Part shown: positions 1 to 64,000 of the stretch, piece after piece
Layout of the letters: every line of letters begins with the position of its first letter
Numbering within the stretch: position 1 is the first letter of the stretch
NCBI RefSeq assembly: GCF_001262075.1
Contig: NZ_CP012073.1
Span: 1,488,001-1,552,000, forward strand
Direction: 5' to 3'
DNA length: 64,000 nt
Origin: Ottowia sp. oral taxon 894
Lineage (GTDB): Bacteria > Pseudomonadota > Gammaproteobacteria > Burkholderiales > Burkholderiaceae_C
Made by a program: the position numbers and the translations under genes
Notes under the pieces: generated by a model
What the model was told of the DNA's origin: nothing
The model's database searches: none
What the model saw: the letters and a program-made list of their open reading frames with translations, nothing else

Positions 1-1
1 C

Positions 2-769
2 GCAGCCGATGTGGCGGCCTGGCTGCCCATGGAGAACTCCCTGCCTGGCGTGCGGCTGGCCGCAGGCTTCGCGCTGATTTACGTGCTGGCGGTTTTCGCG
101 GGAGGCTTCGTGGCCTGGATGGTCTCGCGCGGCGCCGAGGCCGTGGGCCTGCGCGCCGTGGACCGGGGCCTGGGCGCGGTGTTCGGCGTCTGCCGCGCGC
201 TGCTCATCGTGGTGCTCATGGTGTGGCTGTGCGGCGCTACCCCGCTGGCCCGCAAGCCGTGGTGGCCGCATTCCTGGAGCTTGCGGGTGGCTTCCGGTTT
301 TGTGCCTCTGCTGCCCAAGGAGCCGCCTTCGCTGCCGCCTGCCGATGCGTGGGCCGCCCTGCTGCATGACCCGTCCCTGCTGGGCGGCGGCGCGCCAGCT
401 TCTGTTCCCGCCCATCCGGCCGCCGCCGCGCCTGCGGCGCCCCAGGCGGCCTCCGCGCCGCCGCCTGACGTGGCGCCGCCGCCCGCCCAAGCTGCGCCAG
501 AGGCCCCTGCCGCGCCTATCGCGCCAGCTGAGCCTGCCGGGCATGGCGCGAGACCGCATCGCGTGCATGGCACGGAGCATGGCGCGCACGGCCGCCGCCA
601 TGCAACCCCTGCCCCCGTTTCCGTCCCGGCTCCTGCGGTTGCGCCCGCCCCCGTGCCTGCGTCCACGCCCGCCGTGGCGCCGCCGCCGGCCCAGGCGCAG
701 CCCGCTGCCGCCGAACCCCAGCCCGCCGAGCGCCGCAGCATTACCCTGCGGCAGGGCGTGCATTACTGA
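2..769 (+). CDS. cvpA: CvpA family inner-membrane protein, 5' truncated by window edge
   Basis: The reading frame is open from base 2 and the true start lies upstream of the window, so the N-terminal part is missing. Two hydrophobic segments are visible (around bases 50-125 and 175-245), followed by a tail of about 150 residues rich in Pro and Ala with a His-rich patch near bases 540-600. CvpA proteins are small inner-membrane proteins needed for colicin V export in E. coli and typically sit directly before purF, as here (39 bases before the purF start). The membrane part fits the family. The long tail is not part of the usual CvpA domain and its role is unknown. The family call rests mainly on the hydrophobic pattern and the purF neighbour. 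Confidence 0.75.
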   Translation, partial: AADVAAWLPMENSLPGVRLAAGFALIYVLAVFAGGFVAWMVSRGAEAVGLRAVDRGLGAVFGVCRALLIVVLMVWLCGATPLARKPWWPHSWSLRVASGFVPLLPKEPPSLPPADAWAALLHDPSLLGGGAPASVPAHPAAAAPAAPQAASAPPPDVAPPPAQAAPEAPAAPIAPAEPAGHGARPHRVHGTEHGAHGRRHATPAPVSVPAPAVAPAPVPASTPAVAPPPAQAQPAAAEPQPAERRSITLRQGVHY

Positions 770-808
770 AAAACTGCTTTTTCCCACCTCAACCCGGAGC
801 CAACCACC

Positions 809-2299
809 ATGTGCGGCATTGCTGGCGCAGTCCATAGCGCCCCTGTCAATCAGATTCTTTATGACGCGCTTTTGCTGCTGCAACACCGGGGGCAGGACGC
901 GGCGGGCATCGCCACCCAGCACGAGCGCCGCTTTTTCATGCACAAGGCGCGCGGCATGGTGCGCGATGTGTTCCGCACCCGCAACATGCGCGCGCTGCCC
1001 GGCAACATGGGGCTGGGCCAGGTGCGCTACCCCACGGCGGGCAACGCCTACAGCGAAGAAGAGGCGCAGCCTTTCTACACGAGCGCGCCTTTTGGCATCG
1101 TGCTGGTGCACAACGGCAATCTCACCAACGCGCCGGCGCTCAAGGCCGAGCTGTTTTCCACCGATCACCGCCACACCAACACCAGCAGCGATTCCGAGGT
1201 GCTGCTGGGCGTGCTGGCGCATGAGCTGGAGCGCGTTTCGCGCGGGCACACGCTCACGCAAGAGGATGTGTTCGCCGCCGTGCGCGGCGTGCACCAGCGC
1301 GTGCGCGGCTCGTATGCCGTGATTGCCATGATTGCGGGGCATGGCCTGCTGGCCTTCCGCGATCCGCACGGCATCCGCCCTTTGTGCATGGGCCGCAGCG
1401 CCGACGGGCTGACGATGGTGGCCAGCGAATCCGTGGTGCTGGAAGGGCTGGGCTGCACGCTGGAGCGCGATCTGGAGCCGGGCGAGGCCGTGTTCATTGG
1501 CGCCAGCGGCGAGCGCAGCGCCATGCAGTGCGCTCAGCAGCCGCGCTGCACGCCCTGCATCTTTGAATACGTGTATCTGGCCCGGCCCGATTCGGTGATG
1601 AATGGCATCTCCGTCTATCAGGCCCGCATTGCGCTGGGCGAGGCGCTGGCCAGGCGCGTGGTTTCCACCGTGCCGCCCACGCAAATTGACGTGGTCATTC
1701 CCGTGCCCGAAACCAGCCGCCCCAGCGCCGCGCGGCTGGCGCAGCTGCTGGGGCTGCCGTGCCGGGAAGGCTTTGTGAAAAACCGCTACGTGGGCCGCAC
1801 GTTCATCATGCCGGGGCAGGCCGTGCGCAAAAAATCGGTGCGGCAAAAGCTCAGCCCCATCGCCAGCGAGTTCGCGGGCAAGAACGTGCTGCTGGTCGAT
1901 GACTCCATCGTTCGCGGCACCACCAGCCGCGAAATCGTGCAGATGGTGCGCGACGCCGGGGCCAGCAAGGTTTTCCTGGCCAGCGCCGCGCCGCCCGTGC
2001 GCTTTCCCAACGTGTATGGCATCGACATGCCCACGCGCGAGGAGCTGGTGGCGCATGGCCGCAGCACGGAAGAAATTTGCCAGCTCATCGGCTGCGACGC
2101 GCTCATCTACCAGGACGTGGAGGCGATGAAGCAGGCCATCGGCCAGCTCAATGCGGCGCTGCCGGGCTTTGACGCTTCGTGCTTTGACGGCATCTACGTC
2201 ACGGGCGACATCACCGAAGAGACGCTGGCGCGCATGCAGCAGGAGCGCCGCGCCGCCGAGGCCGCCCAGGCCGCCAAACAGGAAGACGCGGATGCCTGA
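809..2299 (+). CDS. purF: Amidophosphoribosyltransferase
   Basis: First committed step of purine synthesis: PRPP plus glutamine gives 5-phosphoribosylamine. The 496-residue length is normal. After Met the protein begins CGIAG, which puts the catalytic Cys of the N-terminal nucleophile glutaminase domain at residue 2. The C-terminal phosphoribosyltransferase domain carries the PRPP loop VLLVDDSIVRGTT from residue 360. The start is fixed by the need for Cys2, and a GGAG stretch precedes the ATG. Lies downstream of cvpA, the usual arrangement. A dispersed repeat follows the stop within 15 bases. Confidence 0.97.
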   Translation: MCGIAGAVHSAPVNQILYDALLLLQHRGQDAAGIATQHERRFFMHKARGMVRDVFRTRNMRALPGNMGLGQVRYPTAGNAYSEEEAQPFYTSAPFGIVLVHNGNLTNAPALKAELFSTDHRHTNTSSDSEVLLGVLAHELERVSRGHTLTQEDVFAAVRGVHQRVRGSYAVIAMIAGHGLLAFRDPHGIRPLCMGRSADGLTMVASESVVLEGLGCTLERDLEPGEAVFIGASGERSAMQCAQQPRCTPCIFEYVYLARPDSVMNGISVYQARIALGEALARRVVSTVPPTQIDVVIPVPETSRPSAARLAQLLGLPCREGFVKNRYVGRTFIMPGQAVRKKSVRQKLSPIASEFAGKNVLLVDDSIVRGTTSREIVQMVRDAGASKVFLASAAPPVRFPNVYGIDMPTREELVAHGRSTEEICQLIGCDALIYQDVEAMKQAIGQLNAALPGFDASCFDGIYVTGDITEETLARMQQERRAAEAAQAAKQEDADA

Positions 2300-2311
2300 G
2301 CAAGCGGCTTA

Positions 2312-2391
2312 TTTCGCTCCTTGATTCATAGCATGATGTCCTAGTGGAATAAGCGCAAGGCCTATTTTTTGGGCCTTGAATTTGCTCCTCT
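2312..2391 (-). repeat. Dispersed 80-bp intergenic repeat, copy 1
   Basis: Member of the family described in the findings. Read on the minus strand it has GAGC tetramers 68 bases apart, the core CACTAGGACATCATGCTATG and both end blocks. The variable part forms a perfect AAGGCC/GGCCTT stem (2357-2376) around an A/T-rich loop. It fills most of the gap between purF and metZ. Confidence 0.9.
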
Positions 2392-2419
2392 TTTCTTTAG
2401 TCCGCCCTGAAGGCCTGCC

Positions 2420-3637
2420 ATGACCCAACCCACCGACACCCTGCCTCTGCCCCCCGGCCTGCACCCGGACACCCTGGCCGTGCGCACCACCATCCCGCGC
2501 AGCGGCTACGGCGAGCACTCCGAGGCGCTGTATCTCACCAGCTGCTTTGTGCAGCCGGACAGCGAAACATCGGCGCGCAACTTCGCCAGCCCGGACGAGG
2601 GCTACACCTACAGCCGCACGGGCAACCCCAGCGTCACCGCCTTCGAGCAGCGCCTGGCCGCGCTGGAAGGCGCGCAACGGGCGCTGGCCACGGCCAGCGG
2701 CATGTCGGCCATCTTGCTGCTGGGCCTGGCGCTGCTCAAACAGGGCGATCACGTGATTTGCTCGCGCTCCATGTTCGGCTCCACCATGCGGCTGTTCGGC
2801 ACGGACTTCGCGCGCTTTGGCGTGCAAACGAGCTTTGTCTCGCAAACCGACCCCGCCGCCTGGCAAGCCGCCGTGCGCCCGGACACGCGCCTGCTGTTTG
2901 CCGAAACGCCGACCAATCCGCTCACCGAGGTGTGCGACATCGCCGCGCTGGCGGCCATCGCCCATCAGGCCGGCGCCTTGCTGGTGGTGGACAACTGCTT
3001 TGCCACGCCTGTGCTGCAACGCCCGCTGGCGCTGGGGGCTGACTTGGTGGTGCATTCGGGCACCAAGTTTCTGGACGGGCAAGGCCGCGTCATGGCCGGC
3101 GCTGTGTGCGGCAGCAGCGAACTCATTGGCCAGCTCTCGCCCGTGGCGCGCGCAGCGGGGCTGACGCTCTCGCCCTTTAACGCCTGGGTGGTGCACAAGG
3201 GGCTGGAAACGCTCTCGCTGCGCGTGCGCGCCCAAAGCGAAGCCGCCTTGCAACTGGCCCGGTGGCTGGAGAGCCAGCCCGCCGTGGAGCGCGTGTATTA
3301 CCCCGGCCTGCCCTCGCACCCGCAGCACGCGCTGGCCATGCAGCAGCAAGGCGGCCTGGGCGGCGCCGTGCTGGCCTTCAGCCTGCCCGGCAGCACGCCC
3401 GATGAAGCGCGCCGCCGGGCCTTCCATCTCATTGACTCGCTGCGCGTGTGCAGCATTGCCACCAACCTGGGCGATGTGAAAACCATCGTCAGCCACCCCG
3501 CCAGCACCTCGCATGGCCGCCTGAGCGAAGAGCAGCGCCAGGCCGCCGGCGTGACCCAGGGCCTGATTCGCGTGGCCGTGGGGCTGGAGCACCTGGACGA
3601 CATCCGCGCCGACTTGCTGCGCGGGCTGCAAGGCTGA
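2420..3637 (+). CDS. metZ: O-succinylhomoserine sulfhydrylase
   Basis: PLP enzyme of the Cys/Met metabolism family (405 residues) that makes homocysteine from O-succinylhomoserine and sulfide, in methionine synthesis. The PLP lysine is K216 in the motif HSGTKF. The substrate and cofactor motifs YSRTGNPS and NCFATP are present. Position directly after purF is a common arrangement for metZ in beta- and gammaproteobacteria, which favours metZ over metB or a gamma-lyase. The repeat between purF and this gene may separate the two transcripts. The sequence alone does not exclude an acetylhomoserine substrate. Confidence 0.88.
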   Translation: MTQPTDTLPLPPGLHPDTLAVRTTIPRSGYGEHSEALYLTSCFVQPDSETSARNFASPDEGYTYSRTGNPSVTAFEQRLAALEGAQRALATASGMSAILLLGLALLKQGDHVICSRSMFGSTMRLFGTDFARFGVQTSFVSQTDPAAWQAAVRPDTRLLFAETPTNPLTEVCDIAALAAIAHQAGALLVVDNCFATPVLQRPLALGADLVVHSGTKFLDGQGRVMAGAVCGSSELIGQLSPVARAAGLTLSPFNAWVVHKGLETLSLRVRAQSEAALQLARWLESQPAVERVYYPGLPSHPQHALAMQQQGGLGGAVLAFSLPGSTPDEARRRAFHLIDSLRVCSIATNLGDVKTIVSHPASTSHGRLSEEQRQAAGVTQGLIRVAVGLEHLDDIRADLLRGLQG

Positions 3638-3667
3638 ACCGCCGCCGTTTTCTTTTTTCCCAATCCC

Positions 3668-5083
3668 ATGACCAAGCCATCTTCCCCAGCTCCCGCCCGC
3701 GTGCGCACCCGCTTTGCCCCTTCGCCCACGGGCTTCATTCACCTGGGCAACATCCGCTCCGCGCTTTACCCGTGGGCCTTCGCCCGCGCCAAGGGGGGCG
3801 ATTTCGTGCTGCGCATCGAAGATACCGACCTGGAGCGATCCACCCAGGCCGCCGTCGATGTCATTTTGGAAAGCATGGACTGGCTCGGCATGAAGCCGGA
3901 TGAAGGCCCCTACTACCAAATGCAGCGCATGGACCGCTACAAAGAAGTGCTGGCCCGGCTGCAAGCGGCCGGCCACGTCTACCCCTGCTACATGAGCAAG
4001 CAGGAACTCGACGCGCTGCGCGCCCGCCAGGAAGCCGCGCGCGAAAAACCGCGCTACGACGGCACGTGGCGGCCCGAACCGGGCAAAACGCTGCCGCCCG
4101 TGCCCGAAGGCGTGCAGCCCGTGCTGCGCTTCAAAAACCCGAAAGACGGCGTGGTGGCCTGGGACGACAAAGTCAAAGGCCGCATTGAAATCAGCAACGC
4201 CGAGCTGGATGATCTGGTCATCGCCCGCCCCGACGGCACGCCCACCTACAACTTCTGCGTGGTGGTGGACGACATGGACATGGGCATCACCCACGTCATA
4301 CGCGGCGACGACCACGTGAACAACACGCCGCGCCAGATCAACATCTTCCGCGCGCTGGGCCACGAGCCGCCCGTTTACGCCCACTTGCCCACCGTGCTCA
4401 ACGAACAGGGCGAAAAAATGAGCAAGCGCAACGGCGCCAAGGCCGTGACGCAATACCGCGACGAAGGCTACCTGGCCGACGCCATGATCAACTACCTGGC
4501 CCGCCTGGGCTGGAGCCACGGCGACGATGAAATCTTCAGCCGCGAGCAATTCCTGGCCTGGTTCGACCTGGATCACCTGGGCAAAAGCGCCGCCCAGTTC
4601 GACGAAGCCAAGCTGCGCTGGGTGAACGCCCAGCACATCAAGGCCATGCCCGACGCCGAGCTGGCCCCGCTGGTGGCCGATCAGCTGCAAAAGCGCGGCA
4701 TCGCGCAAACCGACGAACGCCTGCCCGCCATCTGCGCCCTCTTCAAAGACCGCTGCGAAACCACCGTGGCCCTGGCCGGCTGGGCGCGCGCCTACTACGC
4801 CGACGTGCAGCCGCCGCAACAAGAGCTGGACCAGTTCGTCACCGACGCCATTCGCCCTGCCATCGCCAGCCTGCATGACAAGCTGAAAGCTGTCAGCGAA
4901 TGGAACGCCGCCGCCATCTCCGCCGCCGTCAAGCAAACGCTGGCCGAGCACGGCCTGAAAATGCCCCAGCTGGCCATGCCCGTGCGCGTGCTCGTCATGG
5001 GCACGCACCAGACGCCCAGCCTCGACGCCGTGCTGGCGCTGCACCACCAGCAAAAAGTTCTGGACTGCTTGCGCAAAGCCTGA
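3668..5083 (+). CDS. gltX: Glutamyl-tRNA synthetase
   Basis: Class I aminoacyl-tRNA synthetase that loads Glu on tRNA-Glu; 471 residues, normal length. The HIGH-type signature is [11 protein letters not shown] near residues 17-27 and the KMSKR loop is at residues 250-254. The window also encodes GatCAB, so in this organism Glu-tRNA(Gln) or Asp-tRNA(Asn) made by a non-discriminating synthetase could be amidated; whether this GltX is discriminating cannot be read directly. A tRNA-Glu gene follows 150 bases downstream. Confidence 0.97.
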
Positions 5084-5096
5084 AAATTGATATAGA
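5069..5096 (+). promoter_or_regulatory. Probable sigma-70 promoter of the tRNA cluster
   Basis: TTGCGC (5069-5074) and TATAGA (5091-5096) are separated by 16 bases and lie 44 bases before tRNA-Ala. The -35 box lies inside the last codons of gltX. Inferred from consensus only. Confidence 0.5.
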
Positions 5097-5139
5097 ATTC
5101 GCGCTTTCGCTGCAAGGCAAAAGCCAGCGCAGATGAAAC

Positions 5140-5215
<76 letters not shown>

Positions 5216-5229
5216 AAAAATCGGTTTTT

Positions 5230-5305
5230 GACCCTATCGTCTAGAGGCCTAGGACATCACCCTTTCACGGTGAGTACCGGGGTTCGAATCCCCGTAGGGT
5301 CGCCA
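5230..5305 (+). tRNA. tRNA-Glu (anticodon TTC)
   Basis: Acceptor stem GACCCTA pairs with TAGGGTC, the anticodon loop CTTTCAC gives TTC, and CCA is encoded. 14 bases after tRNA-Ala. It contains CTAGGACATCA, an 11-base string also present in the core of the dispersed repeat (see findings). Confidence 0.97.
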
Positions 5306-5355
5306 AGTTTTGCGGCGCTTGGCTTTCGCAAGAAAGCAAAAAGTCGCACCGGCGC

Positions 5356-5432
5356 GGAGTGGTAGTTCAGTCGGTTAGAATACCGGCCTGTCACGCCGGG
5401 GGTCGCGGGTTCGAGTCCCGTCCACTCCGCCA
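5356..5432 (+). tRNA. tRNA-Asp (anticodon GTC)
   Basis: 77 bases. Acceptor stem GGAGTGG pairs with CCACTCC, the anticodon loop CTGTCAC gives GTC, the T arm is GGGTTCGAGTCCC, and CCA is encoded. Last gene of the cluster, followed by a terminator. Confidence 0.97.
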
Positions 5433-5440
5433 AAGGATTC

Positions 5441-5476
5441 AAAAAGCCGCCTGATTATTCAGGCGGCTTTTTTTTT
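5441..5476 (+). terminator. Intrinsic terminator of the tRNA cluster
   Basis: Perfect stem AAAAAGCCGCCTGA (5441-5454), loop TTAT, matching arm to 5472 and a run of T to 5476, nine bases after tRNA-Asp. Confidence 0.93.
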
Positions 5477-6002
5477 GCCCATTTTCTTTTCCGGATTGGC
5501 GGCGCATTCATATTCAAAATGGCCCGCCGCCCGTGCCGCCCTGGTATTCAAAGCCACGGCTCGTCCGTGAGCGTGAAAGCGCAGATGGGGATGCTCCTGG
5601 GCGCCGCAAATCCTTGATGAGGCGCAAAACTGCGCCTTGCAGCCCATTCTGAACCGCCGCCCCCAGGGCCAGACTTGAAAAAAGGGCTTCAATGCAGCCT
5701 GCTCACAGTTCGCATGAGCCGCCAGGAGCGCAGCACTTGCACCAGAAACAGGAGCAAAAACAAAGGCGCTGAGATGCCGTTCTGCGCAGGTTCATCTAGG
5801 ACCTATTGCTATGAATACAGGAGCTGAATCATTCTCTCGGTTCTCTGTTTGCTCCTGGCCGTTATGGGCGGGTCATGAAACGGCTCCATGCACAATTCGC
5901 GGGTTTCTTCAGCCGCTGTGATGAAGGCTTTCCTGCCGCTGCATCTTTCGCCATGCCAAGCGGCGCGCGGCCTGCAAAGCAGTTTTTCAAACCAGGAGAA
6001 TC
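5477..6002. other. Non-coding interval of 526 bases
   Basis: Contains repeat copy 2 and the leader of the next gene. The short frames here lack family signatures and ribosome sites. I see no RNA gene and no pseudogene. Confidence 0.6.
5748..5828 (+). repeat. Dispersed 80-bp intergenic repeat, copy 2
   Basis: Full copy, GAGC to GAGC 69 bases (5752 and 5821). The core reads ATCTAGGACCTATTGCTATG. End blocks ACAGGAGC are identical at both ends. Confidence 0.9.
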
Positions 6003-6395
6003 ATGATGAAAATCTCTCGAATCATGGCTGCCGCTTTGGCGGCGTGGGCTTTTTGCTCATCCGCGCATGCCGCCGGTGAATGCGACAAATACACCACCTC
6101 GTATGACCGGACTTATTGCCTTGCGAAGCTCTTTATTGAATCAGACAAGGAACTCAACGAGGTTTACAAGGCGCTGGGCAAACAAATCAATGCCGACGTC
6201 CGCGAGGACTTGAAAATCATCCAGCGCGAATGGATGAAATACCGCGACAGCGTTTGCCAGCCTGAATCCGGCACCATCAATGTGGATTGCAATTACCGCG
6301 TCAATCGCGAGCGCACCGAATATCTGCGCGACCGCCTGCGCGAATGCAAGGCCGGCACCTGCCGCCCCGACATGATTGCGCAGCAAAGCTGGTAA
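6003..6395 (+). CDS. Secreted LprI-like (DUF1311) small protein
   Basis: 130 residues. A signal peptide with cleavage after SSAHA (about residue 23) leads to a mature domain of about 105 residues with six Cys. The pattern CDK..T..DRTYC, E.DKELNEVY and IQREWMKYRD..C is that of the lysozyme-inhibitor LprI N-terminal/DUF1311 family, a periplasmic or secreted group. AGGAG at 5993 serves ATG 6003 or ATG 6006; both give nearly the same protein. Its stop overlaps the start of the next gene, an amidase acting on the cell wall. A link between the two is plausible but inferred. Family 0.7, function unknown. Confidence 0.75.
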   Translation: MMKISRIMAAALAAWAFCSSAHAAGECDKYTTSYDRTYCLAKLFIESDKELNEVYKALGKQINADVREDLKIIQREWMKYRDSVCQPESGTINVDCNYRVNRERTEYLRDRLRECKAGTCRPDMIAQQSW

Positions 6396-7261
6396 TGCCG
6401 CGCCCTGTCATGTGGAAGTGGAAGCGGCGCCTGGCCCTGGCCGCCGCTGCCTGCTGGCTGGCGTGGCCTGCCGCCGCGCTGCCCGCCAGCCAGCGGCAGC
6501 CCCTGCTGGTGCTGGACGCCGGGCATAGCCCCGCCGCTCCCGGCGCGCTGGGCGTGCGCGGCGTTCATGAACTGGCCTACAACGACCGCCTTGTGGCCCA
6601 GCTGGCTGCCGCGCTGCAAAAAGACGGCTGGCGCGTGCGCCTGACGCGCCAAAGCGGCCAGGAAATGGCGCTGGGGCAGCGCCCCGCCCTGGCCAACCGG
6701 CTCAAGGCCGACGTGTTTTTGTCCATTCACCACGATTCGGCGCAATTGCAGTTTCTGGAAAAGAAGCAGACGGAAAATGGCGAGGTTTATGAGGCCACGC
6801 GCCCCATTCGCGGTTATTCGCTGTTTGTTTCGGGCCAGAACCCGCAATTTCGCAATTCCTATTGCCTGGCCGAAAGCCTGGGCGAAGAAATACTGGCCCT
6901 GGGCCGTCCGCCCACGCTGCACCACGCCGAGGCGGTGGAAGGTGAAAACCGCCCGCTGCTCCACCAGCGCCTGGGCATTTACCAATATGACGGGCTGGCC
7001 GTTTTGCGCAAAACTGCCATGCCCGCCGTTTTGCTGGAAGCGGGCGTGCTGGTGGACCGCACGGACGAAGCCTATGTTTCCAACCCGCACAACCAGCAGG
7101 CTCTTGTCGAGGCTGTCACGCGCGCCTTGCGCCCCTGGCGCGAACGCCTGGCCCGCAGCCTGGCCGGCCAACGCCTGACGCCTTGCGAAGCTGCCGCCAC
7201 CCTGCCTGAGCCGGAAATCAAGCCGGAAGCAAAACCGGAAAAGCCGGGGAAAAAGCCATGA
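6395..7261 (+). CDS. Exported N-acetylmuramoyl-L-alanine amidase (Amidase_3)
   Basis: 288 residues. The start ATG overlaps the previous stop (TAATG), and the first about 30 residues form a signal peptide (KWKRR followed by a hydrophobic stretch ending ALPA). An open frame exists further upstream to 6287 but it would overlap the preceding gene. The zinc site of Amidase_3 is seen as LDAGHS, then the Glu of GVHELAYN and the His of LSIHHDS; the catalytic Glu lies in VLLEAG. Such enzymes cut the bond between MurNAc and the stem peptide. There is no AMIN or LysM domain, unlike AmiC. The last 25 residues are a Lys/Pro/Glu-rich tail. Overlaps fmt by four bases. Confidence 0.85.
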
Positions 7262-8253
7262 AAGTCATCTTCGCTGGCACGCCCGAATTTGCCCGCGTGG
7301 CGCTGGAGCGCCTGTGCGCGGCCCGCTTTGAAGTGCCGCTGGTGCTCACCCAGCCTGACCGGCCCGCCGGCCGGGGCATGAAAGAGCAGGCTTCGCCCGT
7401 CAAGCAATGGGCGCTGGCGCACGGCCTGGCCGCCAGCCAGGTGCTTCAGCCGCGCAGCCTGCGGCTGGATGGGCGCTTTGCCGACGAGGCGCAAGCGGCC
7501 CGCGCGGCGATGGAGGCGGTGCAAGCCGATGTGATGGTGGTGGCCGCCTACGGCCTCATCCTGCCGGCCTGGGCGCTGCAAATGCCGCGCCTGGGCTGCC
7601 TGAACATTCACGCCAGCCTGCTGCCGCGCTGGCGGGGCGCAGCGCCCATACACCGCGCCATCGAGGCGGGCGACGCGCAAACGGGCGTGACCATCATGCA
7701 AATGGACGAGGGCCTGGACACGGGCGGCATGCTGCTGACCGAGCGCCTGCCCATCGCCGCGCAAGACACCACGGCCACGCTGCACGACAAACTGGCCGCG
7801 CTGGGCGGGCGGCTCATCGTCGAGGCGCTGGAAATCGCCGCTTGCGGCGGCTTGCGCGCCACGCCGCAGCCCGAAGAAGGCGTGAGTTACGCGCGCAAGG
7901 TGGAAAAAGCCGAAAGCGCCATCGACTGGGCGCTGCCGGCGCGGCAGATTGACTGCCGCATTCGCGCGTTCAACCCCTTTCCTTGCGTCAGCGCCCGCTT
8001 GGGCGCGGAAACGCTCAAGCTCTGGCGCAGCGCCTTAAGCCCGTTGCCCGTGCCCGCTGGCAGCCGGCCGGGGCAGGTGCTGGCCATTGACGGGCAGGGC
8101 ATACACATCGCTTGCGGGGCTGACGCTGAAACAGGCGCGGGAGCCAGCGCGGTGTGCGTGAGCGAGCTGCAACGCGCTGGCGGCAAGCGCCTGCCTGCCA
8201 GCGATTTCGTGCGCGGCCTGCCCGCCTTGCAAGCCGGAGCGCTGCTTGACTGA
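7258..8253 (+). CDS. fmt: Methionyl-tRNA formyltransferase
   Basis: 331 residues, slightly longer than usual. Formylates Met-tRNA(fMet) with 10-formyl-THF. The N-terminal formyltransferase domain has IFAGTPEFA at the start, the catalytic region NIHAS (His118) and [11 protein letters not shown] from residue 120. The C-terminal OB-like domain carries [13 protein letters not shown] overlap with the amidase upstream. Usually paired with def, which is not seen in this window. Confidence 0.96.
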
Positions 8254-9016
8254 TGCCGGCGCGCGCGCGGCATGCGGGCAGCGGCGGCGCGCTTTTTTTC
8301 AGCTGCTGCATAACCCTTTCTTTCGCGCCGGTGCGCAAGACATGGCGGGCGTGGCCCTGGGCACATCCGTCTGGTCGTTCATGACGGGGGTGGCCATGGT
8401 CAAGTCCGGCATGTCGGTGGCTGAAAGCGTGCTGATGGCGCTACTTGTCTATGCGGGCAGCGCGCAGCTGGCGGCGCTGCCCCTGATTGCCGCTGCCGCG
8501 CCGCTGTGGGTCATTTGGCTGACGGCGCTGTGCGTGAACTTGCGCTTTGTCGTCTTCAGCCTGCATTTGCGCGCCTACCTCATTCACCTGCCGCTGCTGC
8601 GCCGCCTGCTGCTGGGCTACACCACGGGCGACTTGAGCTATGTGCTGCTGGTGCGGCGCTTTCCCGCGCTGGGCCGCACGCCGCGCCAGCGCCGCGCGCG
8701 GCTGGCTTATCTGTGGGGCGGCAACGCGCTGGGCTGGTGCAGCTGGCAGGCGGCGGGCCTGGCGGGCATCTTCGCCGGTCATGCCATGCCGCCGGGCTGG
8801 GGGCTGGAGTTTGCGGGCACGCTGGCCTTGCTGGGCGTGACGCTGTCGCTGGCGGGGCGGCGCTTGCGCGGCATAGCCGCCCTGGTGGCGGGCGCGGCGG
8901 CCGTGGCCGCCCATGCCATGCCGTATCGCCTGGGCATCGTCGCGGCCATTGCCGCTGCCGTGTCGGCCGGGCTGGCGCTGGAGGGCCTGGCCCGCCCGCG
9001 AGGGCAGTGCCCATGA
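8246..9016 (+). CDS. azlC: AzlC family branched-chain amino acid exporter, large subunit
   Basis: Polytopic membrane protein with the AzlC signature [19 protein letters not shown] near residues 66-84 and further helices to the C terminus. AzlC and AzlD together form an exporter of branched-chain or related amino acids. The frame begins with TTG at 8246, overlapping the fmt stop. An in-frame ATG at 8342 would remove FFRAG, which the family normally keeps, so the start is probably the TTG or another near it. Overlaps azlD by four bases. Confidence 0.85.
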
Positions 9017-9369
9017 GTGCGGGCGCAACCGACGGCTGGACGCTGCTGGCGCTGGCGGGGCTGACGGCCCTGACGGTCATCACGCGCTGCCTGTTTTTCA
9101 TCTCCGCACGGCCGCTGCCCATGCCCCGCTGGCTGGAGCGCGGCCTGCAATACGCCCCCATTGCCGCGCTGGCTGCCGTGGTGGCCCCGGATGTGCTGGC
9201 GCTGCAAATGCAGGACTTTTTCCAGTGGCGCGACGCCCGCCTGTGGGCCGCGCTGGCGGCTGCGCTGTTTTACAGGCAGTTCCAGGGCCGCCCCTGGACG
9301 CTGCCGGGCGTGATCGGCGCGGGCATGGCCGTGTATTTGCCCTTGCGCCTGGGGCTGGGCTGGGCGTAA
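9013..9369 (+). CDS. azlD: AzlD family branched-chain amino acid exporter, small subunit
   Basis: 118 residues with four hydrophobic segments and the family pattern TVITRCLFF near the N terminus. Partner of AzlC in amino-acid export. The start ATG overlaps the azlC stop (ATGA), so the pair is translationally coupled. Confidence 0.87.
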   Translation: MSAGATDGWTLLALAGLTALTVITRCLFFISARPLPMPRWLERGLQYAPIAALAAVVAPDVLALQMQDFFQWRDARLWAALAAALFYRQFQGRPWTLPGVIGAGMAVYLPLRLGLGWA

Positions 9370-9577
9370 TGGTTACGGCAAGCCCTGGCAGCGGCCAACC
9401 ATCAAATTCTTTTCGCTTTCCGGCATGTCCATGGAGAAGAAATTCGCTGAGAACAATCTCTGGCGAGCGAATAACCACCTGGGATTGCCGCGCTCTGCCT
9501 GTAGCGGTCCGCCTTCTCCTTCTTTTACGGCCAGGCCATGAAGGGGCGTGACCGTCACCTCATGAAACAATTGAGCC

Positions 9578-11059
9578 ATGTCAGTCACACCGCCATTGCT
9601 GCCTTCACCGCCTTTCGCGCCGCCGCCTTTGCCAGCGGCGGCGCAGCGCCCCGCCATTGAGGCCCATGCCGTCCGCTTCACGGGGCTGGGCAGTGAATAT
9701 TTCAGGGTGTGGATCGTCAATGTGCTGCTGATGCTGGCCACGCTGGGGCTGTACACGCCCTTTGCGCGCTACCGCAGCATCAAATACTTTTACGGGCACA
9801 CGCAGGTGGCGGGCAGCCCGCTGGAGTTTTCGGTGCGCAGGCCGTGGCGCATGTTTCTGGGCTTTGTGGTCATGCTCTCGTTCTACGGCCTGTTCGAGGC
9901 GGCCAATCACTTCGGCTTCCAGAAGCTGGCAATCGGGCTATGGGCAGCCTTTCTGGCGGTGCTGCCATTTCTGTGGGGCAGCGCCATGCGTTTTCGCTTT
10001 GGCTGCACGCGCTGGCGCGGGGTGCGCATGTCGTTTCGCGCCACCTGGGGCGAGGTGTACAAGGCCAGCTGGCCGCTGGCGCTGGCGGGCGCGCTGATGA
10101 TGGGCGTGGGCTTCGCCGCCGCAGTGCTGGAAGACGAAAAAGAAACGGCCGCCAGCGCGGCATCCTCTGCCGCATCTCATTCCGCTGCCAGCGGCAGCGG
10201 CCCGCAGGCTGCGACGCCGGACGGGCTGCCGCCAGAAGGCGATGAAGCTGAAGCGCGCGCGCCTGAATCCGGCGAACCTGGCGCAGACGAGAGCGAAACC
10301 GGAGAAAGCGAAGCCGGAGAAAGCGAAGCCGGAGAAAGCGAATCTGGCGAGCTTGACGAATCCGGCGATGAACCCGCCGGCGATGCCCGCGAGCCGGAGC
10401 TGCCGGAACACATGATGCTGGCGCTGGGCGGCATGCTGCTGGCCGTGCTGGGCGGCTGGCTGGCGTTCATGCGGCTGGAATACAACTACTGCGTGCTGCG
10501 CGTGCGGCGCGCCTTTCTGGGCCAGCAGCCAGGGCGGCTGCGGCTGGCCTTCAGCGAGTGGGTGGTGATGTACGTGCAGATAGGCATCATCGGCGCCATC
10601 GGCATGGTGGCCGCCTGGGTGCTGATGATGCTTGCCTTTGTGGGCATCATGGGAGCGGCGGCGGGCGGGGGCCGCCCCGGCAACATTGGCATGTTGGTGA
10701 TGGCGGCGCTGGTCATCCTCACGCTCGTGGTGGCCGTCACGGTGCCCGCGCGCGCCTTCCGCGTGGCGCGCCGGTTCCAGCTGGTGTGGAACGGCGCCGG
10801 GCTGGGCGGCATGGCCCGCTCCAAAACCAGCCTCAAGGCCGGCGCCTACGTGTGGCTGTGCGTCAGGAACATGCTGCTGACGCTGCTCACCCTGGGCTTT
10901 TACCGCCCCTATGCCGTGGTCAGCGAATACGCGGCGCGCGCCAATTCCGTCACGCTGTACGTGCGCGGCGGGCTGGACCAGGTGAGCGGTGAAATGGTGC
11001 GCCAGCAAGGCGCTTTCGGCGACGCCGTGGCCGATGTGCTGGGGCTGGATTTGATCTGA
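9578..11059 (+). CDS. DUF898 (YjgN-like) inner-membrane protein with acidic insert
   Basis: 493 residues. The DUF898 pattern is clear: FTGLGSEYFRVWIVN, TLGLYTPFARYRSIKYFY, and near the C terminus LLTLLTLGFYRPYAV, with several membrane spans. Function of the family is unknown. Between spans, at about residues 185-280, lies a low-complexity acidic stretch built partly from five-residue repeats GESEA (15-bp DNA repeats). The first 30 residues are Pro/Ala-rich. The M48 peptidase gene follows by 10 bases, so the two are probably co-transcribed; a DUF898-M48 pair is a common neighbourhood. Confidence 0.82.
   Translation: MSVTPPLLPSPPFAPPPLPAAAQRPAIEAHAVRFTGLGSEYFRVWIVNVLLMLATLGLYTPFARYRSIKYFYGHTQVAGSPLEFSVRRPWRMFLGFVVMLSFYGLFEAANHFGFQKLAIGLWAAFLAVLPFLWGSAMRFRFGCTRWRGVRMSFRATWGEVYKASWPLALAGALMMGVGFAAAVLEDEKETAASAASSAASHSAASGSGPQAATPDGLPPEGDEAEARAPESGEPGADESETGESEAGESEAGESESGELDESGDEPAGDAREPELPEHMMLALGGMLLAVLGGWLAFMRLEYNYCVLRVRRAFLGQQPGRLRLAFSEWVVMYVQIGIIGAIGMVAAWVLMMLAFVGIMGAAAGGGRPGNIGMLVMAALVILTLVVAVTVPARAFRVARRFQLVWNGAGLGGMARSKTSLKAGAYVWLCVRNMLLTLLTLGFYRPYAVVSEYAARANSVTLYVRGGLDQVSGEMVRQQGAFGDAVADVLGLDLI
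10286..10345 (+). repeat. 15-bp tandem repeat within the DUF898 gene
   Basis: Four imperfect head-to-tail units of about GGAGAAAGCGAAGCC; units at 10301 and 10316 are identical. They encode Gly-Glu-Ser-Glu-Ala repeats. In-frame unit gain or loss would not break the gene. Confidence 0.85.
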
Positions 11060-11069
11060 GCGCCCCGCG

Positions 11070-12239
11070 ATGACCCCCCTGAACGTTCACTGGTTCGATG
11101 GCCGCAGCACCCGCGCGCGGCCCGCGCAGGCGCTGCTTCAGGCCAGTCCGCAAGGCCCCGTGCTGTGGCTGCGCCCCGAAGGCGGCGCGCCCTTTGCCGT
11201 GCCCCGCAAAGACGTGCAGTGGCCCGAACGCTGGAGCGCGCGCCGCACGCCCGAAACCCTCTCCATCGACTTGGGGCCGCACGGCAGCCTGCAAGTGCAC
11301 GATCCCGCCGCCTGGCAGGCCGCCTTGGCCGCTGCTGGCGGGCGGCCCACGCTGGCCGAGAAAATGCAAACGCGCTGGCCCGCGCTGCTGGGCATGCTGC
11401 TGCTCGTGGGCGCGGGGCTGTGGACCTTCTACCACCACGGCACGCCCTGGGCCGCCCGCCATCTGGCGCGCGCCGTGCCGCTGGCCTGGGAGCGGCAAGT
11501 CACCCGGCAAGTGCTTGATCAGCTGGACGGCGGCTACCTCAAGCCCAGCAAAATTCCGCCCGCGCGCCAGGCTGAACTGCAAGCGCAATTCGCCCGCCTG
11601 GCCGCCGCCGTGCAGCAAGACGCCGCCCTGCACCACTACAGCGGCTACGCGCCCCCGCTGGAGCTGCGCTTTCGCTCCGGCATGCCGCCCAACGCCTTCG
11701 CCATGCCCGGCGGCGCCATCGTCATGACCGACGCGATGGTGGAGCTGGCCGGCAGCACCCCCGGCGCGGGCGACGAAGCGCTCATGGGCGTGCTCGCCCA
11801 TGAAATCGGCCACGTGCAGCACCGCCACGGCACCCGCTCCGTGCTGGAGCAAAGCGTTATCGGCCTGGGCCTGGGCTTCGCGCTAGGCGACTTGCCCACC
11901 GTCACCGCTTCCGCCACCACGCTGCTGGCCGCCACCTCCTACAGCCGCAGCCACGAACGCGAAGCCGACTGCTACGCCCAGCACCTGCTGCACGCGCTGC
12001 ACATGCCCGCCGCCCCGCTGGGCACGCTGCTGCTGGCCGCTGAAAAATGGAACGACAAGCCGCCAGCGCCCTCCCCATCCCGCAAGGCGGGCCAGGCCCC
12101 CCAACCTGAAAACCAGCCTGAACGGCGCAAACCAGCCGACTCTCCGGCCCCCGGCGGCGACAACTGGTTCAGCACCCACCCCGACACGCATGACCGCGCC
12201 CGCCGCCTGCAAAACGGCACGGCCTGTGACATGGACTGA
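11070..12239 (+). CDS. M48 family membrane zinc metallopeptidase
   Basis: 389 residues. The zinc motif HEIGH is at residues 244-248 and the third ligand lies in HEREAD near residue 298. One transmembrane helix at about residues 108-125 follows a soluble N-terminal part of about 105 residues. The C-terminal 60 residues are Pro/Lys-rich and end with the family block WFSTHPDTHDRARRL. Peptidases of this group (HtpX/Oma1/BepA relatives) act in envelope protein quality control. Sits 10 bases after the DUF898 gene. The substrate is unknown. Confidence 0.87.
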   Translation: MTPLNVHWFDGRSTRARPAQALLQASPQGPVLWLRPEGGAPFAVPRKDVQWPERWSARRTPETLSIDLGPHGSLQVHDPAAWQAALAAAGGRPTLAEKMQTRWPALLGMLLLVGAGLWTFYHHGTPWAARHLARAVPLAWERQVTRQVLDQLDGGYLKPSKIPPARQAELQAQFARLAAAVQQDAALHHYSGYAPPLELRFRSGMPPNAFAMPGGAIVMTDAMVELAGSTPGAGDEALMGVLAHEIGHVQHRHGTRSVLEQSVIGLGLGFALGDLPTVTASATTLLAATSYSRSHEREADCYAQHLLHALHMPAAPLGTLLLAAEKWNDKPPAPSPSRKAGQAPQPENQPERRKPADSPAPGGDNWFSTHPDTHDRARRLQNGTACDMD

Positions 12240-13493
<1,254 letters not shown>

Positions 13494-13595
13494 TTCCGCC
13501 ATTTGCGCGATTCATGTTATTTGCGTTATTTGAATCTGGATGAATGAATTCATGACGCACGGTTTTTGAAAACAAGCCAAATCAGGAAAACCATC

Positions 13596-14432
13596 ATGCA
13601 ACGCCTTGAACAGCACGCCAGTTTTGGCGGCCGCCAGGAAGTCTGGCAGCACGACGCCGCCAGCACGGGCACGCCCATGAAATTCGGCATTTACCTGCCG
13701 CCAGCGGCATTGGCGGGAGAAAAATGCCCGGTTTTGTATTGGCTTTCGGGGCTGACCTGCACCGAGCAGAACTTCATCACCAAGGCCGGGGCGCAGCAGT
13801 GGGCGGCGCAGCACGGGCTGATCGTGGTGGCGCCCGATACCAGCCCGCGCGGCGCTGGCGTGCCGGATGACGCGGCCTATGACCTGGGCCAGGGCGCGGG
13901 CTTTTACGTCAACGCCACGCAAGCGCCCTGGGCCGCGCATTTCCGCATGGAAGATTACGTGGCGCAGGAGCTGCCCGCGCTGGTGGAGCGGCACTTTGCC
14001 GCGCTGCCCGTGCGCGGCATCAGCGGCCACAGCATGGGCGGGCACGGGGCCATCACGCTGGCGCTGCGGCATCCGGGGCGCTATCGCAGCGTGAGCGCCT
14101 TTGCGCCCATTTGCGCCGCCGCGCAAGCGCCGTGGGGGCGCAAGGCGTTTGCCGCCTATCTGGGCGACAACCCCGCCGCCTGGCAGGCGCACGATGCCAC
14201 GGCCCTCATCGCCCAGCCTTTGCGCGAGCGCCTGCCGCTGCTGGTCGATCAGGGCGAGGCGGATGAATTTCTGCCCCAGCTGCGGCCCGATTTGCTGCAA
14301 GCCGCCTGCGAGCGGGCGGGCCACCCGCTCACGCTGCGCATGCACGCGGGCCATGACCACAGCTACTACTTCATGGCCAGCTTCATGGCCGATCACATGG
14401 CGCACCACGCGGCGGCGCTGCGCGCGCCCTAG
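13596..14432 (+). CDS. fghA: S-formylglutathione hydrolase
   Basis: 278 residues. Hydrolyses S-formylglutathione to formate and glutathione. Alpha/beta hydrolase with nucleophile S146 in GHSMGG. The family pattern YWLSGLTCTEQNF is present, with Asp and His of the triad in the C-terminal third (DQGEADEFL, HAGHDHSYYF). The frame is open to a TTG at 13566, but ATG 13596 with an AGGAA site and the usual family N terminus is the better start. Works with frmA upstream. Confidence 0.95.
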   Translation: MQRLEQHASFGGRQEVWQHDAASTGTPMKFGIYLPPAALAGEKCPVLYWLSGLTCTEQNFITKAGAQQWAAQHGLIVVAPDTSPRGAGVPDDAAYDLGQGAGFYVNATQAPWAAHFRMEDYVAQELPALVERHFAALPVRGISGHSMGGHGAITLALRHPGRYRSVSAFAPICAAAQAPWGRKAFAAYLGDNPAAWQAHDATALIAQPLRERLPLLVDQGEADEFLPQLRPDLLQAACERAGHPLTLRMHAGHDHSYYFMASFMADHMAHHAAALRAP

Positions 14433-14474
14433 CCTTTCAGCCTGATCCGGCGGCCAGCTCAAGGAACATCAAAA

Positions 14475-14555
14475 ACAGGAGCTAATCTGAAGGGGGCAAA
14501 AAGACGCCTTGCGCAGGTTTCACTAGGACATCTTGCTCTTGATAAAAGAGCGAAT
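14475..14555 (+). repeat. Dispersed 80-bp intergenic repeat, copy 3
   Basis: GAGC to GAGC 69 bases (14479, 14548). Core CACTAGGACATCTTGCTCT; the right part is more diverged than in most copies. Lies between the convergent fghA and serC genes. Confidence 0.88.
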
Positions 14556-14610
14556 GAAGGGGATGAACGGCGCAAGACAGCGCCGCGCCGCCATCTTGCG
14601 CATGCGCCGC

Positions 14611-15756
14611 TCACGCCTGACCAAGCTGCGCGCGGCCCCAGTCCAGCCATTGCAGCAGCACGCGCACATCTTCCGGCTCCACAGTGGCGCCGCACCAGAT
14701 GCGCAAGCCCACGGGGGCGTCTTTGTAGGAGCCGATGTCGTAGGCCACGCCTTCGTCTTGCAGCAGTTTGGCCAGCTGTTTGACTTGCTCGTCTGGCAGC
14801 GCCAGCTTCAGGCACACGCTGGTGCATGAGCGCGTGGCCGCATCGCGCGCCAGAAAGCTGATCCAGTCGCGCTGCGCCACAAAGGCCTCGATGTGCGCCA
14901 GGCTCTGGCGGCTGCGGGCCGCCAGGGCGGGCACGCCGCCCATCGCTTCGGCCCAGGCCAAGGTGTCCAGCCAGTCGGCCACGCAGAGCATGGAAGGGGT
15001 GTTGATGGTTTCGCCCCGGAAGATGCCTTCGTTCAGCTGGTTGCCGCCCGTTTGCTTGTCGGGCGTGGTCATGCGGAAGATTTTGGGCATGGGCCAGGGC
15101 GGCGTGTAGCTTTGCAGCCGGGCCACGGCGCGCGGCGACAGCACGATGACGCCGTGCGCGCCTTCGCCGCCCAGCGCCTTTTGCCACGAGAAGGTGGCCA
15201 CGTCCAGCTTGTGCCAGGGCAGCTCCATCGCAAAGGCGGCGCTGGTCGCATCGCAAATGGTCAGGCCCTGGCGATCGTCGGCAATCCAGTCGCCATCGGG
15301 CACGCACACGCCGCTGGTGGTGCCGTTCCAGGCGAAGACCACGTCGCGGTCGCAATCGACTTGCGCCAGGTCAGGCAGCTCGCCGTAAGGGGCCTGGAAC
15401 ACGCGCACGTCGGGCAGCTTCAGCTGCTGCGTCACGTCTTTCACCCAGGTCAGGCCAAAGGTTTCCCAGCCGAGCGCGTCCACGCCGCGCGGCCCCAGCA
15501 GGCTCCACAGCGCCATTTCCATCGCGCCGGTGTCCGAGGCGGGCACGATGCCCAGGCGCCAGTCGGCTGGCAGCCCCAGCAGGCGGTGCGTTTCGCTGCA
15601 TGCCCTAGCCAGCGCCTGCTTGCCGATGGCCGAGCGGTGCGAACGGCCCAGCGTTTGCGTCTCCAGCGCCGCAAGACTGTAGCCGGGGCGCTTGGCGCAA
15701 GGGCCGGAAGAAAAATGGGGGCAGCGGGGCTTGGCGGCGGGGCGTGGCAGGGTCAT
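14611..15756 (-). CDS. serC: Phosphoserine aminotransferase (alternative SerC type)
   Basis: 381 residues. Class V PLP aminotransferase that makes phosphoserine from 3-phosphohydroxypyruvate. The PLP lysine is K193 in SWQKALGG. N-terminal [11 protein letters not shown] and LGRSHRS match the SerC branch found in alphaproteobacteria and Methanosarcina rather than the E. coli-type SerC. No serA or serB beside it. No clear ribosome site, so the exact start is less certain than the function. Confidence 0.85.
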
Positions 15757-15832
15757 GACAGCATCGCAGGAAGTGAAGAAAAGGGCATTCTAGGTTTGCG
15801 CGGCCTGGCTTTGCCTGCTGTCTACATTGAAA

Positions 15833-15913
15833 ACAGGAGCGAATAAAGATGGGGTGAAATGCCATTCTGCGCAGTTTTGACTAGGACCTATTGCTATGAA
15901 TAGAGGAGCTAAG
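15833..15913 (+). repeat. Dispersed 80-bp intergenic repeat, copy 4
   Basis: GAGC to GAGC 69 bases (15837, 15906). Contains TGCGCAG, ACTAGGACCTATTGCTATG and a short ATGG/CCAT stem in the variable part. Its end TTGCTATGAAT may provide a -35-like TTGCTA for the candidate RNA that follows. Confidence 0.9.
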
Positions 15914-16124
15914 TTTATGCCTGTGCATTACCGGGCCAGGCGAGCTCTTTCTGTGCCTCGCAGGCCTGACTGGCGGCAGACAGATGCCAAACGAGAGCTT
16001 GCGTCTGTCTGGCTGAGCTAATGGCGTTGGCTTGTTGGTAGAGGCAAAAGCTGGGAAGCCCTTGTGACGTCAGTATTTGCAGCTCTGCCTTCAATCGTAA
16101 AAGCCCGCGTGTGCGGGCTTTTTT
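15914..16124 (+). ncRNA. Candidate structured small RNA
   Basis: No coding gene lies upstream on this strand (serC points away), yet the region ends in an intrinsic terminator at 16099-16124 with its T run on the plus strand. A strong hairpin lies inside: CAGACAGATGC (15977-15987) pairs over 11 bases with GCGTCTGTCTG (16001-16011), one G-U. No open frame with a ribosome site. The 5' end is not known; TTGCTA (15891) and TTTATG (15914) with 17 bases between could be a promoter. Not matched to a known RNA family by eye. Confidence 0.4.
16099..16124 (+). terminator. Intrinsic terminator (stronger on plus strand)
   Basis: AAAAGCCCGC, loop GTGT, GCGGGCTTTT and six T on the plus strand; only four T on the minus strand. 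It can therefore end the candidate RNA and, more weakly, the ComEA-like gene that converges from the other side. Confidence 0.85.
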
Positions 16125-16144
16125 GCGTGAGCAGAGGGCCGCTT

Positions 16145-16522
16145 TTACGGCTTGGCCGATTCGGCTGGTTTTTCAGCCTTGGCCGCCTTCTCGGCTTTCT
16201 TCCCCTTCCGGCCTTCGGCTGCAGGCTTTTCCGCAGCGGCCGGGGGGGCCGCCTTGGCTTGCGGGTAAGCGCCGCCGCCTACGGTCAGCCCGGCGTCAGA
16301 GAGCTTAGCTGCGTTTTTGTCGCCAACGCCCTTGACGCGGGTTTTGAAATCTTCCCAGTCCTTGAACGGGGCTTTTTCGCGCTCGCTCATGATGCGGGCG
16401 GACATGGCCGGGCCGATACCCTTGATCGCATCCAGCTCGGCGGCAGTGGCTGTATTGACGTCTGCGGCAAACAAGGTGGAGCAGCAGAGCATGGCGCCCA
16501 GGAGCAGCAGTTTTTTGAACAC
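16145..16522 (-). CDS. Secreted helix-hairpin-helix protein (ComEA-like)
   Basis: 125 residues. Signal peptide of about 20 residues ending TLFAA, then the ComEA/HhH DNA-binding pattern ADVNTATAAELDAIKGIGP and a second hairpin VKGVGDKNA. The last 45 residues are Lys/Ala/Pro-rich. ComEA proteins bind incoming DNA in the periplasm during transformation, but many short copies like this are of unproven role and no other competence gene is nearby. Starts with GTG after AAAGGAA. Confidence 0.85.
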   Translation of the reverse strand: MFKKLLLLGAMLCCSTLFAADVNTATAAELDAIKGIGPAMSARIMSEREKAPFKDWEDFKTRVKGVGDKNAAKLSDAGLTVGGGAYPQAKAAPPAAAEKPAAEGRKGKKAEKAAKAEKPAESAKP

Positions 16523-16551
16523 GGTGCGTTCCTTTCAAGAAAAAGAGGGAG

Positions 16552-16576
16552 AAAAAAGTGCGTGCTTTTGCGCACG
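16552..16576 (-). terminator. Intrinsic terminator after the mrp operon
   Basis: On the minus strand GTGCG and CGCAC pair around an A-rich loop and are followed by six T. It lies 80 bases past the mrpG stop and just before the leader of the ComEA-like gene. Confidence 0.7.
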
Positions 16577-16655
16577 CGCGGGCAGTGTAGGCGAGCCGCC
16601 GTGCCCGCCCGGCGTGGCGGATGAATTGCCGCGCCAGCGCCTGCTTTGCGCCGTT

Positions 16656-17057
16656 TCATGTTTGAGGATCGGCGCTTTCGCCCTCAGCCAGGCTGGGCTC
16701 CACCATCGGTTGCAGCGGCAGGGGCGTGCCCGCCAAGCGTTCTTGCCGGTTGCGAAAAAGCGCTGCGCGAGCCAGCAGCACCGTGGCGATGGGCACCGTG
16801 ATGGACAGCAAGATGATGATGATCCACACATGCAGCACCAGGCCGTGCCCCTGCGCTGAAAAGTAGGTGATGGAAGCCAGGGTGACGCACCAGGCTGCGC
16901 CCGTATAGATGAGCGCGGGCGGATGCATGCGCTGGAAAAAGCTTTGCAGGCGCACCAGGCCAATGGCGGCAGCCAGCGTGAAAACGGCGCTGGCCAGCAG
17001 CAGCAGCGACACCAGGATTTCGGCCCACAAAGGCACGGGCAGGGCAGCGGCGCTCAT
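16656..17057 (-). CDS. mrpG: Mrp/Pha cation:proton antiporter subunit G
   Basis: 133 residues, three membrane helices with the family pattern AAIGLVRLQSFFQRMHPPA. Last gene of the antiporter operon. The last 25 residues are polar and vary in the family. Overlaps mrpF by four bases. Confidence 0.9.
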   Translation of the reverse strand: MSAAALPVPLWAEILVSLLLLASAVFTLAAAIGLVRLQSFFQRMHPPALIYTGAAWCVTLASITYFSAQGHGLVLHVWIIIILLSITVPIATVLLARAALFRNRQERLAGTPLPLQPMVEPSLAEGESADPQT

Positions 17058-17332
17058 TCGATGACCTCGCCGCGCAGCAAGAACTTGGCCATGGCGGCCG
17101 TGCCGACGAAGCCGAATAGGGCAATCAGCAGCGCCGCTTCAAAGTACATCTGGCTGGCGTAGCGGATGCCCGCAACCAGCACGATGAGCATGCCGATGGC
17201 GTAAATGGTGTCCAGCGCCAGCACGCGGTCTTGCGCGCGCGGGCCGCGCAGCAGCCGCCACAGGCACAGCAGCATGGCCAGGCCATAGGCGAACAAGGTG
17301 GCGAGGATGGAGCCGTGAAGCAGGGGATTCAT
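17054..17332 (-). CDS. mrpF: Mrp/Pha cation:proton antiporter subunit F
   Basis: 92 residues, three membrane helices with the pattern RLLRGPRAQDRVLALDT typical of MrpF/PhaF. Four-base overlaps with both neighbours show translational coupling. Confidence 0.9.
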   Translation of the reverse strand: MNPLLHGSILATLFAYGLAMLLCLWRLLRGPRAQDRVLALDTIYAIGMLIVLVAGIRYASQMYFEAALLIALFGFVGTAAMAKFLLRGEVIE

Positions 17333-17826
17333 GATTCAAAAATCTCGATCAGCGGCTGCTCGTAGCGTTGTTTGTAGTGGGCGATGAAGGCGGCTTTGTC
17401 CTCCAGGTCCCACACGTGCAGCAGCAAGGCGCTGCCATCGCGCGCCATCTCGCACCACACTGTGCCGGGCACGACGGTGGTGACCATGGCCAGCGCCGCC
17501 AGTGCGGAAGGGTCGCGCAACTGCAAGGGGATGATGACAAAGCCATCCTGCGCGGGCGCGCGGGCCGAGACGCGCAGCACGCCGCGCAGCACTTGCAGGT
17601 TGGACAGCAGCACGTCCCAGCCCACGGTGAGGATGTAGAGGGCCAGCACAAGGGGCCTTCGAATGCGCGGGCGGTGCGGGCGCAGCGAGGCGAAGAACCA
17701 GGGCATGGCCCAGCCCGCCAGCGCGCCCAGCAGCACCTGCCCCAGGGTGTAGGAGCGCACCAGCAGCAGCCACATGACCAGCAGGGCCAGCGACAGCAGC
17801 GGGGCGGGCAGCAGCTTGCGCATCAT
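17329..17826 (-). CDS. mrpE: Mrp/Pha cation:proton antiporter subunit E
   Basis: 165 residues. N-terminal membrane segments are followed by the MrpE block ALAMVTTVVPGTVWCEM. Required for assembly of the antiporter in known systems. Overlaps mrpD by four bases. Confidence 0.9.
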   Translation of the reverse strand: MMRKLLPAPLLSLALLVMWLLLVRSYTLGQVLLGALAGWAMPWFFASLRPHRPRIRRPLVLALYILTVGWDVLLSNLQVLRGVLRVSARAPAQDGFVIIPLQLRDPSALAALAMVTTVVPGTVWCEMARDGSALLLHVWDLEDKAAFIAHYKQRYEQPLIEIFES

Positions 17827-19685
17827 GGCTGCGCCTCCTCTGCGGGCGCGGGGGCGTTTTCAGGCAGCGCCTGGCCGCCCAGTTCTTCGCTGGCGCCGTC
17901 CGTCTCGCCGGGCGAAGGCACGGGGCGCGTACCGATCACGGTGTTGATGTAGTTGCGCGGCTCGTGCAGCCCTTGCGCGGCCCAGTGCGCGAACTGCATG
18001 ACGGGCTGCGCCTGCCACACCATGACCACTGTCACCAGCAGCAGCGCGGCAATGGGCAGCGTCTCGATCACCCGCAGGCGCGGCGCCGGCCTGCCTTGCG
18101 GCGCCCAGAACAGGCGGATGCCCGCGCGGGAAAGCGCAATGGTGGATAGCAGCCCGCCCGCAATCAGCAGCGCCATGAAGGTCCAGGCGGCCACTGGCAC
18201 GCCCGCCGCTTCAGCCATGCCCGGCAAGGCGACAGCTGCGTCAATAGGCAGGCTTGCGGACAGACCTGCGGCTTCATCAACCGGCAAGCTGGCAGCCTCT
18301 GGCATGGCCGCGCCCATGCCCGCTGGCTGAAGCAGCGCCGTGAGCATGGCGAACTTGCCAATGAAGCCCGACAGCGGCGGCAGCCCCGCAATCAGCAGGG
18401 CGCAGAGCGCGAACGACAGGCCCAGAAACGCCATGGCGAAGGGAATGGCGCGGCCAATCAGCGCCTGCTCGTCATCGTCCAGATTCACGTCGGGCAGCGA
18501 AGCGGGGCTGGCCTGGTAGTCGGCAAAAGCCTCGTCTTCTTCGAAAACCGTGTCGCTGATCAGGGCAATTTGCTCTTCGCTCTCGCTGGCGCGCTTGACC
18601 AGCTCAATCAGCAAAAACAGCGCCGCAATCGCCAGCGTGGAACTGAAGGCGTAATACAGCGCCGCGCCCGTCACGGCAGGCTGGCCAAAGCCAATGGCCG
18701 CCAGCAGCGTGCCTGATGACAAGATGGCGGCAAACGCCGTCATGCGCGCCAGCTGCTGCGTGGCCAAAACGCCAATGGCCCCGAAGGCAACCGTCGCCAG
18801 CCCCATCCAGATGAGCAAATCGCCGCCAAACAGGGCCGATACGCCCGCGCTGGCCGGAAACAGCAGCGTCCACACGCGCAGCACGGCATACACGCCCAGC
18901 TTGGTCATGATGGCAAAGAGCGCAGCCACCGGCGCGGCGGCGCTGGAGTAGGCCGCTGGCAGCCAGAAATTGAGCGGCCAGGCGGCCGCCTTGACCAAAA
19001 AGGCAATGGCCATGATGGCCGCGCCCGCGTGCAGCAGGCCCCGGTCGTCTTCGGCGATGGCGGGCACCATCATGGCCATGTCAGCCAGGTTCAGCGTGCC
19101 CGTCACGCCATAGAGCATGGCAATGCCGATGAGAAACAGCGTGGAAGCCATCAGATTGACGGCGATGTAGTGCAACCCCGCGCGCACCCGCGCCGGGCTG
19201 GAGCCATGCAGCAGCAGGCCGTAGGAGGCCGTGAGCATGATCTCGAAGAAAACGAACAGGTTGAACAAGTCGCCCGTGAGAAAAGCCCCCGACAGGCCCA
19301 TCACCTGCAACTGGAACAGCGGGTGGAAATACACCCCCGCCTTGTGCCAGCGCGCCGACGAATAAAGCACCGCCGCCAGCGCCAGCAGCGAAGTCAGCGC
19401 CAGCATCATGGCCGAGAGCCGGTCCAGCACCAGCACGATGCCGTAAGGCACGGGCCAGTTGGAAGGCATGTAAATGCCCACTGCCGCTGCGCCGCCCTCG
19501 GTCAGCGTCCAGCGCAGCAGCGCCAGCGACACGCACAGCCCCAGCAGGCACGAAGCTACGTTCACCACGGCCTTCAGCGGCCTGCGCTGCGGCCCGAGCA
19601 GCAGCATGAGCGCCGCCGTGCCCAGCGGCAGCAGCACGGGCATCACGATCAGATGCGGCATCAAGCGGGCAATCAGCACATCCAT
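17823..19685 (-). CDS. mrpD: Mrp/Pha cation:proton antiporter subunit D
   Basis: 620 residues, about 14 membrane helices, related to NADH dehydrogenase subunits ND4/ND5. Start ATG 19685 has the ribosome site GGAGAGGGA seven bases before it; the open frame further upstream lies inside mrpC and mrpA and is not protein-like. Antiporter core pattern FFEIMLTASYGLLLHG and KAAAWPLNFWLPAAY are present. Two segments are long for the family: an acidic loop (about residues 395-420, LISDTVFEEDE) and an Ala/Pro-rich stretch (about residues 455-500). With MrpA it forms the ion-translocating core. Confidence 0.93.
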   Translation of the reverse strand: MDVLIARLMPHLIVMPVLLPLGTAALMLLLGPQRRPLKAVVNVASCLLGLCVSLALLRWTLTEGGAAAVGIYMPSNWPVPYGIVLVLDRLSAMMLALTSLLALAAVLYSSARWHKAGVYFHPLFQLQVMGLSGAFLTGDLFNLFVFFEIMLTASYGLLLHGSSPARVRAGLHYIAVNLMASTLFLIGIAMLYGVTGTLNLADMAMMVPAIAEDDRGLLHAGAAIMAIAFLVKAAAWPLNFWLPAAYSSAAAPVAALFAIMTKLGVYAVLRVWTLLFPASAGVSALFGGDLLIWMGLATVAFGAIGVLATQQLARMTAFAAILSSGTLLAAIGFGQPAVTGAALYYAFSSTLAIAALFLLIELVKRASESEEQIALISDTVFEEDEAFADYQASPASLPDVNLDDDEQALIGRAIPFAMAFLGLSFALCALLIAGLPPLSGFIGKFAMLTALLQPAGMGAAMPEAASLPVDEAAGLSASLPIDAAVALPGMAEAAGVPVAAWTFMALLIAGGLLSTIALSRAGIRLFWAPQGRPAPRLRVIETLPIAALLLVTVVMVWQAQPVMQFAHWAAQGLHEPRNYINTVIGTRPVPSPGETDGASEELGGQALPENAPAPAEEAQP

Positions 19686-20029
19686 CAGCCGTCCCTCTCC
19701 TGCCCGTCCACGTGGTCGTTTCCGGTCAGGCCGCGCAGGGCCATCATCACCACCAGAAACAGCGCCGACGTGGCAAAGCCGATGACGATGGCCGTGAGCA
19801 CCAGCGATTGCGGCAGCGGGTCGGTGTAGTTCTCCAGCGTGGGCGCGACGCCCGCCTGCACGATCGGCTCGCGCGCCAGCAGCAGGCTGCCCATGGCAAA
19901 AATGAACAGATTGACGGCATACGACAGCAGCGACAGCCCCATGAGCACCTGAAACGTGCGCGGCCGCAGCACCAGCCACACGCCGGAGCCGCCCAGCACG
20001 CCGATGACGATGGCCAGAATGACTTCCAT
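19685..20029 (-). CDS. mrpC: Mrp/Pha cation:proton antiporter subunit C
   Basis: 114 residues, three helices with the MrpC/NuoK-like pattern VLMGLSLLSYAVNLFIF and TAIVIGFATSALFLV. Stop overlaps the mrpD start by one base; its start overlaps the stop of the fused A/B subunit by one base. Confidence 0.92.
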   Translation of the reverse strand: MEVILAIVIGVLGGSGVWLVLRPRTFQVLMGLSLLSYAVNLFIFAMGSLLLAREPIVQAGVAPTLENYTDPLPQSLVLTAIVIGFATSALFLVVMMALRGLTGNDHVDGQERDG

Positions 20030-22962
20030 CAGTCTTGCTTTCCTTCGCCTTGCGGCGCGGCGGCATGTGCAGCGGCCTTTTTGAGCGCCGTGCGGTGCGC
20101 GCGCAGCGACTGGTGCGCCAGCGCCGTGAGAATGAGCAGCGTGGCGCCCACCACCACGGTGAACACGCCCGCGTCAAAGAACGTGGCGCTGGGCACATGC
20201 ACTTCGCCCACCAGCGGCAGCGTCACGTGCATGGCATGCGTGGTCAGAAACGGGTAGCCGAACCACAGCGACCCCAGCCCCGTGCCCAGCGCCAGCAGCC
20301 AGCCCACGCCTATCCAGCGAATCACCTGAAGCTGAAACCGCGCTTCCACCCACTGCGTGCCCGCCACCATGTATTGCGCCAGCAGGGCGATGGACAGCAC
20401 CAGCCCCGCCACGAAGCCGCCGCCCGGCTCGTTATGCCCGCGCATGAAGATGTAAGCAGCCACCACGCCCGCAATCGGCAACAGCAGCCGCACCAGCGTG
20501 GCAGGCACCTGCATGTAGCCCAGGGCCGAGTCCTTGGCCGTGCGCGGATTGATGAGATCGGTATTCAGGTCTGCCGGAATCACGCGCTGCTGCTCTGGCG
20601 CCTGCACGCTCTCGCGCGGGGGACGAAAGCGCCTGAGCAGCGCATACACCGTCAGCGCCACGATGCCCAGCACCGTGATTTCGCCAATCGTGTCGAAAGC
20701 GCGAAAGTCCACCAGCATCACATTCACCACGTTGGCCCCGCCGCCTTCGGGCAGCGCGCGGTCAATGAAAAAGGGCGAAATGCTCTGCGGCGCAGGCCGC
20801 GTCATCATGGCGTAAGCCAGCAGCGCCATGCCGCCGCCCGTCACCACCGAAAGCACCAGATCGCGTGCGCGCCGCACCCGCACCCGCAGCCCCAGGCGCG
20901 CCGGCTCCGTATCCAGCCGCTTGGGCAGCCAGCGCAAGCCCAGCAGAAAAAGAATGGTGGTCACCACTTCCACCGCAATCTGCGTGAGCGCCAGATCGGG
21001 CGCAGAAAACCACATGAAGGTCAGGCACACCATCAGCCCCACGCCGCCCACCAGGATGAGCGCCGCCAGGCGATGGAACTTGGCCTGCGCCGCAGCCGTC
21101 AGCGCGCACAGGCCGCCTGCCGTCCACAGCAGCGCGAAAAGCACGCTGCCCGGCACGCGCTCGCGGTCGCCCCAGTTGATGCCATTGCCGCCCAGCGACG
21201 CCGCCGCCACCGCCACGGCCGCGAACACCAGCAAAAACATCTGCGGCTGCAAGCGCTGGCTGCTGGCCAGGCGCAGCGCCCGGCGCACGGCGCCATCCAG
21301 CCACACCAGCGCGCCCTGAAACAGGCGCTGCCCATCCAGACCGCCAATGAAAGGCGGCTTCTTGAAGCGCCCCGCCTCCATCGCGCGGCCCAGCCAAAGA
21401 TAGAGCGCAAAGCCGCCCGCCAGCGCCACCAGGCTCATCACCAGGGGCTTGTTCAAGCCGTGCCACACCGCCAGGCTGTAATGCGGCGTTGGCCCGTTCA
21501 GCACCGCTTGCGCCGCCATTTCCAGCACCGGCCCGACCGACCAGTTGGGCGCCATGCCCACCACCAGGCAGGCCACCACCAGCAGCTCCACCGGCAGGCG
21601 CATCCAGCGCACGGGTTCATGCGGCTTGCGCGGCAAATCGGTTGCCAGCGGGCCAAAGAAGATGTCCACCGTAAAGCGCAACGAATACACCACCGCGAAC
21701 ATGCCCGCCACCGTGGCGGCAATGGGCAGCGCGTCTTCCACCCACGGCTGGGGACTCATGAAGTCCACCGTTTCGGCAAAAAACATTTCTTTGGAGAGAA
21801 AGCCGTTCATCAGCGGCACGCCCGCCATGGCTGCGCTGGCCACGCAAGCGAGCGTGCCCGTCACCGGCATGGCCTTGAACAGGCCGTCCAGCCGCCGGAT
21901 ATCGCGCGTGCCCGTCTCGTGATCGATGATGCCCGCCGCCATGAAAAGCGAAGCCTTGAACGTCGCATGATTCATCACGTGAAACACCGCCGCCACCGTC
22001 GCCAGCTCGCGGTTCATGCCCAGCAGCAGCGTGATCAGCCCCAGATGGCTGATCGTCGAATACGCCAGCAGCCCCTTCAAATCGTTCTGAAACATGGCCG
22101 CGTACGCCCCCAGCACCAGCGTGCAAGCGCCCGCGCCCGCCACAATCCAGAACCACTCCTGCGTGCCCGACAGCGCCGGCCACAGCCGCGCCATCAGAAA
22201 CACACCCGCCTTCACCATCGTGGCCGAATGCAGATAGCTGGAAACCGGCGTGGGCGCGGCCATCGCGCGCGGGAGCCAGAAGTGAAAAGGAAACTGCGCG
22301 CTCTTGGTCAGCGCCCCCAGCAGCACCAGCGCCAGCATGGGCGCATACAGCGCGTGCGAACGAATCTGCGGCCCGGCGGCCAGCACGGCATCCAGGTCAT
22401 AACTGCCCGCAATGCGGCCCAGCACCAGCACCCCCGCCAACAGGCACAGGCCGCCCGCGCCCGTCACCGTCAGCGCCATGCGCGCGCCGCGCCGTGCGTC
22501 TTTGCGGTGATGCCAGTAGCCGATGAGCAAAAAAGAAAACAGGCTCGTCAGCTCCCAGAAAAACACCAGCTGAATCAGATTGCCCGACAGCACCACGCCC
22601 ATCATCGCGCCCATGAAGGCGAGAAAAAAGGAGAAAAAGCGCGGCACCGGATCGTCCTTGCTCATGTAGTAGCGCGCGTACACCGCCACCAGAAAGCCGA
22701 TGCCCGTCACCATCAGCGCAAACAGCCAGGCAAAGCCGTCCACCCGCACCACAAACGCCAGCCCCGCCTGCGGCAGCCATGCCGCTTGCTCGCGCAGCAC
22801 CTGCCCGCCCTGCACCTGCGGATACAGCAGCAGCACCCCGCCCAGCCCGCCAGCGGCCACCAGCGCCGCCCAGCTTGCCGCCGCATTGCGGGCCTTGGTT
22901 GGCATCATGGCAGCCACAAGACTGCCGACGAAGGGGAGCAGGATGAACCAGTAAAGAGGCAT
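20029..22962 (-). CDS. mrpA: Mrp/Pha cation:proton antiporter fused subunits A and B
   Basis: 977 residues. The N-terminal 500 residues are the ND5-like antiporter module (FFWELTSLFSFLLIGYW, KSAQFPFHFWLPRAMAAPTPVS). Next comes the MrpA C-terminal region, and the last about 150 residues are an MrpB domain (RGHNEPGGGFVAGLV). The A-B fusion is the usual form in Pha-type operons of alpha- and betaproteobacteria. The complex exchanges Na+ or K+ for protons and supports pH and salt balance; the ion cannot be told from sequence. First gene of a six-gene operon running to 16656. Confidence 0.94.
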   Translation of the reverse strand: MPLYWFILLPFVGSLVAAMMPTKARNAAASWAALVAAGGLGGVLLLYPQVQGGQVLREQAAWLPQAGLAFVVRVDGFAWLFALMVTGIGFLVAVYARYYMSKDDPVPRFFSFFLAFMGAMMGVVLSGNLIQLVFFWELTSLFSFLLIGYWHHRKDARRGARMALTVTGAGGLCLLAGVLVLGRIAGSYDLDAVLAAGPQIRSHALYAPMLALVLLGALTKSAQFPFHFWLPRAMAAPTPVSSYLHSATMVKAGVFLMARLWPALSGTQEWFWIVAGAGACTLVLGAYAAMFQNDLKGLLAYSTISHLGLITLLLGMNRELATVAAVFHVMNHATFKASLFMAAGIIDHETGTRDIRRLDGLFKAMPVTGTLACVASAAMAGVPLMNGFLSKEMFFAETVDFMSPQPWVEDALPIAATVAGMFAVVYSLRFTVDIFFGPLATDLPRKPHEPVRWMRLPVELLVVACLVVGMAPNWSVGPVLEMAAQAVLNGPTPHYSLAVWHGLNKPLVMSLVALAGGFALYLWLGRAMEAGRFKKPPFIGGLDGQRLFQGALVWLDGAVRRALRLASSQRLQPQMFLLVFAAVAVAAASLGGNGINWGDRERVPGSVLFALLWTAGGLCALTAAAQAKFHRLAALILVGGVGLMVCLTFMWFSAPDLALTQIAVEVVTTILFLLGLRWLPKRLDTEPARLGLRVRVRRARDLVLSVVTGGGMALLAYAMMTRPAPQSISPFFIDRALPEGGGANVVNVMLVDFRAFDTIGEITVLGIVALTVYALLRRFRPPRESVQAPEQQRVIPADLNTDLINPRTAKDSALGYMQVPATLVRLLLPIAGVVAAYIFMRGHNEPGGGFVAGLVLSIALLAQYMVAGTQWVEARFQLQVIRWIGVGWLLALGTGLGSLWFGYPFLTTHAMHVTLPLVGEVHVPSATFFDAGVFTVVVGATLLILTALAHQSLRAHRTALKKAAAHAAAPQGEGKQD

Positions 22963-23306
22963 GGAGAAGGCGCGGGCAAGCGTGCGAGTCTAAGGGACAG
23001 ACGCCGCCGCCACGCAGGCGGCGCCCCCCTTCCGGAGCTTGCTGGCGATCATGTTTCTGCCACGTTCCAGTGCGCCCATGAGAGTCGGAAGAAAACACCC
23101 GTGCGCGTTTCACGGTTTTGCAATGCGAGTGCCGGCCTGGCTTGCTCCTGTGGTCATCAGAGCGCGCGGGGCTGCTCCCTTGATTTGCTCCTTTAAAAAT
23201 AGCATGATGTCCTAGTGGATAAAGCGCGGAACGGCATTTATGCCCCTTTGTTTTTGCTCCTGTTTTTACATGGGTGCGGTCAAGGAGCGGGCCGGATCGC
23301 TGGCTC
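22963..23306. other. Non-coding interval of 344 bases
   Basis: Holds the leader of the antiporter operon and repeat copy 5, then the 3' end of lipA. No gene seen. Confidence 0.6.
23183..23263 (-). repeat. Dispersed 80-bp intergenic repeat, copy 5
   Basis: GAGC to GAGC 69 bases. On the minus strand the core reads CCACTAGGACATCATGCTAT. The variable part contains the near-perfect palindrome GGCATAAATGCC. Confidence 0.9.
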
Positions 23307-24305
23307 TCAGTGGCCGCAGCCGGCGCTGCCGGACAGGGCGCCTTGGGCCTGCTGATCGGCGTGGTAGCTGCTGCGCACGAGGGCGCCGACGGCGGCGTGG
23401 GTGAAGCCCATTTCGTAAGCCTTGGCTTCAAACATCTTGAAGGTGTCGGGGGTGACGTAGCGCTGCACGGGCAGGTGGGCGCTGGTGGGGGCCAGGTATT
23501 GGCCGATGGTGAGCATTTCGATGTGGTGCGCGCGCATGTCGCGCATGACGGCCAGGATTTCTTCGTCGGTTTCGCCCAGGCCAACCATGAGGCCGCTTTT
23601 GGTGGGGATGCCGGGGTGCTGGGCCTTGAATTTCTTGAGCAGGTTGAGGCTGAATTCGTAGTTGCTGCCGGGGCGGGTTTGCTTGTAGAGGCGCGGCACG
23701 GTTTCGAGGTTGTGGTTCATCACGTCGGGCGGGGCGCTCTTGAGGATTTCGAGGGCGCGGTCGTCGCGGCCACGGAAGTCGGGCGTGAGGATTTCGATGC
23801 GGGTGCCGGGCGAGGCCTGGCGCACGGCGCGGATGCAGTCCACGTAGTGCTGGCTGCCGCCGTCGCGCAAGTCGTCACGGTCCACGCTGGTGATGACGAC
23901 GTATTTGAGGCGCATTTGGCCGATGGCGCGGGCCAGGTTGATCGGCTCCTGGGCGTCCAGCGGGTCGGGGCGGCCGTGGCCGACATCGCAGAAAGGGCAG
24001 CGGCGCGTGCATTTGTCGCCCATGATCATGAAGGTGGCGGTGCCGCGCCCGAAGCATTCGCCCACGTTGGGGCAGCTGGCTTCTTCGCAGACGGTGACGA
24101 GCTTGTTCTGGCGCAGGATGTCCTTGATTTCGTAGTAGCGCGTGCTGGGGCTGCCGGCCTTGACGCGAATCCAGTCAGGCTTGGGCAGGGCCGGGCCGGT
24201 GTGCTGCACCTTGATGGGGATGCGGGCGAGCTTGGCGGCGGCTTTTTGCTTGGCGCTGGGGTTGTAGGCGTGGGGAGCGGGCGCTTCGCGGATGACTTCG
24301 GTCAT
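23307..24305 (-). CDS. lipA: Lipoyl synthase
   Basis: 332 residues. Radical SAM enzyme that inserts two sulfurs into octanoyl groups on lipoyl domains. Auxiliary cluster Cys C73, C78, C84 ([12 protein letters not shown]) and radical SAM Cys C99, C103, C106 (CTRRCPFC) are all present. Lies 30 bases after lipB, in an operon that also holds the DUF493 gene. Confidence 0.97.
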
Positions 24306-24335
24306 GACGTGTTTTTTCTTGCAAAGAGGCGGGTT

Positions 24336-25028
24336 TCAGGGGGCCAGCAGGCGTGTGAGGTGCGCGGCCAGGGCGCTGGCGGCTTCGTCCCAGGAGGCGC
24401 GCACGCCGATGCTGGAAAGGTCAATGGCGGGCAGGCCCGCGTGGCCGCAAGGGTTGATGCGCTCAAAGGGTTCCAGCGCCATGTCCACGTTCAGCGCCAC
24501 GCCATGGTAGGCGTGCTGGCGGCTGACTTTGATGCCCAGCGCGCTGATTTTGGCCAGGCCCGTGAAGTCGGGCTGCGGCGCGGGCGTGCCGGGCAGGCGG
24601 CGCATGGGGCGCTGGGGCAAGGGGGCGTGGCTGTAGGGGTCTTGCAGGCGGATGTAGATGCCCGGCGCGCCCGCCACGCGGTGGCCAGGCAGGCCCCATT
24701 CGCCCAGGGTGCGGATGACGGCTTCTTCCAGCCGGTGCACGTATTCCTTGACGAAGTAGGGGCGCTCGCCCAGATTGATGAGCGGGTAGGCGACCACCTG
24801 GCCGGGGCCGTGGTAGGTGGCCTGCCCGCCACGGTCGGTCTGCACCACATCAATGCCGCCTGCGGCCAGCACGTGTTCGGGGCGGCCGGCCATGCCCAGG
24901 GTGAAGACGGGCGGGTGTTCGCACAGCCAAAGCTCTTCGCCTTTCACGCCGAAGGGCCGGGCGGCGAAGGCTTGCATGGCGCGCCAGGTGGGCACGTAAT
25001 CGGCGCGCCCGAGGTGGATGACTTTCAT
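24336..25028 (-). CDS. lipB: Octanoyltransferase
   Basis: 230 residues. Moves octanoate from acyl carrier protein to lipoyl domains. Motif [12 protein letters not shown] at residues 66-77, catalytic K160 in GLAKISALG and C194 in NPCG. An extra loop of about 30 residues (128-156, Pro-rich) separates GAPGIYI from the Lys motif. Acts just before lipA in the same pathway. Confidence 0.96.
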
Positions 25029-25049
25029 GGTTTTTTCAGCGCCCGGCGG

Positions 25050-25358
25050 CTACAGCGCCCATTTCACTTTGGGATGGCTGGTGATGGCGCGGTAGATGCC
25101 GTCCAGCTGCTCGCGGCTGGTGGCCAGCACGGTGACGGTCACGCTCAAGTAGTTGCCGCCGGAGCTTTCGCGCAGCTCCACGGTGGCGGCGTCAAACGTG
25201 GGGTCAAAACGACGGGCGATTTCGGTGATGGCATGCACGAAGCCGTCTTCATTCTTTCCCATGACCTTGATGGGAAAGCGCATGGGAAATTGCATGGGGT
25301 CAGGCTGCGGCGCAGGCTGGGCGGGATCGGTCGTGTCGGGTTTTTCGGGCGTGTTCAT
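25050..25358 (-). CDS. DUF493 (YbeD-like) protein
   Basis: 102 residues. The C-terminal 75 residues fit the small ferredoxin-like YbeD/DUF493 family (FPIKVMGKNEDGF, ISHP-type ending TSHPKVKWAL). ATG 25358 is chosen because the frame beyond it loses family character and runs through the next gene's space. The neighbourhood before lipB is conserved in proteobacteria, so a role linked to lipoate has been supposed but not shown. The first 25 residues are Pro-rich and variable. Confidence 0.85.
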   Translation of the reverse strand: MNTPEKPDTTDPAQPAPQPDPMQFPMRFPIKVMGKNEDGFVHAITEIARRFDPTFDAATVELRESSGGNYLSVTVTVLATSREQLDGIYRAITSHPKVKWAL

Positions 25359-25437
25359 GGGCGAAAGGCTGCTCAAGGAATGACAAAAAACAGGAGTTGC
25401 CGCCGGACCGGTGCATTTCAAGGAAAGGCGGGGCGGC

Positions 25438-26100
25438 TTAATCCAGCAGCCCCTGCGACTTGAAGAACGCGCGCCAGATTTGCGCCTTTTGCAGCAGCGG
25501 CATGGGATAGGCGCGCGAGGTGGATGGCAGGCGGTACAGCTGCAAGCTGCGGCCCGCGTAGCCGTAAGGAATGCTGTGGCCGGGTTTGGGCAGCTGGGGC
25601 GCAGGGGCTTTGGGTGACTGGGCCGCCAGCAGGCCCAGCAGCACTTCGGCGGCCTTGCCGCCGGTGGCAAACAGGGTGCGGCAGTGCGGCACCTGGGGCA
25701 GCACGGCGGCCAGGTTCACCGGCTCGATCACGGTCAGGAAGGCGTCGGACGCATTGCCCTGCTCGCGCCGCGCGCGGCGCACGGCGGGGCACAGGGCAAT
25801 GCCGCGCTCCATGAGAAAGGCGCGGATGCGCACGGCATCAAAACGCTTTTTGCCCGCCACCTGAAAGTGCGCCACGTCGCCAAAGAAGGCCAGCCCGTAG
25901 ATGCGCCACATGTCGTTTTGGTAGTTGGGATAGTGAAAGTCCATGCAGCGCTTTTCGGGCGCGGGCGGAAAGCTGCCCATCATCATCACCGTGGCCTTCG
26001 GCGGCAGCACGGCGGCGAAGGGGTGCGTTTCGATGGGCTGCTGGGCAGGCGGCGGCGCGGAGGATGGCGCTGCGGAAGATGGCGTTTTCGGCTCAGGCAT
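25438..26100 (-). CDS. Uracil-DNA-glycosylase superfamily protein
   Basis: 220 residues. The pattern MMGSFPPAPEKRCMDFHYPN followed by MWRIYG, and the later FATGGKAAE and RLPSTSRAY blocks, match the uracil-DNA glycosylase fold family with the catalytic SFP-type motif, as in poorly studied DNA base-excision enzymes. I take ATG 26100, which overlaps the osmC stop by eight bases; a TTG at 26112 is also open. The first 30 residues are Ser/Ala/Pro-rich. Substrate base not known. Confidence 0.68.
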   Translation of the reverse strand: MPEPKTPSSAAPSSAPPPAQQPIETHPFAAVLPPKATVMMMGSFPPAPEKRCMDFHYPNYQNDMWRIYGLAFFGDVAHFQVAGKKRFDAVRIRAFLMERGIALCPAVRRARREQGNASDAFLTVIEPVNLAAVLPQVPHCRTLFATGGKAAEVLLGLLAAQSPKAPAPQLPKPGHSIPYGYAGRSLQLYRLPSTSRAYPMPLLQKAQIWRAFFKSQGLLD

Positions 26101-26542
26101 CCAGCACTTCAAAAGAGGTGGTGATTTCCGCCGTCTTGCCCAGCATGATGGCTGCCGAGCAGTATTTGCTGTGGCTCAGGTGGATGGCCCGCTCCACGGC
26201 CTGCGCGGGCAGCTCGCGCCCTGTCACGCGAAAGTGCATGTGAATGCGGGTGAAAACCTTGGGGTCGGTTTCGGCGCGGTCGGCGCTCAGCCGCACCGTG
26301 CAGCCGCGCACGTCATGGCGGCCCCGGCGCAGGATGAGCACCACGTCATACGCCGTGCAGCCGCCCGCGCCTGCCAGCATGGCCTCCAGCGGGCGCGGCG
26401 CCAGGTTCTGCCCGCCCTGCTCGGGTCTGCCAGCGTCGGGCGCGCCGTCCATGGCGAGAACGTGGCCGCTGCCGGTTTCGGCGATGAAGCTCATGCCCGA
26501 GCGCGACCCGGCGGGGGCGCTCCAGCTGACGGTGCATTCCAT
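26093..26542 (-). CDS. OsmC family protein
   Basis: 149 residues. Contains the two conserved Cys of the OsmC/Ohr fold (GGCTAYD near residue 62 and KYCSA near residue 127), which reduce peroxides in characterised members. The sequence resembles the YhfA branch, whose substrate is not established. First gene of the group ending with lipA; ribosome site AGGAGAAA precedes ATG 26542. Confidence 0.85.
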   Translation of the reverse strand: MECTVSWSAPAGSRSGMSFIAETGSGHVLAMDGAPDAGRPEQGGQNLAPRPLEAMLAGAGGCTAYDVVLILRRGRHDVRGCTVRLSADRAETDPKVFTRIHMHFRVTGRELPAQAVERAIHLSHSKYCSAAIMLGKTAEITTSFEVLDA

Positions 26543-26576
26543 GATGGGTTTCTCCTGTGGTGAAGGGTTTGGGAAG

Positions 26577-26590
26577 CTGTTCAGAGTCTG
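26577..26590 (+). repeat. Short motif CTGTTCANAGTCTG, site 1
   Basis: Reads CTGTTCAGAGTCTG, 35 bases upstream of the OsmC gene and on the other strand from it. See finding on this motif. Confidence 0.4.
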
Positions 26591-26737
26591 AGGAAAACGC
26601 GCAAAACCAAACGCGAAAGCGCCAATTTTTGGCCCGAAAGCAACATGCCTGGGCGCTTCGCCGCAACAAAACGACCGTCTGTCAGGTTGGATGGCGGGTT
26701 GGCGTGCAGAAAAACGGGGATGGGTCTACACTCCGCG

Positions 26738-26848
26738 CCCACGCAGACAGCCTGGCTGAAACGGTCAGACCGCTTTGCACTCCTTGTCTCCTCCACCCCT
26801 CCTAAGGTGGATTCAAGCCCCAGGCCCTTCGGCCCGGGGCTTTTTTTT
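26738..26848 (+). ncRNA. Candidate small RNA with exposed CCTCCT loop
   Basis: Between osmC (minus) and argC (minus) there is no plus-strand coding gene, but the plus strand ends in a strong terminator at 26815-26848. Just before it the stem TCCACC/GGTGGA (26792-26811) closes the loop CCTCCTAA, which exposes an anti-Shine-Dalgarno sequence; a small CGGT/ACCG hairpin lies upstream at about 26760. TACACT at 26727 could be a -10 box but no good -35 is seen, so the 5' end is a guess. This layout is typical of regulatory RNAs that block ribosome sites. I do not assign it to a named family. Confidence 0.5.
26815..26848 (+). terminator. Intrinsic terminator without upstream coding gene
   Basis: GCCCC and GGCC arms pair with GGCC and GGGGC (one mismatch) around loop CTTC, followed by eight T (26841-26848). 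Confidence 0.9.
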
Positions 26849-26898
26849 GCACCGAAAACCCGCTTGCGCGCTGTCAAAGAGGCTGAATAGGTTCAGAA

Positions 26899-26979
26899 AA
26901 AGGAGCGAATTTAGAGGGTCTAAAAGAGGCTTCTGCACTCTTTCTACTAGGACCTCATGCTACGAATACAGTAGCTAAA
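26899..26979 (+). repeat. Dispersed 80-bp intergenic repeat, copy 6
   Basis: First GAGC at 26903; the second is changed to TAGC at 26972, 69 bases on. Core TACTAGGACCTCATGCTACG. Confidence 0.88.
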
Positions 26980-27031
26980 TGGGAGCCAGAAATCCAAGTT
27001 GAATGCCCGGGCCTGGGAGGCGGTTTCCAGC

Positions 27032-27045
27032 CAGACTTTGAACAG
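27032..27045 (-). repeat. Short motif CTGTTCANAGTCTG, site 2
   Basis: Minus strand reads CTGTTCAAAGTCTG, starting 4 bases after the argC stop. Confidence 0.45.
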
Positions 27046-27049
27046 GTTC

Positions 27050-27964
27050 TCACAACCCCAGCATCAGCCGCAAGTTCTGCACGGCCGCGCCGCTGGCGCC
27101 TTTGCCCAGGTTGTCCAGCCGGGCCACGCACACAGCCTGATGGTGGGCGGCGTTGCCGAACACGCGGATTTCCAGCGAGTCGGAACCCGCCAGCGCCAGG
27201 GCGTCCAGCTTGCCGTTTTCAGGCGAGGCCTGCACCGTGACCCATTCACTGCCCGCGTAATGGGCGGCGTAGATTTGCAGCAGCCTTTCAGGCGAAGGCT
27301 GGCCGGGCAGCAAATCCAGATGCAGGGGCAGCTCCACCAGCATGCCTTGCGCGAAGCTGGCGACGGCGGGCATGAAAACCGGGCGGCGCGTGAGCGCGCC
27401 GTAGCGCATGATTTCAGGCAGATGCTTGTGCGACAGGCCCAGCGCATACAGCTCGTAGGCGGGAGCCTGCCCCGCCTCGTAAGCCTCGATCATGGCGCGG
27501 CCGCCGCCCGTGTAGCCGCTGACGGCGGGCAAGGTGACGGGGTAATCGGGCGGCAGCGCGCCCGCATCAACCAGCGGGCGCAGCAAGGCGATGGCGCCGC
27601 TGGCGTAGCAGCCGGGGTTGGCCACGCGCTCGGCTTGGCAAATGGCCTCGCGCTGGCCGGGCGCCAGCTCGGCAAAGCCAAACACCCAGCCAGGCGCCAC
27701 GCGGTGGGCTGTTGAGGCATCAATCACGCGCGGGCGGGGCGCGGGCAGCTCGTCAATCAGCGCGACGGATTCGCGCGCGGCGTCGTCATGCAGGCAAAGA
27801 ATGACCAGATCAACGCCTGCCATGAGCGCGCGCTTGGCCGCAAGGTCTTTGCGCAAGGCCGGATCAATGCTGACCAGCTCCACGCCAGCCATATCTTGCA
27901 GGCGCTGGCGGATTTGCAGGCCGGTGGTGCCTGCTTCGCCGTCGATGAATACTTTTTTCGTCAT
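27050..27964 (-). CDS. argC: N-acetyl-gamma-glutamyl-phosphate reductase, short (type 2) form
   Basis: 304 residues. NADPH-dependent third step of arginine synthesis. Catalytic C119 in NPGCYASG; the N-terminal [13 protein letters not shown] binds the cofactor. The length and motif spacing fit the short ArgC type rather than the 340-residue form. Stands alone with no other arg gene. Confidence 0.94.
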
Positions 27965-28123
27965 TTGCGTTCAATCAGGGAAAACCGCTTTGCGCCACTC
28001 GCAGACGGGTTGAGGGCGGTTTTTGGGGCGGCCGGGGTGTTGCCGCATGATACATTTGCCCTGCGAAGATTCTTTCGTTCATGCAGGCCCTCCGGTCTGC
28101 TTCTCTTTTCACAGAGGAAATCC

Positions 28124-29284
28124 ATGAAGATTCACGAGTACCAAGGCAAGGAGATTCTGCGCAGCTTCGGCGTGCCTGTGCCGCGCGGCATTCCCGCTTT
28201 TACCGTGCAGGAAGCGGTTGAGGCTGCGCAAAAGCTGGGCGGCCCCGTGTGGGTGGTCAAGGCGCAAATTCACGCAGGCGGCCGTGGCAAGGGCGGCGGC
28301 GTGAAAGTGGCCAAGACGCTGGATGAAGTCAAGACGCTGGCCGGCCAGATTCTGGGCATGCAGCTCAAGACGCACCAGACCGGCCCCGAAGGCCAGAAAG
28401 TGCGCCGCCTCTACATTGAAGAAGGCGCGGACATCCAGAAAGAGTATTACCTGTCGGTGCTGACCGACCGCGCTTCGCAGAAAGTGGCCATCATCGCCAG
28501 CAGCGAAGGCGGCATGAACATTGAAGAAGTGGCGCACAGCCACCCCGAGAAGATCGTCAAGGTCTTCGTCGACCCGCTGACGGGCCTGACTGACGCGCAA
28601 GGCCAGGAGCTGGCCAAAGGCGTGAACATGCCCGAAGGCAGCGTGCCCCAGTTCATCGACGTGTGCAAGAAGCTCTACAAGTGCTACATGGACACGGACG
28701 CCTCGCTCGTTGAAATCAACCCGCTGAACCGCGACAGCAAGGGCAACATCATCGCGCTGGACGCCAAATTCAACTTCGACAGCAACGCACTGTTCCGCCA
28801 CCCCGAAATCGTGGCCCTGCGCGATCTGGACGAAGAAGACCCGGCCGAGCTGGAAGCCAGCAAGTTCGACCTCTCCTACATCAGCCTGGACGGCAACATC
28901 GGCTGCATGGTCAATGGCGCGGGCCTGGCCATGGCGACGATGGACACCATCAAGCTCTTCGGCGGCGAGCCGGCCAACTTCCTGGACGTGGGCGGCGGCG
29001 CCACCACCGAAAAAGTGACCGAAGCCTTCAAGATCATGCTCAAGAACCCCAAGGTCAAGGGCATTCTGGTCAATATCTTCGGCGGCATCATGCGTTGCGA
29101 CACCATCGCCACAGGCGTGGTGGCCGCCTGCAAGGCCGTCAATCTGCAAGTGCCGCTGGTGGTGCGCATGAAAGGCACCTTTGAAGAAGAAGGCAAGAAA
29201 ATCCTGGCCGACTCGAAGCTGCCCATCATTGCAGCCGACACCATGGCCGATGCGGCCACCAAGATCGTCGCCGCCGTCAAGTAA
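28124..29284 (+). CDS. sucC: Succinyl-CoA synthetase (ADP-forming) beta subunit
   Basis: 386 residues, normal length. ATP-grasp subunit of the TCA-cycle enzyme that makes succinate and ATP from succinyl-CoA. [13 protein letters not shown] at the N terminus, nucleotide loop [10 protein letters not shown], and C-terminal [13 protein letters not shown] 28124 follows AGAGGAAA. Directly followed by sucD. Confidence 0.97.
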
Positions 29285-29303
29285 ACCAGCCCCGGAGCCA
29301 CAC

Positions 29304-30197
29304 ATGTCGATTTACGTCAATAAAGACACCAAAGTCATCACCCAGGGCATCACCGGCAAGACCGGGCAGTTCCACACGGAAAAGTGCATTGAATACGCCA
29401 ATGGCAAGCACTGCTTCGTGGCGGGCGTGAACCCGAAAAAAGCTGGCGAAAAGATTTTTGACGTGCCCATCTACGCCACCGTCAAGGAAGCCGCCCAGCA
29501 AACCGGCGCCACCGTGAGCGTGATCTACGTGCCGCCCGCAGGCGCTGCTGCCGCCATCTGGGAAGCCGTGGAGGCCGATCTGGATTTCGTCATCTGCATC
29601 ACCGAAGGCATTCCCGTCAAAGACATGCTGGAAGTGCGCAGCAAGATGCGCGCCAAGGAAGCCGCCGGCGGCAAGAAAACGCTGCTGCTCGGCCCCAACT
29701 GCCCCGGCATCATCACGCCGGAAGAAATCAAGATCGGCATCATGCCCGGCCACATTCACAAAAAAGGCCGCGTCGGCGTTGTCAGCCGCTCCGGCACGCT
29801 GACCTATGAAGCCGTGGCGCAGCTCACCGAGCTGGGCATTGGCCAGTCTTCCGCCGTGGGCATTGGCGGCGACCCGATCAACGGCCTCAAGCACATTGAC
29901 GTGATGAAGGCCTTCAATGACGACCCGGACACCGACGCCGTCATCATGATCGGCGAAATCGGCGGCCCCGACGAAGCCGATGCCGCCCGCTGGTGCAAGC
30001 AGCACATGAAAAAACCCGTGGTCGGCTTCATCGCTGGCGTTACCGCGCCTGCGGGCAAGCGCATGGGGCATGCCGGCGCGCTGATTTCCGGCGGCGCTGA
30101 CACGGCCAACGCCAAGCTCGCCATCCTGGAAGAGTGCGGCTTCAAGGTCACGCGCAACCCGTCTGAAATGGGCAAGCTGCTCAAAAGCCTGCTCTGA
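29304..30197 (+). CDS. sucD: Succinyl-CoA synthetase alpha subunit
   Basis: 297 residues. Binds CoA ([10 protein letters not shown] near the N terminus) and carries the phosphorylated His (His256 in KRMGHAGAL). Forms the enzyme with sucC, 19 bases upstream. A terminator follows. Confidence 0.97.
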
Positions 30198-30236
30198 AAC
30201 GCGCGCCCCATGAAGGGCGCCGCCAGCCAGACCGGC

Positions 30237-30271
30237 AAGCCGGATTTCCCTTCGGGATAATCCGGCTTTTT
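30237..30271 (+). terminator. Intrinsic terminator of sucCD
   Basis: AAGCCGGAT pairs with ATCCGGCTT, inner CCC/GGG around TTC, then T residues to 30271; the next gene starts at 30298. Confidence 0.85.
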
Positions 30272-30297
30272 CATGCACTTGAGAAAGACGCACGACC

Positions 30298-31017
30298 GTG
30301 GAAGAGTTCCTGACAGCCCATTTCTGGGTGGCCGTGGGCCAGATCATCCTGATCGACATCCTGCTGGGCGGGGACAACGCCGTCGTCATTGCGCTGGCCT
30401 GCCGCCAATTGCCTGAAAACCAGCGGCTCAAGGGCATTCTCTGGGGCACGGCGGGCGCCATTTTGCTGCGTGTGGCGCTCATTGCCTTTGCCATCTCGCT
30501 GCTGAAAGTGCCTTTTCTCAAAATAGCCGGCGCTGCTTTGCTGATATGGATTGGCGTGAAGCTCATCACGCCGCACGACGAAGACGCGCACGGCAACATC
30601 CAGGCCAGCGACAAGCTCTGGAGCGCCGTCAAAACCGTGATCGTGGCCGATCTGGTCATGAGCATCGACAACGTCATCGCCATTGCCGGAGCGGCGCAAA
30701 ATGCGGGCGAGCAGCACCAGATGGCGCTGGTCATTCTCGGCCTCGTCGTCAGCATTCCCATCATCGTCTGGGGCAGCCAGATCGTTCTCAAGCTCATGGA
30801 CCGCTTCCCCGTCATCATCTTGCTGGGCGGCATGCTGCTGGGCTGGATTGCGGGCGGCATGTTCCAGACCGACCCCATGCTGAAAGACCTCATTCCGCAG
30901 GAACAGTCCTGGCATTACGCCCTGGGCGCGGCGGGCGCCCTGCTGGTGCTGGCCATTGGCCAGGCGCTGAAGGCGCGGCGCGCCAGGGGCAAAAAGGCGG
31001 CTTGCCATGCCCAGTGA
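30298..31017 (+). CDS. TerC family membrane protein
   Basis: 239 residues, about seven membrane helices. Two acidic repeats typical of TerC/YjbE proteins are present: LGGDNAVVIAL near residue 24 and MSIDNVIAIAG near residue 121. Characterised relatives export Mn2+ or other metal ions. GTG start. Overlaps the following phosphatase gene by 11 bases. No riboswitch of the Mn type fits in the 26 bases between the sucD terminator and the start. Confidence 0.87.
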   Translation: MEEFLTAHFWVAVGQIILIDILLGGDNAVVIALACRQLPENQRLKGILWGTAGAILLRVALIAFAISLLKVPFLKIAGAALLIWIGVKLITPHDEDAHGNIQASDKLWSAVKTVIVADLVMSIDNVIAIAGAAQNAGEQHQMALVILGLVVSIPIIVWGSQIVLKLMDRFPVIILLGGMLLGWIAGGMFQTDPMLKDLIPQEQSWHYALGAAGALLVLAIGQALKARRARGKKAACHAQ

Positions 31018-31816
31018 AGCCAGCACAAGCCCGCTGTGGCGCTACGCCACTCTCACCGACGTGGGGCGCGTGCGGCAAAACAATGAAGACGCCATCGTCA
31101 TCCACCCCGAGCAGGGCGTGGCCGTGCTGGCCGACGGCATGGGCGGCTACAACGCAGGCGAAGTGGCCAGCGCCCTGGCGACCGAGCTGGTGGCCAGCGC
31201 CCTGGCGCAGTGGCTGGCCGAAAGCTGCGGCGAAATCGCGCCAGAGGACATCGCCCGCGCCATGCATGCCAGCGTGGCCAGCGCCAATCACGCCATCTTC
31301 GAAGCTGCCCACACGCGGGCCGAATGCCTGGGCATGGGCACCACGCTGGTCATGGCCGTATGCCACGGCGACTGTGTGCACGTGGGCCACGTGGGCGACT
31401 CGCGCGCCTACCTGTGGCGCAGCGGCGAACTCACGCGCATCACGCGCGACCATTCCCTGCTGCAAGAGCGCATGGATGCCGGCCTGATGACGCCCGAAGA
31501 AGCGGCGGAATCGGGCTTTCGCGGTTTTGTCACGCGCGCGCTGGGCGTGGAAGACTGGGTGCAGCTGGACGTCAGCGAAATGCGCGCACGCACGGGCGAC
31601 GTCATCTTGCTGTGCTCCGATGGCCTGACCGACATGGTGGACGACAGCCGCCTGGCCAGCCTGCTGGCCCAGTCGGCCGAGCTGCACGAAGCGGCGCGCG
31701 CCCTGGTGGACGAGGCCAACGCCAACGGCGGGCGCGACAACGTTTCAGTGGCGTTGTGCCGCTTTACCGGGCCGGCGAAAAAAACAGGATTTCTTTCAAA
31801 ATTGCAACGAAAATGA
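31007..31816 (+). CDS. PP2C-type Ser/Thr protein phosphatase
   Basis: 269 residues. Metal-dependent phosphatase of the bacterial Stp/PrpC type. R23..NNED28 and D43GMGG47 supply metal and phosphate contacts; GHVGDSRAYL and LCSDGLTDMVDD carry further metal Asp; GGRDNVSV closes the domain. Followed by an FHA protein and a cyclase, so it likely acts on phosphothreonine signalling. No Ser/Thr kinase gene is in the window. Confidence 0.92.
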   Translation: MPSEASTSPLWRYATLTDVGRVRQNNEDAIVIHPEQGVAVLADGMGGYNAGEVASALATELVASALAQWLAESCGEIAPEDIARAMHASVASANHAIFEAAHTRAECLGMGTTLVMAVCHGDCVHVGHVGDSRAYLWRSGELTRITRDHSLLQERMDAGLMTPEEAAESGFRGFVTRALGVEDWVQLDVSEMRARTGDVILLCSDGLTDMVDDSRLASLLAQSAELHEAARALVDEANANGGRDNVSVALCRFTGPAKKTGFLSKLQRK

Positions 31817-31878
31817 CGATCCGCACCAAACAGGGCGCGTCCATGCGTGCGTGAGCGGGCCTCAGAGGAGAAAGATAC

Positions 31879-32580
31879 ATGCCAAAGCTGGTGATTTCGG
31901 TGGACGGAGTGGTGGTCAAGGAAGCGCAGCTGACCAAAGACCGGACCACCTTGGGCCGCAGGCCCTACAACGACATCGTGATTGACCACCTTGCCGTCAG
32001 CGGCGAGCACGCCGTCATCCTCATGCAAAACGGCGACGTCATCCTGCAAGACTGCCACAGCACCAACGGCACCTATGTCAATGGCGCGCGCATCACAAGC
32101 CAGAAGCTGGCCGATCGCGATCGCATCGAGGTGGGCCGCTACAAGATTGATTACCACGCCACCGGCTCCGCCCGGGCCACGCCGTCCATGCCTCAGACGC
32201 CGCCTGCCAAGCCGGCGTCTTCACCCGCAGCGTCTGCGCCTGCCCAGCAGGCGGCTGGCGCGGCATCGGCCTTTGCCGCCACGGGCTTTCAAGACTCGCG
32301 CCCGGCCGCGCCCAAGAAAGCGGGGCCGCGCGTGCGCGTGCTCAACGGCTCGGCCACGGGGCGCGAGCTGCTGCTCACCAAGGAAGTCACCACCATCGGC
32401 AAGCCGGGCGTTTCAGTTGCCTCCATCACGCGCAAGCCGCAAGGCTTCGAGCTGGCGCTGATGGAAGGCGCATACGTGCCCACCGTCAATGGCGTGGCGC
32501 TGGATGACGGCCCCATCATGCTGCGCAACCATGACCGCATTGAGCTGGCGGGCATCCGCATGGAGTTCATTGACGGTTGA
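31879..32580 (+). CDS. FHA-domain protein with two FHA-like modules
   Basis: 233 residues. The N-terminal 95 residues form a complete FHA phosphothreonine-binding domain (TTLGRRPYNDI, SGEHAVI, STNGTYVNG). A 45-residue Pro/Ala linker leads to a second, degenerate FHA-like module (GKPGVSVASITRK, PTVNGVALDD, NHDRIELAG). The second lacks the full SxxH and NG pattern. Located between a PP2C phosphatase and a CHASE2 cyclase. Partner proteins are unknown. Confidence 0.9.
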   Translation: MPKLVISVDGVVVKEAQLTKDRTTLGRRPYNDIVIDHLAVSGEHAVILMQNGDVILQDCHSTNGTYVNGARITSQKLADRDRIEVGRYKIDYHATGSARATPSMPQTPPAKPASSPAASAPAQQAAGAASAFAATGFQDSRPAAPKKAGPRVRVLNGSATGRELLLTKEVTTIGKPGVSVASITRKPQGFELALMEGAYVPTVNGVALDDGPIMLRNHDRIELAGIRMEFIDG

Positions 32581-32584
32581 GCCT

Positions 32585-32610
32585 GCTGCCGCTTCACCTG
32601 CTGCGGCAGC
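32585..32610 (+). other. Hairpin after the FHA gene
   Basis: GCTGCCGC pairs with GCGGCAGC over eight bases, four bases after the stop. No T run follows, so terminator activity is doubtful. Confidence 0.35.
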
Positions 32611-32659
32611 CTCGCCAAGAGCGGGCGGGTGCGGGCTGCCAGCGCGCAGATATTCAAAA

Positions 32660-32740
32660 AGAAGAGCGAAATCAGCGGCATCAAAAATGGCATCAGCGCT
32701 CATTCCACTAGGACCCATTGCTATTGATACAGGAGCGAAT
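32660..32740 (+). repeat. Dispersed 80-bp intergenic repeat, copy 7
   Basis: GAGC to GAGC 69 bases (32664, 32733). Core TTCCACTAGGACCCATTGCTATTGATACAGG is intact though split by small changes. Ends 70 bases before the cyclase gene. Confidence 0.9.
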
Positions 32741-32809
32741 TCCGCGTCTGCCCGCCGCCTGTTCGCCAGCGCGCCGCAGCCTTCGCTTCGCTGCTGAAAG
32801 CCTTGCTCC

Positions 32810-34978
32810 ATGCGCCTGCCCTTCCACCGCTTCTGGCGCATGGCCTTGGCGCTGGCCGTTCTCACGCTGGCCCTGCTGCACGCGCTGGGCGTTCATGAAT
32901 CGGACCTGCTGACGCTGGCCGACCAGCGGCTGTATGACGCGCGGCTGCGCCTGTTCATGCCCGCCACGCTGGACGAGCGCGTGGTCATCGTGGATGTGGA
33001 CGAGGCCAGCCTGGCCGAACTCGGCCAGTGGCCTTGGCCGCGCGAGCGCATGGCAGAGCTGGTGGAAGAAGTGCTGCGCCGCCAGCGCGCCAGCGTCATC
33101 GGCTTTGACGCCGTGTTTGCCGAAGCCGGGCGCGGCAGCGAAGAAAGCGACGCGCGCTTTGCCGCCGCCTTGCAAGGCCGGCCCGCCGTGCTGGGCTACT
33201 ACCTCACCAGCGACCGCCAGGGCCGCCGCAGCGGTGCGCTGCCTGCGCCCATCGCGCCGCTGCTGGCGGCGCAGGACACACCCGCCCTCATGCTCTGGGA
33301 TGGCTACGGAGCCAGCATCGCCAAGCTGGCCAGCGCCGCGCCGCAGGGCTTTTTCAACGCACTGGTCGATAGCGACGGCATCGTGCGCTCCGTGCCGCTG
33401 GTCGCCGCCGTCGATGGCGGCTGGCGCGAATCGCTCGCGCTGGCCGTGGTGCGCCAGTACCTGTATGGCGGCGTGGCCCAGGCGTCTTCGCGGGCCTTGC
33501 CCGCGCCAGCGCTTCAGTGGGCGGGCGAGCCGCCCCTGTTGCAAGGCCTGCGGCTGCCGCACACAAGAGGCGGGCCGGGGCAGGCGTTGCACGTGCCGCT
33601 CACGGCCAGCGGCGCGGCGCTGGCGCCCTATCGCGGCCCGGGCGGAGCGCGGGGCGGGTCTTTTCGCTACTACCCGGCGGCGGACGTGCTGCGCGGCAGC
33701 CTGCCCGAAGGCGCGCTGGCAGGCCGCATCGTTTTGCTGGGCTTTACGGCGCCGGGCCTGATGGACTTGCGTGCCACGCCCGTCAGCGCCGTCTATCCCG
33801 GCGTGGAAGTGCACGCCAACCTCATCTCCGGCATGCTCGATGGCCGCGTGCCCGCCCGCCCCGGCTACGCCCCCGTGCTGGACGCCGCCTTGCTGCTGGC
33901 CAGCGGCCTGCTGCTGGCGCTGCTGCTGCCCGCCCTGGGCGTGGCAGGCGCGCTGGCGCTGGGCCTGGGGCTGGCGGCGGCGCTGGCCGCGCTCAACTTC
34001 TGGCTCTACGCCGCCCAAGGGCTGGCCCTGCCGCTGGCCGCGCAACTGTTCGTGGTGATGGCGCTGCTCATGCTCAATCTGGGCTATGGCTACTTCATCG
34101 AAAGCCGCGCCCGCCGCCGCCTGATTGACCTCTTTGGCACCTATGTGCCGCCTGAGCTGGTGCAACGCATGGCCAGCCAGCCGGAGCTGTACACCATGCG
34201 GGCCGAGGCGCGGGAAATCACCGTCATGTTCTGCGACATGCGCGGCTTCACCAGCCTGTCGGAAACGATGGCGCCGCTGCAATTGCAGGCCCTGCTCAAC
34301 CGCATCTTCACGCGCCTGACGCAAGTCATCCGCGAGCACGAAGGCACCATCGACAAATACATGGGCGACTGCGTCATGGCCTTCTGGGGCGCGCCCCTGC
34401 GCAGCAGCAACCACGCCGCCCGCGCCGTGGCCGCCGCGCTGGCCATGCACAAGGCCATGCATGAAATCAACGCCGAGCGCGTCTGCCTGGGCCTGCCCGC
34501 GCTGGGCGTGGGCATCGGCATCAACACCGGCGTGGCCTCCGTGGGCGACATGGGCTCCAACGTGCGCCGCGCCTACACCGCCGTGGGCGACGCCGTCAAT
34601 CTGGCCGCCCGGCTGGAAGCGCAGACGCGCACCTGGGGCGTCACCATCCTGGCGGGCGACGCCACGCGCGCGCAGGCGGAAGACGTAGCCGTCTGGCAGC
34701 GGCTGGACCGCATCTCCGTGCGCGGCCGCCAGGAAGAAGTCACCATCCACACCCCGCGCGCGCCCGCAGGCCCCGTCGCCGCGCTGCTCGCGCAGGAGCT
34801 GGCCCTGTGGCAACAGGCGCTCGACGACTGGCAGGCCGGCCGCCTGCGCCCCTTCGCGCAAAAGCTGCACGCCCTGCGCGCCATCCGCCCCGACTTCGAG
34901 CCTTACGCCATCTACGCCAACCGCCTGCAAGCCCGGCTGGCGGAAAACCCGCCTGCGGCGGAGCGCTGCCAAGTGTGA
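32810..34978 (+). CDS. CHASE2-domain class III adenylate cyclase
   Basis: 722 residues. One N-terminal membrane helix, a periplasmic CHASE2 sensor (about residues 40-340), three helices (about 350-430) and a cytoplasmic class III cyclase domain from about residue 465. Metal Asp are D476 (FCDMRGF) and D520 (KYMGDCV). K516 and the YTAVGDAVNLAARLE block favour ATP as substrate, so cAMP is the likely product. A 50-residue Ala/Leu-rich helical tail follows. The stimulus sensed by CHASE2 is unknown. Downstream of the phosphatase and FHA genes, separated from them by repeat copy 7. Confidence 0.93.
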   Translation: MRLPFHRFWRMALALAVLTLALLHALGVHESDLLTLADQRLYDARLRLFMPATLDERVVIVDVDEASLAELGQWPWPRERMAELVEEVLRRQRASVIGFDAVFAEAGRGSEESDARFAAALQGRPAVLGYYLTSDRQGRRSGALPAPIAPLLAAQDTPALMLWDGYGASIAKLASAAPQGFFNALVDSDGIVRSVPLVAAVDGGWRESLALAVVRQYLYGGVAQASSRALPAPALQWAGEPPLLQGLRLPHTRGGPGQALHVPLTASGAALAPYRGPGGARGGSFRYYPAADVLRGSLPEGALAGRIVLLGFTAPGLMDLRATPVSAVYPGVEVHANLISGMLDGRVPARPGYAPVLDAALLLASGLLLALLLPALGVAGALALGLGLAAALAALNFWLYAAQGLALPLAAQLFVVMALLMLNLGYGYFIESRARRRLIDLFGTYVPPELVQRMASQPELYTMRAEAREITVMFCDMRGFTSLSETMAPLQLQALLNRIFTRLTQVIREHEGTIDKYMGDCVMAFWGAPLRSSNHAARAVAAALAMHKAMHEINAERVCLGLPALGVGIGINTGVASVGDMGSNVRRAYTAVGDAVNLAARLEAQTRTWGVTILAGDATRAQAEDVAVWQRLDRISVRGRQEEVTIHTPRAPAGPVAALLAQELALWQQALDDWQAGRLRPFAQKLHALRAIRPDFEPYAIYANRLQARLAENPPAAERCQV

Positions 34979-35050
34979 AGAGTGAAATGCAGCCACCGCC
35001 GCAAGAAACCACTCACGAGCCGCCGCGCAGCCAGCCGGAAAACACCAAAA

Positions 35051-35131
35051 ACAGGAGCGGATCAAAACAGGTGAAAACGCCGTCCCCCGCAGTTTTCACT
35101 AGGACCTATAGCTACAAATAGAGTAGCGAAA
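35051..35131 (+). repeat. Dispersed 80-bp intergenic repeat, copy 8
   Basis: First GAGC at 35055, second changed to TAGC at 35124, 69 bases on. Core TTCACTAGGACCTATAGCTAC. Confidence 0.88.
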
Positions 35132-35149
35132 ATGTGCTTCTTCGCTCGT

Positions 35150-35300
35150 CCACTCTGGCTGGCTCTTTCCGCTTTCCACGGCCAGAGCCCAAAAGGGGCA
35201 AAGAGTGGATTGGGATGGGCTGCACAGGCGAGATTTGTTGCTCGCTTGCTTGCGCGTCCGGCGAGGCATTTGCAATGCCCAAGGCTGCTCCGGCCTCGCC
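35150..35300. other. Nested inverted repeats
   Basis: CCACTCT (35150) pairs with AGAGTGG (35202) and encloses GGCTCT (35161) with AGAGCC (35184). GCGAG (35228) pairs with CTCGC (35241). GGCGAGGC (35260) pairs with GCCTCGCC (35293) and encloses GGCATTTGCAATGCC. Could be a transcript-end structure for either convergent gene or part of a structured RNA. Confidence 0.4.
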
Positions 35301-35347
35301 CGGATCCGCGCGTTTTTGCGCCTGCGGGATGGGCTGCGTACAGGCCC

Positions 35348-35833
35348 TCAGGGCAGCTCGCCCAGCAGCGTGCCGGTGTACGGCCCCTTGTACAAGGCCC
35401 AGCGCTTGCCGGCTCCTTTGGGCAGCAGCTCCTGCTGCGAGTGGGCGACGGTGTGCGCCTGCACCCAGGCGCCCGGGTAGCCCGCCATGTCGCCCTGGGC
35501 CGTGCGCGGCAGCGCCTCCATCATCTGGGCGGCTTTTTCATCGCTGTCCAGCAGCCACAGCCAGGCGTTTTTCTCCTTGGCATGAACGGCCTGCGCCAGC
35601 GTCATGATCTGCGCGTCGCTCAAGTTGGGCGAAACCAGCAGGTAGAGGCGGCGAATGCCGTGCGGATCGGTGTATTCGCCCAGGGTGCGCAAAGGCGCGG
35701 CGGCGGTGGCGGCGGAAGACGTTTTCATGTCACTTTTACCTTCTGACGTGGCTTGGGGTGAAGCGGCCTGGGCTGTGGCGGCGCCGAGCGCGCCCAGCAG
35801 CAGCGCGGCAGCTCCGATGTGGCGGATTGGCAT
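35348..35833 (-). CDS. Hypothetical secreted protein
   Basis: 161 residues, not recognised. A signal peptide ends AAATAQAA (about residue 23), then a 25-residue Ser/Ala-rich linker and a domain of about 110 residues beginning RTLGEYTDPHGIRRLYLL. The start is well supported: ATTCAGGAGG lies 8 bases before ATG 35833. No Cys in the mature part. Predicted periplasmic; convergent with the cyclase gene and divergent from purC. Function unknown. Confidence 0.7.
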   Translation of the reverse strand: MPIRHIGAAALLLGALGAATAQAASPQATSEGKSDMKTSSAATAAAPLRTLGEYTDPHGIRRLYLLVSPNLSDAQIMTLAQAVHAKEKNAWLWLLDSDEKAAQMMEALPRTAQGDMAGYPGAWVQAHTVAHSQQELLPKGAGKRWALYKGPYTGTLLGELP

Positions 35834-35996
35834 GGCTCAAAACCTCCTGAATGATCGGCCACCCGCCATCTGGCTGCGGGCGGCCGCTAGCAAAAAACAG
35901 TGCCAGACACTGATGAGCGCGGGAGCATACGTGCTGCGGCACAATGCTTTTTTTGCTTTTTGTGTCTGACTTTCGCCCTGCCGGGGGCCTGCCGCC

Positions 35997-36914
35997 ATGC
36001 CTTCATCTTCCGCCTTGCTCACCAGCCAGCTTGCCAGTCTGCCGCTCATCGCGCGCGGCAAGGTGCGCGACAACTATGCCGTTGGCAATGACCGCATCCT
36101 CATGGTCGCCAGCGACCGCATCAGCGCCTTTGACGTCATCATGGGCCAGCCCATCCCGGGCAAGGGGCGGCTGCTCACGCAAATGGCGCTGTGGTGGTTT
36201 GAACAGCTCAAGGGCATCTGCCCCAACCATCTCACGGGCATAGACCCGGCCAGCGTTGTCAGCGCCAGCGAAGCGGAGCAAATCCGGGGCCGCAGCATGC
36301 TGGTGCGGCGCTTGCGGCCCATCGCCGTGGAAGCCGTGGTGCGCGGCTACCTGGCGGGCAGCGGCTGGCAGGAATACCGTCAAAGCCAAAGCGTATGCGG
36401 CGTGCCCTTGCCGGCGGGCCTGCAAAACGCCAGCAAACTGCCCCGGCCCATTTACACCCCCGCCGCCAAGGCCGCCGTGGGCGAGCATGACGAAAACATC
36501 AGCTACGAGCGCACGGTGGAAATTGCCGGGCCGTCCGTGGCCGCGCAGATTCGCGATTTCTCGCTGGCCCTGTACACCCGCGCGGCCGCCCTGGCGCTGC
36601 AAAAGGGCATCATCATTGCCGACACCAAATTTGAATTCGGCCTGGACGAAACCGGCCAGGTTGTGCTGATGGACGAGGTGCTGACCCCCGACTCTTCCCG
36701 CTACTGGCCCGCCGCCGAATACCGCGAAGGCGTCAACCCGCCCAGCTACGACAAGCAGTATCTGCGCGACTGGCTGGAAACGGCCCAGGTGGATGGCCGC
36801 CCCTGGCCCAAACGCGCCCCTGCGCCCGAGCTGCCCGCCGAAGTCATCACCAACACCGCCGCCCGCTACCGCGAAGCCCTGAAGGCGCTGACAGGGCAGG
36901 ATCTGGCCGAGTGA
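35997..36914 (+). CDS. purC: Phosphoribosylaminoimidazole-succinocarboxamide synthase
   Basis: 305 residues, the longer form found in many betaproteobacteria. ATP-dependent joining of aspartate to CAIR in purine synthesis. GKVRDNYAV and SDRISAFDV at the N terminus, [23 protein letters not shown] and [13 protein letters not shown] are the family signatures. Stands alone; purF is 35 kb away. Confidence 0.97.
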
Positions 36915-36947
36915 AGCTGCGCCGCTGAAGCGGCTTGCAGGTCAGAA

Positions 36948-37028
36948 AGAGGAGCAAATTTGGCAGGGTAAAAATGCCGCTTTGCGCAATGTCTACTAGG
37001 ACATCGTGCTATTGGTAAAGGAGCGTTT
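36948..37028 (+). repeat. Dispersed 80-bp intergenic repeat, copy 9
   Basis: GAGC to GAGC 69 bases (36952, 37021). Variable part forms GGCA/TGCC stem; core TACTAGGACATCGTGCTATTG. First of two same-strand copies in one gap. Confidence 0.9.
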
Positions 37029-37286
37029 GGCGCTGCATGCTTCGCACATCCTGGCCTGTTTGGTTCAGCGGGCCGTTGGAGCAGGATTTGTGGCGGGAAT
37101 ACGTGCGTGATGGCTGCACGGGGCAGTCGCTGGAGCGGGGCAGGGCAGGCGGGATGACGGGCCGACCCGCCTTTGTGTTCCCGCAAACGGCTGTGAGCGG
37201 GTTCTGAAGCGCCGATGCGGCAAGTCCGCAGCAGGCTCTTGATGGAGACGGTGCGGGAGCTTTCGTGATGCCTCCGCTCCACAAAA
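37029..37286. other. Unassigned 258-base segment between two repeat copies
   Basis: No coding frame with a ribosome site, no tRNA and no terminator. Flanked on both sides by same-orientation repeat copies 9 and 10 in the 525-base gap between purC and the DUF1631 gene. Confidence 0.5.
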
Positions 37287-37366
37287 ACAGGAGCAAATTC
37301 AGAGGCTGGAGATGCCGCCTTGCGCGCTTTCGACTAGGACATCACGCTATTGATTGAGTAGCGAAA
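37287..37366 (+). repeat. Dispersed 80-bp intergenic repeat, copy 10
   Basis: GAGC at 37291, TAGC at 37359 (68 bases). AGGC/GCCT stem in the variable part; core CGACTAGGACATCACGCTATTG. Confidence 0.88.
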
Positions 37367-37439
37367 TAATGCCGTGCGCCTGCGGTTTGTTGAAGACCTT
37401 GCCGCCTTGCCGCGTGCGGGCGGATCCGCGAGCGGCTTT

Positions 37440-39875
37440 TCAGGACAGCAGCTGCGCGGGCTGGGCGTCCAGCCGGGCCAAGGCGTCGCGGGTGGCGCGC
37501 ACCGTGAGGGCTTCGTCTTCTACCAGCGCCAGCAGGCCAGCCTGGAGCCAGGCGGCCAGGCGGCGGGTTTGCACCATGTAGTTCTTGTTGCCGCCGGTGA
37601 AGATGTGCAGCTGCCCGCGCGGGCTGCGCCAGACGTATTGCACGCGCACCAGGCTGCCGCCCTGCTCCATTTCAAACCACGCGCCCAGCTCCAGCTCGCG
37701 CGCCCAGGCCACGGTGGCGGCGCTGGGCATGGAGCCGCCGGATGAGATGACGATCAGATCGCCCGCGTCCACGCCGAGCATGAGTTCGATGGCGCCCGGA
37801 TCGAGCATGACGTCGCCCACGGCGTCGTCGCTGACCACGTCTTCCAGCGCGTTGAGCTTGCGGCTGAGCGTTTCCAGGGTTTCGTCGGAAATGGCTTCGG
37901 AGCGGGCCATGAAGGCTTCGGTCACGGCGTCGCTCAGGGTTTTGACGTGGCGGTCCTGTACGTCTTGCGGCATGCCCAGGCCGCTCATGCCCTGGCGCAG
38001 CGTCTGGATGAGGCCGGGCAGGCTTTGCAGCACGCGCGCGCGCTCGTCGCGGTTGGGCTTGGCGCTCACGGCCCAGAGCAGGTCGTGCGCGGCGCGCTTG
38101 AATTCGAGCGCCTGCCGGCTTTGCGCGCCGTGGCGCACGGAGGCGGTGGCGAGCACTTCGGCCCAGGTGTGAAAGAGAAATTCGCGCACCTCTTCTCGCA
38201 CGGGCAGATTGGCGAGCATCTTGTTGAGTTCGATGGTGTATTGCACCGCGAGCGCTTCTTTTTGCTCCACCTGCTGCGCTAGCGTGGCCACGCGCTCGGC
38301 GCTGCCGCCTTCGGTGAGGAACTGGGCCAGGAATTTCCTGAATTCGTCCAGCACGAGCTGGAACACGCGCCGCCCGGTTTCCGGGTATTGCTCGATTACT
38401 TGCACGATGCGCTTGATTTCGCGCTCCAGCCGCGCGTTGCTGACGCTGGCGGCTTCAAAGCCCATGGCGCAAGCGCCCATGCGGTCGATCAGCTGGCGGG
38501 CGGGGTGGTCGATGTTGCTGAAAAAGTCCGGCTCGGCCAGCGCCAGGCGCAAAACGGGAATTTGCAGGCGCGCGAACCACACGCGGATGCCCGCCGGAAT
38601 GCGCTCCTCCGCCAAGATGGCCTGGAACATGAGGGCCACGATTTCGATGATGGCCTTTTCGTTCTTGGTGCCCGCTTCCTGCTTGAGTTCGGCGGCCTGA
38701 TGGCGCAGGCGGCTGGCGACTTGCTCCACGCGCTGCACCTGCACGGCGGGCGGCAGGGCGGCAATGGTGGGGCGGTACGGGTCAGTGGCCGCGCCATCCA
38801 GCTGGGTCAGCGCCGTATCCAGCGGCGAAGGCGGGTGCGCGAGCGCCTGCGCCAGCTGGGGGCTGGGTTCAATGGGCTGGGTGTGGCTGAAATCGGTGAC
38901 GCGGTCGCTGAGCAGACGGCGCAGCTTGCCCAGCACGCCCTGGGCGCGTGCGCGCATGCGCATCATGGGCGCAGCGCCCGTGAGCATGCGCGTTTCTTCG
39001 GCCACGCGCATCAGGTCGGTGGGGCGCACGGGCGCCATGCCGGGCTGGCTCTGGCCCGCTGGCGCGAAGCTGCCTGAGGCGGCCCGGCCATTGCCTGCTG
39101 CATCGCCTTGCCAGCCGCTGCCAAAAGCCGAAGACTGCGAGGCGCCACTCCAATCCGGGCTGGAGCCGGGCGCGCTGTCTGGCGAGCCGCCCAGCCCGGC
39201 GCTGCCTGTGCGCGGGCCGCCTGCGGTTCTGCGCACCATGGCTTTGAGGTTGATTTGCGGCATCACGCCGCGCTCGATCAGGAATTTGTTGGCGTTCTGA
39301 TAAGCCTGCGCCAGCGCCAGCGCCAGCGCGGCCCGCACGGTTTCATGCACCACGCTCCACATTTCGCGCGAAAGGTCGCAGGCGCGCCACTGCTCGATAA
39401 GGATGCCCGGCAGGCACTCCGGGCGCAACACGTCTTTGGGGCTGATGTCAGGCGTCTGCTCCAGAAACTGGATGCGGACGTTCAGGTCGTTCAGCTCGGC
39501 TCCGCTTTTGTCGATGGCCGCCAGGCTCAGGCGCGAAGCGATGATCTTGTTTTCCACCACCTCGTCATCCAGCAGCGAAAAAGCCGTCAGCCCGGCAGGG
39601 GCGGCTGCCGGGGCGGGCTGGGCCTGGGCCAGCGCCTTTTCCAGCGCCTGGCGCACCTGCCGCTCCCAAACGTCGCGCTGAGGCTCGAAGCCCATGCGCG
39701 CATCCAGGGCCAGGCGCTGCTCCTGCATGCTGGCGGGCATGTCGATGGCATTGGACAGGCGCTCTCGCATGGTGGCCACCAGTTGCGGCAGCCAGCGGAC
39801 CAGCTCCGCGACAAACTGTTCTCGCGTCTGGCGGGCCAGACGCATCTGCGGGGAATTTGCGGGAGGAGGTGTCAT
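37440..39875 (-). CDS. DUF1631 family protein
   Basis: 811 residues, cytoplasmic, mainly helical. Family features include the N-terminal QTREQFVAELVRWLP, EIVALMFQAILAE in the middle and the C-terminal block VRVQYVWRSPRGQLHIF with FTGGNKN, which resembles a PilZ-like strand region. An Ala/Gly/Ser-rich linker covers about residues 210-290. DUF1631 genes are common in beta- and gammaproteobacteria; the function is unknown to me. It ends just before repeat copy 10. Confidence 0.85.
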   Translation of the reverse strand: MTPPPANSPQMRLARQTREQFVAELVRWLPQLVATMRERLSNAIDMPASMQEQRLALDARMGFEPQRDVWERQVRQALEKALAQAQPAPAAAPAGLTAFSLLDDEVVENKIIASRLSLAAIDKSGAELNDLNVRIQFLEQTPDISPKDVLRPECLPGILIEQWRACDLSREMWSVVHETVRAALALALAQAYQNANKFLIERGVMPQINLKAMVRRTAGGPRTGSAGLGGSPDSAPGSSPDWSGASQSSAFGSGWQGDAAGNGRAASGSFAPAGQSQPGMAPVRPTDLMRVAEETRMLTGAAPMMRMRARAQGVLGKLRRLLSDRVTDFSHTQPIEPSPQLAQALAHPPSPLDTALTQLDGAATDPYRPTIAALPPAVQVQRVEQVASRLRHQAAELKQEAGTKNEKAIIEIVALMFQAILAEERIPAGIRVWFARLQIPVLRLALAEPDFFSNIDHPARQLIDRMGACAMGFEAASVSNARLEREIKRIVQVIEQYPETGRRVFQLVLDEFRKFLAQFLTEGGSAERVATLAQQVEQKEALAVQYTIELNKMLANLPVREEVREFLFHTWAEVLATASVRHGAQSRQALEFKRAAHDLLWAVSAKPNRDERARVLQSLPGLIQTLRQGMSGLGMPQDVQDRHVKTLSDAVTEAFMARSEAISDETLETLSRKLNALEDVVSDDAVGDVMLDPGAIELMLGVDAGDLIVISSGGSMPSAATVAWARELELGAWFEMEQGGSLVRVQYVWRSPRGQLHIFTGGNKNYMVQTRRLAAWLQAGLLALVEDEALTVRATRDALARLDAQPAQLLS

Positions 39876-39917
39876 GTGCGTTCTTGGGCCTCGCCTGGCG
39901 GCCCAGAAGAAGCTGGC

Positions 39918-40865
39918 TTACACCACGGCGCCAGCGTTCGGGTCGTCGGGATCGTGCTCTTTGCGGGACTTGACCAGGTCTTCGCGCTTGACGCCCAGCC
40001 ACATGGCGATGGCCGCCGCCACGAATACCGATGAATAGATGCCAAAACAGATGCCGATGGTCAGCGCCAGCGCGAAGTTGTGCAGCGTCTCGCCGCCAAA
40101 CAGCAGCATCGACAGCACCATGGCTTGCGTGGACGCGTGCGTGATGATGGTGCGGCTGATGGTGGATGTGATGGCGTGGTCGATGATCTGGTGCGCGTTC
40201 ATCTTGCGCTGGCGGCGGAAGGTTTCGCGGATGCGGTCAAAGATCACCACCGATTCGTTCACCGAATAGCCCAGCACGGCCAGCACCGCCGCCAGCACGG
40301 CCAGCGAAAACTCCCACTGGAAGAAGGCGAAAAAGCCCAGGATGATCACCATGTCGTGCAGGTTGGCGATGATGCCGGCCACGGCGTACTTCCATTCAAA
40401 GCGCACCGACAGATAGATGACGATGCCCAGAATGACGAAGCCCAGCGCCTTCAGCCCGCCCGTCAGCAGCTCGTTGCCCACTTGCGGGCCGACGAATTCC
40501 GTGCGGCGCAGCTCCACGCCGGGGTCGTCGGCCTTGAGCGCCTCCATCACCTTTGCGCTCTGTTCGGCGGGCTTCACGTCCTTGTGCACGGGCACGCGGA
40601 TGATCACGTCCCGCGACGAGCCGAAGTTCTGCACCTGCACTTCGCCATAGCCCAGCTTGGCGATGGCTTCGCGCGCCTTTTCCAGATCGGCGGCCTGCTG
40701 GTAGCTCACCTCCATGACGGTGCCGCCCGTGAATTCCACCGACAAGTGCAGCCCTTTGTGCACCAGAAAGAACACCGCCAGAATGAAGGTGATCAGGGAA
40801 ACGGCGTTCAGCACCAGCGCGTGGCGCATGAACGGGATGTCACGATGGATGCGGAAAAATTCCAT
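39918..40865 (-). CDS. secF: Protein translocase subunit SecF
   Basis: 315 residues, six membrane helices with a large first periplasmic domain. VSLITFILAVFFLVHKGLHLSVEF carries the conserved F-G-T substrate region (FTGGTVME); VIFDRIRE marks the fourth helix loop. Works with SecD to pull exported proteins into the periplasm using the proton gradient. 14 bases after secD. Confidence 0.97.
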   Translation of the reverse strand: MEFFRIHRDIPFMRHALVLNAVSLITFILAVFFLVHKGLHLSVEFTGGTVMEVSYQQAADLEKAREAIAKLGYGEVQVQNFGSSRDVIIRVPVHKDVKPAEQSAKVMEALKADDPGVELRRTEFVGPQVGNELLTGGLKALGFVILGIVIYLSVRFEWKYAVAGIIANLHDMVIILGFFAFFQWEFSLAVLAAVLAVLGYSVNESVVIFDRIRETFRRQRKMNAHQIIDHAITSTISRTIITHASTQAMVLSMLLFGGETLHNFALALTIGICFGIYSSVFVAAAIAMWLGVKREDLVKSRKEHDPDDPNAGAVV

Positions 40866-40879
40866 GATTCAGCTCCCTT

Positions 40880-42772
40880 TCATTGCCCGCTGGTTTCGCG
40901 GGGCGCGAGCGCGCCGGCGGCGCCTGCCGTTTCAGGCCGCCAGACGGTGCCGATGGACACCGTTTTCAGCCGCTTGCGCCGCCCGTACCAGAGATTGACC
41001 AGCCCGCGCGAGAAGAAAACGCCGGAGAACATCGAAGTCAGAATGCCGATGCAGTGCACCACGGCAAAGCCCCGCACCGGGCCGGAGCCAAAGGCCAGCA
41101 GCGCCAGGCCGGCGATGAGCGAAGTCACGTTGGAGTCCAGGATGGTGGCCCAGGCATGCTGATAGCCCGCGCTGATGGCCGCCTGCGGCGATGAGCCGTT
41201 GCGCAGCTCTTCGCGAATGCGCTCGTTGATCAGCACATTGGCGTCAATGGCCATGCCCAGCGCCAGCGCCATGGCCGCCATGCCCGGCAGCGTGAGCGTG
41301 GCTTGCAGCATGGAAAGAATGGCCACCAGCAGCAGCAGGTTGAACGCCAGCGCGATGCTCGAAAACACGCCGAACATCATGTAGTACAGGCTCATGAACA
41401 CCACAATGACGGCAAAGCCCCACATCACGCTCTTGAAGCCTTTGGCGATGTTTTCCTTGCCCAGGCTGGGGCCGATGGTGCGCTCTTCCACGATTTCCAT
41501 CGGCGCGGCCAGCGAACCGGCGCGCAGCAGCAGCGCCAGGTCATTGGCTTCGTTCACCGACATGGAGCCGGAGATGCGGAAGCGGTTGCCCAGCTCGCCC
41601 TCGATCACGGGCGCCGTCAGCACCTCTCCCTTGCCCTTTTCAAACAGGACGATGGCCATGCGCTTTTTCAGATTGCGGCGGCTGGTGTCGCGCATGATCT
41701 GGCCGCCCTTGGCGTCCACCACCAGGTCCACGGAAGGGCGCTGGTTTTCATCAAAGCCGGGCTGGGCGTTGTCCAGGCTGTCGCCCGTGAGGATGACTTC
41801 CCGCTTGACGATGACGGGATGCCCCTCGCGCGTCATGAACCGCTCGGAGCCGAACGGCACCGGCCCCGTGCCGCCCTCCGCCGCGCGGCCTTCGGCGCTT
41901 TCGTCCACCAGGCGCATCTCCAGCGTGGCCGTGCGGCCCAGAATGTCCTTGGCCTTGGCCGTGTCCTGCACGCCAGGCAGCTGCACCACCACGCGGTCAG
42001 CGCCCTGCTGCTGAATCACCGGCTCGGCCACGCCCAGCTCGTTCACGCGGTTGTGCAGCGTGGTGATGTTCTGCTTGATGGCCTGCTCCTGCACCTCATG
42101 CAGCGCCGCAGGCTTGAAGGTCACGGTCAGGCGGGAGCCATCCGGCGCGGCCGCCACATCCATTTGGGGCTGGTTCTGCGCGATCTGGCGGCGCGCAGCA
42201 TCCAGCATGTTGGCATCGCGCATGCGCACTTCAATGGCGTCGCCCGAGCGGCTCACGCCGCCGTGGCGGATGTCTTTCTGGCGCAGCAGCATGCGAATGT
42301 CGCTGGCCGTGGTGTCCAGCCGCTTGGTGATGGCCGCGCGCATGTCTACCTGGAGCATGAAATGCACGCCGCCGCGCAAATCCAGCCCCAGATACATGGG
42401 CTTGGCGTGCAGCGCCGTCAGCCAGTCAGGCGAGCGGGAGACCAGATTGAGCGCCACGATGTAGGCGCCTTCTTCCTTGCCAGCGGCCAGGGCGCGCGCA
42501 ATCACGTCCTTGGCCTTGATCTGCGTGTCTTCGGTATCAAAGCGCGCGCGCACCGACTGGCCGTCAAACACCACGCTGTCAGCGGTAATGCCCGCTTCCT
42601 GCAAAGCCTTCTCCACCTGCTCCAGCGTCTGGCCATCCACCTTGACGGTCATCTTGCCTGCGGACACCTGCACCGCAGGCGCTTCGCCATACAGGTTGGG
42701 CAAGGTGTAGATCACGCTGATGAGCAGCGACACGGCAATCAGCGCGTATTTCCAGAGCGGGTAGCGGTTCAT
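40880..42772 (-). CDS. secD: Protein translocase subunit SecD
   Basis: 630 residues, six membrane helices and a large periplasmic domain (about residues 30-440). LGLDLRGGVHFMLQVD and GMAIDANVLINERIREE are signatures. I choose ATG 42772, giving MNRYPLWKY as in the family; a GTG seven codons earlier is open. Operon yajC-secD-secF. Confidence 0.97.
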   Translation of the reverse strand: MNRYPLWKYALIAVSLLISVIYTLPNLYGEAPAVQVSAGKMTVKVDGQTLEQVEKALQEAGITADSVVFDGQSVRARFDTEDTQIKAKDVIARALAAGKEEGAYIVALNLVSRSPDWLTALHAKPMYLGLDLRGGVHFMLQVDMRAAITKRLDTTASDIRMLLRQKDIRHGGVSRSGDAIEVRMRDANMLDAARRQIAQNQPQMDVAAAPDGSRLTVTFKPAALHEVQEQAIKQNITTLHNRVNELGVAEPVIQQQGADRVVVQLPGVQDTAKAKDILGRTATLEMRLVDESAEGRAAEGGTGPVPFGSERFMTREGHPVIVKREVILTGDSLDNAQPGFDENQRPSVDLVVDAKGGQIMRDTSRRNLKKRMAIVLFEKGKGEVLTAPVIEGELGNRFRISGSMSVNEANDLALLLRAGSLAAPMEIVEERTIGPSLGKENIAKGFKSVMWGFAVIVVFMSLYYMMFGVFSSIALAFNLLLLVAILSMLQATLTLPGMAAMALALGMAIDANVLINERIREELRNGSSPQAAISAGYQHAWATILDSNVTSLIAGLALLAFGSGPVRGFAVVHCIGILTSMFSGVFFSRGLVNLWYGRRKRLKTVSIGTVWRPETAGAAGALAPRETSGQ

Positions 42773-42873
42773 GCGAATAGTCTTTTGATGCACAAAAGCC
42801 CGCAGACAGGCGCTGCGGGCGAAGAAAACAAGGGCGGCCAGGCCGGTTCCGGCTGCTCGCCGCGCCAGGCGGC

Positions 42874-43212
42874 CTACTTCAGCGACCCTTTGGGCAGTAC
42901 CTGCACCACGGCGTGGCGCTGCACCTGCACCTGCACGCCATCGGCCACCTCCAGCGTCAGGTGGCTGTCGCCCAGCTGAACAATGCGCCCCAGCAGCCCG
43001 CCAGCCGTGGCCACCTCATCGCCTTTGGCCAGCGCGTCCAGCATGGCGCGCACTTCTTTTTGCTTTTTCATCTGCGGGCGGATCATGATGAAGTACAGCA
43101 CCACCAGCATCACCACCGGCAGCAGCAGGCCCGAAAAAGGCGATGCCGCCGCCGCATTGGCGCCCGCTTCGGCGGCCGGGGCGGTTTGCGCGAAGGCGCT
43201 TGAGATGAACAT
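42874..43212 (-). CDS. yajC: Preprotein translocase accessory subunit YajC
   Basis: 112 residues. One membrane helix (LLLPVVMLVVLYFIMIRPQ) is followed by the cytoplasmic RPQMKKQKE and GDEVATAGGLLGRI blocks. First gene of the yajC-secD-secF operon. The usual upstream tgt/queA genes are absent; recX is divergent instead. Confidence 0.96.
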   Translation of the reverse strand: MFISSAFAQTAPAAEAGANAAAASPFSGLLLPVVMLVVLYFIMIRPQMKKQKEVRAMLDALAKGDEVATAGGLLGRIVQLGDSHLTLEVADGVQVQVQRHAVVQVLPKGSLK

Positions 43213-43377
43213 GAGCCAGGCTCCAGAAAATGATTGGTGAGTAAGCAGAGGCGAGAGCAGCAGCCATGCCGACCCTGCGCGAAATCGCGTATTGTATGTG
43301 CCGCCCTGCTCCAGCCAGCCCTCTGGCGGCTCTGGCAGACCGGCTGGCCGCCCTGCCTTCGCCCCGCGTTTTCATCC

Positions 43378-43845
43378 ATGCCCATCTCCCTCAAAGCGCG
43401 CGCCCTGCGCCTGCTGTCGCAACGGGAACACTCCCGCGCCGAACTGGAGCGCAAGCTGTCTTGCCATGAGGAGCAAGCGGGCGAATTGGCCCGGATGCTG
43501 AATGAACTGGCGGCCCAGGGCCTCATCAGCGAAGAGCGCGTGGCCGAATCCGTCATGCGCCGCCGCGCCCCGCGCCTGGGCGCGGCCCGCGTGCTACAGG
43601 AAATGCGCGCCAAGGGCCTGAGCGCCGAAGCGCTGGCCGAAGCTGCCGGGCAGCTGCGCGCCACCGAGCTGGAGCGCGCCCGCGCCGTCTGGCAGAAAAA
43701 GTTTGGCGCCCCAGCCGCCGATGCCGCCGCCCGCGCCAGGCAAGCCCGCTTTCTGGCAGCCCGTGGCTTCGCCGCCGACGTGGTGCGCCGCGTGCTGAAC
43801 GCTTGGCCTGACGCGGACGAAAGCTCCAGTGACTTCAGCGAATGA
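43378..43845 (+). CDS. recX: Regulatory protein RecX
   Basis: 155 residues. Three-helix repeat protein that limits RecA filaments. SLKARALRLLSQREHSRAEL and later LAAQGLISEERVAES and FLAARGF fit RecX. ATG 43378 is chosen; the open frame upstream lacks family character. recA is not adjacent, unlike in many species. Confidence 0.92.
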   Translation: MPISLKARALRLLSQREHSRAELERKLSCHEEQAGELARMLNELAAQGLISEERVAESVMRRRAPRLGAARVLQEMRAKGLSAEALAEAAGQLRATELERARAVWQKKFGAPAADAAARARQARFLAARGFAADVVRRVLNAWPDADESSSDFSE

Positions 43846-43942
43846 AGCGCGCAAGTTCAGGCGCGCAAAACCAGCCGCCGCGTCCGATGTCCACAGGCCG
43901 CCCGCTTGCCGAGCGGTATGAAGACGCACGGGAAACGGCCGG

Positions 43943-43959
43943 CAGATGCCTCTGAACAG
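43943..43959 (-). repeat. Short motif related to CTGTTCANAGTCTG, site 3
   Basis: Minus strand reads CTGTTCAGAGGCATCTG, starting 12 bases after the rsmE stop; three extra bases compared with the other sites. Confidence 0.35.
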
Positions 43960-43970
43960 ATTCCAGACTT

Positions 43971-44741
43971 TCACGCCAGCAGCGCCAGCGCGGCCACGGG
44001 CGCGGTTTCGGCGCGCAGCACGCGCGCGCCGAGGCTGACAGGAGTGAAGCCTGCCGCCAGCGCCTGAGCTTCTTCTGCGGCGCTCAGGCCGCCTTCGGGG
44101 CCGGAAAGAAGGGTGACGGTTTGCGCGGCAGGCAGGCCGGCGCATGCAGCGCGCAAAGAAGCGGCGCCGGGCTTCAGGGAGAGGACAAAACGCGCGCCGT
44201 CCCCGTCTCCGGCCTGGCCTGCAAGGCCCTCCGCCAGGGGGCGGGGCGGATGAATGAGGGGCAAGCGATTGCGGCCGCTTTGCTCGCAGGCGGCCACGGC
44301 CACGGCTTGCCAGTGCGCGTGTTTTTTGGCGGCATGCGGGCCGCTCAGGCGCAGGGCGCAGTGCTGGGTGAGCAGGGGGGTGAGGCTGGCAGCGCCCAGT
44401 TCGGTGGCTTTTTCCACCAGCCAGTCCATGCGCTCACTGGCCATGAGGCCCGCCAGCAGATGCACGCGGCGGGCCGCTTCGCGCTCAATGGCTGCATGAG
44501 CGCCTATGCGCGCCTGCACGCTGCTGCGGCCCATGCGGATGATGGTGGCGCTGCATTCGCCGCCTTCGCCATTGAACAGGGTCAACGCGTCGCCCGGCTG
44601 CAAGCGCAGAACCTGGGCGTGGCGCGCCGCGCCGTGCGGCAGATCCAGCTCACCGCCTTCAGGCAGGGCTTGCGGCACATACAAACGCGGCGCGGCGGCC
44701 TGCGGTTTGCGAACAGGAGACAAATTAGCTCCGTTATTCAT
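43971..44741 (-). CDS. rsmE: 16S rRNA m3U1498 methyltransferase
   Basis: 256 residues. SPOUT-fold methyltransferase: EKATELGAASLTPLL and the knot block LLSGPEGGLSAAEEA with SLGARVLRAETAP. N-terminal PUA-like domain starts PRLYVPQAL, where family members usually begin. Here the only ATG lies 18 codons earlier, inside repeat copy 11, so the first residues (MNNGANL) are repeat-encoded; a TTG at codon 7 is an alternative. Function certain, start uncertain. Confidence 0.93.
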   Translation of the reverse strand: MNNGANLSPVRKPQAAAPRLYVPQALPEGGELDLPHGAARHAQVLRLQPGDALTLFNGEGGECSATIIRMGRSSVQARIGAHAAIEREAARRVHLLAGLMASERMDWLVEKATELGAASLTPLLTQHCALRLSGPHAAKKHAHWQAVAVAACEQSGRNRLPLIHPPRPLAEGLAGQAGDGDGARFVLSLKPGAASLRAACAGLPAAQTVTLLSGPEGGLSAAEEAQALAAGFTPVSLGARVLRAETAPVAALALLA

Positions 44742-44804
44742 AGCAAGAGGTCCTAGTGGAACCTGCGCAGAATGGCATTCTTACCCCCTTGAATTTGCTC
44801 CTGC
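44724..44804 (-). repeat. Dispersed 80-bp intergenic repeat, copy 11 (overlaps rsmE start)
   Basis: GAGC to GAGC 69 bases. On the minus strand it reads core CCACTAGGACCTCTTGCTATG, and the ATG of this core is the only ATG available to rsmE. Confidence 0.9.
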
Positions 44805-44899
44805 TTTTGGGTGCGATTGGGAGCTGTCTCAAGCTCAAGCCAGCGCCGCGCTCATGCGCCGGGCGCGCTTGGCGGCGCGCTTTGCCAGCCAGCTTTGCA

Positions 44900-46372
44900 T
44901 CAGGCCAGCTTGGCGCGCAGTAATTCATTGACTTGCTGCGGGTTGGCTTTGCCTTTGCTGGCTTTCATGACCTGGCCGACCAGGGCGTTGAAAGCCTTGT
45001 CTTTGCCGGCGCGGTATTGCTCCACGTTGGCGGGGTTGGCGGCAATGACTTCGTCGATGATTTTTTCCAGCGCGCCGGTGTCGTTCATTTGCTTGAGGCC
45101 CTTGGCTTCAATGACGGCGTCTGCGTCGCTGGCTTCGCCGCGCCAGAGGGCGTCGAACACTTGCCTGGCGGCGTTGTGGCTGATCGTGCCGTCTTGAATG
45201 CGCTGGATGATTTGCGCCAGTTGCTGCGCCGTGACCTGGGCCGATTCGATGCCGATTTCTTCGGCATTCAGGCGTTTGGAGATTTCGCCCATGACCCAGT
45301 TGCTGGCGAGTTTGGGCTGCCCGCTTTTTTGTGCGGCTTGCTCAAAATAGGCCGCCATTTGAGGCGATTGCGTCAGCGTGGCGGCGTCATATTCAGGCAA
45401 ACCATATTCGGCCACGAATCGCTCGGCCATTTTGCGCGGCAATTCGGGCATTTGCGCGCGGGTTTGCTCTATCCACTCAGTAGAAATACATAAAGGCGGC
45501 AAATCGGGGTCGGGGAAATAGCGGTAATCGGCGCTGTCTTCCTTGGTGCGCATGGCGCGGGTTTCGCCCGTGTCGGGGTCAAACAGCACGGTGGCTTGCT
45601 GGATGGCGTGGCCGTCTTCCAGTTGCTCGATTTGCCAGCGGATTTCAAAATCAATCGCTTGCTGCATGAAGCGGAAGCTGTTGAGGTTTTTGATTTCGCG
45701 CCGCGTGCCCAGGGGCTGGCCGGGTTTGCGCACGCTCACGTTGGCGTCGCAGCGGAAGCTGCCTTCTTGCATGTTGCCGTCGCAAATGCCGATCCAGGTG
45801 ACGATTTTGTGCAGCTCTTTGGCGTAGGCCACGGCTTCTTCGGTGCTGCGAATATCGGGTTCCGTGACGATTTCCAGCAGCGGCGTGCCTGCGCGGTTCA
45901 GGTCAATGCCGCTCATGCCCTGAAAGGCGTCATGCAGCGATTTGCCGGCGTCTTCTTCCAAATGCGCGCGCACCAGGCGCACGGTTTTGCGCACGTTTTT
46001 TTTGTCGCCATCCAGAAAAAAGGAAACTTCGCCGCCTTGCACCACCGGAATTTCAAATTGGCTGATTTGATAGCCCTTGGGCAAATCGGGGTAGAAATAA
46101 TTCTTGCGGGCAAAAACGCTGCGCGGCGCAATATGCGAACCCAGCGCCAGCCCCAGTTTGATGGCGCAGGCCACTGCTTCGCGGTTCATGACCGGCAGCG
46201 TGCCGGGCAGGGCCATGTCCACCACGCTGGCTTGCGTGTTGGGCGCGGCGCCAAAAGCCGTGGATGCGCGGCTGAATATCTTGCTTTTGGTTTGCAGCTG
46301 GGCGTGCGTTTCAAAGCCGATGACGACTTCGTAGCCCTGGATGAGTTGGGTGGTTTGCGTCATTTTGGTCAT
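44900..46372 (-). CDS. gatB: Asp/Glu-tRNA amidotransferase subunit B
   Basis: 490 residues. tRNA-binding and kinase subunit of GatCAB, which converts Glu-tRNA(Gln) or Asp-tRNA(Asn). [13 protein letters not shown] at the N terminus, [14 protein letters not shown], and [15 protein letters not shown] are diagnostic. The C-terminal YqeY-like tail domain is complete. Downstream of gatA by six bases. Confidence 0.97.
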
Positions 46373-46378
46373 TCCCCC

Positions 46379-47841
46379 TCAAAACCCGCCCGGGCGCTGC
46401 GTGTGCCAATCGGTTGCCAGCTGGAACTGGTGCGCGGCGGCCAGCAGGCGGCTTTCCTGCAAATAGTTGCCGATGAGTTGCAGGCCGACGGGCAGGCGGT
46501 TTTCGTCAAAGCCTGCGGGCAGGCTCATGCCGGGCAGGCCGGCGAGGCTGGCGGGGAGGGTGTAGATGTCGGCCAGGTAGTCGGCCAGCGGGTCCTGGTG
46601 CGCGCCCGCCGCCCAGGCCGTGGTGGGGGCCACGGGGCCGGCGATGAGGTCGCACTGCTTGAAGGCCTGCTGGAAGTCGTCGGCAATCAGGCGGCGGATT
46701 TTCTGGGCTTGCAGGTAATAGGCGTCGTAGTAGCCGTGCGAAAGCACGTAGGCACCGATCATGATGCGGCGCTTGACTTCAGGACCGAAGCCTTCGGCGC
46801 GGGTGCGCTTGTACATGTCTTCCAGGTCGGCATAGTCTTTGGCGCGGTGGCCGAATTTCACGCCGTCATAGCGGCTGAGGTTGCTGCTGGCTTCGGCCGG
46901 GGCAATGATGTAGTAGACGGGAATGGCCAGCTCGGTGCGCGGCAGCGAGACGGGCACGAGGGCGGCGCCTTGCCGCTCGAATTCCTTGAGCGCGGCGTTG
47001 AGCGCCTGGCGCACGCCATCGGCCAGGCCGTCGCCGAAAAACTCTTTCGGAATGCCGATGCGCAGGCCCTTGAGCGGCTCGCCCAGCGATTGGGTGAAGT
47101 CTTCGGCGGGCATGTCCAGCGAGGTGGAGTCGTGCTCCACGTCGGGGCCGCACATGTGGGTGAGCAGCAGGGCGCAGTCTTCGGCGGTGCGGGCCATGGG
47201 GCCGGCCTGGTCAAGGCTGGAGGCAAAGGCGATCATCCCGTAGCGGCTGGCGCGGCCATAGGTGGGCTTGATGCCGGTGATGCCGCAAAAGCTGGCGGGC
47301 TGGCGGATGGAGCCGCCCGTGTCGGTGCCAGTGGCCGCCGGGGCCAGGCCCGCCGCCACGGCGGCGGCGCTGCCGCCGGAAGAGCCGCCCGGCACGCGCT
47401 GCGCGTTCCACGGGTTGAGCGCGGGCTGGTAGGCGCTGTTGCGGTTGGTGGAGCCCATGGCGAATTCGTCGCAGTTGAGCTTGCCCAGGCACACGGCGCC
47501 AGCGTCTTTCAGTCGGCTGACCACGGTGGCGTCAAAGGGCGAGCGGTAGCCTTCAAGCATTTTCGAGGCGGCGGTGGTGGGCCAGTCGCGGGTGACGAAG
47601 ATGTCTTTGTGCGCGATGGGCACGCCCGCCAGCGCGGGGGCCTGGCCACGGGCCAGCAGGGCATCGGCCGCGCGGGCCTGGGCCAGCGTGGCTTCTTCGT
47701 CCACACTGAGGAACGCGCCCAGCGCCTCATGCTGGCGCATGCGGGCCAGAAAGTGGCGGGCGGCTTCTTCGGCGGAAAACTCTTTCTGGCGCAGGCCGGC
47801 GGCCAGGCCGGCCACGGTGCGCAGGTGCAGATCGGGCTGGC

Positions 47842-47845
<4 letters not shown>
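46379..47845 (-). CDS. gatA: Asp/Glu-tRNA amidotransferase subunit A
   Basis: 488 residues. Glutaminase of the amidase signature family. The Ser-cisSer-Lys triad is K80 (IAHKDIF), S155 (GGSSGGSA) and S179 (TDTGGSI). Supplies ammonia to GatB. Overlaps gatC by four bases. Confidence 0.97.
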
Positions 47846-49394
<1,549 letters not shown>

Positions 49395-49513
49395 GCGCCT
49401 GTTTCAGGCCAGCCAGGCGGCGGACGCGCCTTTCAAAAGGCCCGCGCTTGCACGGAGATAATGCTTTTCGCGCGGGCTGACTGGCCCGTGAGCGCCTCAA
49501 TGAAAGGCCACAG

Positions 49514-49593
49514 ATTCGCTCTCGAATTCGTAGCAGCATCTCCAAATTACACTAGGACGCCACGGTTTTTCGCCCCTCTGAATCTGCTCCTTT
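49514..49593 (-). repeat. Dispersed 80-bp intergenic repeat, copy 12, with internal inversion
   Basis: Ends and spacing (68 bases) fit the minus orientation, but the internal 20 bases 49539-49558 match the family better when inverted: CACTAGGAC appears on the plus strand at 49550-49558 and is displaced. Lies inside the mreB-mreC gap. Confidence 0.8.
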
Positions 49594-49666
49594 TTTCTGA
49601 TGCAGAACAGCCCGCCCGCTCCAGCCGCCCACTGCCGCCAGCCGCTGCCGCCAGCCCGCTTCGTCC

Positions 49667-50572
49667 ATGCCGTTTGAACCTTACGACCACTCGCCCCCGC
49701 CGTTCTTCCGGCGCGGCCCGTCGGTTGTCTCCCGGCTTCTCATCTGCGTGGCGCTGGCGCTGGCGCTGATGGTGGCCGATGCCCGGTTCGACCTCATGCA
49801 GCCGCTGCGCGCCGCCATTGCCGCCGTGCTCTACCCCGCGCAATGGCTGGCCTTGCAGCCCGTGCAGTGGGCGCGCAACGGCTACGGCTACCTGACCGAG
49901 CTGAAAACCGCGCAAAAAACCGAGGAAGCCGCCCGCGCCCGCCTGGCCGAACAATCGCGCCGCGCCGGACAAGTCGAGCAGCTCCTGCTGGAAAACGAAC
50001 GCCTGCGCCAGCTGCTGGCCCTGCGCGAGCGCACCAGCACGCCCGCCACCGCCGCGCAAGTGCTCTATGACGCAACCGACCCCTACACCCGCCGCGTCAT
50101 CATCGACAAAGGCAGCGCCCAGGGCATTCAGCCCGGCTCGCCCGTCATGGACGAATCGGGCGTGCTCGGCCAGGTCACGCGCGTCTATCCCTTCGTGAGC
50201 GAAATCACCCTGCTCATCGACCGCGACCAGGCCATCCCCGTCATCAACACCCGCTCCGGCGTGCGCAGCGTGGCCTATGGCGACCCCGCCCCGCGCAGCG
50301 GCCTGATGGAGCTGCGCTACACCTTCGCCACCGAAGACATGCGCGAGGGCGATTTGCTCACCACCAGCGGCATCGACGGCATCTACCCGCCCGGCCTGCC
50401 CGTGGCCCGCGTGCTGGCCGTTGACCGCCAGGGCGAAGCCACCTTCATGCGCGTGCAATGCGCGCCCGTGGCGGCCCTGCACGGCGTCACTCACGTCATG
50501 GTCTTGCAGCCCGTGCGCTTTGAGCAGCCCGCCCCAGATGCCAGCGGCGCGCCAGCCGGGAGAACTTCATGA
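49667..50572 (+). CDS. mreC: Rod shape-determining protein MreC
   Basis: 301 residues. One N-terminal membrane helix, a coiled coil (about residues 80-120, LLLENERLRQLLALRE) and a periplasmic beta domain (IDKGSAQGIQPGSPV, TSGIDGIYPPGLPV). Links MreB to cell-wall synthases. Overlaps mreD by four bases. Confidence 0.96.
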   Translation: MPFEPYDHSPPPFFRRGPSVVSRLLICVALALALMVADARFDLMQPLRAAIAAVLYPAQWLALQPVQWARNGYGYLTELKTAQKTEEAARARLAEQSRRAGQVEQLLLENERLRQLLALRERTSTPATAAQVLYDATDPYTRRVIIDKGSAQGIQPGSPVMDESGVLGQVTRVYPFVSEITLLIDRDQAIPVINTRSGVRSVAYGDPAPRSGLMELRYTFATEDMREGDLLTTSGIDGIYPPGLPVARVLAVDRQGEATFMRVQCAPVAALHGVTHVMVLQPVRFEQPAPDASGAPAGRTS

Positions 50573-51087
50573 TCATGCGCACAGGCCAGCCGCTGCTGCT
50601 GCCCGTCTCGCCCGCCTTCATCTGGATCACGCTGGGGCTGGCCTTTCTCGTCAATCTGCTGCCCCTGGGGCGGCTGGTGTGGATGCCCGACGTGCTGGCC
50701 GTCGTTCTCGTGTTCTGGAACGTGCACCAGCCGCGCCACGTGGGCCTGGCCGCCGCCTTCGTCTTCGGCCTGTGCCTGGACGTGCACCAGGCTGCCTTGC
50801 TCGGCCAGCATGCGCTGGCGTATTCGGCGCTGAGTTTTGCCGCCATCGCCTTGCAGCGCCGCATTCTGTGGCTGCCCGTGCTGGCCCAGGCGCTGCAACT
50901 GCTGCCGCTGTTCGCCCTCTCCTACGCGCTCATCACCCTCGTGCGGCTGATCGCCGGCGGCGTCGCCCCCGGCTGGCTCACCCTGCTGGCCCCGCTGCTT
51001 GAAGCCGCCCTGTGGCCCGTGCTCACCTGGCTGCTGCTGGCTCCCCAGCGCCGCGCGCCCAACCCGGACGCCGACCGCCCCCTTTGA
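50569..51087 (+). CDS. mreD: Rod shape-determining protein MreD
   Basis: 172 residues, five to six membrane helices, pattern FGLCLDVHQAALLGQHALAY typical of MreD. ATGA overlap with mreC. The usual next genes mrdA and rodA are missing; a convergent ABC transporter follows. Confidence 0.95.
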   Translation: MIMRTGQPLLLPVSPAFIWITLGLAFLVNLLPLGRLVWMPDVLAVVLVFWNVHQPRHVGLAAAFVFGLCLDVHQAALLGQHALAYSALSFAAIALQRRILWLPVLAQALQLLPLFALSYALITLVRLIAGGVAPGWLTLLAPLLEAALWPVLTWLLLAPQRRAPNPDADRPL

Positions 51088-51091
51088 GAGG

Positions 51092-51128
51092 CCGTTCACA
51101 GTCTGCCCGCAGGTGCGGAAAGTGTGAA
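51092..51128 (+). other. Hairpin and CTGTTCANAGTCTG-like motif between convergent genes
   Basis: CCGTTCACAGTCTG (51092-51105) starts four bases after the mreD stop. TTCACA (51095) pairs with TGTGAA (51123) and encloses CCGC/GCGG. No T run, so it is at best a weak terminator. Confidence 0.4.
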
Positions 51129-51135
51129 TCAGAAC

Positions 51136-51978
51136 CTACAGCGGCAAAAAGCGCAGCACGCGCGCGCCGTCTTCGGGGTCGGTCAGCACGCGCAGGCGCA
51201 CTTCAAACACCTGCTCCAGCAAATCGGCTTGCAGCACGTCGTCGGGCGCGCCTTCGCACACCAGGCGGCCTTGCTGCATCACGGCCAGCCAGTCGCAGTG
51301 GCGGGCCTGGTTGAGGTCGTGAATGGCCATGACTTTGGTGCCGGGCAGGCGGTGGATGAGCTGGCCGAGCGCGAGCTGGTGGTGGATGTCCAGGTGATTG
51401 CCCGGTTCGTCGAGCAGCAGCACGCTGGTTTGCTGGGCCAGGGCGCGCGCAATGTGCACGCGCTGGCGCTCGCCGCCGGAGAGGGTGTTCCACACGCGGC
51501 CCTTTTTTTCGGCCATGCCCACGTCGGCCAGGGCTTGTTCGACGATGGCGTCGTCGCGCGCCGACCAGGTTTGCAGCGCCGACAGCCAGGGCGTGCGGCC
51601 CAGCTCCACGGCGTCTTGCACGGTGATGGCGTCTTGCGTGTCGGCCATTTGCGAGACGAGGGCGAGCTGGTGCGCGACCTGGCGGCGCGTGAGGCGCTGC
51701 ATGGGCTGGCCGCCCAGCAGCACTTCGCCCGATTGCGGCTGCGTCACGCCTGCCAGCAGGCGCATGAGGCTGGATTTGCCGGAGCCGTTGGGGCCGATCA
51801 GCCCCACCGTCGCGCCCGCGCGCACGGTGAGCGAGACGCCGCGCACGATGGGCGCGCCGCCGCGCGTGGCGCCCCAGACCAGATCGCGCCCTTGCAGGGC
51901 GGGCAGGGCCGTGCCGGTTGGCGAGCTGGCCTGCAAGCTGGTTTGCGGATGGGTTTGCAGATGGGTTTGCGTGCTCAT
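51136..51978 (-). CDS. FecE/BtuD-type ABC transporter ATP-binding protein
   Basis: 280 residues. Walker A GPNGSGKSS, signature LSGGERQRVHIARAL, Walker B VLLLDEPGNHLD and switch His in AIHDLNQARH. The first 30 residues are a Thr/Gln-rich tail. ATG 51978 overlaps the permease stop (ATGA). Energises import of a metal complex, siderophore, heme or corrinoid; which one cannot be told from this gene. Confidence 0.92.
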   Translation of the reverse strand: MSTQTHLQTHPQTSLQASSPTGTALPALQGRDLVWGATRGGAPIVRGVSLTVRAGATVGLIGPNGSGKSSLMRLLAGVTQPQSGEVLLGGQPMQRLTRRQVAHQLALVSQMADTQDAITVQDAVELGRTPWLSALQTWSARDDAIVEQALADVGMAEKKGRVWNTLSGGERQRVHIARALAQQTSVLLLDEPGNHLDIHHQLALGQLIHRLPGTKVMAIHDLNQARHCDWLAVMQQGRLVCEGAPDDVLQADLLEQVFEVRLRVLTDPEDGARVLRFLPL

Positions 51979-53030
51979 GAGCGGCCTCCCTGGCGCTGGC
52001 GCAGCAGCATCAGCGCGAATATGGGCGCGCCCACCAGCGAGGTGATGACGCCAATGGGCAGCACTTGCCCGGCTATGAGGATGCGCGAAACCACGTCCGC
52101 CGCCACCAGAAACACCGCGCCCAGCAGCGCGCTGGCTGGCAGCAGGCGGCTGTGGCGCACGCCCACCAGCAGCCGCGCCACGTGCGGTATGACCAGCCCC
52201 ACAAAGCCGATGGCTCCGGCCACCGACACCATGACGGCCGTGACCAGCGCCGCCGTGAGCAGCAGCACGATTTGCACGCGCCGCACGGGCACGCCCAGCG
52301 CAGCGGCCGATTCGGTGCCGAAGATGAAGGCGTCCAGTGCGCGCGCAAACCACAGGCACGCCAGCACGCCTGCCACGGCCACCGTGAGCGTGAGCCACAC
52401 GCTGGGCCAGCGCGCGCCCGAGAGGCTGCCCAGCAGCCAGAACATGATGCCGCGCGCCTGCTCGGCGCTGCCCGATTTGGTGATGATGAGCGAGGTGAGC
52501 GCGTTGAAAAGCTGCGATCCGGCGATGCCCGCCAGCACGATTTGCCCGCTGTTGTGCAGCCCGCCGCCGCCGGCGGCATGCGCCAGCAGCGCCACCAGCG
52601 TGAAGGCCAGCACTGCGCCGCCAAAGGCGCCCGCCGTCATGGAAATGGCGCCCGCGCCCAGCCCCGCCACGGTCACCAGCACCGCGCCGGTGGAAGCGCC
52701 CGCCGAAATGCCCAGCAAATACGGATCGGCCAGCGCGTTGCGCAGCAGCGATTGCAGGATGACGCCCGACAGCGCCAGCCCCGTGCCGCAGCACATGGCG
52801 ACGATGGCGCGCGTGAGGCGGTAGTTCCACACGATGCCCTGGTCGATCGGATCGACCGCGTAGCCAGCGCCGAAAAGCTGGTTGGCCAGCACCTGCCGCA
52901 CCATCTCCAGCGGAATGCGCGTTTCGCCAATGGCCGTGCCCAGCAGCAGCGTGACGGCCAGCACGGCCGCCGCGCCCAGCGTCAGCAAGGCGATGCGCAG
53001 CCACGTCCGGGCGGTTGAATGAGTTGTCAT
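51975..53030 (-). CDS. FecCD/BtuC-type ABC transporter permease
   Basis: 351 residues, about ten membrane helices. Patterns RLTRAIVAMCCGTGLALSG, LADPYLLGISAGASTGAVL and GAIGFVGLVIPHVARLLVG are diagnostic of the family. ATG 53030 gives the usual N terminus; the open frame upstream includes the terminator region. Pairs with the ATPase downstream and the binding protein upstream. Confidence 0.93.
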   Translation of the reverse strand: MTTHSTARTWLRIALLTLGAAAVLAVTLLLGTAIGETRIPLEMVRQVLANQLFGAGYAVDPIDQGIVWNYRLTRAIVAMCCGTGLALSGVILQSLLRNALADPYLLGISAGASTGAVLVTVAGLGAGAISMTAGAFGGAVLAFTLVALLAHAAGGGGLHNSGQIVLAGIAGSQLFNALTSLIITKSGSAEQARGIMFWLLGSLSGARWPSVWLTLTVAVAGVLACLWFARALDAFIFGTESAAALGVPVRRVQIVLLLTAALVTAVMVSVAGAIGFVGLVIPHVARLLVGVRHSRLLPASALLGAVFLVAADVVSRILIAGQVLPIGVITSLVGAPIFALMLLRQRQGGRS

Positions 53031-53103
53031 GAGAGGAAAAGACGGAGAGGGTCGCAGGAAAACGGCCGCGCAGGCCCCGCGCCAGGCAAGCGCGGAAAAC
53101 CGG

Positions 53104-53129
53104 AAAAAAGCCCCGCCAGGCGGGGCCTT
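53104..53129 (-). terminator. Intrinsic terminator between binding-protein and permease genes
   Basis: On the minus strand GCCCCG pairs with CGGGGC around CCTGG, followed by six T. It starts 12 bases after the binding-protein stop and ends 74 bases before the permease start, so it should lower transport-gene expression relative to the binding protein. Confidence 0.85.
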
Positions 53130-53140
53130 CATGCGGCGCG

Positions 53141-54154
53141 TTACTTCTTGAGCTTGAGCACCGCGTCGGCAATCTGGTCCATGCCGCTGGCCATGCGGAT
53201 GGAGCCTTGCAGCGCGTCGGCGTCCACGATCACGATGCGATCGTTCTTGACGGCGTCCATTTCCTTGGCGACCGGATCGGTTTTGAGAAATTCGAGCTTT
53301 TTCTCGTAGTCGTCAGCCGGAAAGCGGCGGCGGTTCATGCGGGCGATGACGATGACCGAAGGATTGGCCTTGGCAATGGTTTCCCAGCCCACGGTGGGCC
53401 ACTCTTCATCCGACTGCACGATGTTGCGCAGCCCCAGCGTGTTCAGCATGTAGCCGGCCACGCCCTTGCGGCCCGCCACGTAGGGGTCCACGGTCAAATC
53501 GGCGCTGGAAAACCACAGCACGGCCGAGAGGTCTTTCAGGTGCGCGTTTTTCACCTTGGCGACGGCCTTGGCCTCACTCTCTTTCAGCTCTTTGACCAGC
53601 GCTTCGCCCTTGGGCTGCACGCCAAAAATGGCGGCCAGCTGCGTGATGCTCTTGTAGAGCGTGTCCACATGGAAAGCCGTCTTGCGCGTGCCGTCGGCGC
53701 CGGTTTCGTTGTCCTTGCCCTCGCAGTCGGTGGGCATGGCATAGACGGGGATATTGATTTCCTTGAACTGCTCGCGCGTGCCGACCACGCCGTTTTTGCC
53801 CACCATCCACTCGAACTGCGAAACCACCAGGCCGGGGCGCTTGTTGATGACCGATTCAAAGCTCGGAATGTCATCGGCCAGGCGCGGCGCCTTGGCGTTG
53901 ATGCTTTCGAACTGCGGCTGCACCGGGTTGAACCACAGCGCCGTGCCCACGACCTTGTCGCCCACGCCCAGCGCGTAGAGCATTTCAGTGCCCGCCTGGC
54001 CAATGGTGACGGCAGACTTGGGCGCCTGCTCGAATTGCAGCGTCACGCCGCAGTTGTCAATCTTCACGGGATGGCTGGCCGCCTGCGCGGCCTGGCTGGC
54101 GGCCAGACCTGCGGCCAGCAAGGCGGCAGCGGCAACGAAGCGAGAGGTTTTCAT
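53141..54154 (-). CDS. Periplasmic binding protein of FecB/BtuF-type importer
   Basis: 337 residues. Signal peptide ends SQAAQAAS (about residue 25); no lipobox. Two-domain helical-backbone binding protein: ALGVGDKVVGTALWF, then KRPGLVVSQFEW and the C-terminal domain with WETIAKANPSVIVI. Two Cys (DNCGV and TDCEG) could form a disulfide. ATG 54154 has AAGGAA before it. The ligand is not evident; siderophore, heme, corrinoid or another chelate are possible. Confidence 0.88.
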   Translation of the reverse strand: MKTSRFVAAAALLAAGLAASQAAQAASHPVKIDNCGVTLQFEQAPKSAVTIGQAGTEMLYALGVGDKVVGTALWFNPVQPQFESINAKAPRLADDIPSFESVINKRPGLVVSQFEWMVGKNGVVGTREQFKEINIPVYAMPTDCEGKDNETGADGTRKTAFHVDTLYKSITQLAAIFGVQPKGEALVKELKESEAKAVAKVKNAHLKDLSAVLWFSSADLTVDPYVAGRKGVAGYMLNTLGLRNIVQSDEEWPTVGWETIAKANPSVIVIARMNRRRFPADDYEKKLEFLKTDPVAKEMDAVKNDRIVIVDADALQGSIRMASGMDQIADAVLKLKK

Positions 54155-54221
54155 GGGGGGTTCCTTCCAAAAAGCCGCTAGTGAACGCCCGCCGTACAGC
54201 AGGCGGCGCATCCGCTGGCAG

Positions 54222-54268
54222 CAAACACAAAAAAAGCCCCGGCAAGCGCCAGAGCGGGCGCGATTGTA
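54222..54268 (-). promoter_or_regulatory. Possible promoter and early terminator in the binding-protein leader
   Basis: On the minus strand TACAAT (54268-54263) could be a -10 box. About 20 bases later a GCCCG/CGGGGC hairpin is followed by seven T (around 54230-54224), still 70 bases before the start codon. Such an early terminator may act as an attenuator; no known riboswitch is recognised. Confidence 0.35.
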
Positions 54269-54368
54269 GGCAGCCATCAGAAATGACTTTCATCCGCCGC
54301 CGACCCCGGCGGCGGAGACAATGCGCGCCGCCGCTCCCTGGCCCCTCGTCTTCACACTGTTTTTTCGC

Positions 54369-55220
54369 ATGAACGCCTACATCGCCACCTGCCGCGACTG
54401 GCCGCAGGGCAACGCCGGGCTGCAAGCGCTGGCCGCCGCCTTGCGCGCCACGCTCGCGCCCTGGCAGGACATCCGCCCCGCCGCCCTGGCCGCCCAGCCT
54501 TCTCCTGCCGCCGTGCTGCCTCTGGCCGCATGGGACTACAGCGAAACCCCGGACGCTTTTCGCGACTGGCTGCGCGCCTTGCAAGCCGCAGGCGCGCGCG
54601 TGTTCAACCCGCCCGCGCTGCAACTGTGGAACATGGACAAGCGCTACCTGTGCGAGCTGGCCGCGCGCGGCCTGCCCGTCACCCCCAGCCTGGCGCTGCT
54701 GCCGCAGCACGCGCCCGATTGGGCGCGGCGCGTGGCCGAATGCGGCTGGCCGCGCCCGGTCGTCAAGCCGCTCATTGGCCAAAGCGGGCGCGGCGTGCGC
54801 CGCCTGGCAGAAGGCGAAGCGCCTGCGCTGGCCAGCTACCCGCAAGGCGCGCTGCTGCAACCTTTCGTGCAGGCCAGCTTCGGCGAGGTCTGCCTCATTT
54901 ACCTGGCCGGGCGCTACTCGCACGCCGCGCGCCGCCGCCTCGCGCCCGGCGAGTGGCGCGCCAACTCCGCCTATGGGGCGCAAATCGAGTCCGTCACGCC
55001 CCGCCCGGAATGGCTGGCCTGCGCCGAAGCCGCCTTGCGCTGCCTGCCCGAGCCGCCGCTTTACGCCCGCGTGGACGGCCTCATCAGCGAAGGCGGCAGC
55101 GGCGAATGCGGCTTTTCCATCAACGAAGTCGAACTCATCGAACCCGCGCTCTACCCCCAGCTGCGCCCCGCCTTCGCGCGCGAGCTGGCCGCCGCGCTGG
55201 CAAGCAGACTGGCATCCTGA
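54369..55220 (+). CDS. ATP-grasp domain protein
   Basis: 283 residues. The C-terminal two thirds show an ATP-grasp fold: NMDKRYLCELAARGLPVTPS, RPVVKPLIGQSGRGVRRL (nucleotide Lys and Gly loop), LLQPFVQ, and metal residues in ARVDGLIS and INEVELIEPA. Resembles the RimK/glutathione-synthetase group, enzymes joining a carboxylate to an amine. Substrate unknown. ATG 54369 is used; two upstream codons in frame are possible. Divergent from the binding-protein gene. Confidence 0.75.
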   Translation: MNAYIATCRDWPQGNAGLQALAAALRATLAPWQDIRPAALAAQPSPAAVLPLAAWDYSETPDAFRDWLRALQAAGARVFNPPALQLWNMDKRYLCELAARGLPVTPSLALLPQHAPDWARRVAECGWPRPVVKPLIGQSGRGVRRLAEGEAPALASYPQGALLQPFVQASFGEVCLIYLAGRYSHAARRRLAPGEWRANSAYGAQIESVTPRPEWLACAEAALRCLPEPPLYARVDGLISEGGSGECGFSINEVELIEPALYPQLRPAFARELAAALASRLAS

Positions 55221-55235
55221 GAACCGGAAGAAAAC

Positions 55236-55613
55236 ATGCCCTCCCCTGACCTTCAACAAGCCCAGCGGCGCATCGACGAAATCCAGTCCCTCTACCGCCA
55301 GTGGCTGCGCCTGCTGCCCGCGCTGCAAGCCGCCCAGCGGCAATGGCGGCAGGCCAGCGGCCTCATGCGCCAGCTGGAAGACTTTTACGAGCAGGAATAC
55401 GGCCCCCTGAACCAGGCCATTTCAGCGGGCCTGCCCGTTGATTTGCGCACCGAAGGCGAATACAGCGTGATGAGCGAAGACGCGCTCTACGACGCCTTCG
55501 GCGAGCGCCAGAACCTGGCCTGGGCCTGGATGCGGCTGGCCATGAAAGACCTGGACCGCTGGGGCGAAAGCGAAGCACAAGACACCCCGGACGCGGCCCC
55601 GCCCGAAGGCTGA
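55236..55613 (+). CDS. DUF4298 family protein
   Basis: 125 residues, helical. RIDEIQSLYRQW, MRQLEDFYEQEYGPL and GEYSVMSEDALYDAF fit DUF4298, a small family of unknown function. 15 bases after the ATP-grasp gene, so likely co-transcribed. The last 15 residues are low-complexity. Confidence 0.7.
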   Translation: MPSPDLQQAQRRIDEIQSLYRQWLRLLPALQAAQRQWRQASGLMRQLEDFYEQEYGPLNQAISAGLPVDLRTEGEYSVMSEDALYDAFGERQNLAWAWMRLAMKDLDRWGESEAQDTPDAAPPEG

Positions 55614-55627
55614 CTCTGGACGCCCCC

Positions 55628-55660
55628 GCCTCTTTCCCGCCTCTTTCCCGCCTATTTCTC
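55628..55660 (+). repeat. Three 11-bp tandem repeats at a convergent gene junction
   Basis: GCCTCTTTCCC twice and a third unit with three changes. The third unit contains the stop codon of the esterase gene on the minus strand. Confidence 0.7.
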
Positions 55661-56617
55661 CTGCGGCAGCGCCGGCTGCGCCGCCTGCCCCAGCGCCTGC
55701 TTGAACGACTCGGCCAGCAAGCCGCCATGCGTCAAACCGGCAAAGGCGGCGTAATCGGCGCGCAAGCCATGTTCGGCCAGGCGCTGGGCCAGCTGCGCCG
55801 CCGCTTCAGGCGGCACAGCGCGGGTCATTTCCTCGCGGCGCGCCAGCATGGCGGCCTGCTGTGCGTTGGCGGGCCGCTTGTCATCGGCGCGCCCGCTTTT
55901 CTGAATCAGCATCCACCGGCCGCTGAAGGCGGAGCGCTCAAGCCGCTCCAGCGCCTGCTGCGCGTATTGCAGCATCAGGCCCTTTTGCCACCACAGCGAG
56001 GGATCGGCGGCGATATAGCGCGTGAACGCCTGCGGCTGATTCAGCAGGGTGTAAAGCACGAACAGCCCGCCATATGAATGCCCCCACAGCGTCTGCCGAC
56101 GCGCATCGGTGTGCGCCAGCTGCTCCACGCGCGGCCTGACCTGGCGCTCGATGAAGCGCAAAAACGCCGCCGCGCCGCCATTGACGCGCTCCTTTGCCAC
56201 CGGATCGGGCAGGGGCTGGCCTTGCGGACCGGGCGGGGTGTAGTCCCAGGCGCGGGCGGCGGTGTCAAAACGCCGCTCGGTCGGATAGCCGATCAGCACC
56301 AGCAGTGGCAGCTGCTCCAGCGGCGGCCGCAGGCGGGCGGCGGGCAGAAATTCAAGCAGCGCATTGCCATCCAGCGCATAAAGCGCGGCAAAGCCGCCTT
56401 CAGGCGGCGCGGCCTTCGGAACGGCCACAAACACGCGGTGCGGGCGGCCGTCTTCGTCATTCAAATCAAAACGGTGAAAAGCGTAGCCCTCATGCTCGCT
56501 GGTGAGCACGCGGGTGTCGGCCAGGCGGCTGATTTCGTTATTGACCGGCGGCTCGGGCGGCGCGGCAAAAACGGCCGTGGCCGCCAGCAGAAAAAGAGCG
56601 GGCAAGAATTTCAGCAT
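55652..56617 (-). CDS. Exported alpha/beta hydrolase, siderophore-esterase-like
   Basis: 321 residues. Signal peptide ends AVFAAPP (about residue 18). The hydrolase nucleophile is in WGHSYGGLF and the domain has FAALYALDGNALLEFLP and IGYPTERRFD, as in the IroE/Fes-like putative esterase group that opens trilactone siderophores. ATG 56617 fits the signal peptide; a longer open frame exists. Position next to an Fec-type importer supports an iron role, by inference only. Confidence 0.78.
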   Translation of the reverse strand: MLKFLPALFLLAATAVFAAPPEPPVNNEISRLADTRVLTSEHEGYAFHRFDLNDEDGRPHRVFVAVPKAAPPEGGFAALYALDGNALLEFLPAARLRPPLEQLPLLVLIGYPTERRFDTAARAWDYTPPGPQGQPLPDPVAKERVNGGAAAFLRFIERQVRPRVEQLAHTDARRQTLWGHSYGGLFVLYTLLNQPQAFTRYIAADPSLWWQKGLMLQYAQQALERLERSAFSGRWMLIQKSGRADDKRPANAQQAAMLARREEMTRAVPPEAAAQLAQRLAEHGLRADYAAFAGLTHGGLLAESFKQALGQAAQPALPQEK

Positions 56618-56861
56618 TTTCCGGTTCCGGCAGGCAAATGAAGCGGGCGATTGCAGGCCGGAAGAATAATGCGTTTTGCATTCGGCGGATTTCATGTCTG
56701 CACAATGGATAAGGCGATTTTCGGCATGATTTGCCTGCCAAAAATCGATGTGTGAAACCGGCGGGCCATCATTGCGTTGCATCTTATTTTGATTATCTGG
56801 TTTTCAAATGGCGCTCAACCGCCAGGCCGCACGCCATTCGGCAAGGCGCAGGGCATCAAAA

Positions 56862-56940
56862 AGAAGAGCAGACCTTCCATTCCATAAACAGCCCTGGCGC
56901 GCAGCCCTCCTGCGCTGGCAGCTGCCAAAGCAGGAGCAAA
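56862..56940 (+). repeat. Probable degraded copy of the dispersed repeat
   Basis: AGAAGAGC (56862) and GCAGGAGCAAA (56929) place GAGC tetramers 67 bases apart, and GCGCAG lies at about the right place, but the CACTAGGAC core is lost. Weak. Confidence 0.35.
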
Positions 56941-57157
56941 AAATGACGGCGCAAGCTTGAATTCGCCGCGCCGTATTTTTCCTTTCTTTTCACGGCGCGC
57001 ACCGTCTGGCCCGTATGAGTGAAAACCCATTCCCAGCCGCGCCAGGCGCAATGCCTGCCCGCCTGCGAATCATGGGCCGCCGCGCAGTCTGAAAATCCGC
57101 TTCAACGGCATGCCATTCGCCTTCTGCCATGCCGCAGGCAGGCGTTGTCTGCAAATG

Positions 57158-57181
57158 AAAAATGGCGGATGGGCCATTTTT
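57158..57181 (-). terminator. Bidirectional terminator-like palindrome
   Basis: AAAAATGGC pairs with GCCATTTTT around a short loop. T runs on both strands; it could end transcripts from the permease gene about 207 bases upstream on the minus strand. Confidence 0.5.
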
Positions 57182-57298
57182 CGTTGCGCCGCCAGCGGGG
57201 CAAGGCCGATGCCGGTTTTTTCATGCATGAGCGGCAAGCCGCAACCTGCCCGCTGGCGCCATGCCGAAACGGGAGGGAAAGCGGAGTAGAAAGGATGA

Positions 57299-57378
57299 TT
57301 TTGCTCCTTGATTCATAGCATGATGTCCTAGTGGAACGTGCGCAACGCCAGTTTTCAGGTCTCTGAATTTGCTCCTTT
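57299..57378 (-). repeat. Dispersed 80-bp intergenic repeat, copy 13
   Basis: GAGC to GAGC 68 bases. Minus-strand core TTCCACTAGGACATCATGCT is the consensus form. Ends nine bases before the permease stop. Confidence 0.9.
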
Positions 57379-57387
57379 TTTAGGGGA

Positions 57388-58806
57388 TCAGCTCCGCTCG
57401 GCCATTGGGCTGGCAAAGCCTGGTGAAACCACCTGGCGCTGTTCGGGCCGCCTGGCCATGGCTTTGGAAAGCGACAGGTGCAGCACGAACGTGATGATGA
57501 GCGCCGCCAGCCCTGACGGAAAGTCAAACGGCAGCGGCAGCTTGTACTGGAACGCCACGCCCGCCACGGCTCCGGCGCTGAATGAGAGGATGGCGGGCCA
57601 GCGCACGGGCGGCATGTCGTTGGGGTTGGCCGTGGCGTATTCGGCGCGGCGCACGAAGTAAAAGTCCGCCAGGATGGGGCCGGCCAGCGGCACGAAGGCC
57701 GCGCCCAAAATGGTGATGAAGTGCCCGAAAAGATGGCTGTAAAAGCCCAGCGCCCCCAGCACGGAGCCAAGAGCGCCCACGATGATGACAATGCGCCCGC
57801 GCGGCCAGCGCGCGCCCAGCGATTCGGCGCTAGGCCCCACGTACAGCGCGTTGCAGTACAGCTCGGACATATTGGTCGTCCACAGCGCCAGCACCCACAG
57901 CGCCACGCCCAGCACGGTGAGGATGACGCCCTTTTGCACCATCCAGGCGATGAAGTCCGAATTGCCCGTGGCCACCGCCCCCAGGTAGCCCACCACGTTG
58001 AGCAGCGGATTGGTGAGCACGAAGCAGGCCGCCGCGCCCACCAGCACGTGCGCGGCGTTTTTCGCGTAGCGGAAGATGTCCACGCCCATGATCACGCCCG
58101 CAATCCACGCGCCAATCAGCACTGTGACGGCCGTGCCGGGCGTCATGCCCGAGCGCGTGGCCGCCTGCCGCAGCACCGCGCCCATGCCGCCGGCCTCGCC
58201 CACCATCATCACGGCCACCACCACGGCCACCACCAGCACGAAGGGCGTGGCCGCCGACGAAATCTTCTCGATCGCGGCAATGCCCCGCCAGGCCGAATAG
58301 GTGAACACCGCGCCCCACAGCAGGCACAGCAGCACGTATTCGAGCGACAGGCCATTGACCACCGTCACGCCCGTCACATCGCCCAGCGCCGCCTTGAAAA
58401 TGTCGCCCACCATGCCGGTGATGGAAGCGAACCAGCCCAGCGTCAGGCAGGCCATGATGAGCATGGGCAGCACCATGCCCTTGCGCCCGTAGGAAATGCG
58501 CGAAATCAGCGAAAGATTCAGCCCCGTGCGCATGGCCGCGTAACCCAGCAGAAAAGTCAGCGCCAGCAGCAGCCCCTCGCCCGTGGCAATGGCCAGCAGC
58601 GCCTGGCCAAACGGCATGCCCGGCTGGCCGCCCTGGCCCGCCAGCTGCCCGCCCACGATCAGCCCCGTGGGCACATAGCCAAAGCCCACCCAGATGGCGA
58701 ACATGGCCCACCAAGAGCGGCGCGCGCCGCGCGGCACCGGCTCCAGCATGAACTCCTCATTGCCTTGCGGCTCCTGGCGGCCGCCGGCTGCGGGCAGATC
58801 AGACAC
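57388..58806 (-). CDS. NCS1 family nucleobase permease (cytosine/purine type)
   Basis: 472 residues, about 12 membrane helices. NEEFMLEPVPRGARRSWW at the N terminus and AIWVGFGYVPTG are typical of CodB/NCS1 carriers. GTG 58806 is chosen because AAGGAG lies 10 bases before it and the family residues before LEPVP are kept; ATG 58749 is the shorter choice. Divergent from puuE, so a purine or allantoin-related substrate is likely. Confidence 0.85.
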   Translation of the reverse strand: MSDLPAAGGRQEPQGNEEFMLEPVPRGARRSWWAMFAIWVGFGYVPTGLIVGGQLAGQGGQPGMPFGQALLAIATGEGLLLALTFLLGYAAMRTGLNLSLISRISYGRKGMVLPMLIMACLTLGWFASITGMVGDIFKAALGDVTGVTVVNGLSLEYVLLCLLWGAVFTYSAWRGIAAIEKISSAATPFVLVVAVVVAVMMVGEAGGMGAVLRQAATRSGMTPGTAVTVLIGAWIAGVIMGVDIFRYAKNAAHVLVGAAACFVLTNPLLNVVGYLGAVATGNSDFIAWMVQKGVILTVLGVALWVLALWTTNMSELYCNALYVGPSAESLGARWPRGRIVIIVGALGSVLGALGFYSHLFGHFITILGAAFVPLAGPILADFYFVRRAEYATANPNDMPPVRWPAILSFSAGAVAGVAFQYKLPLPFDFPSGLAALIITFVLHLSLSKAMARRPEQRQVVSPGFASPMAERS

Positions 58807-58954
58807 TTTTTCACTCCTTGCGAAATGGCGTTGCAAAGCACAGCATCTTGCGCCCAAAATGGCCTCTTGTAACTTGTGGGTATTCACAATGTGATTGGCG
58901 TTTCTCCGCTTCCTAGAATCCAGCTGTTTCCACCCACAGAGAAAGGCCCATGCC

Positions 58955-59938
58955 ATGCCCAGCCCGGAACAAATCGCCAAAAACCACTGGTACCGCAACG
59001 ACGACCTGCCCGGCGTCAGCGGCCCCGAGCGCGAAATCATTGGCTACGGCGAGCGCCCGCCCCGCATCCGCTGGGACGGGGGCGCCAAAGTCGCCATCAA
59101 CATCGTCGTCAATTACGAAGAAGGCTCCGAAAAAACCTTCGCCATGGGCGACCACATGAATGACGGCATGTACGAGCTGCCCTTCAACGTGGACGACCAG
59201 CGCGACCTCGCCAAGGAATCCATGTACGAATACGGCTCGCGCGCCGGCGTGTGGCGGCTGCTGCGCATCTTCGACCGCTGCCAGGTGCCCGCCACCTTCT
59301 TTGCCGCTGCCGTGGCGCTGGAGCGCAACCCCGAAGTCGCCCGCAAGCTCAACGAACGCGGCGACGAAGTCGTCGGCCACGGCTACCGCTGGATTGACCA
59401 CTACGAATACTCGCGCGAAGAAGAAAAAGCCCTCATCAACCTGGCGATGGACTCGTTCCAGAAAACCCTGGGCCGCCAGCCCAGCGGCTGGTACTGCCGG
59501 GAAATGTCCGTCAACACCCGCGAGCTGCTCGTGGAAGACGGGCGCTTTCTCTACGACTCCGACTACTACGGCGACGACCTGCCGCACTGGACCTTCATCA
59601 ACGGCAAATCCCACCTCATCGTGCCCTACTCGCTGGTCACCAACGACTGCCGCTACATCATGGGCACCGGCTTTGCCGCCGCCTCCGACTTCGTGGAAAT
59701 GGCCTCGCGCACGCTTGACCAGCTGCTCGACGACGGCGACGACTGCGGCCGCATGATGTCCATCGGCCTGCACCCGCGCATCACCGGCAACCCCGCCCGC
59801 GCCAACGGCCTGGCCGAATTCATCCGCTACGCGCAGTCCAAGAAAGACGCCGTCTTCATGCGCCGCGACGCCATCGCCCGCAAATTCATCGAACAAGTGC
59901 CCCGCCCCGCCACCCCGGCCGACCGGCCCAACCGCTGA
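58955..59938 (+). CDS. puuE: Allantoinase PuuE (polysaccharide-deacetylase fold)
   Basis: 327 residues. NodB-like fold family member that opens allantoin to allantoate without metal in known PuuE. NYEEGSEKTFAMGD, SRAGVWRLLRIFD, FFAAAVALERNPE and HPRITGNPAR match PuuE. ATG 58955 follows AAAGG. The NCS1 permease is divergent, giving an uptake-plus-breakdown unit for purines. Other genes of the pathway are not in the window. Confidence 0.9.
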   Translation: MPSPEQIAKNHWYRNDDLPGVSGPEREIIGYGERPPRIRWDGGAKVAINIVVNYEEGSEKTFAMGDHMNDGMYELPFNVDDQRDLAKESMYEYGSRAGVWRLLRIFDRCQVPATFFAAAVALERNPEVARKLNERGDEVVGHGYRWIDHYEYSREEEKALINLAMDSFQKTLGRQPSGWYCREMSVNTRELLVEDGRFLYDSDYYGDDLPHWTFINGKSHLIVPYSLVTNDCRYIMGTGFAAASDFVEMASRTLDQLLDDGDDCGRMMSIGLHPRITGNPARANGLAEFIRYAQSKKDAVFMRRDAIARKFIEQVPRPATPADRPNR

Positions 59939-59953
59939 GCCGCCCCCGCCACC

Positions 59954-59984
59954 AAAGCCTGCCCTCTCCCGGCAGGCTTTTTTT
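59954..59984 (+). terminator. Intrinsic terminator after puuE
   Basis: AAAGCCTGCC and GGCAGGCTTT pair around CTCTCCC, followed by T to 59984; starts 16 bases after the stop. Confidence 0.92.
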
Positions 59985-60033
59985 GTGCCTGTCACGGCCG
60001 TCAGCGCAACAGGCGGCGGAAAGAGAAACGTCA

Positions 60034-60113
60034 ATTTGCTTCTGAATCCATAGCGTGATGTCCTAGTGGAAAGAGCGCAAACGCTGTTTTCTACCCCTTT
60101 AATTTGCTTCTTT
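60034..60113 (-). repeat. Dispersed 80-bp intergenic repeat, copy 14
   Basis: Both end tetramers are changed from GAGC to AAGC but remain 68 bases apart. Minus-strand core TTCCACTAGGACATCACGCT. Confidence 0.88.
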
Positions 60114-60242
60114 TTCTGAAGCGAATACCGCCGCGCAGGCGCTGGCGCCGCCTGGTGGCGGGCCGCGCTGCGCCACAATCGCCCCCGGCCGCCGCCTTGC
60201 TCCCATGCGCCATCGCATGCGAAAAGGGCGGCGGCCAGCTTG

Positions 60243-60545
60243 ACAGGTGCCCCAAGGCTGCTTTCTTGCGGTCAAAGGGTTAAACGGGAAGCAGGTGCGC
60301 GTCTTCAGGCCATGCCGCAACGGCATGCGCCCGGGCCGCAAAGCCTGCGCTGCCCCCGCAACGGTCAGCGGAAACCAAACCCCGACAGCCAGCGCGCCCC
60401 TCGCGCGCGGCAGCCACTGCGCTTCTTGCCCTGAGCCATTCAGGGCTGGCGCGGGAAGGCCGGGGCCTCGCAGCAAGCCAGGCGCGCCTTCGCCAGAAGC
60501 CGCGTGCCGCCTGCGGCGGTCCGCAAGCCCGGATACCGGCCTGCC
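60243..60545 (+). promoter_or_regulatory. Cobalamin (adenosylcobalamin-type) riboswitch
   Basis: All main conserved parts occur in order: GGTGCC near the 5' end, GGGTTAAACGGGAAGCAGGTG (60277-60297), GCTGCCCCCGCAACGGTCAG (60349-60368), AGCCACTG (60412), CGGGAAGG (60452) and the B12 box AAGCCCGGATACCGGCC (60524-60540). The outer stem CAGGTGCC/GGCCTG closes it. About 300 bases, longer than usual because of GC-rich variable arms. Coenzyme B12 binding normally lowers expression of the downstream gene. The only gene downstream on this strand is pseudoazurin, 211 bases away. Confidence 0.93.
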
Positions 60546-60756
60546 CTCAAGCCTTTCCGTCGGCGGCTGCGGGCGTGCGGCTGGCCGGCCAAGGCCCATG
60601 CACCAGCCATGCCGCAAGGCGCGCGCCGTTTACCGCGCCGCCGTCTCGCATGACTTTCGCGCTGCCCGGCCCTGACCGCGCTTTTGCTCCCGCCTGCGCT
60701 GCCTTTTGGCAACCCATGCCGCTCGCGGGAGAAGCGGGCGGCCAGGAGATCAGCGC

Positions 60757-61302
60757 ATGTTCCACGCTCTACCCCCGGCCTCTGCGGCGCAGTCCGCCCG
60801 TGGCCTCATCCACAGTCATTCCCGCCGCCATTTCCATCGCCGTTCGCGCTGGCTTTTCAACGCTTTCGCGGCCCTCGCGCTGGCCTGCGCCGCGCATGCG
60901 CCCGCGCCCGCCTGGGCCAAAACCTGGGAAGTGAAGATGCTCAACCGCAACGCCACCGGCCCCATGCCCTTCGAGCCGGACTATCTGCACATCGCCCCTG
61001 GCGACAAGGTGAAATTTCTCGCCGTTCACAACGGTCACAACGCTGCCTCCATTCCCGGCATGGCTCCCGAGGGCGCGCCGTCCTTCACGGGCAAGATCAA
61101 CGAGGAAATCGAGGTGGCCTTCGAGCAGCCGGGCCTCTACGGCGTGCGCTGCATGCCGCACTACACCATGGGCATGGTCATGCTCATCCGCGTGGGCGAC
61201 GGCCCCGGCCCGCAGCAAATGCAGATTCCGCCCGAAGTGCCCGCCGCCGCGCAAAAGCGCTTTCACGAAATTGCCGCCCGCACCCAGCAGGCTGGCAAGT
61301 GA
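60757..61302 (+). CDS. Pseudoazurin (blue copper protein)
   Basis: 181 residues. Type 1 copper ligands H94 (GHN), C132, H135 and M140 are all present with family spacing. The export signal is long: an Arg/His-rich stretch and a hydrophobic segment, cleaved near PAWAK (about residue 54). ATG 60757 has AGGAG 9 bases before it. Pseudoazurins carry electrons in the periplasm, often to copper nitrite reductase or nitrous oxide reductase; neither is in the window. Preceded by a cobalamin riboswitch. An inverted repeat CTCCCGC (60688) / GCGGGAG could mask the leader. Confidence 0.93.
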   Translation: MFHALPPASAAQSARGLIHSHSRRHFHRRSRWLFNAFAALALACAAHAPAPAWAKTWEVKMLNRNATGPMPFEPDYLHIAPGDKVKFLAVHNGHNAASIPGMAPEGAPSFTGKINEEIEVAFEQPGLYGVRCMPHYTMGMVMLIRVGDGPGPQQMQIPPEVPAAAQKRFHEIAARTQQAGK

Positions 61303-61379
61303 GCCGCGCGCGGGTGAAAAAGAGCAGCAGGCGGCAGTGAAAAAGGGGGGCACGGAAATGGCCGGAAGGCCAGCACCAT

Positions 61380-61460
61380 ATTTGCTCCCGAATCCATAGC
61401 TTGAGGTCACGATGGAGGCTGCGCCATGCGGTATTTTTGCCCCTCTGCATTTGCTCCTGT
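61380..61460 (-). repeat. Dispersed 80-bp intergenic repeat, copy 15
   Basis: GAGC to GAGC 69 bases. The core is damaged (CATCGTGAC for CACTAGGAC) while the ends and GGGGCAAAAATACC are kept. Confidence 0.85.
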
Positions 61461-61550
61461 TTTTGCGCTGAAAGCTCCGCCCCGCCTTTCAGCCGCCCAC
61501 GCTGGCTGCGGCTTGGGAAAAGGGTTGAGGCCCAAGGCGGGGCGGCCGCT

Positions 61551-61868
61551 TTATCCGGCCTGCGGCAGCAGGCGGCGCAGGCGGGCCACTTCTTCCATCA
61601 GGTCGGCGGCAAGCGCTGCCAGCTGGGGGTCGGCGTCAAAGGCGCGCTCCAGGTGGGCGATGCGGCGCGCGCGGGTGAGGGCGGCGCTGGCAAAGCGCCA
61701 GGTGGCGGCGCTGTCGCCGCTCACCGGCTCCAGCACGCCGGCCTGCACGCGGGCGCTGACCCACTCGAGCGTCATGTGGCAGCCGCCGGCCAGGGTTTGC
61801 GGGTCGAGCGCGTCATCGGCCAGCAGCTGGGCGGCGCTGGCAAGGGTGTCGTCAAAAAGGGTTTGCAT
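61551..61868 (-). CDS. cbpM: Chaperone modulator CbpM
   Basis: 105 residues. MerR-like helical protein that binds the J domain of CbpA and inhibits it. LAGGCHMTLEWVSARVQAGVLEP and ARRIAHLERAFDAD fit the family. ATG 61868 starts 15 bases after the cbpA stop, the standard cbpA-cbpM order. Confidence 0.82.
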   Translation of the reverse strand: MQTLFDDTLASAAQLLADDALDPQTLAGGCHMTLEWVSARVQAGVLEPVSGDSAATWRFASAALTRARRIAHLERAFDADPQLAALAADLMEEVARLRRLLPQAG

Positions 61869-61882
61869 GCGTGTTCTCTCCT

Positions 61883-62887
61883 TCAGGCTCGGCGCGGATT
61901 GAAGCCGGGGTAGGCGTCGCGCAAGGCGGCCCAGGCGGCTTTTTGCGGCTCGGTCACGGCGCTGGGCACCGCCACTTGCAGCTCCAGATACAGATCGCCC
62001 GGCGCAGTGGCTGACGGGATGCCCCGGCCTTTGAGGCGCAGTTTGCGCCCGTGGCCGCTGCCTTCGGGCACGGTGACGGCGATGGCCTTGCCGTCGGGCG
62101 TGGTGATTTCGATGCTGCCGCCCAGCGCCGCTTCCCACGGGGCCACGCGCACTTTCAGCGTGACGTCGCGGCCTTGCACTTGCCAGCGTTCATCGGGGCG
62201 CAGGCGCACTTCCAGAAACAGGTCGCCCGCTTCGCCGCCGCCCAGGCCCGGATGGCCTTGCCCGGCCAGGCGGATGAGCTGGCCTTCTTTCACGCCTTGC
62301 GGAATTTTCACGCGCAGCGTGCGGTCAGCGGACTGAAGTTCGCCTTTTTCGTTCACGCGGCTGCCGCGCAGGGTGATGTGGCGTTCGGCGCCGTGGTAGG
62401 CGTCGGCCAGGTCCAGCTCGATGCGGGCGTGTTCGTCGCGCCCTTTTTGCGGGCCGGATGCGCGGGCGGCCCGGGCCTGGCGCGCCTGGCCGAACATCTG
62501 CTCGAAAAAGTCGCTGAACTGGCCTGCGTCTTCGCCGGTGTAGCCTGAAAAATCGCCCGTGAAGTGGTGAAAGCCGCCCGCACCGCCTTCCGCGCCAAAA
62601 CCTGAACCAAAGCCCGCGTTCCAGCCGGGCGGCGGGCGCACGTCGTCGCCGGAGCGCGCGCCTGCGGCCCAGGCTTGTGCGCCCACGCTGTCATAAATCT
62701 TGCGTTTTTCGGCATCGCCCAGCACGGTGTTGGCCTCGTTCACCTCGGCCATGCGGGCGGCGGCGTCTGGCTCTTTGCTCACGTCGGGGTGGTATTTGCG
62801 GGCCAGGCGGCGGTAGGCTTTTTTGATGTCGTCCTGGCTGGCGCTTTTGTCCACGCCCAGGATCTGGTAGTAGTCCTTGAATTGCAT
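61883..62887 (-). CDS. cbpA: Curved DNA-binding co-chaperone CbpA (DnaJ-like)
   Basis: 334 residues. J domain with HPD at residues 33-35, a Gly/Phe-rich linker (about 85-125), then two C-terminal substrate-binding domains ([31 protein letters not shown]). No zinc-finger Cys, which separates it from DnaJ. Stimulates DnaK and binds curved DNA in known members. First gene of cbpA-cbpM. Confidence 0.93.
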
Positions 62888-62994
62888 GGCTTTCTACATG
62901 GAGTTGGGAAAAGGGGTTTCAACGCGAAAGGCCCTGCGGGAAAACGGGCCTGATTGTCGTCTGCGCGGCAAGCCCCGCCTGCCCGTGAGACCCG

Positions 62995-63072
62995 CGCCTG
63001 GATTCAGCATCAAATGGGCCGTTTGCGCCCGTGCAGACTGGACTCGCAGCTATGGTTTCAATAGTGGGCGGA
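62995..63072 (+). repeat. Degraded copy of the dispersed repeat
   Basis: ATTCAG, GCCGTTTGCGC, GACTGGACTCGCAGCTATG and AATAG..GGGC follow the family order with many changes; both end tetramers are lost. Lies between cbpA and the EamA gene. Confidence 0.45.
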
Positions 63073-63079
63073 AGGCGCT

Positions 63080-63982
63080 TCAGCGCCGCATCAGCACGGC
63101 CAGCAAGGCGGCGGAAAGAATCATGGCGCCGCCTGCCAGCGTGCCCGTGGCAATGGCAGCGGCGCCCAGCGCCACGGACGAGACGCTGGCGAACACCACT
63201 TCGGCCAGCATGATGAGCGAGGCCGTTTGCGCGGGCAGGTGCGCCGTGCCGTATTGCAGGGCCATGTTGCCCGTGAGCAGCGCCGCCGTCAGGCCCAGCG
63301 CCCAGGGCAGCCAGCCGGCCCAGTTGGCCAGGGCGGGCGGCGCGGCCAGATGGGCGGCCTGCGCGGCCAGCGCCACGCCAGCGGAGACGATGGCGCTGCC
63401 CAGAAACATGGCGAAGGTGCGCGCCGTGGCGGGCGTGCCGCGCCAGCGGCGCAGCAGCACGCCTGTCAAGGCAAAGGAAAAGCCCCCGGCGATGGCCAGC
63501 CAGTCCGCCTGGCTTTCGGGCCAGGGCCAGGCCACGCCGGGTTTTTTGAGCACCAGCGTCACGCCCGCCAGCGCCAGCGCCAGGCGCAGCAGCGCGCCCG
63601 CCGTGGGGCGCTCGCCCAGCAGCGCCCAGGCCAGCAGGATGGACCAGGCGGGCATCAGATAAAAAAGCAGCACCACGCGCATCACGTCGCCCACGGTGAC
63701 GGCCCAGTTGAAGCAAATGTTGGTCAGCCCCGCCGCAAGGGCCAGCGCGGCCAGCTTGGGATGGCGCGCCAGCTCGCCCAGCACGCGCGGCCGCCAAATC
63801 AGAAACAGCGCCACGCCGCACACATACACGAACACGGTGCTCCACAAGGGGTGCGAGCCGTGCTCGCGCAGGGCGCGAAAGGGCAGCCAGGAAGTGCCCC
63901 AGATGAAGGCGTTGAACAGCAGCACCAGCGCGGGCAGCGCGGCATTGGCGGGCCGCGCCACTGGCGCCGGGGCGGACTTCAT
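63080..63982 (-). CDS. EamA (DMT) family transporter
   Basis: 300 residues, ten hydrophobic segments in two EamA repeats. FIWGTSWLPFRALREHG at the start, VVLLFYLMPAWSILLAWALLGE and LIMLAEVVFASVSS mark the two repeats. Exports or imports small metabolites in the drug/metabolite superfamily; substrate unknown. The start ATG 63982 is close to the window edge, so an upstream start cannot be excluded. Confidence 0.85.
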   Translation of the reverse strand: MKSAPAPVARPANAALPALVLLFNAFIWGTSWLPFRALREHGSHPLWSTVFVYVCGVALFLIWRPRVLGELARHPKLAALALAAGLTNICFNWAVTVGDVMRVVLLFYLMPAWSILLAWALLGERPTAGALLRLALALAGVTLVLKKPGVAWPWPESQADWLAIAGGFSFALTGVLLRRWRGTPATARTFAMFLGSAIVSAGVALAAQAAHLAAPPALANWAGWLPWALGLTAALLTGNMALQYGTAHLPAQTASLIMLAEVVFASVSSVALGAAAIATGTLAGGAMILSAALLAVLMRR

Positions 63983-64000
63983 TGCCCCTGGCCCCCGTGG

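Follow-up and report, generated by a model that had tools for sequence, protein, structure and literature searches.

Intergenic repeats that reach high copy numbers are commonly put down to past RAYT transposition. The REP sequences and BIMEs of E. coli, Pseudomonas and Stenotrophomonas occur in hundreds of copies, nearly all of them intergenic, and in this they resemble the repeat family of Ottowia sp. oral taxon 894 that is analysed here. A REP has a GT(A/G)G head with an adjoining palindrome, whereas the Ottowia ends are mostly AGGAGC and the element has no excess of folding; BIMEs are arrays of alternating orientation, whereas an Ottowia gap between genes holds two copies at most. A RAYT/REP identity is therefore rejected for the Ottowia family, which lacks the GT(A/G)G head and whose own genome (G000) has no Y1 (RAYT) transposase gene in a search with PF01797, so that the TnpA-REP link raised in the preliminary description found no counterpart there. 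BIMEs are described as binding DNA gyrase (PMC6379681; PMC2817692; PMC3686654). MITEs are, like the Ottowia repeat, short, non-coding and high in copy number, but their terminal repeats are inverted and those of the Ottowia repeat are direct.

A search of the open-licence literature for repeats of this sort in these bacteria gave nothing beyond the beta-proteobacterial repeat element, BRE, given there as about 90 bp long, mostly intergenic and present in Comamonadaceae and Bordetella (Hot et al. 2011, PMC3110155). As described in that paper, BRE is similar to the Ottowia repeat in its size of about 90 bp, its usual intergenic site and the presence of Comamonadaceae among its hosts. By description, and not by sequence, the two are set apart: the Bordetella BREs have a GC content of 69% (range 63.7-78.9%), compared with 45.5% in the Ottowia element, and BREs form tandem arrays of up to 8 with a maximum of 29 copies per genome in the paper's table, while the Ottowia repeat occurs about once per gap and in some 690 copies per genome (PMC3110155).

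Detection and anatomy of the family

The window, that is, the whole 64-kb stretch of DNA that was analysed, contains 15 copies (Table 1), as found by nhmmer with a profile built on 48 copies, 14 of which were taken from the window itself. Eight are on the plus strand and seven on the minus strand, which bears out the balance of orientations first reported. When the profile search is extended to 662 kb of the genome, 156 copies are found (76 on the plus strand and 80 on the minus strand), from which a total of about 690 per genome is extrapolated. The family thus reaches far beyond the window, and its density of one per 4.2 kb agrees with the earlier estimate of about one per 4 kb. That the dispersed repeat is real is confirmed by a reversed-sequence control over 464 kb, with 0 profile matches against 111 in the real sequence. 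With up to three mismatches, the core pattern has 7 matches in the window and 0 in 100 shuffles; in the own genome it has 366 exact matches and 474 with at most one mismatch, compared with 4 of the latter in the reversed control. Decayed copies are a minority, with 25 of the 156 scoring below 50 bits and 102 scoring 60-80 bits.

Table 1. Copies of the repeat in the 64-kb window
Feature	Position	Strand	nhmmer score (bits)	Remark
Repeat copy	2303..2394	-	74.7	Syntenic gap in G021 without a copy
Repeat copy	5743..5836	+	72.2	
Repeat copy	14469..14559	+	74.8	Between convergent genes
Repeat copy	15829..15919	+	73.3	
Repeat copy	23178..23268	-	72.5	
Repeat copy	26893..26986	+	74.9	45 bases past RF02278 sRNA match
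Repeat copy	32654..32748	+	70.6	
Repeat copy	35046..35141	+	63.1	Between convergent genes
Repeat copy	36942..37027	+	69.8	Between convergent genes; first of same-strand pair
Repeat copy	37282..37374	+	75.8	Between convergent genes; second of same-strand pair
Repeat copy	44717..44809	-	82.3	
Strongly diverged copy	49505..49596	-	31.5	Core GTCC-N11-GGAG, the core word inverted
Repeat copy	57290..57383	-	73.9	
Repeat copy	60027..60119	-	72.1	AAGC at both ends
Repeat copy	61372..61465	-	62.1	Between convergent genes; altered core ATCGTGAC

The unit of about 95 bp is made up of conserved blocks that keep a fixed spacing: AAAxAGGAGCxAAT, AAA, GCGC, TTCCACTAGGAC, GCTATxxAT and AGGAGCxAA. Its ends are direct and not inverted repeats, as had been proposed, since AGC has the same orientation at both ends in 105/105 sampled copies. 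The fixed spacing of 68 or 69 also holds, in 15/15 window copies and in 104 of the 105 sampled, the remaining one having 70. As for the tetramer GAGC, or a variant of it, that was said to mark the ends, only the AGC part is invariant: GAGC is found at the left end in 95, at the right end in 85 and at both ends in just 77 of 105 copies, and in the other tetramers the first letter is A or T (TAGC at 2 left and 11 right ends) with AGC unchanged. The core is not uniform either; the core word CTAGGAC is exact in 106 of the 156 genome matches and present with one mismatch or less in 14 more. Elements with the same ends and a different core amount to one additional case in 464 kb. A G/C phasing peak at about 11.5 bp (p 0.03 against AR(2) surrogates; flank controls p 0.11 and 0.002) is not relied on as helical phasing, because the signal is weak and post hoc, and because one of the two flanks signals as well.

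The parent repeat in related bacteria

An older near-palindrome, GCGC-N11-GCGC...AGCTAT...AGtAGC, has a patchy distribution in related bacteria and is here called the parent repeat. Of 150 genomes of the same family, 21 have at least 20 strict matches to it (tens to hundreds), and the own genome has 8; densities of 362, 288 and 288 per Mb are reached when the near-palindrome is counted once and not per strand. Three Acidovorax genomes have 9, 5 and 8 copies, and 198.6 kb of three others have 0. In the relatives, 31 Y1/RAYT-like loci were scanned: the parent profile matches three of them (L229, L225 and L185) and a fourth, L164, has one match by regex, while the GGAC-type (Ottowia) profile matches 0.

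The blocks are collinear in the two families, with AAA, GCGC, a half-site 15 later, GCTAT 24 later and the AGC end, and a Polaromonas copy (L110) aligns ungapped to the GGAC-type profile over 62 columns; genome G123 has one full-length covariance-model match, at 33.6 bits. The parent repeat has a weak left AGGAGCxAAT block or none, a longer near-palindrome and GCGC as its second half-site, whereas in the Ottowia family this half-site is GGAC in 81/105 copies and GCGC in 0/105. From the fact that it is never GCGC follows that the Ottowia family is a derived sister subfamily and not a plain member of the parent repeat; it is a putative lineage-specific offshoot of the parent GCGC-N11-GCGC repeat. 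The exact core pattern is absent from 28/28 congeners scanned, several of them incomplete genomes, and a second genome with the GGAC-type family was not found among the relatives examined. In genome G014, the gap syntenic to 2303..2394 holds an oppositely oriented copy of the parent type.

Because there was no second GGAC-type genome, selection in place could be gauged for the parent family only. With column classes derived from 62 copies in other genomes, orthologous parent copies in Acidovorax and related bacteria agree at 439/472 high-information, 259/403 middle and 221/350 low-information cells, in a sample of six hand-picked groups (19 copies) that is biased toward conserved columns, as it was found with the same profile. 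One type of parent-profile match lies within a gene in two species and is treated as a chance likeness; the gene is presumably a conserved coding gene.

Placement, divergence and the case for possible protein-bound sites

The centres of the copies lie inside predicted genes in 0/156 cases, so that the intergenic placement first described stands, while the single gene overlap was not reproduced and may depend on the choice of start codon. Counts of gene context are approximate, since the gene map (75% coding) comes from a home-made heuristic predictor. When gaps of at least 60 bases are considered, copies occupy 40/58 convergent, 92/243 tandem and 11/66 divergent ones, and thus favour gene 3' ends, with random orientation relative to the genes (63/130 stop-side ends). 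The copies are usually alone in their gap: two are found in 7/367 gaps and more in none, where simulation expects 25-28, and in 0/5000 simulated runs, under either weighting, was the number as low as 7. In 20-kb samples, the skew was too weak for a call on replication-strand bias.

The reading that we prefer, to which we give not quite an even chance, is that a variant spread to hundreds of gaps in one lineage and that selection then kept the copies as candidate protein-bound DNA sites. In this scenario, one variant, its GCGC-N11-GCGC changed to GCGC-N11-GGAC, would have been copied into hundreds of gaps by machinery that need not persist in the genome today, while older parent-type copies were lost. 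The copies would then have ceased to move and been retained by purifying selection as putative sites in double-stranded DNA to which a protein binds; by analogy with BIME in E. coli, this could plausibly be a nucleoid or topology protein acting in the spaces that separate transcription units, in which positive supercoils meet. The better agreement of parent-family orthologs at high-information cells is counted for this reading.

Less probable, but a serious competitor, is a non-autonomous mobile element that has since become inactive or depends on some other enzyme, the pattern being the result of selection for mobility and not for host function. Conserved blocks and direct ends would then be enzyme requirements, and gene-end gaps with one copy each would be tolerated insertion sites under a kind of target exclusion. 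The radiation is indeed restricted to a lineage, the orientations are equal, the length is fixed and the parent family is patchy, as in Acidovorax. Three syntenic gaps that hold a copy in the own genome have none in the relative G021; those corresponding to 26893..26986 and 32654..32748 are shorter by 107 and 44 bases, respectively, with no profile match. Spread within the lineage is supported by these gaps together with the absence of exact matches in the congeners. At one empty gap, the G000 and G021 flanks were too diverged for mapping of a target-site duplication. Furthermore, the sd of pairwise identity is 0.071, compared with 0.045 in column-shuffled copies, and certain core letters covary between copies, from which some subfamily structure follows.

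Against mobility stands that 105 sampled copies contain no near-identical pair. The closest pair is 89% identical over 84 columns, barely above the 83-87% that column-shuffled copies reach, and the recent spread suggested in the preliminary description is thereby not supported. Dead copies should, moreover, decay evenly, yet conservation is very uneven by column, with an sd of 0.183 compared with 0.041 expected under uniform decay; conservation is at least 0.95 in 19 of the 84 columns and no higher than 0.6 in 22. By the PF01797 search the own genome lacks a Y1 transposase, and parent-family copies retain the conserved columns at orthologous sites. Column-specific conservation could alternatively come from the needs of a mobilising enzyme. 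The repeat looks more like a protein-binding site than like a recently jumping element.

A stronger version of the preferred reading, which we regard as rather unlikely, is that the roughly 690 copies make up a one-per-gap array of putative architectural sites that would insulate transcription units, the GCGC set having been replaced by the GGAC set when the binder changed. Candidate binders would be gyrase, a nucleoid protein or a dedicated dimeric protein.

RNA structure, DNA uptake and use as a test case

An RNA element in 3' untranslated regions, acting as a terminator, processing or stability signal, would account for the bias toward gene 3' ends, and the parent near-palindrome shows a weak excess of pairing along part of the stem (at one pair, for example, 40 paired compared with 30.5 shuffled) and folds slightly better than shuffles (z -0.67). 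This alternative is nevertheless improbable. Excess folding is absent in GGAC-type copies (z -0.28 on one strand and -0.08 on the other, with -0.19 for the flanks as control), and RNAalifold on 48 copies gives 6 pairs with 0 compensatory changes. Native arms fold slightly better than swapped arms (-6.17 compared with -5.89, sd 0.17, z -1.7), which, with the whole-copy z of -0.28, does not sustain the self-complementary middle claimed earlier. With covariance, arm swaps and both-strand shuffles all near null, conserved RNA structure is rejected, and so is an intrinsic terminator, as terminator-like matches (a stable hairpin with a T-run) inside 103 copies number just 2 on the plus strand of the element and 8 on its minus strand. 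At gathering scores, Rfam has 5 matches in the window and 0 over any copy; in 100 kb of sequence from congeners, parent-type copies included, it finds RF02278 alone, three times, and a permissive search of window positions 35000-38000 gives one chance-level match, outside the copies. Since there is no excess folding and the orientation to genes is random, the constraint looks DNA-level; of the constrained protein or RNA site proposed initially, the constraint is thus supported and the RNA level is not.

A DNA uptake signal, or a similar drive-maintained sequence that accumulates through recognition during transformation, is very improbable: the family is strongly over-represented, lineage-specific and strand-symmetric, and its copies share little ancestry, but an element of about 95 bp with many blocks is much longer than the known uptake words of 10-12 bp, its copies lie outside predicted genes, and it descends from an older dispersed repeat.

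If the array of architectural sites were true, one chromosome-organising code would exist in several lineage-specific versions among these bacteria. For protein-bound sites more generally, the absence of a RAYT, of fresh copies in the sample and of a palindrome requirement, together with roughly one copy to a gap and conservation that differs by column, makes the family a clean case for asking whether intergenic repeats become genuine chromosome-wide binding sites, and a protein partner can be tested for directly on its roughly 690 natural copies, whose variation is scored.

Copy number, anatomy and gene context

A profile built from 48 aligned copies of the GGAC-type repeat, 14 from the window and 34 from elsewhere in the genome of Ottowia sp. 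oral taxon 894, finds 15 copies in the window, eight on the plus and seven on the minus strand, and the dispersed repeat family of the preliminary description is thereby confirmed. In the window together with 20 stretches of 20 kb (464 kb), the profile gives 111 matches, 106 of them full length, and none when the same 464 kb are reversed. Extended to 662 kb of the genome, the search gives 156 copies (76 plus, 80 minus), from which about 690 are extrapolated for all 2,925,783 bases. A separate count with the core pattern, at most one mismatch allowed, gives 474 matches versus 4 for the pattern read backwards.

The element, about 95 bp long, has 45% GC and forms an island in a window with 66% GC. 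The alignment holds 105 copies, one full match without a recognisable core being left out, and the copies were anchored by fuzzy matching to the end words, which raises the apparent conservation of those words. The ends are direct repeats, as first described, in the sense that AGC is invariant at both, but the full GAGC is not universal (left end 95, right end 85, both 77). Their spacing, earlier put at 68 or 69 throughout, is 69 in 64 copies, 68 in 40 and 70 in one. Further strongly conserved blocks are AAA, GCGC, the TTCCACTAGGAC core, with the GA of its GGAC conserved at 0.98-1.00, and GCTAT. CTAGGAC is exact in 106 of the 156 matches and within one mismatch in 14 more; a minority of copies carry core variants, some with GTCGC...CGGGGAC, and a few have the inverted core word, GTCC-N11. 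In the subset with the left and right words listed in the table for L129 and L141, which also occur in other stretches, the core halves look as if they changed jointly.

Conservation is very uneven, at or above 0.95 in 19 of 84 columns and at or below 0.6 in 22, when even decay from a single master predicts essentially no column at either extreme. The most similar pair among the 105 copies is 89% identical across the 84 columns, compared with 83-87% in column-shuffled copies, and pairwise identity has a standard deviation of 0.071 versus 0.045; from this wider spread follows that there is some subfamily structure.

With a gene map from a home-made predictor (523 genes, 75% coding), the intergenic placement noted earlier holds for all 156 copies, none of which has its centre inside a predicted gene; 150 sit in gaps of at least 60 bases flanked by two predicted genes. 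A copy is present in 40 of the 58 such gaps between convergent genes, in 92 of the 243 tandem ones and in 11 of the 66 divergent ones. Two copies share a gap in just 7 of 367, versus 25 to 28 in simulation, and none of 5000 runs was that low. The median distance from stop codon to element is 73 bases (183 ends), and the copies face either way at random with respect to the gene (63 of 130 stop-side ends). The RF02278 sRNA listed in the table also occurs once in each of three congener stretches.

Positions of individual features in the window and in compared sequences (G, genomes; L, stretches of them)
Feature	Position	Strand	Observation
GGAC-type copy	window 2303-2394		No copy in the G021 gap (alignment and both profiles); parent-type copy, opposite orientation, in the G014 gap (32.2 bits)
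Gap directly after that of 2303-2394	window 3638-3700		Short, no repeat; parent-type copy in identical place and orientation in G021 (43.7 bits), G010 (47.7), G014 (20.6) and G025 (23.8)
Betaproteobacteria toxic sRNA (RF02278)	window 26785-26847	+	60 bits; ends 45 bases before copy 26893
GGAC-type copy	window 26893		G021 gap 107 bases shorter; neither profile matches
GGAC-type copy	window 32654		G021 gap 44 bases shorter; neither profile matches
Cobalamin riboswitch	window 60242-60558	+	50.9 bits; shortly past copy 60027-60119
Core-variant copies	L129:5187-5282; L141:19389-19479		Left core word GTCGC or CCGC, right (G/C)GGGGAC
Separate ~140-bp repeat	L061:8303-8450		Many matches (~72-92% identity) in six Acidovorax genomes

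The parent family in related bacteria

The exact pattern CTAGGACNTNNNGCTA has 366 matches in the Ottowia genome, none in 28 congeners (some genomes incomplete), none in seven other family members and one across 24 other genomes of the order. A covariance model gave one match in 149 other family genomes (G123, E 0.008), in a search of low sensitivity because filtering was strict and 27 candidates per genome were scored. The G123 copy, together with weak matches in Polaromonas, Acidovorax and others, led to an older, parent family with the consensus AAAAAGGCCTCTAGCGCTTGCCCGACAAGCGCTAGCAGCTATCAAATTAGTAGC. Of 150 genomes in the taxonomic family, 21 have at least 20 matches to its strict pattern, with a maximum of 515 and with controls at 2 or fewer; the Ottowia genome has 8. 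The two families align ungapped from AAA to the AGC of the right end, with GGAC here occupying the position of the parent's second GCGC; at this half-site, the 105 copies have GGAC in 81 and GCGC in none. Parent copies are patchy: three Acidovorax genomes have 9, 5 and 8 of them (in about 93, 73 and 93 kb, respectively), and at E 1e-3 there is no copy in the 198.6 kb covered of G203, G204 and G205 (about 93, 93 and 13 kb; L208-L215, L035, L039, L041).

At window 3638-3700, the absence of the parent-type copy is likely to reflect loss of an old copy, and from this single locus it appears that old-type copies were probably lost in the Ottowia genome while the new type settled elsewhere.

Six ortholog groups (19 parent copies) from Acidovorax and related genomes were assembled by eye from shared flanks, with column classes drawn from 62 parent copies of the window's genus (G010, G013, G023). 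Between orthologous copies, agreement is 439 of 472 for high-information cells, 259 of 403 for middle and 221 of 350 for low ones; the corresponding fractions for paralogous pairs are 0.87, 0.55 and 0.40. The most conserved columns of the parent family are thus held at the same address while the others drift, as seen in few groups with non-independent pairs and with profile detection biased toward conserved columns.

Neither family was found described in the literature searched for such repeats, and the GGAC-type repeat is filed under the known kind of high-copy intergenic repeats. It is unlike BRE, as described in PMC3110155, in GC content, in copy number and in tandem arrangement. A GC-rich repeat of about 130 bp, GGCCGCGGAGCAGGCC...GTTGTCCCCC, which might be related to BRE, occurs in several copies in G023 and G013 (L161, L156, L157). 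G021, the closest relative seen, has its own repeat, CTGAGAACCTGTTCAAAATC... (L145, L147, L151, L031), absent among 12 repeat regions listed for the Ottowia sample.

Spread and present state of the repeat

The preliminary description left a choice between recent spread and a constrained site. Copying is needed for the spread of the GGAC-type family, because hundreds of sites cannot separately convert the same half-site to GGAC and because three gaps lack a copy in G021. The linked TnpA-REP type enzyme suggested earlier did not turn up: there is no Y1 transposase in the Ottowia genome or in G021, and one is present in 111 of 150 family genomes. None of 31 Y1/RAYT-like loci of relatives has the GGAC-type repeat; the parent repeat is at three of them, with one more found by regex in L164, a frequency judged to be near background density. 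The main, and still plausible, rival to a site under present selection is an exhausted mobile element, in which the conserved columns would record the needs of the mobilising enzyme. An RNA reading fares worse, since the self-complementary tendency first described is not borne out by any fold excess on either strand, and there is no compensatory base pair among 48 copies and no Rfam match to repeat copies at gathering scores. As for an intrinsic terminator inside the element, there is little sign of one (2 and 8 matches in 103 copies).

Positive supercoils converge at convergent gene ends. Gyrase is bound by the BIME elements of E. coli, and gyrase sites have phased G/C content and a position downstream of operons, where the attraction of gyrase is apparently transcription-driven and not hard-wired, according to PMC6379681. 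For the present repeat, this parallel may serve as a lead. The data favour a GGAC-type repeat that, after spreading, would have become a stationary double-stranded DNA site under selection.
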